The notes below the pieces were generated by a model. It made no database searches. It worked only from the letters and a program-made list of their open reading frames with translations, and had not been told where the DNA came from. From Pseudisothecium myosuroides (Eukaryota > Streptophyta > Bryopsida > Hypnales > Lembophyllaceae): a stretch of 64,000 nt of DNA. Below are positions 1 through 64,000 of this stretch, piece by piece; within the stretch, counting starts at the first letter, position 1; every line of letters starts with the position of its first letter. The stretch spans positions 27,941,288 to 28,005,287 of the forward strand of contig OX637288.1 in the NCBI GenBank assembly GCA_951799445.1, read 5' to 3'. The translations under genes and the position numbers were made by a program.

Positions 1-1891
1 TTTTCTTTTTGTAGAATATATTTTTAGCCTCCCAATTTGACATTGAAATTTTAAAACTTTTGCAATATTTATAAGCTAATTACTTGAATTGAAGTTCATA
101 CACACCATAGCCAAATAATAAAATCTTTCTCCGAAATATCTTTACATAGATGATAACCCTAATTTAAAAAATTTTAGAAAAATCAAGAAGAGAAACAAAG
201 GAGTATAAAAGTATTCATACTGATAATATACACATTTTTGAAAAATAATAATTGTCCCCAATAGATGATAGAAATGAAGTTGTTGTAGGTCAAGTTAGTG
301 GCAGGTGTTTTTGACTGAATAGTCACACCATGCGCTAATTTAAAGTTGATTTCTAAAACTAATTAATAAAAATTCAAAGTGGACCACATCGAAGGAATTG
401 AGATTCATATTCTTAACTAAAACTAAAAATCTTAACACCCTGAAATAAAAATTGCATTCCAGGCAATGAACTCACAAATGTAATCACCAAGACTTAACTT
501 AGATGCCAAAACATTCAAGAAAAATCTAACCATAAATATCATTCTAGATTAGCTATAGATACAAACCAGCACGGCTTGTGTCATTGCCATCACAATTGCA
601 GCCGAACCCTAGCTTAAATTTCACTTAATTGACAATTTTATCTATTTTCTATTATACTTGGCCACAAAAACACTTCAAAAATCAATTCAATAATTAAAAT
701 CCAACACGTTCAAATCTTGAGAAACCACCTTTGTACTCCTCCCCTTCTCGAGGGCTTTATTTCAACACCAAGAACACAGTTATTGGGGATCTATGGCAGC
801 ATCTCAAAGCAGACAAACCGCTAGAAAACTAGACAAGAACTCCAAAATAATACATACGGTAAACCTGAACATACTGTAGACAACTGACTTACAAACATTT
901 ACATAAATCGCAAAGTACACTCTTAATCAGTAGATCTCGAAACCATTCACAGGAGTGCAACATGCTTCGCAGATCAAAGTCCATCGCCAGTCCCGTTACT
1001 CCTCAAGCAGCAACTGAAAAAAAAAATCCCTCCATTAGTTAGTTCACAAAACCACATCATTTCAAAGTCCATGAAATAGAAAAGCAAAGACAATTCTGGT
1101 GCAGTAAGATCAGTCACTACTGTAATCCTGCAAAACACACCCTAAATCTGGAAACCTTTCTTCATGAGGCCTAAAACAACCCCAACATGATTCTCGAGAA
1201 AATACTGACTGTTTGGAAACTTTCCATTCAAAATTTTCCTATTTCAAGAAAATAATCTCCAAAAAATTGGCAGTTCGAAATGTAATACAATTTATCCGAA
1301 ATTGATAAAAGTACTCTGGATTCATCCACAGTGATAAAATATCGATATCAACAGATTTGGCTCTTGTGTCCAAAATGATATCTCCACAACGCTATACATC
1401 TCCCAATGAAAGCAAACTCCTCCATATGTTTTAAATGCTCACAATGATGTCAACAGCATCCTCTCCTTCAGAAACAGAACTCATACTCAGCTATAAAATG
1501 CAAACAATTGCAACTGGATCAAAGCCATCAGGGAATCATTCAAGGGACCTGGACACTTGTACCCAAAGTGATCTCTCCACAACTCTAAACATCTCCCAAT
1601 GAAACCAACTTCTACACATGTTAAAAGTCTTAAAGAGATGCACATTAGTATCCTCTCCTTTAGAACCAAAAATCACACTGAGCAATAAATTGCAAACAAT
1701 CGCAACTGGATAAAAACACCAGGGAAATCATCAGGAAACCATAAGGGACCTAACTGGTACCGAATTGACTACCGAAAAGTGAACAGTCAAATGAGAAGAT
1801 GATGTCAAGAATGAAGACACAAAATATAAAAAAGAGTGAATATTTATAAGAAGGGAGTAACAGAGTATGTATATCTCTGCCAAGTGAAGGT
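1..1891. other. intergenic, 3' side of the cystatin gene
   Basis: AT-rich DNA downstream of the minus-strand cystatin. The part next to the gene (about 1780-1891) probably holds its 3' UTR. No ORF with family resemblance was seen; the only clear structure is the ~192-bp direct repeat at 1370-1755. Confidence 0.5.
1370..1755. repeat. two-copy tandem repeat, ~192-bp unit
   Basis: Two imperfect direct copies lie head to tail. The block with tctccacaac, catctcccaatgaaa, cctctcctt and gcaaactggat-like segments recurs at an offset of 192-193 bp (tctccacaac at 1381 and 1574; ctctcctt at 1461 and 1653), each copy ending near a gggacct. It lies downstream of the cystatin stop codon. Confidence 0.8.
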
Positions 1892-2757
1892 TCACCCACC
1901 TTCTTTGGGCTTGAACTCCTGCAACTTCTTAAAGTTTTCCCATGGCTTAACCCACACCTGCGCCTCGTATTGACTGGGCTTACTCGCCTCCTCCGCCTCG
2001 ATCACCAAATGGTACATGGTTCCCTGCACCACCTGCGTGTGGGCAGAGATCACCTTGGAGAACGATAACTTCTTTGCCGGCACATCTTGTACGCTATTCT
2101 GTAGAAACACCACACAAAATACCATACCAATCAATAAGACGATCCGAAAACTCAAAACCAATTTGAATTGAAGCTTCTTCAATGTGTCAAAAACAAAAGA
2201 ATAAAGAAGATCAATCTGAGACACACACACAAATTGTACACTGTGTCTACCGACAATTTCTGAATAACGTATAACGAGAAAGGATCACAGCAGCAACCTA
2301 CAAATGTAGATTAACGCTTCCCAAACCCTAAATTCAAACCCCTGTAATCTATCCCCCAAACTCCAAACCCGTGAAAATTCAAAACAAGAAACCCCACCCA
2401 AATCAAACCAAGCCAAGCCAAGCCAAGCCAAGCCAAGCCAATTATGATCTTATTTGAACTAACCAAGATATTGCAACAATATCTCACTGCCTTTCTCGCA
2501 ACATATCACAACAATATCACAACAATATCTAAAAACAAAACACGTTCTTTCAACAGGAATACATGCACCATAACCAATTACTGATCAAATCAACATATCC
2601 CCAAAAATCTTCACATCACATAAACCACCATAATCGTGCAACCCCAAATTACCTGATTGCTATTGTTGTGCTCAGACACGGCGAACTTCGCCAATTCATC
2701 GATCTCCAGACTGTTGCTGTGCAGATCCACAGGCCTCTTTCCTCCGCACAACGCCAT
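1892..2757 (-). CDS. phytocystatin (cysteine proteinase inhibitor), two exons
   Basis: A small inhibitor of papain-type and legumain-type cysteine proteases. In plants such proteins act in the endomembrane system and apoplast, in protein turnover and defence. Exon 1 is 2757-2653 (35 codons), followed by a GT-AG intron 2652-2099 in phase 0; exon 2 is 2098-1892 (68 codons plus TGA). The product is 103 residues, the usual size of a single-domain phytocystatin. Visible motifs in order: an N-terminal GG (residues 5-6), the plant signature LAKFAV (22-27), the reactive-site loop QVVQG (57-61) and the second hairpin PW (87-88). No signal peptide is evident from this ATG. The start gives a MALCGG N-terminus just before the conserved block. 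The upstream in-frame extension (to 2883) is treated as 5' UTR. All inhibitory motifs are intact, so the gene looks functional. Confidence 0.92.
2408..2440. repeat. CCAAG pentanucleotide microsatellite
   Basis: About six and a half units of ccaag in the cystatin intron, followed within 90 bp by several caacaatat(c) repeats. Confidence 0.85.
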
Positions 2758-4315
2758 GATGACCGAAAGAAAGACTAAAGAATTCGAATTCTCGCACGCA
2801 GAACAACAAAACGCGTCTTTGCAAATACCGATGAAATCTCTCAACAAAAACTGAGTTCTTATAGTTATGAAGGCTCCCAACAAGCTTGAAGATGGATTTC
2901 AATGGGTCGGTGGCATTGAAATGGAGAAGGGCTGGAAGGAGGACAAGGGGCCGTGTCGGTCAGGTCATCGCCGTGGATGCCACGGGAACCACGGGAACCA
3001 CGGGAACTGTGTTCTCGAAGTTCGGGAACCGCGTGCTCGGTCCGCGGTCACTTTGTTATCGGTCCCTGACTCCCTGTTATCGGTCCCTGCAGGAGTCAGC
3101 CATTCTGTAATATCACCAGATTTTGATGCATTTTCTTGGGCCACATGCTTATCATAACATTTTCTACCGTAGGCTAACCCATGCAAGTAAGGTGTCTCGG
3201 GTGAATAGTGGCGTTGAGACACGTGTTGCTTGTGGGTACTACTTGCTGACTTTGGCTGAAAGGGAAAGAAGTTTTGCATTGATAAAAGCTATAAGGTGGG
3301 TACAGTAGAACCTGTCTTAATGTATAGAGTTGGGTCTATGCACTAAGAGAGGTTTATGCAGTTGGAGAGTTTTTGTCAGAACTTTGGCTAACGTGGCTTC
3401 TCACTATGGGGCCTCCAACTACTGTTCACAAATATCACGACCTTTCTTGCACATGCACTAAGACAGTGTGCACTAAGACAGATTCTACTGTACCTCCAAA
3501 ACCACCACTTTTTGCTATTGAGACTATATTGAATAGTGAAATTAGGTTGCCCCACACTAGTTTCTCCACACTCAACACTATATCACGATGTACAGTTACT
3601 TTAGAAGGATGCAGTAAACTAAGAACTATGTGTATGGCGTGGGTTGGTGCACTCTAAGAACTATGTGTATGGCATGGGTTGGTGCACTGATTTGTGGCTT
3701 GGGATTAGAATTTGGCATGTGCGTCCATCTGGACAAGCATTAGTCATGAGTTAACTTCTCTAGGATAAGGCAACCTAATTGTTAAGGCAACCCAATTTCA
3801 CTATTTAGTATAGTTACTATTATTAGACTGGTCAAATTTTCATATATTCTTGTTGGCAAATGAAAGGAGGTTCCAACGCACATGAGAATGTGACATTTGG
3901 ATACTCTATGCAAAAGTTATTAAGGAACAAAGTTTGGTTCTAAAATGGTTTCTTGCACTAGGTACATAATTGATTTTGAAAATGTACATAGAGTGAAGAT
4001 TTAGGTTTAGGGTTAGTAGCACATTTGGAGGTACCTACCTTATGTAGTTTGAGGGTGATCATAATTGAAAAGGCCGTGTTTGCACTAAGGTAACTACACC
4101 TAAAATTGTCCAAATAAGCTTTGTGGCATAACCAATATACTCTAGAAAATGAACAACAATTTTTGGATAGTGTTAAAGGACTATAAATCAAAATGCAAGT
4201 GGTTTCATAATTTTTGGAAGCATTGTGAATTAGTTACAAATTTTCAAAGATGCAAGGTGTAAGAGGCCTTTAGTATCATGTAGGTGATGCCAAAATCTAT
4301 TTGATGTACTGTTTG
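2758..4315. other. cystatin upstream region and spacer
   Basis: The first ~350 bp upstream of the minus-strand cystatin is GC-richer and should contain its promoter and 5' UTR. It includes three copies of the 9-mer ccacgggaa (2980-3007) and a twice-repeated gttatcggtccctg (about 3055-3090). A 35-bp exact-but-one tandem duplication, ctaagaactatgtg..., lies at 3619-3688. No further gene was recognised. Confidence 0.5.
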
Positions 4316-5214
4316 TTAACCCTTAAAAGACCAAGGCCCTTTTTTTTGCTAAAAAACACTCAAAACTGCCATTTCTAATGCAAAGAGTAAAAAACTTTGA
4401 AGTTTTTTTTTTGCACACCTAACCGTAGGAGCTTACACCTAACTAATATAAAAATTTGTGGAAAAAATTTCAAAAATTTTGACCACACAGATTGCAAGAG
4501 ATTTGTGTTGAAAGTGAAGAAATCAAGTTTTTTTGCACCTAACCTTGCATGATTAAATTGTTTAACTTTGAACCTTCTTAACTTAAATTTTTTGCACTAT
4601 AGAGTTTAGAGGCTTGAATCTTTATGGTGGGGAATTGAGTTGAGAGTCTAAGAAAAAAAATTCAAAAAAAGCTTAATTTTTATTCTTAAAGAAACTATTA
4701 AATAGAAGTAGGTATAAGATAGAAGGAAAATCTAAATTATTAATATCTCTAAATGAAATTAAAACACACTAATCCCAATGGTGAGATTGTTCTAGCAAGC
4801 AAACTAAACCATGTGATTTTTTTTTTTAAATTATGAAAATTCAATTCAAAAGCAAATCCAAAGCATTATTTCTCAAGAAATTGCTATAATTGCCTCAAAA
4901 CAAGATTGTCCATAACTTTTGCATCACTTATCCAAATGAAATAAATCAAAAAATTTCATGTAGACAAAAATGTAATCTAGGGGGGGAGAATTTAATTCAA
5001 ATTTTAGTAAATTTTTTTGTTGCCTGGTCTCCCTTGTTTTAAGCTTATTTTGGCATACCTTTTGTTCTAAGGCACCAATTATAGTTTTATGAAGCTAATC
5101 AATTTTTCTATCTTCAAAGAAAGTTTCAAAAAATAATGACAAAAATTGGCACCGTAGGTACCTGCCCAAAATCCAATTTATCTCCTAAGGGGACAATGGT
5201 CCTTTAGGGGTTAA
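4316..5214 (+). mobile_element. TTAA-flanked short TIR element, copy A
   Basis: A non-coding 891-bp element (4320-5210) with ends CCCTTAAAAGACCAAGG and GGACAATGGTCCTTTAGGGG, bounded by TTAA at 4316-4319 and 5211-5214. The interior shares blocks with copies B, C and E: aaacactcaaaactgcc near the left end, ctaaccgtagg, and aatcccaatggtgagattgt in the right half. TTAA duplication with CCC...GGG ends is the hallmark of the piggyBac superfamily. No transposase is encoded, so mobilisation would be in trans. The superfamily assignment is inference from the ends alone. Confidence 0.8.
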
Positions 5215-8200
5215 GAAATGACACTAATAATATCAAAACATGTCATGAAGAAGAAGTTAAATCAAAAGAACGTGTACCCAAAATCGACCACTTGTAAGGT
5301 TGTCACCTCCATAATACTACGGTGGAAACACCCAAAACCGTCAATATTAAGCAGTTCAACATAGTTGGAGGCACCTTTTCCTAATAATAATAATTTTTAG
5401 TATTGGCATGTGAAAATCATGAATATTAAAAAAAAATAGATTTTTCGGATGTGGTATATAATTTCTATGATTTTTCAAAGTGCCAACTCTCTAGACCATT
5501 GAAATTGTCACATAGGTGAACCCTACACCAAAATATGGAAACATCAAATGTCAATGAATCAAAATTAAGTATGTGTCCTTCAAATGTGTCAGCAAGTCAA
5601 AGCTAAGCATTTCAAGGACACATTAATGGGAAGTCTAGGGACAGATTTAGTGACAATCTAAGATACATGAATGGAAACAAGGACACTAATGGGTGTTTCT
5701 ACCTTATAAATAGAACAATTTATTATAAATGACTGTCAATTCCACCTTACACTTGTCTTTCCAATGCTCATCATTTTGAGTATCCTCATTATTTAATTTT
5801 CCTTCTAAAGTAGGGGTCAACATTCACAACGGGTTGATTGTGATTTGTGGTTATTTTACTGGTACATGACACATGCCTTGGGATGTAAAGTGCAGTTGTT
5901 GGTTGTTGATGGGTGTTGTGCGGGTGTGCCATTAGAAGAAGAATCAGGCCTGAAGAAGGCAACGAGTTCTCGGATATTGGGAAAAGCTGGCCAAACCTAA
6001 AAAAAATAAAAAAAATAAAGCAAAATACAAGGCTTGAATTGCGAGGGAGATTTTAATTAAATAATTAAAATTTTAAAAAATAAATTAATGTTAAAATTAA
6101 TTTGAAATTATAAAAGTCTAAAATCTAACGTGGTCTAGAAACTGCCGTATTAGATTATATATATATAATTATTAAAAAATTAATTAATTGTTCATTTGTT
6201 TAAAAAAAAAATTTAATTAGATAATATTTTGGCTAGCACTATACTGGTTCAAAGCTTAGGGAACATCCTTGAAGTGACCTCCGCGGACTCCTTTTCATTC
6301 TAATGAATGAAAAAAGTGGCCCTATTTTGGGCAATGAGTAGGCCTTGAAATTTTAGGTTCCAACGGCCATGTACACATACACAGAAGACATTCAACCTTG
6401 CATTGGATTAGTTAATTGTACCAAAATAAATTTTCTAGTGCCTAAGCAATGTTCATTGTTTTGTAAAATAAAAATTGGGGTCAGTTGCATACATGAATTT
6501 GCATGCATTTTAAAGTGAGTTTATTCATACAAATTGAATGTTTTATAAACAAAGCTTACATTTATTGAGTAGAAAAATCAAATTGAAAATTGACTGTAGT
6601 ATGAAGAGTTTGGAACCTCAAATACAAAAAAATTCTTCTTGGTTTGCTTAGCGACATTGTATTTTGAGTTTTTTCTCATTAATAATGCTATTAAAAAATA
6701 TTAAAAAAAAATAGGGACATTGCAAAGGACTCATTCAAGTAAACAAAATTTTATGTTCCAATTGTCACACATTTTGCATGAATGCATACATTTTTGTATG
6801 TGGACAAGGTCAACATTGCAATTGTATGTTGCTTCTTGTAGAAGTTTAGATTTAAAAAACTAAAATTAGAAAATGAGTTCAATTGCCTTTAACCATTTAT
6901 CTTAGAGAATTTTTTTGTTTTGTCAAATAATGTTATGATGGAAAATTTAAAGAAGAAACTGTAATCATGTTGTTGGATATTATTAAGAAATTGTTTTTAG
7001 TCACAAAAATATTGTAATATGAATAAAATATATTTTAAAGTTATTAATAAAAGTAATTTTGGAGATTTACATCATTCAAGTAATACTCAACTAGTTTGAA
7101 AAATTTAGAAAGATGCAAAATGCATCTCTTAGAGACCAAGGAACAATATGTATTCTTTCCAATGTCAAAAAATAGACTTCAGAGCCCTTAGGGGTTTTAT
7201 ATTAGGAATTTTTTTAGGAATATTCAAAAACAATTTTGATTATTCATTTATAAATAACAAAGACTTCATATACAAATCCATATATTCAAGTTAGTATTAT
7301 CTAATTTCCAAATCTTCTTATCATTGAACTTCTTAAAAACTAAGATAAGTCATTCTTTATTTTTTAAATAAAAAGATAAAAAAACAAACCATTTTAAAAA
7401 CTTAAGCACATCATTGGAGACCATTTCAATCCTCAAAGTTAATTTTATATTACATCTAGATTAAGACAAGGAGGTTTGGATGGTTGCGTGAAAAACATTA
7501 TTATTTTTTGCCATATCTCATGGAGAATTATTTTTTGTCCATAATTTGCAAGTAGTATAGTTCTAAAGCGTATGAGTAAGTTATACATAACTATTTTGCA
7601 CCTTGAATTAAATGATTACTTTGGAGTATACCGATATTCTATTCAAAAAATGTTGTTTATGAACAACTCCGGATAGGATGTTAAAATTCACTATTTTAGA
7701 AATTTTGATACAATATTTGGTCCCCTCCCCCAAATTTAAATCTAAAATAAGACGTGTGGGCCCTTGAGAATCACCTACAAAATCATGTATTGGAAAAATT
7801 TGGATGTATTGTAGAGATTAGATTTTGTTTTACTAAATAGTTTTTATCACTAAAGTATTGAAGATAATAGGTGCTTTCTTAGTAACATTAGCATTGAAAT
7901 AGGAGATGTTTATGAAATAGAAATTGTTTTATTAACATTTATTAGTATTTATTTTTAAATAACAAAAACAACTATAAATTAAAAGATATAGTCTACTTGG
8001 AAAATACTTGTGATTTAAACCTAATGTCTAGATCTTTTTTTATTCCTACATAGAAATCTTCGATTAAGTCCAATGATACAAAAGTGGATATGTAAAAAAG
8101 ACTCTTGTTTTCTAGGCAATCAAGACCATCCTCATAAAAAATACCTTTTAGGATTCCTTTTATATTTCAATTTTCACAATTTTCTTAAAAAAACCCTCTA

Positions 8201-9330
8201 TATCAATGTAAATATTACTTGCCAGTATAACAATCTTACATTTACGATTGACTTGTTTCAATTCTATTTTAGAATTATTAATAATTTAATTCCCCTTCCA
8301 TCTTGTACCTACTTCTCATTAATAGTTTTTTTAAGATGAAAATTATTTATTTGTTTTTTTGAAATTTTTTTTTTAGAATTTCAAATCAAATCACAGTACA
8401 AAGATTTAAACCTCAAAACTCTGAAGTGCAAAAATTGAAAACTCAAATAAAATAAGGGAATTCAAAGTTTGAAAATTCAATAAAATAAAGTGTAAAATAA
8501 TATTTTTTTTAAATTTGAGCACTAATATCTTACAACCAAGGCTTTTTTTTCATTTTTTAAGAAGTGCCAAAGTGGCGATTTAAAATGTTATAGTGGTGCT
8601 CCAATTTTCAACATTCATCCACATATTGGATAGAAAATATCACATTAGCACATATCACATGCCTATAATATGGTTTTCATCAAAAAATTGGCGATTTCAT
8701 CCAAGATTTTTTTAAATTTGAAGTTTATTTGGTGACTTCATCCAAGTTTTGGGGATTTTTTTTGGCATTTTTTAGCTAGATTATTTTTCATGGTGCAACC
8801 TGACACCAAAAAGCCCCCCATAAAAGCCCTGCTTACAACAAACGTGGTCAAAGTGTTTGAAATTTTTTTGCACACATTTGCATGCAAGTCTAATGCAAGA
8901 TGCAATGCAAAATGCTAAAGTTGAATATGCAAAAATTATCCAATTTTTGGACCAACAATTGCATTCTTCTTCAGCATCCTTTTTACTAGGTTAAGATAAC
9001 ATCTCTTACAACAACATTCTAGAAAAACATGTTACACTCTTATTTATTGCAATACACTTGAACACATTGCCGGAAGAAGCAGTACTGTAGTCCAAACAGA
9101 CAATGGACCAAAAAAATTAAGTACACTTCAGAGCACTTGTAAGACTTCCACTAATATATACCAAGCACACCAAAAGATTCCAAACACAAAAATGAGAGGA
9201 GAGGGTATCATAGAATACAAGGATCAAAATTGAAAAAGAATTGGGAGACAATATGGGGACCTAATTGGGCACTCTCATGCGTGCGTGCATGCACTTGCAT
9301 CAATGAACTAACCACTTGAATTCAAATTTG
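5215..9330. other. long AT-rich spacer
   Basis: No supported gene. Poly-A and poly-T tracts are frequent. A stretch at about 6129-6355 resembles 20650-20870 (acgtggtc-aagaaa-tgccg, then ggaaca, then ggccct and aggcct blocks) and is probably an old dispersed repeat. A perfect palindrome attcaaatttgaat lies at 9319-9332. Confidence 0.45.
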
Positions 9331-9635
9331 AATTTAAAGTCCAAAGCCTACAACCTCGGAGGAAGCTCCGTCAATCACCTCGCAGTCATGAAATCTTTGG
9401 ACACTGTGAACTTTGCGTTGCTTGCTCGCCATGAAGATGGCCACGATTGTGTTGGGAAGCAACGCCTTCTTCATCATCTTGGAGGGATTAGGGTTTGGCT
9501 GCTGCATCTTCACAGGTTCTTGCAAGGACAAAATCTTTAACAGCGAGAAACCAAAGGCAAAGCAATCGATGTTCGGGTGAGACGATGATGGGCGAATGAT
9601 ACTCGGGGCGCCATGTACAGTACCCATGCAAAATT

Positions 9636-10200
9636 TCAAATCCTAGTGAAGAAATTTAAGTTTGAGTCCATCTCAAAGGGAGCTATTTTTTCTCCGATTT
9701 TGTACCCTAGTAGCTGTGGATACCAAGTCAAAACGGAGCCCACCTGCTTTAGCTCGATGCCCAGGCCTTGGATGAAGCGGACATTGGGAATCAAGTCAAT
9801 AGCAACGCTAGAATGCAACACCTGCGGGTACTTCTGAATCAGAACATAGAGAGAGTTTCTGGTCAACTTTAGGGTTTGAAGATAACGCAAAACAAGGCAT
9901 AGTTTTTCCTCATACTACACCCGATCATGACCAGGAAGTCGTTGATGTCCTTAATGGTCAGCCCAATTACGTTATGTAGATAATCGAGGAGTTCTCTCAT
10001 TATACCCTTCACTTTTGGCAACTCCAAATCTCACAAGGCAACTATGTCGATCCCTTGTGACTGCAAATACTCCATCATGCTGGGTTTGTCTGAACCATCT
10101 TCTGGCTTGCTCGGCAAGCTCTGCAGATGATGAATAGCTTCGATAGTTGGAACCGAATGCCTTCATCCTCCATAATCCCAACTGCAGTGAGAAAATATAG
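9636..10200 (-). pseudogene. mTERF-family fragment, most like plastid mTERF4 (BSM/RUG2)
   Basis: mTERF proteins are organellar nucleic-acid binders made of ~30-residue helical repeats; mTERF4 acts in plastid RNA splicing and ribosome maturation. Read from high to low coordinates, one frame gives a repeat with MMEYLQSQGIDIVAL, an in-frame TGA near 10031, then LELPKVKGIMRELLDYLHN and GLTIKDINDF, ending in GCSMRKN. A frameshift near 9900 follows, and a second frame continues with YVLIQKYPQVLHSSVAIDLI and VLTWYPQLLGYKI. The alternating LDYL, YPQVL and LGYKI pattern is diagnostic of mTERF. Only about five repeats remain, no start or terminus is present, and the two lesions make it non-coding. The mTERF4 assignment rests on remembered family wording and is less certain than the family call. 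Confidence 0.72.
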
Positions 10201-10677
10201 AATTTAGTTAGCTCAAATATGACATACCAAATCCCTATTCTTTGACATAGGCATCCAAATACATTTGTCGTCACATCATCAACCTAGACTCTCCAATAAT
10301 GAATCCAATGACGAGATTTACCATACGTGAAATAGCTCTCTCCAAACTTCTCACTATTCATTTTGATCAATACAAATCAGGCATGATTAGCATATGCCGT
10401 CCATCCAGTAGATCAGTTACACGCATTACCGATTCTGCTATAGAATTCGCAAATTATGGGCATTCCACAATTTTCCTCAAATTCTATTCTCGTTCATCTG
10501 ATTCTAATTGTTGGCCAACGTTGCAACTACTGACAATTTAAGCCTATGTAGGAAGGACAACAGTTCCAAAATAACTATTTTAGTCTAGGATCTGAAAATC
10601 TGCAAGATACTATTGGGGCATTAAAAAAATACAAAACAACTTGTATTGTCATTCTAAGATTCACAAGCATAGGTCTA

Positions 10678-10911
<234 letters not shown>

Positions 10912-11178
10912 TCAAAACAGCATTTGAAAAGATCTCTAAACCCTAAACAAAGAGAAAGGCTCAATGTCCTAAGTTAATACAAGTCGAGAAATCAATTCCT
11001 TGTAGGATTAAAGGAGAAATTCCAAACTTACACTTGGAAGAATCGTGATGTGTAACCTTATGTCATGAGATAACCGTGCGCAACGTCATTAATTAGTGAT
11101 CAAATAACATGCTTAGAGGATAACTTTACCACACTGCAGAAAATCACTACTTTTTTTTTGTTGAAATAGTTGACCTAC

Positions 11179-11427
11179 CAGAAACCTTTCCGCGCTGCCG
11201 TACGCATTGATAATGGACGTGTAAGCAATCACATTCATCTTGGTCCCGGCCTTGATCATCTCGTCTAATATAGCTTCAGCCCTTTCCACCATTCCTAGCT
11301 TTCCATACCCGTCAATTAACGCACTGTAAGTATGTTCGTTGGACGATACTCCCTTCACGCGCATCATCACGTATGTGGAATCCATCCTCTCCAATAGCTC
11401 TGCCTTTCTATAGCGTTGATTAATGCA
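11179..11427 (-). pseudogene. pentatricopeptide-repeat (PPR) gene fragment
   Basis: PPR proteins bind organellar RNA through 35-residue helical hairpins. The segment opens after a plausible acceptor (tgtttgcag). It contains one full P-type repeat, NEHTYSALIDGYGKLGMVER followed by AEAILDEMIKAG, and most of a second, VIAYTSIINAYGSAERF, and it ends at a GTAGGT donor-like site. The first codons read ALINA in one frame and RKAELLERMDSTY in another, so a one-base frameshift sits near 11412. Only about two and a half of the usual ten or more repeats are present. Confidence 0.75.
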
Positions 11428-12234
11428 CTGCAAACAGATATAACATCAATATTACGTAACGCCTCCCTTCAGATGGTCACTAGAGGCTGTAGACAATTGC
11501 TGATTAACCTGAAACGAAAAAGCTGTCACAGAGTTACCTATAGGGTTTAGGCTATCTTACACACTCAGCACTTTCATGTTAAAGGACTTGCACGCATGAA
11601 ACCTACCTTGTAATCAAGTAAGCTCCCAGATGCTGTCAAATTCCAAATTATCAACTCTGCTGCCGCGTACTGCAATCACACTGTAGGAGATCTAAAAATG
11701 CAGGAAGGGCCATCAATGTATCCCCAAGAACCTTGGCATGTGTGGTCACCCATTGAGATCGACGAATGTCGTTCGCAAGCACAACTGAACCAAAAATGTT
11801 GCCATTGCAACAATTGCCATCAAACTTTCGAAATCCTAATCCTGGCGCAGATTCTCTAACCTTTGCAAGCGCCACACTACAACTTCCTCAATAATTTTTC
11901 TATTCTCAACAGCTCCCCCCCTTCGAAAATATAACGAAACCCTAAAAGCTCATTCGGCCACAGAGAGAGACAGAGAGACAAGAGATCATCTCCTTGTTTG
12001 CTCAGAACGACATAATGATTAATCACCACCGTGGAAATAAACACTGCAAATTCTTCCATAATTCTTGAATCTCAAACGAAAAATCAATTCTTGTTCACAA
12101 TCTTCGACACACTCAACATTTCGAAAACCCTAAGACCTCGTTCGACCAGCCAAAGAGATTGAGAGAGAGAAAAAAAGAAGATGCTCTCCTTGATTGGATT
12201 GGTCAGCTCAGAATGACTAATCAATGCAACCTCC
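11428..12234 (-). other. unassigned gene-like remnants and a degenerate duplication
   Basis: GC-richer DNA in the fragment cluster. Minus-strand frames between 11875 and 11610 show protein-like stretches (THAKVLGDTLMALPAFLDLL, then in a shifted frame AAELIIWNLTASGSLLDYKV) that I could not assign to a family. The 11880-12060 and 12060-12232 blocks are diverged duplicates of each other, sharing the order tcaaca, ttcgaaaa, ccctaa, tcgttcg-cca, a gaga tract, then ctccttg and ctcagaa-gac-taat. A third partial copy lies at 14100-14200. Confidence 0.4.
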
Positions 12235-13177
12235 TTAACCCCTAAAGGCCCAAGGCCTTTTTTCTGCCAAAAAACACTTAAAACTGCCATTTCTATAGGA
12301 AGGAGTAAAAAAAATTGAATTTTTTTTTTTGCACATCTAACTGTAGGATCTTACACCTAACTAGTATGAAAATGTGTGGAAAAAATTTCAGAATTTTTTA
12401 CCGCTCAGATTGCAAGATATCTGCGTTTAAAGTGGACAAAACAAGTATTTCAGCACATTGCGGGACTAGATTTTTTTACTTTAAACATTTTTAACTTAAA
12501 ATTTTTGCACTACAAAGTTTTGAGCTTCAAATCTTTATAGTAGAGAATTGAGGTGAGAGTCTAGAGGAAAAAAAATATTCAAAAAAATTTAATTATCATG
12601 CCTAAAAAATTTATTAAGTAGAAGTAGGTACGAGAGAGAGAAGGAAAATCTAAAATATTAATATATTTTAGATGGAATTAAAATACACTAATCCCAATGG
12701 TGAGATTGTTCTAGCAAGTAAACTAAACCATGAGAATTTTTTTTTTTGAAAAATTGCAAAAATAGCATTCAAAAATGCATCCTACAAGTTATTTTTTTCA
12801 AGAAGATGCTCTAACCGCCCGAAAAACAAGAATGTCCATAACTTTCTCAAAACAAATCCAAATGAAATGAATCAAAGCTTTCCAGATAGACAAAAATATA
12901 ATCTATGAGAAAAAATATATTTTAAAAAAAAAAATCAAAATTTTGCCAAATTTTGTTTGCTGCCCAGACTGCCCAGTTATGAAAAAAAAGTAACATATTT
13001 GGCCATAACTTTTTACTCCTATTTCCAAATGTGCTGAAATTTAGTGCATATGAAAGATATTCCTTGCACCCACCTTTTATTAAAATTTCAGCTTAAAATA
13101 TGGAAATCTCTAGTCACACGTACCTGCCCAAAATTTCTATACATCCAAAAAATGCATGCCGGTGCTTTAGGGGTTAA
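12235..13177 (+). mobile_element. TTAA-flanked short TIR element, copy B
   Basis: A 935-bp non-coding element (12239-13173) starting CCCCTAAAGGCCCAAGGCC and ending GGTGCTTTAGGGG, between TTAA at 12235-12238 and 13174-13177. The interior is collinear with copies A and C, including cacctaactagtatgaaaa and aatcccaatggtgagattgt. The right end lacks the ggacaatggtcc block of copies A and C. The same TTAA that closes it opens copy C. Confidence 0.82.
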
Positions 13178-14099
13178 TCCCTAAAGGACCGAGGCCTATT
13201 TTCTGCCAAAAAACACTCAAAACTGCCATTTCTATAGCAAAGATTAAAAAAAAAATTTAATTGTATTTTTTTTCACATCTAACCGTAGGATCTTACACCT
13301 AACTAGTATTAAAAAGTGTTAAAAAAAATTCAAAATTTTTGACCACACAAATTGCAAGATATTTGCTTTTAAAGTGGAAAAAACAAGTTTTTCAGCACAT
13401 TGCGGGACTGGATTTTTTGACTTTGAACATTTTTAACTTAAAATTTTTGCACTACAGAGTTTTGAGCTTTAAATCTTTATAGTGGAGAATTGAGTTGAGA
13501 GTCTAGGGAAAAAAATTAAATTCAAAAAAACTTAATTATCATTCTTCAAAAAATTGTTAAGTAGAAGTAGATACGAGATAGAAGGAAAATCTAAAATATT
13601 TATATATTTTAGATGGAATTAAAATATACTAATCCCAATGGTGAGATTGTTCTAGCCAGTAAATTAAACCATGATAATTTTTTTTTTTTAAATTGCAAAA
13701 ATTGCATTCAGAAATGAATCGCACAAGTTATTTTTTTCAAGAAGATGCTCTAACTACCCGAAAAACAAGAATGTCCATAACTTCCTCATAACAAAGTCAA
13801 ATGAAATGAATAAAAGCTTTCTAGATAGAAAAAAATATAATCTACGAGAAATTTTTTTTTTAAAAAAAATTCAAAATTTAAAAAAAAAAATTTGTTGCCC
13901 CCCGTCCCCACGCATTCCAAGAAATGGCATAACTTCTCACTCGAAGGTCCGATTTCAAATTTTTTTTTCCACCACATACCTCTCTCAATTCTTCACATTC
14001 ACAAAAAGTTTCAAAAAATGGTATGAATTTGTCCTCCCGTAGGTACCCGCCCGAAGTCCCATTTGTCCCCTGAACGGACAATGGTCCTTTAGGGGTTAA
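13174..14099 (+). mobile_element. TTAA-flanked short TIR element, copy C
   Basis: A 918-bp element (13178-14095) with left end TCCCTAAAGGACCGAGGCC and right end GGACAATGGTCCTTTAGGGG, bounded by TTAA at 13174-13177 and 14096-14099. It is in the same orientation as copy B, immediately adjacent, and shares one TTAA with it. No coding capacity was seen. The first base of the left end is T where the other copies have C. Confidence 0.82.
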
Positions 14100-14216
14100 C
14101 GATTCTTTCATCTCAAACGACAAATCAAACGTCCCGCAACAATTCTTCACACCCTCAAAATTTTTGAAAATTCCACGAAGCCCTAAAAGTTTGTTTCAAG
14201 AGTGTTGCGCGTGCAC

Positions 14217-14644
14217 CTTTTATCCATTGAGTTCCATTTCGAGCTTCTCCTGGTGCGGCGCATTAGTGTCGATCCACTCCTGGTCCAAGGCGTAAGCCGG
14301 CCCCAGTCGGTTGTTATCCTTCTCTACGCACTCCTTGAACAGCATCGTGTTGTCGCCCTTGCAAATCTCGTCCAATAGCATGCGCCGGGCCTCAAGCTCC
14401 AAATTGCGCGAGTGGTAGTGATCGGCGATGAAATGCAGGCTTGCGATTTGGTGTGACCGGTGTATAGGGAGGCGTAATTCTCCACGTTGATGTGCTTGGG
14501 TGTGGCCACGCCCAAGGCAACCGTCACAGAACGGACCTGATTGTTGTTTACTCCGACCCGTCCATGGCCATCAACAATCAGCTGCTCGCTTGATTGACTG
14601 CTTGTTTGCTTCCTTGATTTCTCGTTTGATTCTCTGGACCGCAA
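14217..14644 (-). pseudogene. COP9 signalosome subunit 1 (CSN1/FUS6) first-exon copy, disabled
   Basis: CSN1 is a PCI-domain subunit of the COP9 signalosome, which removes NEDD8 from cullin-RING ligases in the nucleus. From the ATG at 14644 the frame runs through HINVENYASLYTGHTK, the conserved N-terminal block. After it a single missing base shifts the frame, and the sequence continues as LHFIADH, LEARRMLLDEICKGDNTMLF, RLGPAYALDQEWID and KLEMELNG. The next codon is TAA where family members have tyrosine, followed by AAG and a GTGCAC donor-like site at 14216. With both a frameshift and a nonsense codon, and no downstream exon in the window, it is an inactive copy of exon 1. The 5' flank (14645-14900) is GC-rich and may be copied promoter. 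Confidence 0.8.
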
Positions 14645-14649
14645 AAAGG

Positions 14650-16059
14650 CTCGACAAATCGCTATAAAAACTTCCGCCTACAGATGAATCCCATTTCCGC
14701 TTGCAAAATCAGAACAACTATATACGAATTGCTCAAGGCGCTGGAGACATAATCACGTGCCCTGGAGACTCATCACAGAGGATTCGCGAATGTTTCCCGA
14801 AGAATTAGGGTTTCGCATTTCGTTCGCCCTGTTCCCTACTCTCCCGTTCCCCGCGTGCCGCGGCGTTCCCCTCATTGGGAGCGTCAGCGTTTCCAACGGG
14901 GCCCATAATAAAATTGAGATCTACATCTATCTATAAAGATTGCACACACTAATGTAAATTCCAATTGCATTTTACTTATATCATTACATAGATTTTAGGA
15001 TTCGTTTTTGAAATGTAATTACATGATTGACATCCTTTTTACTTGGGATAAAATAGCCAATTCTAGTTCTTAAAGTTTTGGATATTTTAAATTTTATTAC
15101 AAATAAAAATCTTAAAATGCATTTTTTATAAAATTTTAATTTATCTATTATTGAGCATGACTATTTTGAAGAATATTTTTTTTCAACTTTAATTTTTGGG
15201 AATACATGTATTATTTAGTGTTCTACTAGTTTTGTTTCCATATTCGATTTATGTTTTTGAGTGTAGTTTTCTAAAAGTTTTTAATACACCTTCTACTTTT
15301 TTAAATGCAATAAAAATAATATGTGCTTTTTGCAATTGCTTGCCTATTTTATATGCATACAAAGTGTGGAAAAATTTGACTATTTTTGAAAGTATCTAGT
15401 TGACGTTTGTAAAATAACATAGAACTATAGGCTATAATTTCTAATTTCCAATGTTGAATTCAAAATAGTACTAAGGGTTATTCTTTTAAAATTTAAAATT
15501 AAATCAAATTTCTAATATTAAAATTTTCCAATTTTTTCCAATTTAAATCTAAAAAATATCCTTTCTTTCCTCAACTTGTGTATCTTGGCTCAATGGCTTT
15601 TATATAAGGTAGTTGTCATTTCCATCTTTGTGCAAGTTAGAGATTGTTTCTCAGGTTGAAGCAAAACTTTCACACTAGAAGATGATGAATGTTTTTAGTC
15701 ATACCAATGTTTTGTTCATCCTTGACAAAGAAATGTAAATTGTTTATCACAGAGTAAATTATTGTTATTCTATTGTAATTTTCCACCCAATTTATCTATC
15801 TTATAAGATAATATTGATCAAATAAGCATTTGAGCATGGTTCCTATTATTAGACTATCTAAATTTTGTTAGATCTTATTAGAAGTCAAAAGAGAATTTTA
15901 AATTCACTTAGTATGCATTTTTGGACACTCTATAAAAAATTAGGAATTTTCAAAGTATTGAAAATATGCGTGCCAAGAATTGACTCTAGACTCTCATGAA
16001 TAGAGGTTCACTTGAATTTTAGGCATACATATGTATATGTATATGTGTATAGATGTTTG

Positions 16060-16094
<35 letters not shown>

Positions 16095-16507
16095 ATGTGT
16101 GTATATATATGAATTGATTTTAGAAATGAGTCAAAATTAGGTGCAATTACCTTGTTGTAATTAGAAGTGCAGCTAGAAAAAATTTCAAGATATACAATGG
16201 TACTTGCATTTTTTTATTGAAATTTCAAAAATAAATATTGATTACTATTATCAATTTGAAATCTCAAAAGAAGAAGAATTACCAAGATTTTATGATTTTT
16301 ATGCTGTTTTACACTTGTGTTTTTAAAATATATATTTTATTTAAAAATAAATAAATGAATCTTGTATTATATACTGACTAGATTGCCCTGTGTCATTGCG
16401 ACAACTCTAGCAGAGTATCCTATATTCAATCCCTTTGTTGAAACTTATACAATTATTTTTTATAGTTCATGCAATATCCCTTTTATTTAATTTGTGTATG
16501 TTGTACC
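14650..16507. other. AT-rich spacer with a dinucleotide tract
   Basis: After a GC-rich first 250 bp (possible copied CSN1 upstream DNA), the sequence is AT-rich with no supported gene. A compound (AT)n/(GT)n tract lies at 16022-16110. Confidence 0.5.
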
Positions 16508-16990
16508 TGCCATGTGACATGACATCAAAGGTGACACCATGTCAATTGGATGTAGTTTAATCTTATTTGGGAACCTTCGGCTATTTTGAAACTTCACTTT
16601 AGGTGGCACTTCAAGTAAAAGTTAACATTTACCTTATCTAAAATAATTATAGAAGTTGACTTTTACTTTAGTCTATTTTTGTCAACTATGGTGGAGTATT
16701 TAAAGCTTCAAGGTTCCCTTGACTTGACATATTTGCCAAGTCGAGTCTTGTAGGTGTTTTGAGAGAAAAATATATTATTGTTGAGGTTTGTTCAACTATG
16801 GTATTGACTTTAGTAAAGGTTCACTTTCTCTTGCATTTGCACTTTTAGATTCTTCTTTCATTAAGTGAGAGATAGCTTGCCTTACATGTGTACAAATCTT
16901 GTATCTAATCATTTGGCAAAGAATTCTTCTTCTTCAAGATTTGTGGTTCAACACTTGTGGAGTGATTTGATTTGATTTCCACAAGAATTT

Positions 16991-17000
16991 GATATATTTA

Positions 17001-17054
<54 letters not shown>
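16991..17054. repeat. (TA)n microsatellite
   Basis: More than 25 TA units, slightly interrupted at the left end, inside the first extra segment of the expanded LTR-like copy. Confidence 0.95.
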
Positions 17055-17058
<4 letters not shown>

Positions 17059-17104
17059 TTTATACTTGTAATGTGTAAGTATTTATCATATAAATATTGA
17101 TTCA

Positions 17105-17386
17105 ATGTTTTTTTGTTTTTTTTGCTATCTGAGAATTGAAAGAGAACAATATGTTGCAGGGGTTACCTTAGGAGTTTTAGTTGAGCTCTGGAGTTTTTAT
17201 CTATCCGAGCAATTATTCAAGCTGGAAGGAAAGATATCCGGGCCTGAAGGAAAGGTATCTGGGCTTGAAAGTACTCTTGATGGGCACGATATGCTTCTAA
17301 AAGATATCTTGCGTGAGATTCAAAAGATAAGGAGCAATACAAACAGTCAATTTAATGAGCTAAAAGCCATGTTGATGAAATCGTGA
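17105..17386 (+). CDS. short ORF with coiled-coil-like C-terminal half, unknown
   Basis: A 93-codon ORF, unrecognised. The first 15 codons look like read-through of an intron: an acceptor-like atgttgcag precedes gggttacc. The region after about residue 38 is rich in leucine at heptad spacing (LFKLEGKI, KVSGLESTLDGH, MLLKDILREIQKIRS, FNELKAMLMKS), suggesting a short coiled coil. It sits wholly within a segment present in one LTR-like copy and absent from the other, so it may be a captured terminal exon. Expression is not implied. Confidence 0.25.
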   Translation: MFFCFFCYLRIEREQYVAGVTLGVLVELWSFYLSEQLFKLEGKISGPEGKVSGLESTLDGHDMLLKDILREIQKIRSNTNSQFNELKAMLMKS

Positions 17387-17877
17387 TGCTTAGTCGCGAT
17401 TGTCTTTAGGCTTGTTGATGGCTGGTCCCTAGTCCCTAAGTAGCTTTGAGTTGTTGTTTGAGTTGAAATCGATTCCATTCCTTATTATTAGGGTCGTTAG
17501 AATGAGCATTGAACGTGGAGTTTGAGCGGCTTTAGAGAGTTGAGTTTGGAGTGGAAGGGAAGTAGTTTGGATTCTGTGGTGGTTAAGTTTTGGAACTTAA
17601 TTTTGGTTGCACACAGCATTTGTGTTTCGATGACCTTGGTTTAGGTGTTGCTTTTGGGTATAGGGGAGAGGTGCTGGTGAAAATTGGATGACAAATCTTT
17701 GTATCTAATCACTTGGCAAAGAATCCCTCTTCTTCAAAATTTATAGTTCAACAAATTTTAAAGTTGAGGCTAATTTATTTTCTTAAGTGTTGCTTTACTT
17801 GAAGATGATGGTTTAGTAAAGTCTTCACTTCTTCTCTCATGATTGCACTCTTGGATTCTTCCTTTATAGAGTGAGAG

Positions 17878-18168
17878 TTGCTTGATTTTGTATCTATAGA
17901 TTCTGTGTTTTTTCCCTCACCAGACTACTTGGAAGGTGAACACATTAGGCACTTTGGGCTAGTAATAGATACCAATAAGGCTTTTCAGCCTAACACAACG
18001 TTGGATACCACTAGAAGGCTTCAGGTCTTGACTGTGGGTACATTTGATGACATGAAAGATGATGAGTGCAGCTCAGTTCTCAAGATGTGCTGGGGCATTT
18101 CATTGCACTTGGAAGCTCCACTACCGCACTTGGATGTGGAAAAATGGTGTATAGTTCTATCATCTTGA
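17878..18168 (+). CDS. short ORF in second LTR insert, unknown
   Basis: A 96-codon ORF whose first ~15 codons belong to the repeat itself. The rest (YLEGEHIRHFGLVIDTNKAF..., ending EKWCIVLSS) lies in the second extra segment. The composition is protein-like, with mixed charged and hydrophobic residues, but no family was recognised. It is probably another captured piece and not an independent gene. Confidence 0.2.
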   Translation: MLDFVSIDSVFFPSPDYLEGEHIRHFGLVIDTNKAFQPNTTLDTTRRLQVLTVGTFDDMKDDECSSVLKMCWGISLHLEAPLPHLDVEKWCIVLSS

Positions 18169-18352
18169 CATTTGAATCCCACTACATCTATTGTAAAGCC
18201 TTCTAGTTGCTTGTTGGTGTGACATTGTCAATTAGGGGGGGCACTTGTGAGTGTTTTTTAATGTATTTTTTGTTTAGATTTTTCTTTTTTCTTTGATGTA
18301 GGTTTATGTCACTTGATCTATTGTGTGTTACAATCTTTATTTACACAACAGT

Positions 18353-19082
18353 TGTCATGTGACATGACATCAAAGGTGACACCATATAAAAATGGATGCA
18401 GTTTAATCCTTGGTTTAATCTTATTTGGGAACCTTCGGCTATTTTGAAACTTCCCCTTAGGTGGCACTTCAAGTACAAGTTAACATTTACTTTATCTAAA
18501 ATAATTATAGAAGTTAATTTTTAATTGAGCCTATTTTTGTCAATTATGGTGGAGTATTTAAAGCTTCAAGGTTCCTTTGACTTGACATTATTTGCCAAGT
18601 CAAGTCTTGTAGGTGTTTTGATAGAAAAATATATTATTGTTGAGGTTTGTTCAACTATGGTATTGACTTTAGTAAAGGTTCACTTTTTCTTGCATTTGCA
18701 CTTTTGGATTCTTCTTTCATTAAGTGAGAGATAGCTTGCCTTACATGTGTACAAATCTTGTATCTAATCATTTGGCAAAGAATTCTTCTTCAACATTTGT
18801 GGTTTAGCAAATTTAAAGTTGAGGCTAACTTATTTTCATGACTATTGCTTTGCTTGAAGATGATGGTTTATCATTTTGTAAAGTCTTCACTTCTTCTCTC
18901 GCGCTTGCATTCTTGGATTCTCCCTTTGTGGAGTGAGAATTGCTTGACTTTGGATATGTAGACTTTCTATGTTTTCTTGAGAGTGTTGTTTTTATGTATT
19001 TTTATTTAAATTTTGTTTTACTATTTGATGTAGGTTTATGTCACTCGATTTGTTGTGTATTACAATCTTTATTTACACGACA
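18353..19082 (+). repeat. LTR-like repeat, compact copy
   Basis: A 730-bp direct repeat of the preceding element, starting with the 17-bp palindrome TGTCATGTGACATGACA and ending ttacacgaca. Only two bases separate it from the end of the expanded copy. Shared landmarks are ggaaccttcggctattttga, ggtggagtatttaaagcttc, gtattgactttagtaaaggt and gatgtaggtttatgtcac. Confidence 0.7.
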
Positions 19083-21491
19083 TATCCAATTTGTTATATA
19101 TTACATATGATGCAAATTGTATCACAATTTCACCCATCATGGTTTTATTTTCATTTTCACTTGCACAATTCCTTTATCACTCATTTTTGAATGTTAAACC
19201 CTAATGACCTCCAAAAATCTTCTCAATGAATTTTGCACTTATATGAAATCTTTATTTTGTGGTTATATTGCAACAATCTTAATTTTTATATAAGATAAGA
19301 AACCCTATTTGCTCTACAATTTAGCGACAATGTACATTTTAAACTTTCAAAATGTAAGGTAAAACATCCATTTCTGACTAGGTAAGCAATTCAACCTATC
19401 TGTAGTATGGAAAAGGTTGAGGAATTTTTTTTCCCGTATAGACAAATATATTTGAGATGAATTCTATATTTTTCCACACCTTCATTCTTAATAACAAAAT
19501 TATTGTGAATTTTGAACATGAAGATTCTGTTTGTCCTGAAATTGTCATAGAGGTTATCCTATTTTTGACCATCACGTGGTTGCAAATTTGAGAATGCTTT
19601 ATTATTGAAATTGATCAATTTCCAAAATATCACTTGCAGCATTTCCAAATACAAGCAAGTTCCAACTCCGCTCAATGCTAAGGTAGAGGTACCTATTTTT
19701 TTTATAACTTAAGCATTTCAATCTATAAGATATGAAAAATTTGTTGAAAAATTGAGTTCAATTTATGCAAACATAATGATGAAGAAGAATGCAAAAAATA
19801 AAAATTTCCCAAGAATGAATATTTTATTCAATATAAGTGTGGATTTTTCATTTGGACCCCTTCTGGTCTCATAGACTCACCTATTACATACGGTTAGCTT
19901 TGGCAATTCTCTCTAAGCAAGATGGAAAAAGAGATGAGTGGACAAGAAGGTATAAACAAAGAATCTTTTCAATGAACAATGCACCCAATTGTTGTCTACA
20001 ACAGATCACCTTTAAAGTCATCATGGAGGGGCTGTCATAAATAGGTACATCTAGCTTAGGGCCAAATTCTATTACTGGCCTAGGGGACAATTTTTGGAAG
20101 GGACGGGAAGCTTCTAAAACTCTAGCTTTGCCAATTTTTTTGAAGGAGTTTCTATTGGAATTGGAGCCGCAAGCCCAGCTCCCTGGATTTGCTAATGGAT
20201 TAACGAGAATGAATCAACTTTAGAAATTATTATTTAGATTTGAAAACAGATTAGTGGAATGCCAACTTGCTTTAGAAAGAGCAGGCACTATAGTTATTCT
20301 AATTTGTTTTCTTCCTAAATTTGATATGCTCCAATTGACCTTCCAAGCCGTCCAGGTTTGTAAATCCTCTAAACACAAGTTGGAGGCTAGAAGAGTGGTT
20401 GGAGGCCCTGGATCATATCCTAGTGCAATGGAAACATCAATTGATAGTCCAGGGTTCAGAGTTCCAGTTAGCTAATGGAAATGTGTTCTTATTTGTCAAC
20501 TTAAAAAGCCGTAGCCCATTTTCCTACTTTGCATCATAATGGATCAGCATTATTGTGTCAACTTTCATGGCATTAGAAGAGATTTGAGGCCATTAGAAGA
20601 GTGCAAGTTCCCAAGGCGTTCCTAGCCTAGGAACTCTGCCACATGCGCAGTTTGACGTGGTCAAGAAAGTGCCGCATCAGATTTTTTGGAAAAAATAAAA
20701 TAAAATAAAAAAATAAAAAAATAAAATTTTAGTTTTGAATATATTTTTTTATTTTTAAAATTCTAACAGCATTACTGCTGGTTTAGAATAGGGGAACATG
20801 GAAGGGGAACAACCCTGAAACGGCCCTCTGGAGGCCTCAAAACTCTTCTAATGAAATGCACCACCCTACGATGCAAGAATGGGAGGTTTGGTTGAAAATG
20901 GGTGATCTACCTTACTCCATTATAATATAAGTTTAGTGGTCCCCAAGTGGTGCTAATAGTATTTCTTCCTTAATTTGAAGGCACAAGATGATGAAAAAAC
21001 ATCTCAAACCGTTTGGGCTAGATATGAAGGGAACTCAGGGACACAGACTTGGGAACAACAATGAGCCCAGGCTTGGGAACAACAATGAGCCCTGAACCTC
21101 ACTCCCACTGGAAGCTTATCCGACCACTTCGCTTCTCGGTACGAATTTCGGAGTCATTTGCGGCCAGAATTTTGCACTCTCTTTAGAAATGGCGTCGTTG
21201 CACTTAGTCAATTGAGATTTCACTCAAGCCGGACTTTCTATTGAGCTTCGTTTCATCAATTTTGTTGCATTGCTGCGATTGCTGTGCTCCTTTGCAGCTC
21301 TCACTCCTCCTCACATCCGCAACTAGCTATTTTGTTTCAGAGTTTGCATTTTTCTTGGCGAATTTCACAGTTTGCAAGAGCTCATCTCGCACGCACTGGA
21401 ATACTGAATGGACGCCGCCACTCAATTCGTACTCTTTTTTCAATCTTCTTCATGCTCTGGTATTGCGGTGATCACGCCGCAGTAGCTTACG
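19083..21491. other. spacer and NOA1 upstream region
   Basis: No supported gene. A perfect 17-bp palindrome GTTCCTAGCCTAGGAAC is at 20618-20634, and 20650-20870 is a diverged copy of a stretch near 6.2 kb. About 21100-21491 is GC-richer and should hold the promoter and 5' UTR of the plus-strand NOA1 gene. Confidence 0.5.
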
Positions 21492-24400
21492 ATGGCGTCG
21501 TCCCTGCTGCACGCCCTGGCTTCCGCTTCTATCTTCACGCGAGTAGAGAGATTTATCGAGTTTCCAGTTCGAAATGTGAAGCAGAGACAATTTAGGTGCG
21601 CTCAAGGTGATGATTGGGAAGGCAGTGTTAGGGTTACTGATGCGCGTCGGCAAAGCTTGAGGAAGGATGCATTATCAACAAAACCTGAATCTAACCCTAA
21701 TCTAGTAGAGAATTCTAGCAAACAAGGCGCGAAGAGCGATTCCTTGATTGAAGATGAAAATTCTGGCTCGAAAGTGACAGGAAAGAGCAGAGGAGAGATT
21801 TTCTTAGAGAGAGCAATGGGAACACAGGAATCAAATACAACAGCGAGAGCGCAGGTTTTGCCAGAAGTGACTCGGAATGTCAGGAAGGAGCGGAAGCAGA
21901 AAAGGGAGAAGTTGGCGACGTTTGTCGCAAGACGAGACGAGCCTTGCTGCTATGGATGTGGAGCAGTTTTGCAATCCGCAGTTGCGGAAGCGCCGGGGTT
22001 CTTGCCTCTCGCTACTTTTGAAGTTGTATGTTTCTGTACCATTGGCCTTTTGGTACTAGCCGGGAATGCGTTGCATTCGTTCGAGATTTCTTATACTCTA
22101 GTGTGTGAGCATGTATCTTGTCTGTTTTTCACTCGAATTTTGAACGAAACTCATTAGAATTTAGTGAAATGATGTATTGCTGGAGGTGGTAATATGTTGC
22201 TATGAGGTTAAGGTTTAGGGTTTAGGATGCTGAACTATCATCTTTGTCATGATGATGTGATCACTAAGGTACGTTACCTTGAACTATGCAAACAAGGATC
22301 TGACTTATGTGCTCATGGTGAGAATTCATTCTAATTTGTTTGGGTTGTTTCTAAGTGCAAATGGAACCTACCGCAAGTCATTTCGTAATTTGGAGTTGTG
22401 TTGATTTGCTGATGAATTTTCAGAGTCACTATGCTTATTCTTTTTTTCCAAGGTTACTTAAAAGTTTTGCATGAGAAGGTGAAAACCAAGGCACTTTCCA
22501 CGAATAAGAAAATTAGCGTGTGGCATTTTTCATTGGTTTAAGGTTGCTACTTGAATTGCATTGAGTGAAACTACAGATGTAGGGTTCAAGGAACTTGGGG
22601 CATGAAATTTATTCACTAAAGTGCAGGGTTTATGACTGTGCGTGGTGAATAATATGTCGAAAGAGTTAGGGGTTTGGTTCATCGTTACCGATAACATGAA
22701 TGGATCCCTCATCTTGTCTGTGCATTTTCGCAGAAAAAGAAGCACCATCAACTAAAGTCTGTCCTTTGCGGCAGATGCGTATTGCTTAGTCAAGGTGCGA
22801 TGATCCCTGCTGTTAGTGGGAATGGCGGTTACGGAGAGGGAAAAGGATTTGTTTCGGCGGATGAGTTGCGGGCTCAGCTTACTCACCTGCGATATGAAAA
22901 GGCTCTTATTGTGAAGCTGGTAAGGAAGCCCTTTCAAGTGTTTGAATCACTCTCCTGGTATCCGTTTGGAGCATGTCAGCAATTTTCAATCCATATCGGA
23001 ATGCTCGAATATCTCATCTCCCTTTTGGTATGCCTGCAGCGTTTTGCAAAACATGTTCCTGCTCCTAATTGATTCTTACGCTCCAATGCTCGATGCCATT
23101 TCGCTATTGCATTTTCAAATGTGAACGTGGAATACGAGTTTGGAGGGTTTCGATATGGGTAGTTCAATTAAAACTCATTAGGTGATCCCTCTTTGCAGGT
23201 TGACATTGTTGACTTCAATGGGAGCTTTCTGACTCGAGTTCGAGATCTTGTTGGTTCCAATCCAATAATTCTGGTTGTGACCAAGGTACACCATGATGCT
23301 TGCTTAACTAGAAGTTCACCATTGGGATGTTATTTCCGTCTTTTTTATGGTCCGTGTCACGACACCTATTGGGCTGGGAATATTAGCTTCATCTCATTCT
23401 TTCTCTTTGGGAACATCTTTTGTACATATCACTTGATGCCGATCATTCTCTGTTGGGTGTATGAAGGTAGATCTGCTGCCCAAAGGTACTGACATGGCTG
23501 CAGTTGGAGACTGGGTCCTGAGGACTACTCTTGCGAAAAAGCTCAAGTATGTCATATCTCGTTCATTCCTCTCTCGAGATGCAAATTACTCCCTTTGATT
23601 TTTCAGGAGTCAAACTATGATGTGATCTTGTTTTGATGTTCTGTGAGTGTAAGTGATTACCATCCTCTGTTTTTCCCCGGCGCATTCCCAACAAGGCCAA
23701 TTTTTCCAGGTGAACAATGATTGTGGAAGTCCACTTTTGATCTCCTATTCACAGATCATGTCTCACTCCTGTAAGGACTGTTCTCAAAGAATCTTTGTGT
23801 GTGGTTTGTTTACCCGCAGTGTCATTAGTGTACACCTAACCAGTGCAAAAGCTGTAACTGGAATCTCTGGGTTTTCCGCCGTAATGCAACGACAACGACA
23901 GGTGAATCTTGTTTTTCATTCGGCTTGGTACTTCTGTTTTATTGGTTCAACTCTTGAGGGGTCATTTGAGTTCTTTTGATTGCTTCACAAATCTTGACTT
24001 TTCGGTTTGTGACAGCTTTTAGGAGACGTGTTCTTGGTCGCACAGGTGCCTAGGTTCCTTTCCTTGAAGAGACTCATTTTTCCTTTCTAACAGCTCCTTT
24101 GGCATTGTTATACAGGGTCGGGATGTTTATGTTCTGGTAAGTGAACCCGTCTTGCAGACATTTTGGATTATAGCGTTTGCAGCATATTTCGTTTGTGCAA
24201 TTTTATGTGGCCTCTACTGGTTGTGACTTATCATGTAAGATCTGTGCAGTACTAGATGACTAGCTCACAATGATGGATCACAAACTGAAGTGGACATCTA
24301 TGTGTTGTGTTCCATCTAATTATCTGGAGCTAATGTCTTGAATTGCAATGTTCAGGGTTCGGCTAATGTTGGCAAGTCCGCCTTTATAAGTTCTTTGCTA

Positions 24401-26295
24401 CGTATGTATTTTCCTATGTTGTTTCAAACTCGATTGCCAGTATGCAAAATTTCAGTGTTTTTGTATTAAAATATGGCAAGGAATGCAAACCCCATTCTCT
24501 TTGAATGCATCGTATTAATGTTTTGCATCAGCATATTATATCGAATTCTTATTGCATGACTTTTGTTTGAATAGCGGTCTTGCTTAAGAGGTGTAGGTTC
24601 TGGAGAATCTCATAGCCTCCTCATCGCTTGTCTTCTTTGAATGAGTGTTGTCAGATGTGTAGCATTGTCAAAAATCGGTTCCCTTGCCTAATAGATCTCA
24701 TTTTGCAGGGGACATGAGCGAGCGTGACCCAATTGCGGCAGCTGCGCAGAGGTTCAGGCCTATCCAATCCGCCATGCCTGGCACTACTCTTGGACCTATT
24801 CAAATAGATGCTTTCTCTGGAGGAGGGGTACTTACTGACTTCTTCATTTGTTTTTCTGTCTCTTTCTTTCTGCTTGCACTTGCTGACGGTTTTATGTACC
24901 GTGACCTGCTCTTTCGACCCTCATGGAACATTTGTCTATTGCATCCATCTACTTTTGAAGGATTGATGAAGTTTTGGTGTTGCATTAGATGCCCCTTTTG
25001 AAGCAAAGACTGGTACTTGCAGAGCCTATACGACACGCCTGGAGTGCATCTCCACCATCGTATGGCAGCAGCAGTTAGTCCAGAGGACCTACCTTTTCTT
25101 GCACCCCGAAAGCGATTGGCTGGAAGAGTCATTTCTGCTCCAAATTCTTCTGTTAGTCTCGTCGGGCAGTCTTTATTTTGGGGAGGCATTACTCGGATCG
25201 ACATCCTGGAGGTGAACTGGTGTCATATTGAACTCAAATAACTGGAAATAAGTTTCTAAGCATCCTGTTCGAAATGTTGGGTGCTGCCGTTTTCCAGTCC
25301 TAGCCGCTTATTGTATTTGGCTTAATTATCTTTTTGACTTCTTGCTGTCGACTGATATTCCCTGGTCTCGCAGGCTCCTGAAAACGTAGCGTTTACATTC
25401 TATGGACCTAACTCGATACCAGTTATTGGGACACTTACATCACAAGCTGATTTGTTTTATGAGGTATTCTAGCTCCACTCTATCGTCCTCATTTAAAGCT
25501 GCGAAATTGGACCATTACGTTCTTCCATCCAGGGATCTCCAGACTAGTCGTAGAGAGCGGTGAACCAGATGTGCAACAATCCACACCATGAATATTGTGT
25601 AGGTTCTGGAAATTTAATGACTTATGGGATGCGGCTGTGGAAATTGCAGAAAGAATTAGGCGTCGGACTATTCCCGCCGGGAGGAGAAAGAGGCAAGAGC
25701 TGGCCTGGTCTGACCAATCAACAAGATGTTCGATTTGTCATAGACAGTCACAAAAGGTAAGTCTCTTTTTTTGTCACCGAAGTCCTCATCCTTGGTTTGA
25801 AGACCTGAGATCTTTGACTGCTCATTTGCGTACTCTTATTGAAAACCACAAGGAGTGCATCCAGATTGGTTGGATGAAGTCATTCTGATGCACGAAGTCC
25901 AGAATCTTATTTTCCATCATAAGATTTGAGAAATCATGTTCTTATTTCCATCATAAGACTTGAGAAATCATGTTTTTAGTACTTTATTAGGTACAGGTGA
26001 TTCAGAAGGTTGTTTCCGGCTTGCACTCCACGATAATGACTTTGTAATGTTCTACAGACCTGCAGGCGATCTTGCCATCTCAGGACTTGGGTGGATTACT
26101 GTTGGATTAGTCTATAATGAAGGCGAGATAGGATATGTTAACGAGGTTGTGAAGTTGAGAGTTCACACGCCAAAAGCAGTGGAAACTTTCATGAGGCCTT
26201 CGATGCCAGTAGGAGTTAACGCCGCTGAGTGGTACGAGTACACGGAGGTAGAGGTCGATGAATTAGAGGCATCCAGACCTAGCGTCGTGTATTAA
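21492..26295 (+). CDS. NOA1: NOA1/RIF1-type circularly permuted GTPase, plastid
   Basis: A YqeH-class GTPase. Plant NOA1/RIF1 is plastid-targeted and needed for chloroplast ribosome assembly. Exons: 21492-22025, 22734-22919, 23199-23285, 23467-23546, 23820-23901, 24116-24136, 24356-24401, 24709-24827, 25023-25211, 25374-25463, 25650-25756 and 26058-26295. All introns are GT-AG and the phases join perfectly to 592 codons plus TAA. Domains: a Ser/Arg-rich transit-peptide-like start with a basic linker (1-150); a zinc finger CYGC (153-156) and CGRC (190-193); then GTPase motifs in permuted order: TKVD (G4, 268-271), SAK (G5, 304-306), GSANVGKS (G1, 331-338), PGTT (G2, 369-372) and DTPG (G3, 389-392). 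The C-terminus carries KELGVGLFPP, AISGLGWI and EWYEY, matching NOA1 and not BPG2. Arabidopsis NOA1 is 561 residues. A further in-frame micro-exon (24016-24045) is possible but has no counterpart in the family as I remember it. Confidence 0.93.
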
Positions 26296-27682
26296 AATTG
26301 TTGACACCAAAAGCCTGTCCAAGAGAAATGGAGGCATTCAGATGGTTAATCTTGAACGAGTAGAGACTATCAAACCATACCTATCTCAAGTACTGCACAG
26401 TACTGTTTAGCCCCCTCTGAGCCTCGCTCGTCAAGGTTTCACAGTTGCAAAGAGTTCACTTTCCTCTGTGCCAGAAACCAGAAACATTGCAAATGCATTC
26501 AAGCTAGTCGTCACTCCCTAAACTTGAAGGAACTGTTTGGCATGCTTGTATTAGTGATTCCAATCTACGATAAAAGATTATTTCACGTATTTCAGAAAAT
26601 ATAATTCCTGCAGTACTGTGCTGCACATTGAAAACACTCAAATCTCAACCTTTGTGCAGCTAGATAGTACAGCAGCTAGTACAGCATCGGTACTAGAGAA
26701 AGGCTGAGGGTAGGCATACGATTAATTCCAGGTAACAAGTTGGACATAGTATTGGATAGTGATCTTGAAAATCTTGCCTGGCAAATACAAGATGGAAGGT
26801 TCTTTGCCTTTCCGATGCCGGCATCAGAGAACCGTACAGCCCTCAGGTAACCTCAACGTTACCGCACCCAGCTCCAAAAGGTCATGAGTCAAGAGTATTC
26901 AAGATTTAACTAAATTTATAAATACGTGAAGGGACCAAATACATCCCAATGCTCATGTAAACTGTCTCCTCATTGGATGCCTCCAACAACGAACTTGCCA
27001 TTCTGCACCGAGTAACAGGCACAAGGACAGCTCAGCTATCTTTCCAGGGCCACACAACCAAGCGAGAGCCAAACTAGCGTGAAGTTAAGGGATAAACAGA
27101 ACTTTTGCAACATAGGGGAAACTCGGCAACAATTTACATAAGTTGATTGCCTAAACATAACCTCCCCACCACTTGAGGAACACAATTTGCAAATGGTACA
27201 CCAGTTTAGAATGAGATACCAGTTCGGTTATAATGCGTGACAAGTTAGCATTAGGCAATGATAGTGTGACAAGTGAGCAGGAAATTCCAGAATGTCATTC
27301 TAGAGAAGCTCATAATCAGACGGTCTTAAAATAATTCGGAACATCTAGGCATCAAAAAATAAATCAAACACTCCTGTGAGGTTCGGTCGTTGGGAGTAGG
27401 GCACTTGGACAATGTCAATACGTGACTTTCACTGCCTCTTAGGCCAATTCCCATTTTTTTCCGTTTTGCATTTTTCTTTTCTTTTTAAAAATCTCCTGAG
27501 AGGCTTTACTTTAAGCACTATCGAAATGAATGATAAAAAGTACTCCCCAACACTGATTGACCTGAAGAAAAGACTTCCTCGAAAATTTGGAGTAGGATCC
27601 AAGACTAAGCTAGAATGCCATAACTGAAAAACTCGATTAGGTTAACTTGAACGAATTCTTACAAGACGAGCGGTACCTGTAA
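26296..27682. other. convergent intergenic region NOA1-MED21
   Basis: Contains the 3' UTRs of two converging genes. No other ORF, repeat or RNA gene was recognised. Confidence 0.6.
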
Positions 27683-28081
27683 TTAAGGTGGTTTCATTTG
27701 TAACCAGTTGTCGGTGGCCATATCGAATAGCTCTTGAATCTGCTGCAACTCGTAATCCGCCGCCTCCAGCTCCCTCTGCAGCTCCTGGCCAAACGCTTCA
27801 TTCTCCGCCTGCAGCTCTGCAATTCGCTTGGCTTGCGCTTCCTCGCCTCCTTGAATGTCTGGCAAGGCAGAAACTAAGGCGTCAAAGCGCTGAACAGCCT
27901 GCACAAAAGCTGTCGCCATCTCCTTCGGCTGCTCCAGGGGCTCCGTGGACACCCCGGCGGGTTTCGGGAAGTCCGGGGCCAACTGTGATGGAGGGGCGTC
28001 TCTCTGAATGGTGCCGGCTGCGTTGAATGCTATGTACGCAATGGCACTCGCATGTTCTTGCAACTGCGCTATGATGTCCAT
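27683..28081 (-). CDS. MED21: Mediator complex subunit 21 (MED21/SRB7)
   Basis: A small coiled-coil subunit of the Mediator middle module that pairs with MED7 and links activators to RNA polymerase II. In plants it also connects chromatin marks to defence and embryogenesis. A single uninterrupted ORF of 132 residues (Arabidopsis MED21 is about 139) starts MDIIAQLQEHASAIAYIAFN. It carries GTIQRDAPP (24-32), the FDALVSALPDIQGGEEAQ core (86-103) and the long acidic helix with RIAELQAENEAFGQELQREL, ending in DNWLQMKPP. Every block of the family is present and in frame. Wholly intronless coding is notable but gives no sign of being a retrocopy: no poly-A tail or direct repeats were seen. It converges on NOA1. 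Confidence 0.93.
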   Translation of the reverse strand: MDIIAQLQEHASAIAYIAFNAAGTIQRDAPPSQLAPDFPKPAGVSTEPLEQPKEMATAFVQAVQRFDALVSALPDIQGGEEAQAKRIAELQAENEAFGQELQRELEAADYELQQIQELFDMATDNWLQMKPP

Positions 28082-28704
28082 TCTTACTGTTTTTACAGAG
28101 ATTTCCCCAATATACCAAATCTCCTGAAAAGGCGATACGCGAGGTCAAAGCAACGGACGTACAGAGCTTTGTGAGACGCGTCCAAAGAGAAATTACGTCT
28201 AGCATAATAACATGAGAGATGAGAAAGGCTGTATCCCCATCCCTATTGCAAAATTCTTCCAACCAAAACCCTAATTTACTCCTAATCTCTTCCGACCCAA
28301 AACCAGAGCGTCGCTTCCAATTGCTGCCCTGGAGCTCGATCAGTTCTTCATGGACACTAATCACCCTGATGACGACGCATCACGGACCACATATTTGGGG
28401 CGATCCACTGCCTGCTGGAGCATGAGCGGAGCTCATACTGTGCCCGTCTTCACAACTCCGAATGGACTCTCCATTTTCTGGCCTAGTGACTGAGCTCCTG
28501 GCGCTGAAAAAACATCAGATGACTGCCGAACGGTAAATCCGCAGCATCGAAGAATGAGAGTAACGATCACTCGTGATGAAATTCTCCAAGACAAGCTATG
28601 ACATCGACGGAAATTCAATCGACAATCTCAGAATGCTTAGTGCGTGCAAAGACAAACCCTAAACCATGACGATGATGAACAAGCAGCTCAGGAGAAGGCT
28701 CCAC
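28082..28704. other. MED21 upstream region
   Basis: GC-moderate DNA that should include the MED21 promoter and 5' UTR. A plus-strand frame over about 28310-28490 (DQFFMDTNHPDDDASRTTYL and onward) looks protein-like, but it has no clear start and I do not recognise it. Confidence 0.4.
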
Positions 28705-29935
28705 TAAGGTAGGAGGTCCATAAAGCGCCCATTTAACCCCTAAATGTCCGAGGCATCAAATTTTGGTGTCGACAATAGAGTTATTCGTAAAGTACCCAAA
28801 ACCGGGGTTTAAACCCCGCAGTTTTGTGAAAAAGCAGGTTTTGGACAAAAAGTCAATACAAAAGTGGGTATCAAACTTTCTTAAGCACCCAAATCGACCA
28901 AAAAGAAGTTCGGTCCGGACTTTGCCTGCGGTTTAGTGGTCACTTGAGGGGTTGTGGTCGCCTGCGGGGTCATCCTTCGGAGGAAATTTGTCAGAAAAAG
29001 TCCCCTCCAAATTAGGGGGGGGGGACTTTACAAATAACTCTAATACTTTGAAGTTAAATAAAATTTTATCAAGTTTCTATTTTCAGGAGCTTATATTTTT
29101 GAAAATTTCTTTTTGAAGTTTAGTTTTAGCATCAACAATTCGATTTTGATAATGATTAATTATGAATTTTTCTATTCAAGATTTTGTGCAAGGGTATCCA
29201 TTGCAATCTTGACTTTCCATAGTGTTGAGAGCTCTTGGAAATGAACCTCAAATGTACTAGATCTTGGAGAAAAAATCACATCAAAAATTCAATTAAAAAA
29301 ATTGTAGAGTAGATTTTGAGAGGCCATAAATTGATTGGGGTTATGCATGTTAGGCCCTTTAACCTCATATTTTTTTGGTGACTAGTTTTTTAGATTTGAC
29401 ATGTGAAAAGAGGATTGAAAGACTTCATTGCTTTTGCAGTTTTAACACCCTTATGATCAAACATTATAATCTTTCAATCCATAAGTGATATTGTTGTGTT
29501 TTCTTTTTGTATATAATTTCTAACATGTCTAGTTTGAATTTGTACGGTTATAATTCAAAAAAATTGATGCAACTTATCAAAATGTTGGCTTTTTGTTCAA
29601 TTTAGAGCAAATTCTTAGAAGCTCAAAAAGCCTTGGGCATTTAAGGGTTAAGAGCTAAAAATTAATTTGGAGCTACAAATATTTTTCAGTAAATTTTCCT
29701 TGAAAGGAAAATGGAATTGACATATAACCCAAGTTATTTCATATTTTTGGAACTTCTTGAAATTAGTTATGAATTTTTGAAGTTGGAATGTCGTGGTCAT
29801 TAAAAGTGTCCACCACGTGAAATGTACACTATTTGTAAATTGATGATGCAATGAGGAAGAAAAATGTACAAATGGTGTACATTTCAGAAAGTGGATGCCT
29901 TTAGAGCTCAAGCACTTTATGGACCTCCTACCTTA
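28705..29935. mobile_element. TA-flanked TIR element (host of element D)
   Basis: The 24-bp ends TAAGGTAGGAGGTCCATAAAGCGC (28705) and the reverse complement of TAAGGTAGGAGGTCCATAAAGTGC (ending 29935) form a near-perfect inverted pair bounded by TA. Removing the nested element D leaves a ~316-bp non-coding element, a Tc1/mariner-type MITE by its size and TA boundary. Confidence 0.65.
28733..29651 (+). mobile_element. TTAA-flanked TIR element, copy D (divergent)
   Basis: A 911-bp element (28737-29647) with ends CCCCTAAATGTCCGAGGC and GCCTTGGGCATTTAAGGG, flanked by TTAA at 28733-28736 and 29648-29651. The ends clearly match those of copies A-C and E, but the interior does not. It includes the perfect palindrome CGGGGTTTAAACCCCG (28803-28818) and a run of ten G (29015-29024). 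It lies nested in the TA-flanked element. Confidence 0.72.
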
Positions 29936-29950
29936 TCACATACCACATTA

Positions 29951-30667
29951 GGGTGATTGCAAGAATGACCTACCGATTTTATTCCACTTTGGCTAGTATT
30001 CATAATTTTTGTGGGAGTACTATAAAATTAGAAAAATATGTTTTTTACAATGTATACACTTGTGAAAAGAAAATACCCTACAAAGAAAAATCATAAAAAA
30101 ATTCTCTAAGTAGATGAACTAAAAAAGTGCAGAATTGAAGAAAATAGATACTTTGACATTTTAATTTGTAAAAAATAGGAAAAAAAATTTACAAAGAAAT
30201 AAATTTTTTTCCATATTAGTAGACTTCTTGTTAAAGAGATTTCACCAAAATAATGATCTTAAAACCATCTTCAACATTATGAAATGTGCGTGCAAGGGAG
30301 CCCTATCTACACAAATGTAGAGGTTATGAAATAAAGTATTTTTAGATTTCCTTTGGTAAAAACATGTCTTCCTACTATGAAAATAGACCATAGAAATTTC
30401 AGCTTTAGATCCTTAATTTTGGATACTCCATAGTCCCCATAAATCCCCCTAAAACTCAAAACGTGACATATTATTTTAATTAAAATTTAATTATAAAATG
30501 ATTTAAAAAAATTTCTAAAAAATAAAGGATATGATAATACTTAAAATATCCATCTCCAATAGAAATTTCAACTTCATATGAATTATGCTTCAAAAGTTAT
30601 CACAAAGAAAAGCTCTAGCACTCCCTTATGACAATTAAAAAGGGCCGATGTTTCTTGCAATGAATCC
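29951..30667. mobile_element. TIR element, GTTGCAAGAAACAC family, older copy
   Basis: The left end gggtgattgcaag and the right end cttgcaatgaatcc are imperfect inverted ends. The interior (ttccactttggc near the left; aaaactcaaaacgtgacatatta near the right) is collinear with the copy at 39989-40738. The flanking duplication is no longer recognisable. Confidence 0.6.
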
Positions 30668-32496
30668 ACTAGTAATGAAATTAAGTGTTTTTAACACTAA
30701 TTACAAACTCTAATTCTATATGCCAACAATGCCACTAATGTTACCAACACTAGATTTCAACTAAATTTCCATCAAAACAACTAAATTAGGATCGAGATAG
30801 TTCACCTTTTACTAAATTAGTTATCAATATAAAGATTAATTGTAAATTGAATGGAAATTATAAGATAGTGTTAATAATACTAAATTTAATTATTAGTATA
30901 GTACTATGAGCTTCTATTCCAAATTTTACCTCAACGAAAAATATGTAATAACAATTTTTTTTGTAGTTTATGAAATTTGAAAATTTTAAATTCATATTTG
31001 GGATCAAAGATTTTAAATCAAATAATAGAGGTCACAAAATTGATGATTCAAAATAGGAAGCAGGTTTTCACATCCATGACAAAGGGTGGGAAAAAAGTCC
31101 TTCCTTTTCCTTGAAAGGCTTGTAACACTACTTTTGAACATCCTAGTCTCTATAGCATTGGCTCACTTTTGATCAAGGTCTCGATCAAGGTATTTCTTCA
31201 AATTTTCTTAGGATAATTTCAATTGACTCCTCTTTTTAAGGTCACTATACCAAAATGTGTTCAAATAAGGGTTAGAGCATGAATCCTATTATTAATTGTA
31301 AAAATTGCTTTTGTTGAGTCTTGTTAATAGTTGAAAGAAGACTTTAGATTCTCTTAAAATGCATTTTTTGACTCCATGTTAGTAAACTACAAAATTTCAA
31401 AGTGTAGAAATTATATATACCTAAAGTCGCCCCTAGGTTCCCATGCGTAAAGGTTGTACGTACATTTTAAGTAAGAATCTAAATGGGAAGGTTTTGCAAA
31501 CAAGTCATAATTAAGTGTTGTTAGCTTAACCTTAAAAAAGACAAGCCTAATATGACCACGTTGTCACACTTTAAAGTCTTTCTTTCTTTATGTTTCTATT
31601 TCATGAATTTAATAAACACCATTAGATAAGCATTAATGACTGAGTAGAGATGAAATACTACCAATAGTGTGTAATTTTGTTTCTTCTTTGATCAAGAAAG
31701 GAATGCTGTTGGTGTTCTTTGTCTTGAACAATATAATAATTCTTTTCACTATTATGTGGAAATAATTATCAATTATTTAATACTCACTTTTGTAGACATA
31801 TGATAGTGTATAACTAAATTAAAATTCATTTGGCAATAATGAGAAAATTATATTAGTTTGTGCCATGAAGAAGTCATGGCTTCATTCTTCAAGTTGACAA
31901 ATTGGATTCCAAGAACTAGCTTTTGTTCTTTTGATGTTGGGTGTCTATCAAAGTTTGCATAGGAAAAAATTGACCTAATAAATGAATTGTTCACATATTG
32001 GTAGCTCAACATAAAGCTTGCTTGGCATTTATTATAGAAAGACCACTCTACATAGTACCAGAGGAACAACAACAAAGATTTATGAGCCTTTTTATTTTTA
32101 GTTGCACTTGGGCTTTGGAACTTAGAATGGCAATGAAAAGCCATGCCTATTCCTCTTTTTAGAACACTATTGCATTAAAGATCATGAAATACGGAAAAAT
32201 AAAATCCCTCAAGCCATGAAGTTGGGCCCGAGAGAACTACAATAGTGATGTTGTATAGCTATTCGTAATGATTCAATGCCATAAATAGAACCTTGTAAGC
32301 TAGAGTTTAAACTTCTGAAAGCTAGAATATCAACCATCCACTAGAATATTGTTGTTTACAAGGTATAACTAACATAAGAATCCTCTCTAAACCTACCTAT
32401 TTCAGCATCCTCCTTTGGGAGAAATTGGACGTAGTTACCGATTTCAAGCCAGTTTAACATACATGGCAAGCTGCACATAAGTGATGTAGCACTGTC
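30667..32496. repeat. dispersed repeat, long copy
   Basis: Aligns with 61600-62395 in two blocks (30667-30907 and 31976-32496), sharing for example gtagctcaac, agaaagaccactctaca, caatgaaaagccatgc and gtttacaaggtata. The central 30908-31975 (about 1068 bp) is absent from the other copy. No reverse transcriptase or transposase ORF was seen. Confidence 0.7.
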
Positions 32497-32730
32497 TATA
32501 TATTTCATTCCAATGATAGATGTCGTGCTACCGCATCTAGCACGATCACTTATTCCTTGACCTGCGGTGAACAGTTACAAAATTATGGTGGAGTCACTCC
32601 ACCACAAAATTCATCACAATGGCACTGCTAGCGTTTCACTGATCCTCCCCATCTCTCAGCACCTTGAAGCAAGATGAACAAAAGAAACAGAGTAATTACT
32701 TGGAGTCTATGTCCACAACATGCTCGCGGT

Positions 32731-35700
32731 CTACTTTTCTGAAGAATCATGAAAGCCCTCCTCAGATCCATCTTTGCCAATGTCTGAATTCGCGCAAGAC
32801 GTGGGAGCAATGTCTGCCAGCAAGGTCACAACATCCCGCATGGACGGTCGTCTCGCAGGCATGAAACTAGTGCACAAAATGCCGATTCGCAAGAGTGCAA
32901 TCATGTCTCCCTGGGAGCTTCTCTCACAGTTGGGGTCCAAGATCTCGTACTCACCTTCTGGAGTTTGCACCTTCTCGGTAACCCAGTGCACGAGGTTGGT
33001 TCCAGCTTCTCCGTATATGCTTGGGTCAATTGCACGTTTCCCAGTCACCAACTCCAAGAGGACAACGCCAAAGCTGTAAATATCGATTTTCTCATTCACT
33101 CGGGCACTGAAGCTATACTCTGCAATTGTCGTCCCAATCACGAGGAATCCCAGTGAGACTTGCGGGATAAAATTATATCACCAACTGACTGATGTGACAG
33201 CGCTACTACAGTTCCCTGAACTAGTGAAACAGAGATCAATTGAGACCAAAGCACATCACCTGGGGCCATGTAGCCCAGAGAGCCAGCAATTGTGGACAAG
33301 GTATGCGATGCTGCAGTATCAACGAGCTTGGCTATGCCAAAATCCGTTAGGTACGCCTCACAATCCAAGTCCAGCAGAATGTTGTTGGACTTGATGTCTC
33401 GATGTAAGATTTGGGGTGTGCACTCGTGGTGCAAAAATTGAAGTCCCTGCCATCACACGGGAACACCCAATTCTACAATGTCAAACCGAAACGTTTTGGA
33501 AACACAAATTGTTTAACCAGAATGATTTTCATGTCAATTAAGTCACTATGTTCAAGAGAGGCGTTTCAGTTGAAAATTCAAGTGCACAAAGCACTGAAAA
33601 CTTGGCCTGGTAAACATCAGAGGTTCTGACGAGCGTATAGTGCCACTTCCTGGAAATCTTGCCATTTTTGAGAATATGGTGATCATGAGAGGTAAAATTT
33701 GAGTTTCTAAGAGTGTGGAGCGCACCATGGCTGCTCCCACAGCAATCTTGTACCGAATTTCCCACGGAGGTGTCTCTGCCCTGGTGCCGTGCAAGACATC
33801 TCCCAAGCTGCCCTTGGGCATATATTCGTACACCAGCAGGTTGCAGTCCCGATTCGTACAGCAGCACAAAAGCTTCACAATGTGCTGGTGCTGGAGCCTT
33901 GCGAGCGTCCTCACCTGAGGAGTGTTCATCAGAATCCGGACTGTAAAATCTAGATCCACAGCTACAGCAAATGCATTGGAGAGAAGCAGTGAACCAGTGC
34001 AAACCTCAGTTCCGAAGCCGTGGTTCTTGCTACTCTCCTCTGTCGTCACATTCCACAGTTTCTTGACAGCCACCGTCTCGCCGTTGCTGAGTGTCACCTT
34101 GTACACTTTCCCTGAACCGCCAGCTCCGATCACATTCTCTTCATCCAGGGCTGTCACCTCATGGTCACGAAAGATCTTGTCCGTAAACGACGTCAACGTC
34201 CACATGTCTTCGCCTGCAACAGTGTCTGCATCTTTACTCGAGTTGCTCTTGCATCTCCTAAAAACCAGAACCAGCACCACAAACAGCACAACGGCCACGG
34301 CACCGAAGACCCCCACGATTACAATCCATGCCTGCTTTCCTTCACCTGGAGATGCCAAGGCAACGGCAGATGAATTGGTGGCACAGGAGCCCTCCACACA
34401 CAAGTACGGATTTCCAGTGAAGTTCACCACCACAAACGTCGCACCATTTCCCTCAGTCGGGATGACCCCCGACAGGTTGTTGAAGGCCACATTCAGCGAC
34501 TGCAAATTCACCATGCTGAACAGGTCTGCAGGGATGGTTCCCGTGAGGTTGTTCTCCGAGACATCCAGAGTGCTGAGTTTGTTGAGATGGGCCAGCTCGT
34601 CGGGAATGGCACCGTCCAGATGGTTCCTGGACAGGTCGAGCTGCACAAGCTCCGTGCAATTGCCCAGGCTCGGAGGAATGGCGCCGCTGAAGAAATTAGT
34701 GCTCAATGTGAGCTCTGCCAAGCTTGACAAGTTTCCCAGCAGGGGAGGGAGGGTGCCATTGAACTCGTTGGAGTCAGCTTGGAACTTCACCAAGCTGGTC
34801 TGTCCTATCTCTGCAGGAATGGGGCCGGAAAACATGTTGTCCTGCAGATACAAGATAGAGAGAGACTTTGCGTTTCCGATGCTGGCGTTCATACTCCCGC
34901 TCAGACGGTTCCCGCTCAGTTGCATCCTCACCAAGTTGGCGCCTCCCCACAAGCCCGCCGGCACAGGCCCCTCCAGCTGGTTGCCATCTAATCGCAAAAC
35001 GTCCAGGTTCGTGCAATTGCCATATGTGTCAGGAATCGTACCAGTCAATCTGTTTTCGTATAATCCAAAGAATTGCAACGACACATTGTTGCCCCAACGA
35101 AGACACGGAGGCACAGCACCTTCAAAAAGGTTGTGCCCCAAGTCCACCCACTGAAGCAAAGTATTCCTCCCGAGATCATATGGGATTTCACCAGTCAGTT
35201 GGTTCTGCTGGAGACGAAGTTGAGAGAACCGATCCAAATTGGCAATTTCAGGAGGAATCGGTCCACTGAGATAATTTGATGACAGGTCAAGCGAAGTGAG
35301 AAGCGGTAGGCTCCCCAAAATGGGTGGAATCTGTCCACTGAGATTGTTTGTATCCAAGGCAAGGAATGTGAGAACCGGAAGGCTCCCCAAACTAGGTGGA
35401 ATTTGACCACTTAGATTATTATAACCTAGATTGAGGTAAGTGAGAAGTGTCAGATTTCCTAGACTGGCTGGAATCTCGTCACTAAAGTTGTTGACTCCAA
35501 TGTCAAGCCAGGTCAAGCTGCCCCTCAGATTTGCGAGGCCTGCCAGGTCTCCAATCAAGCCATTTTCGAAAGCAATAAATTGCCAAAGCCTTCTGCACTG
35601 CAACAGAGAGGATGGAAGAGACCCCACCAACTGATTCTGATGAAGCCACAGTACCGTCAAATTCGGCATGCTTCCGAACATGTCTGGAATGTGGCCGCTC

Positions 35701-36780
35701 AGCGAGTTGTTGCCCAGATCAAGTTCTTCCAGATGCGTCAAACTCTCAAGAGAAGGAATGGGGCCCATGATGTGGCACCTCTCAAGATGGAGGGTCCTCA
35801 AATTCGTCAAAGTCAATAGCCCGGTCGGAAACACAGATGGTGGGAAATTCACGCCCTCTAGGCGAAGATCCTCTAAGCTCTCCCATAAGCTCACATTCGG
35901 CCATGGCACAGAGTCCATGACGTCCATATCTGACCCTAACCACAGAACTCTAAGGTAGGGAATAGTAAAGAAGCCCAACGGAAGTGTACCATTCCAGTTG
36001 TTATGTGACAGAGCCAATTCCTCAAGCTTCGTCAGTGAAAGAATGGAATCTGGCATCTGGCCTTCAAAGTAGTTCCAGCCAAGACGCACAACGCGCAGCT
36101 CCTGAAGCTCGTCAAATCTGTTCTCTACAGTGCCCTCCAAGTAATCGTACGTTAGGTCCAGCACTTGCAGATGCTGGAGTTTAGGAAAGGTATCTGGAAA
36201 TTTCCCGCCGATGTACGTCCAACTCAGGTTGAGGTACACCAGCTTGGAGCAGTTCACGATGTCTTCAGGGAAATTTCCGCTCAAACTCGTGTTTCCGACA
36301 TTCAAGGTTGTAAGGTTCCCAAACTTTGCTGCATGCCAACACGCACCATGTCAGCAAAGGTAAGTGCACTATTCACAAGTCACTATGCTTCGGTTCACAT
36401 TATCACAGCAACTTTAGATACACATGTACTGTACAGTAATACAACAGGGCCACTCAAGAGGACGGATTCAGCCACTAACCAAAAGCGAGGGCGTGGATAT
36501 CCCCAGCGAGGTGGCAAAATGCGATAGGGGAGAAGTCTAGTACTGATACGGAACCCTGTGTACATTGCACACCGTTCCAGAAACAAGGACTGGTGTCCGA
36601 AGCATTCCAGTTGCTCATGCTGTCGTCCACATCCACCAAGTAATCTTGCTTCCAATTCAGCAGCAACTTCCCTTCTTCTTTGAGCGAGAGGACACATCGC
36701 AACTAAATGATTGTGCACGCAGTGGCCCATAGAAGATAAGCCCGCCATGGTCCAAGGACACCAAAACTCCCCGTCTCCAT
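32731..36780 (-). CDS. LRR receptor-like kinase (subfamily XI-like) with a stop codon in the signal peptide
   Basis: A plasma-membrane receptor kinase of the HAESA/PEPR/CEPR type, which recognise peptide ligands. Exons: 36780-36480, 36328-34005, 33914-33726, 33446-33260 and 33119-32731. All splice sites are GT-AG and phases match to 1129 codons plus stop. The start [20 protein letters not shown] gives a hydrophobic signal sequence, but codon 26 (36705-36703) is TAG; the frame then continues without further stops into [14 protein letters not shown]. Domains: LRRNT with a Cys pair (about 42-75), 26 LRRs (about 103-740), TM 767-790, glycine loop [11 protein letters not shown] (834-844), VAVK lysine 856, HRD 953-955, DFG 973-975 and MAPE 998-1001. 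The catalytic residues are intact. The HRD is preceded by HHECTPQIL, as in non-RD-negative class XI kinases. The gene is either a very young pseudogene, a sequencing error or translated from another start. Confidence 0.85.
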
Positions 36781-39190
36781 CTCTGGTTCAATCGACCGAC
36801 TATCCCGCCACAACATGGGACTCCAAAAGCTCCCACCAATCTGGTATCTCAGATCTTAACTCAAAGCATCTGATCTCTTACAACAATGTCACACAAGTGT
36901 TCAACTGTAGCCTCAAAACGTTTCAAAAGTTTGAGCTCTGCATCTCTCATCTCGTTCTCTTCTTCAAGTTCTTCTTTTCCCTTCCAGATCAACAAAAGAG
37001 AACTTTATGAGCAAGGCAGCGATTGCTACTAACACAAGGTAGACGACACTGAAGCCATACGGGGCCTGATCCTGTCTCCTATTCGGACCACTGTTATGAA
37101 TAGCAACTCATATATTCAGACGCTCGGTTGCATGACCTTCAGTGAGCAAGATGCAAGTTGGGTATATTCATGACTTGGCTAATATCGTCTATGGCTTTTG
37201 AAATTTGAATGGATTTGGGATTGTCTAGAGCTGCCCCTTAGCTTCAAGAGCGATCTACAACCTCCCACTTTGAAGAATGAGTAAGAAATCGTCATACATT
37301 GATTGAGAGAATTCGACCTGAGGAGAGCTCGGCTTCTGTACTCAAAGAGTCCTCTTCACAGCTGACCGAGGTACCCATGAAAGAGCATTCTTACATGCAT
37401 GTGTTAAAATGCTTGAAGTGTCGCAAATTGTATCCTCTACCCAACACAAATCCCACACCCTGGACTTGCTGTTCAGCTCCCCTTCTCTACTTGCTGCGAC
37501 AAGTGGAAGTAGTTCTGCAACGCACCCGCTTCGATCGCCAAGCAGTCTCAATTGGCGTTGAAGATGAGTGTTCGCAACTGAAGATCAACATCCGACAAAC
37601 TCCTTGAAGATAAAACAACAACTTAACACAAGTCAAACCTTCTACAGATGCACTTCGCCTAAGTCAACCAGGGAAGTGCTGTGGTCGCAAGATACCTTCC
37701 CAGAATACCTTCCAGTGCGGGATCGATTCTCATAACGGTCAACGCAGATTCGTCCTCAGCGAATTTCAAATGCTCGTCACAGTGATCTGCAAGTTACTAA
37801 ACTGGTATTCATCCACCTTGCGAGCGTATCCTGTGCGAGATGCTGGAAGAGCCAAGCATCGCCACTGCCAATATTCGGTTCAAGTCTCCAATTACATTGT
37901 TCAGAGAGAGTTATATAATCACGGGAGGTCAGGATTAGCACCGTCGGTCAACTTTTGACCAAGGAGATTCGCCATTTCGGTCGCGGACTGCCGGACTCCA
38001 CCTCTCCTCACCTCCTCCAACTGCTTGGCTGCCAGCGCCACTTGGCAATGTCGACAGTGTAGGTGGCAGCATGAGCGAATCCCATCCATGACCAGTCGGT
38101 CGAAAGCTTCACAAGGGATCCCGCTTTCCCTCCACTCTCGACCGTACGTGCAACCGCGAATTCAGGACACGACAGAGAGTGGACAGGCTTCTTCGTCCGC
38201 TTCTTCTTCCTTTGGCTGGCAGCAACCATGGCTGTAAGCCTGTAAACTTTGAAAACTTCGAAGCCTCTCGAATAGCCTGCGACCACAGCGAAGTACGTTA
38301 GATCTCTCTTCAATCCAGTCAGAGCCATCCGCGACCATAGCCACAGTCGCACCCGGGGTTTCAGTTTCATTTTCGGTTGCCTTTAAGGATCTGCTCAAGG
38401 CTACCAATTACGGCGAATTTCATGTAGTATTTCTGTTACTTTTCGTGGCTCCAATACAGTCATACTCTTTAAGATGGAGCCAACAAATCGTCGAAATCTG
38501 GCGAGAAATAGCCAACTAAAGGGTACGTCTCTCTGCAAACTGAAAGCCATATCTATGAGTTTCAACCGTCCATGGGCCAGGAACCACACAAGACCTATAC
38601 TCGAACTACTTTAGGGCTTCCAAGTCGGTACCCCACACCTTGCATATGCCTGATAATTGTGGACGGAGGATCGCCGACCAAAATGAGGTGCGCGGCCCCT
38701 CTCATGGCCGAGGCGATCGGTGTCGGATCGGACTCTGCTCCTCCCACCTGCGATGCCGCCTCAGCTCGTCCATCTTGGGTCTGTTTCAGCTCTTGAAGAG
38801 CCGCCATAGTCCACAACCTGCCTGAGCATGAATTGCGCAAACATGCACAAATGCGGTTCAGCCATCTCTTGAAACTGGTCACTGGTGGCGTTGATGGAAG
38901 AGGAACAGTTCAGCAATGACGCAATCGATTGGCAGCAGTTCAGAATTCTCTCCTTGTTTGGTAAGCACCCACATCCATCGACACAGACAGACGGCTTCGA
39001 AACTGGCCTCAAAGCCGGAGCTCACGAGCTCCCATTTGCAACGCGGAGCTGCCCCACTCGTATATTCCGCACCTGAGAATGATGAATGGTGGCACCAGCA
39101 TTCTGCTTATGGCTTACAGGACTGCAACAATACAATTCTCAACAGGTTCACAAGTGAAATGATTTTCGTTGCCTCGGATCATTAGTTCTC
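36781..39190. other. GC-richer tract upstream of the receptor kinase
   Basis: Likely includes the receptor-kinase promoter. Minus-strand frames at 38008-38407 (LTYFAVVAGYSRGFEVFKVY) and 38595-39012 (EMAEPHLCMFAQFMLRQVVD) look protein-like but are broken by stops and frame changes and match nothing I can name. They are best read as decayed gene pieces. Confidence 0.35.
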
Positions 39191-39988
39191 ATGCGAGTAA
39201 TTTATGTAAAAAAGATTTTGTTTTCTACCCTTTTTGACAATACTTTTGATATTAAAGTTTCTAAAATGAGTTGTCATGAATCCTTCAAGGGCCCTCAAGA
39301 GTATATATATACTATATAAAATTCCATGAAATCTTTATTTAGTATTGAAATAAATGTAAATGTTGAATATTATAACATATAATTATACTTAAGTAATACA
39401 ATGTAATCTAAGATGATAGTAATAATCCCTCAAGGCCTAACAACTTCTTCACAATGGAGGTTTTCAATGAATCATCTTACTTTGATATTTTTTTTTTAAT
39501 TTTTAATTTTAACCATACAAAAATAAAGACTACTTTGTCTGGTATGTATGGAATTAATTGTAGAAAATATTAATTGTTGAATTTTTAGATTATAAATTTT
39601 TGAATGCTCAACTTATAGGCAAAAAACGTAGCTTTGGGGGAAGAAAAATTAGAAGAAGATGAATAATATTTCATTTGCAGACTAAGGACTGGAAATGTCC
39701 CAAATAGTATTTTTTTCCATCCCCACTATTCCTTTCATTGTAAAAAAATTATATTTGTTCCCTTTTTCTACAAGACTACATTTTTATAAATAAAAATTTT
39801 AAACATTTCTCACATTGAAATTTTGAAAATTGGAAATTGCAGCAAGTATGTCAGCTTGTTCCTCTACAAGGTCCTACTTTACAAAATATTGGGATTGGTT
39901 TCACCCTACCGAGAATTTACCATGGAAAATTTGAAGAGAACACATTGTGTCCTCTTAGTGCTTGAGGGGTGAAGATATAAAATACACT
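39191..39988. other. AT-rich spacer
   Basis: Very AT-rich. No gene or clear repeat was seen. Confidence 0.5.
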
Positions 39989-40738
39989 TACAGGGTCGTT
40001 GCAAGAAACACCGTCAGTTTTTGTTCCACTTTGGCGTTTTTGGCTAGTACTCCCAGTACTATGAGTTTTTTGCATATTAATTTTTAAAAATAAAATAAAA
40101 TAATGGATAATTAGTATAATACTATAAATAGCATATCACCAAAATTTCAGACCTAAAAAAAATCTCAGTCAAAAGTTATTCACAAAAGAAAAAAGCTGAA
40201 AATTTGAAGAAAATACATACTCTGACGTTTAAATTTGTAAAAAATAGGAATTTTTTTTTTCAAAGAAACTAAAAATAGACCATTTGGGAAGACTTCATGA
40301 TGAAGAGATTTGAATAAAAAAATTATCTTGAAACCATCTTTATTGTTCAGAACTGCGCGCGCAAGGGAGCCCTCTTTGCAAGGACGTGGAGGACATAAAA
40401 TAAATTATTTTTTTAATTCCCCTTGGTAGAAACATGAGTTCCTACTACGCAAATAGACCATAGAAATTTCAGATCTAAATCATTAAATTTGGGGACTCCA
40501 TAGTACTCAAAACCCCTAAAACGCAAAACGTGACATATTAGTTTAATTGATTTTTAAATATAAGATGATTTTTTTTAATTTCTGAAAAATATGAGATATA
40601 AATACACTCAAGATATACATCTCCAATAAAAATCTCAAATTCATGCGAGTCAAGCTTAAAAAGTTATTGCAAAAGAAAGATTCAAAACTCCGTTTGTGAC
40701 ATATACCCAGTACCGGTGTTTCTTGCAATGACCCTACA
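39989..40738. mobile_element. TIR element, GTTGCAAGAAACAC family, younger copy
   Basis: A 742-bp element (39993-40734) with ends GGGTCGTTGCAAGAAACACCG and CGGTGTTTCTTGCAATGACCC, which are 20 of 21 complementary, and a TACA duplication at 39989-39992 and 40735-40738. It is non-coding. The right end is echoed at about 62923-62947 (aggtgtttcttgcaatcatcct), suggesting another partial copy there. Confidence 0.75.
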
Positions 40739-41871
40739 ATATAGAAATATTTTTTTTAAAGTGTCAATAAGGTGTTTCATTTAAAATTAGTGCCTCAAAA
40801 TATTACTATTGGAAGAATTAAAAGAAGACAGACATTCATATATTATAATAAAAAAATAAATGATATCTAATTAAAAATTTTATCATTTGTAATTTCAAAA
40901 TCTATAAATTTCAAAATTTGTAAAATTTTGAACTTAGAAAATTATTATTTCCTAAATTGTAAATTTTCAAATGCTTAAAATTTTAGTGCTTAAAATTTGC
41001 AAATGTGATTATAGAAATCATTCTAAGATAATTGAAATGAAAAAAAAAATTAATAAATTTTTAATATTTTGCTAAGCTATTAGTAATACAATTTTTTTAT
41101 CAAGTTTGAAAGGCCAAAAAAAAACATGTTTGACAAACATTGTTGTTGTTTCTATCAATTATGACTCTTTTGCTTTCTTTGCTAAACAATATGAGAAACT
41201 TAAAATGTTAAAAATTTCAACTCTTTAGATTATAAAATTTTGAAATTTTGAAATTTCTAATTTTCTAAATTTCTAAATTTATGAATATATAGTTGATGTC
41301 TTCATAAACTTGAAAAGTTATGGATTCTAAATTTTGCATTTCTAATTTTTGAATGATTCAATATCAAAATTTGATTTTTTCCCCCTTCAAATTTAATGTA
41401 TTAAGATTGTAAACATGGCACATAATTATTATTTTTTAATTCAATAAAAAATTTAGTTAATTGAAATGAAATAGTCTTCATACTATTATTGTTTATCAAA
41501 ATATTAGTATTCCAAGTATTTTTTAGGAAGTTAGAAAGATTTGAGCAATTTCAAACTAAAAAAATAATATGGTCCAGACAAACTTGCATCTCTATGAGTG
41601 CCAAAATTCTTTTGACCGTTCTTTGAGTATTGATATTGCAAAAGTGTTTGGGATCTAAATTTCAATTTGAGAAGGAAACAACTAAGTGTGATTAGCAATA
41701 GACTACATGAAATTATGCCTCATTGCCATTCCAAAAAATATAAGTTAAATAAGACTCAATCGGAAGCTACGAGCTTGGGAGTTTGAGATTTAGGCTCAAA
41801 ATTTAAGAATTAAATGTTATTTGTCACATTATTGAATATAAAACAGAAGATGCCAATTAATTACAAAATTT
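40739..41871. other. AT-rich spacer
   Basis: Extremely AT-rich, with many short aattttgaaattt-like repeats. No supported gene. Confidence 0.5.
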
Positions 41872-42092
41872 TATTCCTTCCATCCCAAAATGATCTTTCA
41901 ATTGGACAAAATGTTCATAATTTTTTGCTGAGAATAAAGTTATTTAAACCCATTTTGAATTGTAAATACAATTTGGTGAACTCCTATCGTCTTTACACTA
42001 TGAGTTTTGGCATTGTTTTCAAAGTGTAATATTAAACTTATTGCAATAAAATTATAGAGAACCAAGAAAATCATTTTAGGATGGAGGGAGTA
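41872..42092. mobile_element. Stowaway-like MITE
   Basis: A 217-bp element (41874-42090) with ends TTCCTTCCATCCCAAAATGAT and the reverse complement CTCCCTCCATCCTAAAATGAT, flanked by TA on both sides. CTCCCTCC ends, TA duplication and this size are typical of plant Stowaway (Tc1/mariner) MITEs. Confidence 0.85.
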
Positions 42093-42835
42093 TGATTTAT
42101 AATAATATTTGATAACTATTATTGTAGACCTTACCGTCAGGGCTTTTTTTTCGCACTGTAGATGAATAGTGGAGCCCCTTTGTGCCCTCCGCTTGTTGGT
42201 GAATATTTGGAGGGAGACAGGCATAGTGGCGGAAATCTGTCAGAGGGAGTTGGAATCTGGCAAAATTTCGCCCAAAAAAAAAGCTCTGCTTACCTTATAG
42301 GATTTAGGATGTTTTTGTCCAATTTTTTGTGGAGTTTAAATCCACACACATGTGTGAAACAGAATAAAGTTGATTGAAGGGCTAGACTTTGACGTTATCA
42401 TATTGGTGCATTTTTTATTTTTGAAGATTTTCAAACTTTTTTTACTAAAGAATGACATTTGGCCCCAAATGAGCCTCCTACCCAAAACAAAGTTGATTAA
42501 TTTTTTCTACATTTGCCCCCAAACCAAAAAAGAATTGAATTCTTTTATATATATTATAAAAAAAACATGTATGGACACTATAATAATTCAATTGGAGAAA
42601 CGGTCTTACCATCCTAAAAGAAATGGTTTAGAGTGGAGGGCTCTCTAGCACCTTAAAGTGGCCTACATTAACATTAAACATCCACTTTCTCATGTTTAGT
42701 TCAATGGAATGTTGATGCACTTATAATACAAATTTGATAATCTATATCCATCAAAGGCGGTGGTTCTCTTTAGTTTGGTGTTTGACAATAATATATTATT
42801 GTAGAGCATTGTATTTGGTTGACTTGGTAGTCAAC
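42093..42835. other. spacer
   Basis: No supported gene. Short ORFs here lack family features. Confidence 0.5.
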
Positions 42836-43076
42836 GGTGCTAGTATGTGAGCCCACGATTGCAAGCTTGTGAGCATTGAGCCCACAATATAGGTACCTAT
42901 AATATAGATATCACACACTATAGAAGGTGTATGTATCATAAACACCTTTAATATAGGTATTTGTAACATATATACACTATAATCATAGACGGATACTATA
43001 GTATATACACCTATAAGATAGGTGTGTAGTATTCTAGGCTCATGGGCTTACACTCCTATGCTCACATAATAGCACC
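42836..43076. mobile_element. foldback MITE with GGTGCTA ends
   Basis: GGTGCTAGTATGTGAGC at the left faces GCTCACATAATAGCACC at the right. The 241-bp interior is an AT-rich imperfect hairpin of tataatatag/cacacctata motifs. No clear target duplication was seen. Confidence 0.6.
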
Positions 43077-44600
43077 CCTCACTTGGTAGTCACTACTAAG
43101 AAAGTCACTATTCTATTTTTTTCATATTTGTTGTGAGCACTTTAGATTTGCAAGCAATGCTTATTTGATTTTCATATTTTATTGTTGACTTTGACTTGTG
43201 AACCCCTACATATTACATTCAAAAATCTTAATCACTTAATCTAATCAAACCCTTCAAAAAATCAAACCCTTTAAACATATAATGGGCTTTAATTCATTCC
43301 CTTAGTTGTTACCCTAAAATTTTGCATGAGTATGAAAATTTGAACAAGTGAGCTAATTCACTAAAATCTTCTCCAAGAAAAACAAGAATTACTTCTCCCA
43401 CTTGGTTGTGACTCAATGTGTTGTGACTTGGAATCCATGTGTTGAATGAGGCAACATGCTTGCAAGTTGCTATAGGAATTAACTTATAATAGGATGTCAT
43501 AAGTTCACCAATGATGTTTTCAAAAACTTGGTGAGTGCAAGTTGAGGCAAAATGCATGTGAATTTAGGATTTTTGGTGATTTGAAGGGTACTTGAGTCAT
43601 TGGTTAGGGTGCAATTTATTCCATTGGGGTGGGGTAATTGCATGTTCTAGTGAGATATTTGGAATTGAATGACATGGTAATGTCATACATGTAGGGAAAC
43701 ACTTGAGTATTGGGTCTAAAATTTTAAGTGGTGTTGTTTGAATGGATTGTCGTGTGATTAAATGCTAGGACTCAATTTAGACTATTTTGGATCCAAATTG
43801 GAAGTTTTGTTGGAATTTTGATCTAGAAGGTTGCCCTAACCTCCTAGAACACTTGTTAAAATGATTGTGGATTGATAGGATGCATACGTGGATGATTTAG
43901 AGATGTTGCTTCCTTTTCACTTAGGATCATTTGACCAAAAATTGACCAAAAATTGACCAAAAATTGACCAAAATTATGATAGGAGTTCATTGCTTAGAAG
44001 GCAACTAGGTTTAGGGTTCCATACATTCTCCATCGGCCCACTCTAGGTGTTTTTTTGCCAATGTGGTGAAAAACTCTCATAGCATATCAAAAATTTCAAT
44101 AGCCAGTGACTATAGAAAGACTATTGGAACCCACAAAGAGGCTTTGAGATTTCTTATTAATTTTAATACTAATTAAATGAGTGTAAGGGTGGCCATATCC
44201 TCATTACAACCACCACGTGGCATGTGCTCCATCCTTTATAAGTGGCCTCTTTGGGGGTTCAATTTTCTCTTAATGTTTTTTTTTTTTTTTTTTTTTTTGA
44301 GGAAGGGGAGTAGTTGACAATTGGAGCATTGATCTCCTTTAATCAATTGGAAGACAATTAGTATTAGTATAGTCAATGTATTGTCATTGAAAATTATCTC
44401 AAAAATGTAGATGAAGTAATAAATTCTATTAGAGGCATACATTTTATTGTAACCACCGCCATTTAAAAACAGTGTGTAAAACTAACAAACCAACAATATT
44501 AGAATGCGACGGGCCATCTGACACCATCATCATCCAAGTTATGGAAGACGGGTACGTGGTGGAATTAGACTCCAAGGCAAGTATTTACACTTGACATTTT
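43077..44600. other. spacer with short tandem repeats
   Basis: Contains four copies of an 11-mer ttgaccaaaaa (43931-43974) and a run of more than 20 T (about 44277-44299). No supported gene. Confidence 0.5.
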
Positions 44601-45679
44601 CACTAGAAGAAAACAAGGGGTTTTGCGACTACAAAGAATAATTGGTTTTCTAGTTGCATTGATCATTGCAATTAGTAATAATTTCGAGACCGACAATTGT
44701 AGTGGACAAGTTACATTTAGAATTTATAATCGCAAAACTCTGAGAATCCGATAGCCTATGTGGAACTTCATCAATGAATTCTTCTGACGTGGTTGCTTAT
44801 AGGGTATTTGCTTGTATACAAATCATTTGTAACTCATCTGTGACTTTATTGCAACTTATTTGTGACTTCACTTCAACTTATCTGTAACTTGTAGAATTTG
44901 TAGATTTTGAAATTCTAATCTCAATGATTAGTAGATTTAAGAATTTCAAATCTAGCTTTGTTTTAAATTTCAAAAATTCAAATATTGGTATTTAATAGAT
45001 TTCATTGGATTAATAAATTTGCAAGTTTTAAAATTTCTTGGATTTTCAATTATTTTTAGATTTCTAAAGATTGTAGAAATCTTAGAATTCTATTAACATA
45101 ATTCATTACATAAGTATACACCAATATAAAAGTCTTATATGCCCAACTTAATGGTACTCTTGACAATTGATATAGGACAATTGTTATAAGAAAATCAGAA
45201 TTTGAATGACTTTGGAAACGACTACCAAACATCTAGGAAACAATTAAGAAACGACTATAAAACGACTAGGAAACGACTTGTTAGCAACTACTATCATTTT
45301 GCAGTTATAGTTGTTTCCTAGTTGTTGTTTTTATTGCAAATCGACACGGTGGATATCACAGAGTGTAGACTTGTCCCAATCGACAACTTTGATGAATATT
45401 AGATGGAAAACAGCTCACATTCACTCTAAATTTGAATTCAAGTACAACTCTCATAATCCTACACTTCATTCTACAACTGCTTTGCAACTACAACAATGTT
45501 TAACACTTCATTCTACAGCTAGTTTGCAACTACAATAATGTGCTAATGATGTAAAACAATTATGCAAAATAATAAAGTAAGATTTGGTGTAAAGAAAAAG
45601 GGCTACTGTTGTAGGATAGTTGTATAGGACACTTAGTCGCATTTTAGCTAGTTGTAGCGGACAAGTTTTTTTTCTAGTA
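44601..45679. mobile_element. CACTA-like non-autonomous element
   Basis: The left end CACTAGAAGAAAAC and the right end, reading inward TACTAGAAAAAAAAC, are bounded by TTT on both sides (3-bp duplication). Subterminal DNA is rich in short repeats: gcgactac and aacgact on one side, gttgtag and gtagcgg on the other. This is typical of CACTA (CMC) elements. The last end base differs (T for C), so the element may be immobile. No transposase was seen. Confidence 0.55.
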
Positions 45680-46925
45680 TTTGTTTCATTCTCATTTTAA
45701 AATTTCAATGGATAGTTAGAAGTTAAATATTTAATTTAGGCCTTGAAAAGCATTCTATTGATTCCAAATCACAAAATTGAATTCAAATTGTTCTAGATAG
45801 TCTTTAAAGGTTTTCATAAATTTATCACACTTTTAAAATAGATAAAAATTAAGAAAAATAGATTAGGATGAAGTTTGGTAGTTAAATGGATTAGTTTTGG
45901 ATGAAAAGTACTAAGAATACTAAGAAAAGTACTAAATGAAGTAAAAAAAGTATATTAAAATCTAAGTAAAATACAAAATTAAACACTAAAAAGAAAAGTT
46001 GATTTGGAATTATTTGTTGGAAATATTGGATGAAGTTTTAAAGTACAATTTAGAGGCAAAACTTCATTCGTTCATAGCTTTTGATAGCAAAGTCCAAATC
46101 CAAAATGTCTTAATATTTAGAAAGTCAATTTTATACTCTACAACTTGAAATTAGAAAAATTAGAAAAATAGAAAAATAAAATTTAAAATTTAAAGTATTA
46201 ATAGTTATGTAGATGTTCAAAACAAACTTTTCAAAATAAACCAAAACACAAAATTAAATTTGAATTCACTTAGATAGTCTTTAGAGGACTTCAAAACTAT
46301 ATCACATTTAGAAAATAGATCAAAACCAAGGAAGATAGAGTAGGATGAAGTTTGGTAGTAAACAAGGCTAAATTTGGATGAAAATAGCAATTATTCATCT
46401 AATTCAAGTGAAAGAAACTTTAGATTCCATTCATAATTTTGACTCAAAATCCAAAGAGGAAATCTAATTTGGACACACAAGCCAGTAGAATTTGATGGAT
46501 GAAGTTTTTAAGGACAATTTTGAACCAAAACTTTATCCGCCTATAACTTTTGCGAGAAATGTTAGATTCTAGAGTTCTTTGCCATTTTGGAATAGGCATG
46601 TAGTTTTCTACCACTTAGAACAACAATAAAATTGAGTTTAAGAACTTGTATTTAGAGGTCAAGAATTTTGGCCTAGTTTGGCCAAAACCATTCAAAATCT
46701 CTAATTTTTGCAGTTAACATTTTCATTGAGATTTGGATCACTAGTAGCTTATTCTTTGTTTGGAAGGCCAAAACAATGCTCAGATATCCAACTTCGGATT
46801 CAAAAGCTAAAATAGGTAGAATTGGATTGTACTTGCTTTATCTCAAGGGTGGAGATAAAATGCTCACAAAATTGTCGAAAAGACCCAATTTTTTTTAATA
46901 AAAATCTAGTTCTACCGAGATCCAA
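45680..46925. other. AT-rich spacer with a loose internal repeat
   Basis: Phrases such as gatgaagtttggtag and gtctttagagg-ttt recur at about 45790-45900 and 46275-46360, indicating an old ~485-bp duplication. No gene was seen. Confidence 0.4.
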
Positions 46926-47490
46926 GTATACCAAGTTGTACAAATTTTGCAAATGATTCAACAAACTTTTGGAATCTACACCTATGTAGTTTCAAGTTCC
47001 AAAGATTTGTGAGTCCTCCAAAGTCTCCAGAAAATTCTAGATCATACACAATATAAAGTTTAAATCTTTAAGAGCATTGAGATCCCCTGAAGACTCGAGC
47101 AAATTCTAAATCCTACATCCTTCAAGGTTCAAATTCCAAAGAATACTAATTAACACCCCAAAAAGATTTGGATAAACTTTGAATTTCACTTCCTTTGAGA
47201 TCTAATTCATTCAAATTTTGAAGGTTTCAAAATGAATCTAGTAGATTCTTAAGCTTGCAAAAACCTAGTAGCTTCAACACTTCTAAGTTTCTCAACCTTC
47301 CAAAATATTTGGATAAACTTTTTTCCAAGCTCCAATTGATTCAAATTTTAGAGGCCTCCAAACAAATTTGGTAGCTCCTTGAGTATGCAACAACCTTATA
47401 AATTCAACACTTTCAAGTTGCTCAATTTTCCAAAGCAATTGGATAAACTTTAGATTTCACCTTCTCCAAGATCTAATTGATTTAGATTTT
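46926..47490 (-). pseudogene. detached LRR remnant of the TNL gene
   Basis: Carries degenerate antisense versions of the LRR unit found at 50.3-53.4 kb: ggcctccaaacaaatttggtagctcc, caacacttt-caagttgctcaa and ccaaagcaattggataaactt, in the same orientation and order. No open frame survives. It is separated from the main array by ~2.8 kb. Confidence 0.6.
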
Positions 47491-50285
47491 GGATGCAATA
47501 AAAGAATAGTGGGTAGTAATGAGCGGCCTTTAGACTTGACAAATGACTTGCGTGAGTTGTCACACTCAAGTCTAATGATTGAAGTCTCCAAGTGGTCACC
47601 AACTTTTGAGGATACAATTGTAGTGGATCCTCAAGTCAGCCAACTTTCATATATTTACAATAGATACTTTGTAAAGCATTCAAGCCACTTAATTTATTTT
47701 TACTTCAAACTGAGCCTTTGATGATGGTCATCTTTTGACACTTACTTAGGTTCATCTAACTTGTCCACTAGCTAGTCAATTGGCGTTCTATTGGAAACTT
47801 TGACTTCTTTGCTTTAGCAGAACCACATGATTTGACATGAAAATGGGGTCCAAGTTGACATGATTTTTTAAAAGGTTTAAATGTTGCGCACAGCACATGT
47901 TCAAGAATAGAATGGAATATTTTTGAATCTAGCACCAAATTTGGATTGAGTTTACAAATTTGTGAAGACAAAGACCATCTATTTTGGTTTAGATCTATTG
48001 TAGTTTATTCAAAATGGGTCAATGTCGATCTAATTTTATTACTAATTTACTGTTGTACACTTGCAAGTTGCGACATGCAATATTTAGCAGCAAGATAAAG
48101 AAATTGACAACCTATAGATTAGCATTTTACATTTTGGTTGTCTCTTGACAACCACTTTGTGAGGGAAGTTGTCCCCAATGGCATACAAAAAATTAATGAA
48201 GATTGTCATATTGACAACCAAAAATATTATAGGTTGTCACTTTGACTACCAAAAAAATTATAGATTGTTACTTGTAAGCCAATGCCAAAAATAGCTTATG
48301 ACTTAGAGGAGTTGTATGTCTAGTAAGCTTAGTTTGCTTGATGAGACCTTAGTTTGAGGCATATTTAGGGTTTCTCCCTTGTGGTGGCTAGCTTGATTCC
48401 CCAAATCAAGTGAGAGTTTAGGTGATTGGTTTAAGCCAATTGCCTAGCTTGACCATCCATTTTCCATCTTTTCCGCCCCCCACATCATTGTCAAGCTTCC
48501 TCCAACCAAACCCAAGGCTCCAACCAAGACTTAGACTTTTCAATTGACTTAAAACAATATAAAATTATCATTACGTAATAGTTTGAATCTTGAAGCTTTA
48601 AAGGCCCAAATGAGAATTACAATGATCAATTTTGAAAAAAATTGGATCAAGTGGTGTGGTATGAAAAGTTAATGCATTTACCTTCTTACTATTTAGCTTC
48701 TTACTTGTAGGGTGTAAAATTGGCGTACCTATATATCTATATCTATATAATTTTAGGTTACAATATTGTATAGGTTTTTGTTTTGTAATTGAAAATTTGA
48801 AATGAAATCAATTGTTTTTAGAAAATATGACTATCACAACCAAAAAATTTAAAAGTCAACATTTTTGAAAATTAAAATTTATGGAAAGTTATCATGGATA
48901 GTTTTAGAGGAAGTTCTGAAATTTTTGCCTTGTCTAGTAGTACATAACCACAAACTTTTGTTCTCTCTAAGCAAGACTATGGGCGTCATCAAAACTCAAT
49001 ACAAATAATTCTAAAAGGCCTTTGGTTTGTGTTTGTTCAAAATAAGAACAATCTATCGATTTCAACTACAGTCATGCAGAAGAGTTCAAGAAGCTAAGTT
49101 ATCCATGTAGCATTATAAATGCACCAATCTTCTATGTTTTACAGATTTTAGTTGTACATCTATTAAACTAAATGAAAAATGGACATGGGATTTTCCTCAA
49201 TGGGATTTTCAACAAAGAAAAACTTAAACTTGCGACCAAATGAGCACTACCCTAACCAGCCAACCTCATGGAATAGGGTTTGAAACCTATTGTTGATTTT
49301 GGAGTATAGACTATAGAGAATATGTTGGTTATTAGAGAAAATGTAGACTTTATGTAGGGCCACTTGACTCTAGATCGACCAGGAATTGAAGTGTCAAATG
49401 GCCTTATAGAGAGTTCATATTCTCTCTAATGGTAGACCACTACCATTTGTATAATGGATGTACACCAAGTAGACTCTAGAATTATAAAATTTTAAACCAG
49501 TCACTATAGTCACTAGAAAAAACTAATGTGATTAACCTATGAAAATGTTTGTGTACAAGTGTGGCTACTGATTGTTAAACAATCATCTTCTTTGTCCATA
49601 GCCAAGTATGACTTCACACTCCTTTCCCTTGAATAATGAAAGTTGGAATCTAAAGACGAGTTTCCTCAATTGAGTGTGTTGCTAGCCCCCACTAAACTAT
49701 GTCCAATACTTGAAGAGATAGCCATTTGATTCTTGTCACACTTCTTCTTTGCTCCAAAAACAAGAAAAATTGGCAACTAGGTCCAATGACCAAAAAATAA
49801 TGAAAAGCTGATAGAGACTCTTCCTCTAAAACCTTTCAATAAAGTGTAGTTCATCCAAGCCCACCCAAAGAAATATGCATGTCTCTGTATTTTTAGTAGT
49901 GAGGGTTTTGAATAACAAAAGGAGATTTCTAGCAAGAATGTCATACATTGCTTATTTTATTTTATAAGTACTATTTTAAAGACCAAATACAAAGTATTGG
50001 TGGACAATCATTTATTTATAAATGAAGAGGATGAGTCAAATTCAAGGTTCAACAATGAATGGAAAAGAAAAATTATCCAAGTACCGAATGGAGTGAAAAA
50101 TAGGAACTTCCCGTAAACAATATACCATTGACGAAGTAGTCAGTCCATGAAGTTAATTCTAGTCTATGCATGAGAGATATCACTTTTGGTCCTTTTAGAA
50201 TGCAAGATATAGTTGGCCCTTCTTTGGAAACAATTGTTGAGCCATACCTAGTCTTAAGGTTTGGTCTTGGATCACCACATCTCTA
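47491..50285. other. spacer between the two LRR tracts
   Basis: No supported gene. A small cluster of gttgtcan-ttgacaacc inverted motifs lies at about 48120-48275. Whether it is an insertion into the LRR array or an old intron cannot be told. Confidence 0.4.
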
Positions 50286-53200
50286 CTAGTGAGGCCTCCA
50301 AATGAATTTGGTCGCTTTTTGAGTTGCAAATAATATTGTAGATTCAACACTTCCAAGTTGCTCAACTTTCCCAAACATTTATGTGCTTTGGATTCCTCTT
50401 TCTCTAAGATCCAATTGATTTAGAATTAGAAGGCCCTTAAATCAATTACATAGCTCCTCAAGCTTGCAACAACCTTATAGATTCAACACTCCTAAGTTGC
50501 TCAACTTTCCAAAACATTTGGCTAAATTTTAGATTCCACTTCCTCCAAGATTCAATTGATTCAAAATTGAAAACCTTCAAAAGAATCTAGTAGATTTTTT
50601 AGTTAGTAAAAGCCCTATGGATTCAAACTTGCTCAATTTTCTAAAGCATGTAGGATAATTTTGGAATCCACTTCCTTGAACTTTGCATCTTCTAGGTAAA
50701 CCTCAACATTGCCCAACAACACACTTTCTACTAATTCTAGAAATTGAAGATCTTGAACTATAGCGCATTTCCACAGATCTAGCTTTCACAAATTCATAAG
50801 TTGTCCAAAAGATAGTTCAAGAAAACTTCTTAAAGTTGTGGTATTACAAAGATCTAGGTTTATGAAGTTGCACAATTTATTGAATGACTCACACAAATAT
50901 TGGATAGCACACTCAAATAGAATCAAGTCCCTAAAATTTGTAAGACCCCCAAAAGACTCAAGCAAATTATAGATAGTACACGATTGAAGATTCAAATTGT
51001 TCAATTTTTGGAGGCCTCCAATAAATAAATTTCATCTAGCTCTTCAAGCTCACCAAAATACCATAGATTCAATACTTCCAAGTTGCTCAATTTTTCAAAA
51101 GATTGGATAAACTTTGGATTCCACTTTTTTCAAGATACAAGCTTTTCAAATTTTGGAGGTCTCCAAATGAATATGATAACTCCATAAGCTGACTACACCT
51201 CCAAAGATTCAACACTTCTAAAATGCTTAGCTTTCAAAAAGATTTGGGTAAACTTTGGAATCTACATCCTTCAAGATCTAAGTGTTTGAAATTTTGGAGG
51301 CCTCCAAATGAATTTGGTAGCTTCTCAAGCTTGCCACAATCCCGTAGATTCAATACTTCCAAATTGCTCAATGATAAAAAAGATTCAATTAACTTTGGAT
51401 TCTACTTCCTTTGAAATTTACGCGATTCAAGTTTTGGAGGCTTCCAAATAATTTTGGTAGCTCCAAAAGCCAAACAATAATCTATACATTCAATACTTCT
51501 AAGTTGCTCAACTTTTCAAAAGAATTGGATAAACTTTGGATTCCACTTCCTTCAAGATATAAGTGATTCAAATTGTGGAGGTCTCCAAATAAATCAAGTA
51601 GCTCCACAAGTTTCCTACAATTATGTAAATACAACACTTCCAATTTGCTCAACTTTCCAAAAGATTTGGGTAAGCTTTGGATTCTACTTCCTTTGAGGTC
51701 TAATTGATTCAAATTTTGGAGGCCTCCAAATGAATCTGGTAGATTCTTCATCACAAAGTTTAGACCCTACGATTTGGCAACAATTATCGTGAGGTTATCG
51801 TTGTTTCATGGGTTCGTACCATAACCGCATTGACTTAGTGTATTTTTACGCACTGAATCAGTGCGAAAACAATGAATATCAATAGCATACAGTTTTTGTA
51901 CTTTAACTATACAATTGTTGTGTCAAAACTGCACAGCAATCATATAGTTAAAGTATATAAACCGTACGCTATTGATATTCATTGTTTTCGCACTGATTCA
52001 GTGCGTAAAAATACACTGAGTCAGTGCAATTAAGGTACGAACCCATGAAACTATGATAACCGCACGATAATTGTTGCCAAATCATAGGGTCTAAACTTTG
52101 TGATCTTGAGCTCCCTACAAGACCACAGATTCAACACTTCTAAGTTGCTCAACATTCCAAAAGATTTGGGTAAACTTTGGATTCCACTTCCTTCAAGATC
52201 CAATTGATTCAAATTTTGGAGGCTTCCAAATGAATTTGGTAGATTCTTGAGCTCTCTACAAGACCATAGATTCAACACTTCCAAATTGTTCAACTTTTTA
52301 AGCGATTTGGATAAACTTTGCATTCCACTTTCTTTTGGATTTAAGCTTTTCAAAATTTCAAGGTCCCCTAATGACTCTGGTATCTCAACAAACTTGTGAC
52401 AATCCCGTAAATTTAGCACTTCCAAGTTGTTCAACTTTCCAAAAGATTTGGATAAATTTTGGATTCCACTTCCTTCAAGATCCAAGATTTTCAAATTATG
52501 GAGGACTCCAAATGAATCTGGCAGCTCAACAAACTCCCTACAATTCCGTAAATTTAACACTTCTAAGTTGTTCAACTCTCCAAAAGACTTGAATAAACTT
52601 TGGATTCTACTTCCTCCAAGATCCAAGATTTTCAAATTTAGGAGGCCTCCAAACAAATCTGGTAGCTCTATGAACTCACCACAATACAATAGACTTAGTG
52701 CTTCCAACTTGCTCAGCTTTCCAAAAAAATTGGATAAACCTTGGATTCTAATCCTTCCACTTCGCTTGAAATCCAAACATTTCAAATTTTGGAGACCTCC
52801 AAATGAATCTGGTAGTTCCACAAGCTCACTACAATGCATTAGATTCAACACTTCCAACTTGCTCAATTTTCCAAAAGACTTGGGTAAACTTTGGATTCTA
52901 CTATCTCCAAGATCCAAATGGTTCAAACTTTGGAGGCCTCCAAACAAATCTGGTAGCTCTATAAGCTCCCTACAATTCTGTAAATTCAACACTTTCAAGT
53001 AGTTCAACTTTCCAAAAGATTTGGATAAACTTTGGATTCCACTATCTCTAAGATCAAAGTGCTTCCAATCTTAGAGGCCTCCAAATGAATTTGGTAGCTC
53101 CATGAGCTCACTACAATTCCGTAGATTCAACACTTCCAAGTTGCTCAATTTTCCAAAAGATTTGGGCAAACTTCGGATTCCACTTCCTTCGAGATCCAAT

Positions 53201-53397
53201 TGACTCAAATTTTGGAGGCCTCCAAATGAATCTGGTAGCTCTACAAGACTATAACAAGCCCGTAGATTCAACACTTCCAACTTCTTCAAATTTGCAAAAG
53301 ATTTAGGTAATGTATCCATCAAATCATCTCTCTGAAACAACATCACCAATTCACTGTTCTTAGGTGCCTTTGGAAAATGTTTCAAAGGTGCATGCAC
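50286..53397 (-). repeat. tandem ~141-bp double-LRR units
   Basis: The encoded unit is about 47 residues made of two LRRs: ELPDSFGGLQNLNQLDLEGS then IQSLPKSFGKLSNLEVLNL, ending in a Cys. About seven consecutive units are open at 53007-52051, with further units at 53397-53071 and 51754-51482 and increasingly degenerate ones down to 50286. DNA identity between units is high. Confidence 0.85.
51745..52107. mobile_element. palindromic MITE inserted in the LRR array
   Basis: A 353-bp near-complete hairpin (51751-52103) with ends TCACAAAGTTTAGACCCTA and its complement, arms of over 100 bp and a short loop around 51910-51940. TCTT flanks both sides (51745-51748, 52104-52107), and the LRR unit reads agattcttgagctc in an uninterrupted copy. 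Both arms contain an internal palindrome, CGCACTGA-(A or T)-TCAGTGCG. Confidence 0.82.
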
Positions 53398-55530
53398 ACT
53401 CTTGTTACCATAATCAAGTCAACATAAATTTTCTAGAAGTGATGACATCAAAAACCAGCCACCCTCGCATTTGAATATACACAATCTTTTCATGAGAGAA
53501 AGGTGAACTTGAATACCAAGACTCTATGGAATGATCAAAGTTTGAAGAGAATTTGGTAGTAGCTGCACAAACACATCCAAAAGAAACTCAATTAAAAGCT
53601 TCAATGGGTCAAATTAAGCATAGATACACTCATAAAGAATATATTGCATACTTCAATTACTAAAATTCAAAGAAGAATACATACACAACAATTCACAAAT
53701 CCTCAAACAATCAAACTAAGTAACATTCTTCCTTTGGTCTATTCAAGTTTTCTTACAAATTGGCCATAGTAAAACTGCGTAAAAATACTCAATATTATTC
53801 AAATTGACCACATCAAAATTCAATGGTTATCAAGCATACCTCATTCCTATTCAACAATGCCAAGGATTCAAAACCCCACAAGCGTTTACAAATACCCACA
53901 CTTGCTCTTTCTTGCTTGGAAATTGCACGGCCCATGTCTCTCAAGTGGTCATGCATTCCAAAGGCACCTTCTGCATCCACTCTAATCAAGGCCTTCTTTA
54001 CAAGGCTCTAGACACCTAATATTGCTTATCAACCTTGGGATCTCCAAACAAGTTTAGCCATCTCGACAGATGCTCCCAATAATGCACATGCAATATCCAA
54101 AAACATTTCTTGATGCTATTCCTGAAGAGAATCATAGCTAATCTGAAGACATTCAAATATCTTCCTTTCTTCCATAATAGTGCCACAATTCAACTTCTTC
54201 AAAACTTCCTTCCAAATCTCCACATCCTCTTCATCTCTCAAAAGAGATCCACAGACCTTCAAAACCAACAGAACTCCACCACATGCCATACTAACATCTC
54301 CAACAAGACCGTCAAATCTTGGTTTCACTTTCAAATCACCTCCAAATGCATGAAATGCAAAGACACTTCGAGAATCTTCCTTGTTCAAGATTTGAACATC
54401 ATGAGTGTGAACCTCATATTTGACATGAAATGATGTTGACTTTTCAAATATGCGACGGTTTCGAGAAGCAAAAATGCACATGCTACTTTCCTTTAGCATT
54501 TTGCGTGACATCAAATAATCCATCTCATCATCATCATGAACATCATCTAAAACCAAAAGTATTTGTTTTGTAGATAACCTTTCCTCAAGAATAACACTAC
54601 CCCTTGATTTGTCTACAATGTTATGTAGCAAATCATTCTCACATAAGGCCTTCATAATATGATTTTGGACACTTGTCACACCACCTTAATTCACCTTCTC
54701 CGCCACATCTTCCACATAACATGTCACATCAATCTTTTCCCCAATTGGTTGTATAACTCTCGGGCCAAAGTGGACTTTCCAATTCCACCCATTCCCCACA
54801 ATCCCAACATCAACACTTTCTTCTCATCAAGTGCTTGAATGAGGTTCTTAGCAACTTGCTTCACTCCCACAATATGATCACCTACATCCAAGGGAAGGGA
54901 CTTATTTGCCAATTCAAAGATCTTTCCAACAACTTCCAACACCAAGTCCTTTTCCAATCTGCAAACAATTTGAAACAAAATTCATTAATACCAACTACAA
55001 TGCCAATGTCAAGTTCAACTACAATACTCTTCAAAATACAATGCACATGCACATACTTACCTCTTGTCTTCCACTTTGTACACACAACCATTGAGCTTGG
55101 AAGCTGTTTTCAAATTTACCCTCCATTCTTCAATCAAAGTCTTATCATGCCTCTCTGCCAACCTCGTAAATCCACTAGCCAATTGACCTTTTTCTGGAAA
55201 ACTCACTTCCCATGGCTAAACTTTGTAGAAGATTGGGAACACCTTCATTGAAGGAGAGTTCAACATTGCATGTAACTCTTTCAAACACGACTTTGATTGT
55301 GCAAAACTCTTGGAAAAGATGACTAGGGTTAGAGGTGTTGTCTGGATAGCATGATCAATGCATTTCCAAGCATCTTGGCCTTTACCAATGGATATGCAAT
55401 CCAACTCTTTTCAAAGCTTCATATAAATAGCCCACGAAACCTGTCTTGGTGTCAGAGCCTCTATGACTCATGAATACATCATAGTTTCCAAATTCATTTG
55501 CACAACAACCAATGATCAATCTTATTGACA

Positions 55531-56196
55531 AATCAACAATTCAACAATTTATGTTTGAAATCACATTCAAATTCACCAACAAAAAACTATGAGCCATGAT
55601 ACTGAAAACTCAATATGAAAAGGAAAGGTCACTAGTAAAATAAATCTCTATACCTTCAAGTATACAAAATTTCTTCGAATGCTTAGCACTACTTTCTATA
55701 GCGCTTGTCATGCCTCACCGCTACAAAATTGAAATTGGTAACTATGAGTTTAAGAACAGAAGAACATACTACTTTATGTTTCACCAATCCCACATAAAGA
55801 ATGAGCCACTTCTTCTTGCCATCTTTGAATCCTAAGTTCCAAAAAGGATTTTTGTCAACACAATGTATATGACAAGTGAAAAAAAATTTGGAAGTTGCTT
55901 GAATACTATCAAATGTTGTCAAATTGCTTTTCTATATGTGGCACTTTATACCTCATACAAGATTCCAATGTAGTAGAATTGTATGCTGCAAAAAGGAATT
56001 TCAGACCACCATAAGTCTAGTGAATACCATCAATAGGTGAATCGAGGAAGAATTAAACTCAAGAGTCGCTATAGTGCTTCCTAAAATCACTCCATAACGA
56101 TTTCTTCAAAAGAGAATGCATATATTTCCATTAAGCCACATGTGAGAAAGATATGCCAACTTGTACCTCATGTGTCCAATTCCTCAAGAAAGTACA
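55531..56196. other. TNL upstream spacer
   Basis: No supported gene. A minus-strand ORF at 55922-55689 has no recognisable features. Confidence 0.45.
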
Positions 56197-56413
56197 AACC
56201 ACTACAAGAGAAAGGGGTGTTTTAAGTGAGTTTTTAAGTAGTGTCCTAGACACATGATTTTAAGTAATGACCTTTTGAGGAGATTTTTAGCAAAAAACAT
56301 GTGTTTTAAGTCAAATTTTGCTAAAAATTTCTTTAAAGGTCATTACTTAAAATCATGTGTCTAGGACACTACTTAAAAACTCACTTAAAACACCCCTTTC
56401 TCTTGTAGTGAAC
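56197..56413. mobile_element. CACTA-type foldback MITE
   Basis: A 211-bp element (56200-56410) with ends CACTACAAGAGAAAGGGG and the exact complement, long arms (GTGTTTTAAGTGAG..., TTTAAGTA..., CTAGACACATGATTTTAAGT) and an AAC target duplication at 56197-56199 and 56411-56413. CACTACAAGA ends with a 3-bp duplication are classic for plant CACTA (CMC) elements. Confidence 0.9.
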
Positions 56414-58018
56414 CTTTTAGGAACTCACAAAGATATGTCAATATATGTCAACACATATCATCATATGTCAATATTGTGATTAAGTTAGGGACACCTGAAT
56501 GCGCTAGGTGTCTAAAAGTGTCACTTGATTAGATTCTCCCATTATGTTCATCTCCTAAATCAATATGTATTAGTCAATGAAGAAACAATTCTAGAATATC
56601 TACATTTGATCCCTATTAACTCTTGTATACAATATCCAAATGCTACAAATATTTGATCCCTCGTAACTCTTGTATATGGTATCCAAATAGTACAATCCTT
56701 GGTGCCTTGTAATCTCCTTTCAAAAATCAATTAAAATAGATATAATTTTATTACGGTAATCTAATAATAAAAAATGCACATAGTAGAAAAAATGGCAATC
56801 TTAGGGGTCCCTAGCTTTATATTCAACATCAAATTTGAAGCAAATCCAAAATTGTTCTTACAGACCAAAAAACTTGTCTCTAAGAAACTAATCACGACTC
56901 ATAAAGCCATTTCTTGATTAATTTAGACAATTCATTGTGCCATGAAATCATATATCTTGGGCCCATTTTACAACAAATTAGAAAGAATACATGGTTTGGA
57001 ATCTAAATGTGTATCATGTACTAATATGTTGGTGTATATAACATATGGTTACATGGAATAAAAGCAACCTAAAGAGTTGATCAATGTAAAAGTCAGACAT
57101 TGGAAAATCTTGAAGTTGAATTTTGTTGTGTTCATATTACCTTTCTTCAAAATATTTGAATTTGGGTGAATATTGTTGCCACTGGACAAGCATGATTTAT
57201 ATGCCAAATCATCACCATAGGTTGAAAATAACTAGATTGAGTATTTTATTTACACCAAGGAATACATGGTTTGTTTAAAGAGAAAGATAGGATTGGCCTA
57301 ACGAATAATGTTAAGAATAGGTGTTGGCAAGCCCCATTTGGTGGTTCAATGACGAATTTGAGATGCTATTGAAATAAATCTATTCTTTGAAAGAAAAAAT
57401 CTGAAAGCAAGAATGTTCTGAAACTAAGCTCATCCAAATACATCACCTTACCTCAAAACAAGAATATTCATCAATTCGTTTATCTTTTCCATTAGTAGTG
57501 GCACAAAAATTGTCAGCTAAATGGATGTTCTACACATCACTCCTTCTAGGCCTCCATGCCTATATGTATACCCCAGAAACCAAAATTCTCAATTCATATG
57601 CTATACAAAATGGATTGCAAAGCTAAGCAAATAAGCAAAAACAGGACATAAGGAAACTACACCAAATTGGAACTTCTTCCTAGAACCGCAAACTATAGAT
57701 TCTTGCTTGCCTAAAATGTATTGCTTGTATTCATGAGGGCCTAAGGGCCTAGGATAGCTTTTGGATATACCTATTTCATACACTTTCAAAGTTCATAGTT
57801 TATGCCTCTTGAGTTCAAAAGATGCATAAGAAGAGAATTTAAAATACTCTTTAAACTTCCAAGAAGATCCAACAAAAAAAAACTAGACAATTCAATAATA
57901 AGAACAATGCTCAATTGCTTATTCAGACACAAGAAGGTCTAGTTACCTTAGACAAATCAGTTCAATAAAATCATATGGCGGTGGAAGCTACACAAACTCA
58001 CACCTTCCAATCAGACCA
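56414..58018. other. spacer
   Basis: No supported gene, only short ORFs. Two near-repeats of tttgatcc-ctc-taactcttgtata lie at 56608-56690. Confidence 0.45.
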
Positions 58019-58924
58019 TTAACCCCTAAAATACCAAGGCATTTTCTGGCTCCGGAACCACTGAAAACTGCCATTTCTGCTGCGATCACTCCCTAAACCC
58101 AATTTTTTTTTTTTTTAAATCTAACCGTAGGATCTTGTACTTCACTTGTCTCAGATTATGTGGTAAAAATTTCAAGACATTTGACCGTTCTGATTGGAAG
58201 ATATTAGCATTCAAAGTTGGAAAAAAAAGCTTTTTTGAACTGTTTCCTGCAATTTCAGATGACTTTGACGGCCATTTGTGGATTTTTTTTGCACTACACA
58301 ACAAAAAGTTGTAATTTTTTATCTTGAACATTTGAGTTGAGAGTCGGGGAAAAAAATTTCAGAATGTCAAACCTTAATTTTCACATATAAAAAAATTGTT
58401 AAATAGAAGTAGGTCCAAAATTGAACGAAATACTAAATTGTTAATAGCTCTTAGGTGGAATTAAAACAACATAATCCCAATGGTGGAATTGTTCTTGCAA
58501 ACAAACTTGACCTCGTCAAAAAAAAAAATTGAAAAAATTTGAAAATTGCATTCAAAAATGAATTCTATAAGTTAGTTTTTTTGAAGATGCTTAAATTGCC
58601 CGAAAAACAAGATTGTCCATAACTTTCTCATTATTAGTCCAAATAGAATGAATCAAAGCTGATCTTTGAGGGAAAAAAATTAAAAAAATTAAAAGCTTTT
58701 TTTTGTGTTTTTTTTTTTTCTGCCCGCCGAACTGCTTTTTTGCTTTAGGATGGCATAACTTTGCTCCCGGGCACCGATTGAAAAAAAATTATATTTTTAG
58801 AGAGCTAATGTGATTCCCTATCTTCAAAAAAAGTTTCAAAAAATCAGATCAAAATTTGAGGCCACACGGGCATGCCCAAACTCTGAAGTGTCCCTCGAGG
58901 GGACTTTGGTACTTTAGGGGTTAA
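58019..58924 (+). mobile_element. TTAA-flanked short TIR element, copy E
   Basis: An 898-bp element (58023-58920) with ends CCCCTAAAATACCAAGGC and GGACTTTGGTACTTTAGGGG, and TTAA on both sides. The terminal 20 bp are well paired, with compensating changes relative to copies A-C. The interior is collinear with copies A-C (aaaactgccatttctgc, ctaaccgtaggatctt, aatcccaatggtgga). Confidence 0.85.
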
Positions 58925-60309
58925 TTTGCCAAGAAAACTGACTTGCATAACATGACAAAGGATGGCGACGTGAACCAGGCTAACCTGAAAAGAGGATCAA
59001 ACCATTCTATTTCGTCCTCCAATTTGCACGACTTTCAATCTTCGACCTGCACTAACACCTTCAGAGCCGACTCTTCCAAAACCGAATTAATTCAAACCAC
59101 AGTCTAAGAAAATCAGAAACGCAATTCAGAACTACAGGGAATATTCTATCCTCCAGAACCCCCCCCCCCGCCCCCCCCATGAAAACACTGTTGAACTTCC
59201 CTCTGCATCTATGTATGCGGAATAACTCGTAGCTAGGTAAGACGTCTCCAGCATTTAATTTGTTCTCATTTCTACGATTAACCTGCTTATTGAATATAAG
59301 ACAATAAAGACTTTGAGAAGTCCTCTAAAATTTTCTAACGCGAAGTACCGAGTTGTGTGGACTAACCCGTATGCTTTGATTGATAAGAATCAGCCGTTCC
59401 CTTGTATACAAGAGCTCCAATCGACCTGGAGATAGTCCAAAAATCACTAATAATCCAAATCCGAGCAATTCAATTTCAACTGAACCAATTGATTCATAGC
59501 TATTTCAAGCACAAAAATATTCAAGCCAGTTCGTTGCGACAAAACTTCAGAGGACCATACTTACGTAGCTAGTCCAAGTCAACTCGAAGGATATTCTATC
59601 CAAAATTATCAAGATATTTGAGAGATATTTCGTCTGAAACTGGTATGCTGTTATTTAGGACTTGACCACTTTGATGTGCCATTGTATCAGATGGCAAATG
59701 ATCGACCTTAGAAAGAAACTGTAATCTCAAATAGATGGGATATCTCAACCATGCGCTACAGGATTCGTTCAGAGGCTTGCAACCTAATCATACCCGTGGA
59801 CAGAAAAAAGGCACAAAACTACTTGCGAAATCTCGTCACGGATGCATGATTCCACGTACCAGTGACAAAGCAGCCAAGACGAACACGTACCGCCGACTCC
59901 GGATTGAAGTACGCTAGATCAAACCCTAAGCATCGAACAAGGAACAGACAACATAGTCGCCAATCTGACAAAAACTGAAGTGGGAGCAAACCACAGTGAT
60001 CGCTGCCTTTAAAAACTTCACCATCTCTTGCTGCCGATACGCTCGGGCTACCGACACGCTAGCTCTCACTGACGACAACGGCGGAACTGAAGCGCCTCCA
60101 TCGCAAGGGCGCGCAAATGCTACCGCTCGCAATCCAGTTCAAAGCTGCAAATCGATAGAACCCCCAGAGAACAAAAAGCTAAGCGACGATCACAACACGA
60201 AGAGAACGGATCGGAACCTGGGATCAAAGGGACGAGGGTTCAGAGAGACGAGGGATGGTCACCGGTGACCATGGATCCCTGAGCTCACCTCTCCAAAGTG
60301 ACATGAGCC
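58925..60309. other. GC-richer spacer with an unassigned possible first exon
   Basis: A minus-strand frame from an ATG at 60036 (MVKFLKAAITVV...) follows a GC-rich stretch that could be a promoter and 5' UTR, but it stops after 32 codons without a recognisable domain. A C-rich tract interrupted by one G lies at 59159-59178. Confidence 0.35.
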
Positions 60310-60783
60310 GGGGTGAACTGCCCACCTCGCTCGGCCCCTCAGGGAAAAAGCTGAAATTTTTTGTTTTCCACGCATGATAAAATTTGCAAATTTTGTATTC
60401 ATATTTGCAATTAGTGGTCCCAACTTAGAGGCTGGGGTGAATTGACCCCCTCGCTCGGACTCGAGGGAAAACCCTAAAAAAATTTATTTGCGAGGCATGA
60501 TAAAATTTACAAATTCTGAATTCATATTTGCAATCAGAGGCCCCAAATTAGCTGGGAGAAGTCTAGAACATACCCTAGAGACGGTTCAAAATAGGGGGCT
60601 TTTTTTTCACACGCACCCCTGGAATGATTTGGGAGGCCGAGCAAGGGGGCCAGTTTACCCCGACCAACTTAGATAGGAGAGGTGTAGAAGATAAATTAAA
60701 TTGGGCACAATATAGGGGGCTTTTTTTTTACATGCACCCTTGGAATGACTTAAGGGGGCTGAGCAAGGGGGTCAGTTCATCCC
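60310..60783. mobile_element. TIR element with doubled left and right ends
   Basis: A left motif GGGGTGAACTGCCCACCTCG occurs at 60310 and again, 124 bp on, as GGGGTGAATTGACCCCCTCG. Complementary right motifs (gagcaagggggccagtttacccc and gagcaagggggtcagttcatccc) end near 60662 and 60783, 121 bp apart. The 124-bp left units share catgataaaattt-caaatt; the 121-bp right units share atagggggctttttttt. Confidence 0.7.
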
Positions 60784-61599
60784 AACTATAATATCGGGAG
60801 TACTCTCTAAAATAATGCCTCTGTGAGGTAATATTGATTGTCCGCTCTTGCCATAGGCTGCATACAAAATGTCATTAATGCAATGACCCTCCCTAATGTA
60901 TTATAAAAGTTCGCCTAATCCCAAGAAACCATATTACTTTAAAGAGGTTTAACTGTATTTATTTTGGATACACCAAAGAGACTTAATAGGTTACCTTTCT
61001 AATCAAGTTGTCCAATCTAACATGTACGCAGGTTTATAATTAAAAAAAAATAGATCTCAAAATCTACTATACAAGTTAATAGAAAGTCTAATTAAAAGTG
61101 TATTATTCATTGTTTTATTGATTACATAAATTGGTGTGAAATGTCAAGAAATTAGTGTAGGGAAATATAACGAGCTTACTTGGTGTAAATAGTAGAGAAA
61201 GTGATTTTTGTCCGTTGGCATGGGTGAAGCATGCAAACTGTAGATGAAATTTAATCGATTCATCTCCAAAAGTGCAATACTATCCTTGAATTTTGTAGGC
61301 ATTCAGTTGTTTCAACCATTGAGGAAGGGAGACTTAAGTCATCAAATATTTTTTCAATTATTTTTCTAAAATTCTTTGGAACAAAAAAAAAAATAACACC
61401 TAAAATTTTTGGAATAAAAATTTTGAGTTTGGCTGTCATTATTCTACTATAAAAGTGTTTATTGAGTGGCTTGTTGGAAGGCAAAAGAAGGCTCAATCAA
61501 GATTCTTTTAGAATGTATTATTTGGAAGTCCTATGAACAAACTAAAAATTTTGAAATTGTTGAATTGAGGTAAATCCAAAATTATTTTAATTATACTAC
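60784..61599. other. AT-rich spacer
   Basis: No supported gene or clear repeat. Confidence 0.5.
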
Positions 61600-62395
61600 A
61601 CCAATAAATCAATGTAGTGTTTGTTATATTAATTACAAACTCTAACAGCAAATGCCAACAATGCTGCTAATATTACCAACATTAAATGTCAACTAAATTT
61701 TCAACAAAAAAGCTAAATTAGGATTGCAACAGTTCACCCTCCACTAAATCAATTGCCAACATGAACATTAATTGTAATTTAAATGTAAATGTGAGTAATT
61801 TACAAGATAGCATAAATAACACTATAAGCACCATAATACTAAATTTCAATATTAATATAGTGCTACAAATAAATGAATTGGTCGTATACCAATAGCTCAA
61901 CTTGAAGCTTATTTTGGCATTTAGTATAGAAAGACCATTCTACATTTTAGTAGAAAAACAACAACAAAGCTTTATGAAACTTTCTATTCTTATTTGCATT
62001 TGATTTTTGATTTTAAAATGGCGATGAAAAGCCATGCATATTCTTCTTTTGAGAACAACATAGAGTTAAAGATCATAAAATATGGAAAAGTAAAATTTCT
62101 CAAGCTATGCAGACTGGGTCTGGGCAGCAAAATTATGGTAGTGACAATGTATAGCTACCGTTAATAAATTCAATGCCGCAAAACGAACCTTGTAAGTTAG
62201 AGTTCAACCCTTTGAAAGCAAGAATGTAAACCATTCACTAGATTATCGTTGTTTATAAGGTATAGATAACCTAAGAATCCTCATTAAACCTAAATATTTT
62301 TGCATCCTGCTATGGGAGGAATTAGACGTAGTTGCAAATATAAAGCCCGTTTAAAACGCAAGGCAAGCTAGCAGATAAGTGATATAGCATTGTCT
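61600..62395. repeat. dispersed repeat, short copy
   Basis: The second copy of the 30667-32496 repeat, in the same orientation. It joins the two conserved blocks directly at about 61865, with no trace of the 1.07-kb central segment. Both copies end at g-gatatagca-tgtct. Confidence 0.7.
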
Positions 62396-63875
62396 AAGCT
62401 TATTGTGACTTTCCTTAATGAGTGTTCACAAATACGGCTAAATTTAGTAAAGTTTTTTCAAAAAAAAATTTGTGGTTACAAAAAATGTAAATGCAAGAGT
62501 GTTAAATTTGAAAATTGAGTGCATTTAGCGGTGGTGATAGCAACTTCAATTAGAGCTAGTTTCAAAAAGCAAGTAGAAAGAGGCTCACTTTGTAGACTTC
62601 TACACAATATATAATTAATTATTTTCTTTTAAATCCTTTGAACAGTAGCTAAAAGTGTACTAGAAGACCATCCCCTCCAAATTTTAGTTCCAAATTTGTT
62701 TCTTTGGGTACTACTTTGTTTTAAAAAAAACAAATTGGCTAGTGTGACATAAAATTGGGGCTATTTTTGGATAGTAAAACATTTTTTTAATTTCAAAAAA
62801 TCAGACAAGGCGTATAATAGTAATGAGTACCATATCTACAAATTTTGAGTCATTTGGAGCTAGAATGCAAAAATTATGGCCAAAAAACAAATCAACAAGC
62901 AAAATGTGACACAAAATAGGACAGGTGTTTCTTGCAATCATCCTGTTGTCCATTTTCAGCAAGCTATAGTGTAATGGACATATGTGTCACCCATTTTCAA
63001 TTTTCTACAATGCAATGGACATATGATGCGCAGATTTTGAGTAACTTAGTGATTCACTTTGTATTCTTTTTCCAAACCTTCCATCTCTGTAAATCCGAAA
63101 TACAAGGGTTGGAGGCTTAAGAAGGTGCTGGAGGGAGGTTGGAGCTCCAAACACGAAGGAAAGCACCTAGAGGGTCCGGAATTGGAGCTCTAGCAAGCTA
63201 ATGGAAACATGCTTATAATAAATAGGACTAGTGTGCCTTGTGCCGTTGTCACAATTGAAACAAAAGTAAAAGTCATTTTTAAAACAAAAAATAACTCAAA
63301 AATCCATAATTTTCCCACCGTAGGTCCAAACACCACAAAACAAAGCCCATGCACCCCTCTTTGCCAAGGGCTTTCCAATGGTACCAAGAACTTGACAAAT
63401 TGACACACGGTTCAAAAGATACATAGTTTGCATAATTTATTAATTCTTAAGATCCAAAAATAACTCAAAAATCTATAACTTTTCCACCACCCGTCCAAAC
63501 GCCACAAAACAAAGCCTGTACACCCCTCTTTGCTAGGGGTTTTCCAACGGTACCAAGCATGCCACCGGGTGGACTCATAGTCTAGGAGATCTCAATGTAA
63601 AAAAAAACAAAAAAAAACAAAAAAACTTAAAGTATAGATATCACCTTTGGGGACACTAACGATAATCTTAAAGGAAGAAGAGTAGATTATACAAGTCTAT
63701 ACTTAGAACAAACAAAAATTGATTTAATGTGCATCCGAGACTCCAACCATTGCATCCAATGCACCACTGGCATATATTACTAATGGTGAATCTATAATAC
63801 AATTGTATTATTTTACGATGGCAATAATACAGGATGCATTACACTGGAAGAAAATTAAAAAAATTCTAAGCACTC
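62396..63875. other. spacer with a 169-bp tandem repeat
   Basis: No supported gene. A ~105-bp block (aataactcaaaaat..., caaaacaaagcc, cacccctctttgc, ggtaccaag) recurs at 63281-63385 and 63450-63560 with a period of about 169 bp. Confidence 0.5.
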
Positions 63876-64000
63876 TTATTCCCTAAAGTCCTATTATTCC
63901 CTCGAGGGACAAAATGGATTTTGGGCAAGCACCTACGGTCTCAATATTTGTTGTGATTTTTTGAATTTTTTTGAGAAAGAAAAACACGTTAACTTTCAAA
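63876..64000 (-). mobile_element. TTAA-family TIR element, copy F, cut by the window end
   Basis: From 63880 the sequence TCCCTAAAGTCC, then ccctcgagggac, atggattttgggcaagcacc and tacggt is the reverse complement of the right end of copies A and E. The expected TTAA is TTAT at 63876-63879. Only the first ~120 bp of the inverted copy are in view. Confidence 0.72.

Follow-up and report, generated by a model that had tools for sequence, protein, structure and literature searches.

A moss genome assembly of 388 Mb (222 contigs) contains the window analysed here, a stretch of 64,000 nucleotides of contig C2 (27,941,288-28,005,287), in which several short elements lie between TTAA sites. The locus raises the question to which class of transposon these elements belong and by which enzymes they were moved. 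A TTAA target and ends starting with CCC are found in piggyBac (6x67) and piggyBat (9c0f). Passages of PMC2872659 list a TTAA target and such ends as hallmarks of the piggyBac superfamily, together with terminal inverted repeats of 12-19 bp carrying a CC[C/T]T terminal motif. The elements of the window are very likely non-autonomous, MITE-like and internally deleted members of this superfamily, moved into TTAA by transposases of full-length elements elsewhere in the genome.

The sequence-only reading had described five full copies (A to E) and one partial copy (F) of a 0.9-kb family, and all six were confirmed at their positions (Table 1). A TTAA was present at 10 of the 10 ends of the full elements, as that reading had said, while the outer site of the clipped copy F was TTAT. 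Ends beginning with CCCC or CCCT were found in general, but C started with TTAA-TCCC and F with TTAT-TCCC. The consensus end CCCCTAAAGGACCA, present on both sides, begins with CCCCT, one C more than the CC[C/T]T motif, which is also the case in one coral family of PMC2872659; individual copies varied. B and C stood in tandem, and a single TTAA (13174-13177) was common to both. The common interior claimed for A, B, C and E was recovered as homology of 66-89% identity, except that the last approximately 234 bp of B were unlike A, C and E and matched the end of another element instead. The copies were also found to encode no protein, as had been stated. The longest stop-free stretch of the A-family consensus was 85 aa, and a tblastn search of the window with three moss transposases gave nothing convincing (best E 0.045). 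A MED21 protein was read elsewhere in the window at 27,683-28,144 (minus strand), with 92% identity to Physcomitrium patens and about 60% to seed plants (the best match overall had 93%), which identifies the host as a moss.

Table 1. Transposon features of the window (positions in the 64,000-nucleotide stretch)
Feature	Position	Strand	Description
Element A	4316..5214	+	Full, with a TTAA at each end; serves as type copy for the ~0.9-kb family
Element B	12235..13177	+	Full; ~709 bp on the left resemble A/C, 217 bp on the right are homologous to e67 left end
Element C	13174..14099	+	Full; left end homologous to e67 right end (E 2.7e-7)
Element D	28733..29651	+	TTAA element of 651 bp from a second family, carrying a nested insert
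Nested insert in D	28778..29041	.	264 bp; own inverted ends AGAGTTATTYGTAAAGT; AATA/AAT duplication
Element E	58019..58924	+	Full; more diverged, with 66-70% identity to A, B and C
Element F	63876..64000	-	Clipped by window end; outer site TTAT
Broken relative of A, piece 1	8036..8537	-	Model positions 188-672; nhmmer E 1.1e-53
Broken relative of A, piece 2	8842..8949	-	Model positions 86-186; nhmmer E 3e-7

Element D had been said to share only its ends with A, B, C and E, and nothing beyond the ends was found in common. Its place in a 0.9-kb family was rejected; the length is a coincidence to which the nested insert contributes 264 bp. A search of the genome with D gave 40 other long matches (best 40 of 5,058 candidates), which were 88-90% identical to D and began without exception between D positions 309 and 313; a weaker additional match (73%) began at 307. 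None of the 40 long matches listed covered D positions 46-306. A match to all or most of D positions 1-45 lay directly beside the long match in 33 of the 40 cases, and no such piece was reported for the other seven. Because the genome matches skip positions 46-306 while the piece 1-45 adjoins them, D is, judging by these matches, a 651-bp element with a nested insert of 264 bp. Four fetched copies of the D family were 645-646 bp long, with TTAA at all four left ends and at three of the four right ends. Among five coding elements tested, none was homologous to D beyond the ends (28 bp, E 0.002). The only features that would assign D to piggyBac are its ends and its TTAA.

The whole-genome search with the ends that the sequence-only reading had proposed gave thousands of exact copies. 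The 17-mer TTAACCCCTAAAGGACC occurred 12,717 times (6,438 on one strand and 6,279 on the other), and its reversed control did not occur. The 13-mer CCCCTAAAGGACC, which is the end without TTAA, occurred 14,269 times and the reversed pattern six times, so that a perfect TTAA preceded 12,717 of 14,269 exact ends (89%). Element A had 44 matches in its own genome (best 40 of 11,031 candidate places scored), mostly with 78-82% identity over most of the length. Of 39 loci fetched, six were dropped because their right ends were broken, and the other 33 were aligned with A. In this 34-copy alignment the single-base agreement was 76-97% inside TTAA versus 26-48% just outside, and the copies, which are old, diverged from the consensus by 12.7% on average. 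By a strict count 23 copies had an intact left TTAA, 20 an intact right one and 14 both. Facing pairs of ends among the first 100 listed places spanned 905-1021 bp in 18 of 23 cases, and the others spanned 374, 600, 603, 747 and 1827 bp. Since five pairs fall outside the range of 905-1021 bp, the ends serve further families besides that of A. If each element has two exact ends, there are about 6,360 elements (12,717/2), which at 0.92 kb each would make up about 1.5% of the genome. In the aligned sample no more than 11 of the 68 ends were exact, so the true number is probably several times higher, although this sample was picked by similarity to A.

Transposase genes were sought in the same genome with the DDE_Tnp_1_7 profile (PF13843). 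It matched at least 116 places (116 scored of 898 candidates), each of which exceeded the curated cut-off (best E 1.7e-83), and none in 14 control genomes. The domain was carried by elements with TTAA and CCCCTAAAGGACC, or with ends of the types CCCCTCAG, CCCCTCAA and CCCCTGAG. Full-length relatives with DDE_Tnp_1_7, which had been proposed as a check, were thus found, and element e67 (C11:11,602,571-11,608,136; 5,566 bp) is a candidate for the autonomous source that had been predicted to lie elsewhere in the genome. It is flanked by TTAA, with the left end CCCCTAAAGGACCA, the same as in the window family, and the right end CCCCTAAAGTTCCA. Its stop-free reading frame of 780 aa matched PF13843 with E 2e-79 and aligned with piggyBat (1.7e-28) and piggyBac (2.5e-20), and the Asp motifs read TIDE, TDNFF and GVDVADQ. 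In the AlphaFold2 model 434 of the 780 residues reached a pLDDT of at least 90 and residues 1-228 stayed below 50; the predicted fold was closest to piggyBac 6x67 and piggyBat 9c0f. The e67 protein matched at least 58 frames in the genome (58 scored of 1,136 candidates), and those other than e67 were 54-74% identical to it. Internal stops were present in 39 of the 58 and absent from 19, e67 among them.

Further coding elements ended in CCCCTCAACGCCC (e54), CCCCTCAACRCCC (e65) and CCCCTGAGCGCCC (e66), with one stop inside the domain of e54 and of e66 (L054, L066). Another family, t1, was present at five places (L048-L052) that were 99.90-100% identical over 4,116 bp, and this identity indicates that its activity is recent. 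Two t1 copies compared in full measured 5,414 bp, with TTAA-CCCCTCAGGGCCGG at both ends. Their sites differed immediately beyond TTAA, and a 93% repeat was present further out in both neighbourhoods. The proteins of t1, L061 and e67 contained DDE_Tnp_1_7 with the DDD triad and matched no other Pfam family when scanned. Clusters of cysteines were seen by eye in the C-terminal part of all three, as in the Cys-rich C-terminal domain of piggyBac proteins, and this domain gave no Pfam match.

The window copies were then compared with the coding elements. The right 217 bp of B matched the left end of e67 (74.7%, E 1.6e-35), and the e67 right-end region was matched by positions 1-199 of the family consensus (E 1e-12), positions 1-121 of C (E 3e-7) and positions 91-193 of E (E 1.5e-10). 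A neighbouring MITE, m54, matched both ends of e67 (7e-53 and 3e-39). As a control, 300 resampled first-order queries gave 11 matches past 0.01, the best at 5e-4. The match of A alone (E 0.002) was weak and no better than this control; it was discounted because resampled queries reach 5e-4. The link from the window to e67 is carried by B, C and E, together with the family consensus and m54. None of the window copies A, B, C and E was matched at E 0.01 by the other four coding elements (t1, e54, e65, e66). In loci of the L057-L059/L068/L071-L073 type, an A-like segment (70%, consensus positions 134-699 and beyond) lay upstream of the transposase. This segment looked like a parent of A, but it was not taken to prove parentage, since an old nested copy would account equally well for where it lies and for its degenerate ends. 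Compensating end changes in E (ATACC/GTACC) had been taken as a sign of selection for paired ends. This argument proved weak, as inheritance within a subfamily explains them equally. In the 34 copies 19 end positions were changed on both sides versus 11.8 expected, a slight excess, 12 of them to the same base and seven not, and the ends of e67 itself are unequal (GGACC/GTTCC).

Empty sites were searched by joining the flanks of five insertions (A, the B+C pair, E and two t1 copies) around one TTAA. Of the 43 rows obtained for A, B+C and E, 31 crossed the junction without an element (15, 6 and 10, respectively), ten were the sites themselves and two were side pieces. No empty site for the two t1 copies was found among the best 40 of 1,718 candidates. 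The letters were read at one site per insertion, that is, in three of the 31 rows. The empty sister of A had a single TTAA with a 5-base gap beside the site, that of the B+C pair a single TTAA, and that of E, one read of ten sister sequences spanning the site without the element, CCAA. Three other matches crossed a joined-flank junction, of which one was L026 on itself and two were used. The empty sister of D had CTAA, and that of L033, a copy elsewhere in the genome, TTCC. Each of the five empty sites read holds one 4-base unit, and three of them (CTAA, CCAA, TTCC) lack a perfect TTAA. These sites come from diverged paralogous copies, not from alleles; imperfect sites would be expected of such sisters, but are not proof. 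The empty sites that had been proposed as a check were thus obtained for A, B+C, D and E with one 4-base site each, but only two of the four showed TTAA.

The relationship of the transposases was determined with a tree, rooted at the midpoint, in which 22 moss proteins were combined with 33 further ones; eight of 30 loci with stop-free frames below 430 aa were left out. All 22 moss proteins and 17 environmental proteins lay on one side of a 100/100 branch and the named animal proteins on the other. Because the moss rows require seven label changes within that clade, several lineages coexist in one moss genome. No named plant relative of the moss transposases was present among the 33 and 75 proteins listed by two protein searches. 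It is likely that the moss harbours a large and very recently active piggyBac radiation, with several deep transposase lineages, more than 100 transposase copies, MITEs in the thousands and young families of near-identical members. The clade concerned is separate from the animal elements tested, and its other members here are all environmental sequences.

Other superfamilies were considered for the window elements. Elements of the hAT type make an 8-bp target duplication, and by eye no outer direct repeat was seen beyond TTAA in the flanks of the window elements. TTA and TAA are both contained in TTAA, and a passage of a MITE review gives Tourist MITEs TAA/TTA duplications (PMC10004981), which would fit PIF/Harbinger (Tourist-like) elements with a 3-bp duplication, common in plants. 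We consider this reading exceedingly improbable: it leaves an asymmetric extra base, yet full TTAA stood at 10/10 ends, on both sides rather than as a 3-bp TWA duplication, and at 89% of 14,269 exact ends, and the scanned proteins from elements with such ends matched PF13843 and no other Pfam family. There is hardly any more reason to regard the elements as Tc1/mariner (Stowaway-like) with a TA duplication and a strict T-TA-A preference. With a 2-bp TA duplication, empty and filled sites read alike, so the empty sites alone cannot discriminate; preference alone would, however, have to supply the flanking T and A in roughly nine out of ten insertions, and the coding elements carry PF13843. Kolobok or another TTAA-targeting superfamily is only slightly less improbable. 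According to passages of PMC6004289, Kolobok also uses TTAA, but its ends start with AG/RR versus CCCC/CCCT here, and the coding relatives are piggyBac by profile, by the sequences of solved structures and by fold. The assignment to piggyBac made by the sequence-only reading was supported by TTAA, ends, empty sites and coding relatives with PF13843.

Within piggyBac, the elements could be long dead derivatives with no living transposase able to move their family, which we regard as quite possible, if somewhat on the improbable side. The A-family copies average 12.7% from their consensus and 39 of 58 scored e67-type frames contain stops, but 19 of the 58 are stop-free, the D family is younger (D is 88-90% identical to its other long matches) and the t1 copies are at least 99.9% identical. 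If the elements are non-autonomous piggyBac members served by coding relatives, transposases encoded by full-length elements elsewhere in the same genome would recognise the approximately 14-bp terminal repeat CCCCTAAAGGACCA of the window elements, excise these elements and reinsert them at TTAA, so that the 4-base target is duplicated. Such a transposase may be expressed and active and act in trans on the window copies, and excision may be seamless.

The superfamily name has been used for land plants before, so that the statement that piggyBac is barely described there held for coding elements but not for the name. Passages of the respective papers report 1,230 PiggyBac fragments in a RepeatMasker-type annotation of a Ceratopteris fern assembly (PMC6890710), one PiggyBac fragment of 75 bp in a Stipa grass assembly (PMC8319324) and 'PiggyBac' among the MITE superfamilies of angiosperms (PMC10004981). 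These passages share the superfamily name and the land plant hosts with the present case, and describe no coding element or empty site. A 2024 plant review, where it speaks of plants, counts PiggyBac with the class II superfamilies (PMC10794571), a 2023 review counts seven TIR DNA transposon superfamilies of plants and does not use the word piggyBac in its main text (PMC10741241), and passages of a Physcomitrium transposon study do not mention it (PMC7466625). In the literature apart from subscription journals and preprints, no described piggyBac coding element of a moss or other land plant was found. That a moss carries piggyBac in abundance, including coding copies that are young and apparently intact, bears on the plant transposon inventory and leads one to ask whether the elements entered horizontally or were lost in seed plants. 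The elements also offer a plant-adapted piggyBac system, and TTAA-flanked repeats of bryophyte genomes merit comparison with this superfamily.

The moss transposases resemble those of animal piggyBac and piggyBat in DDE_Tnp_1_7 with the Asp motifs TIDE, TDNFF and GVDxxDQ and in the Cys-rich C-terminus. They differ in that only 21-22% identity was seen in the structural alignment, and the proteins are 780-952 aa long with a long N-terminal extension (residues 1-228 of e67 are predicted to be disordered) in elements of 5.1-5.9 kb. The short elements resemble the piggyBac MITEs of corals (CMITE), for which passages of PMC2872659 give the TTAA duplication, ends of the CCCCTCAGTGTCCG type in one family and coding piggyBac-like elements in the same genome; tandem arrays are the subject of a section there. 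By the same passages the coral elements measure about 100 bp, with at most hundreds of copies per family, whereas those of the moss measure 650-930 bp. The kind of element is known; the host and the abundance are the surprise.

The coding piggyBac element t1 occurs at five near-identical places elsewhere in the moss genome (L048-L052), and its transposase frame comprises 952 aa counted from the first listed Met. The N-terminal part of this protein contains a Gly/Arg-rich stretch, which is not covered by any Pfam domain. At six other loci, which belong to one transposase-carrying family (L057, L058, L059, L068, L071 and L073), a segment resembling the type copy A at 66-70% was present upstream of the transposase gene.

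The 264-bp insert in D, the TTAA element of the second family, is probably a MITE from a different superfamily. D itself is nested within another inverted-end repeat with the ends ACTAAGGTAGGAGGTCCATAAA ... TTTATGGACCTCCTACCTTA, and further copies of this enclosing repeat were found at the genomic loci L016, L013 and L035.

Features of the window (nt)
Feature	Position	Strand	Details
Host-repeat parts around D	28703-28732, 29652-29936
Inverted-end insert within D	28778-29041		264 bp; AATA/AAT duplication
LRR receptor-kinase gene	32731-36350	minus
Decayed NBS-LRR resistance-gene stretch	about 46-55 kb	minus
Long hairpin-like inverted repeat	51750-52104		173-nt arms, 91% complementary
NB-ARC of NBS-LRR stretch	54116-54685	minus
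Long hairpin-like inverted repeat	56200-56410		88-nt arms, 94% complementary

The LRR receptor-kinase gene is seemingly either broken or split into several exons. In the NBS-LRR stretch, LRR units are held in 141-bp repeats. Ten sisters of the flanks of the diverged copy E are located on the same contig (C2) at 9.6-12.2 Mb, perhaps representing a related cluster.
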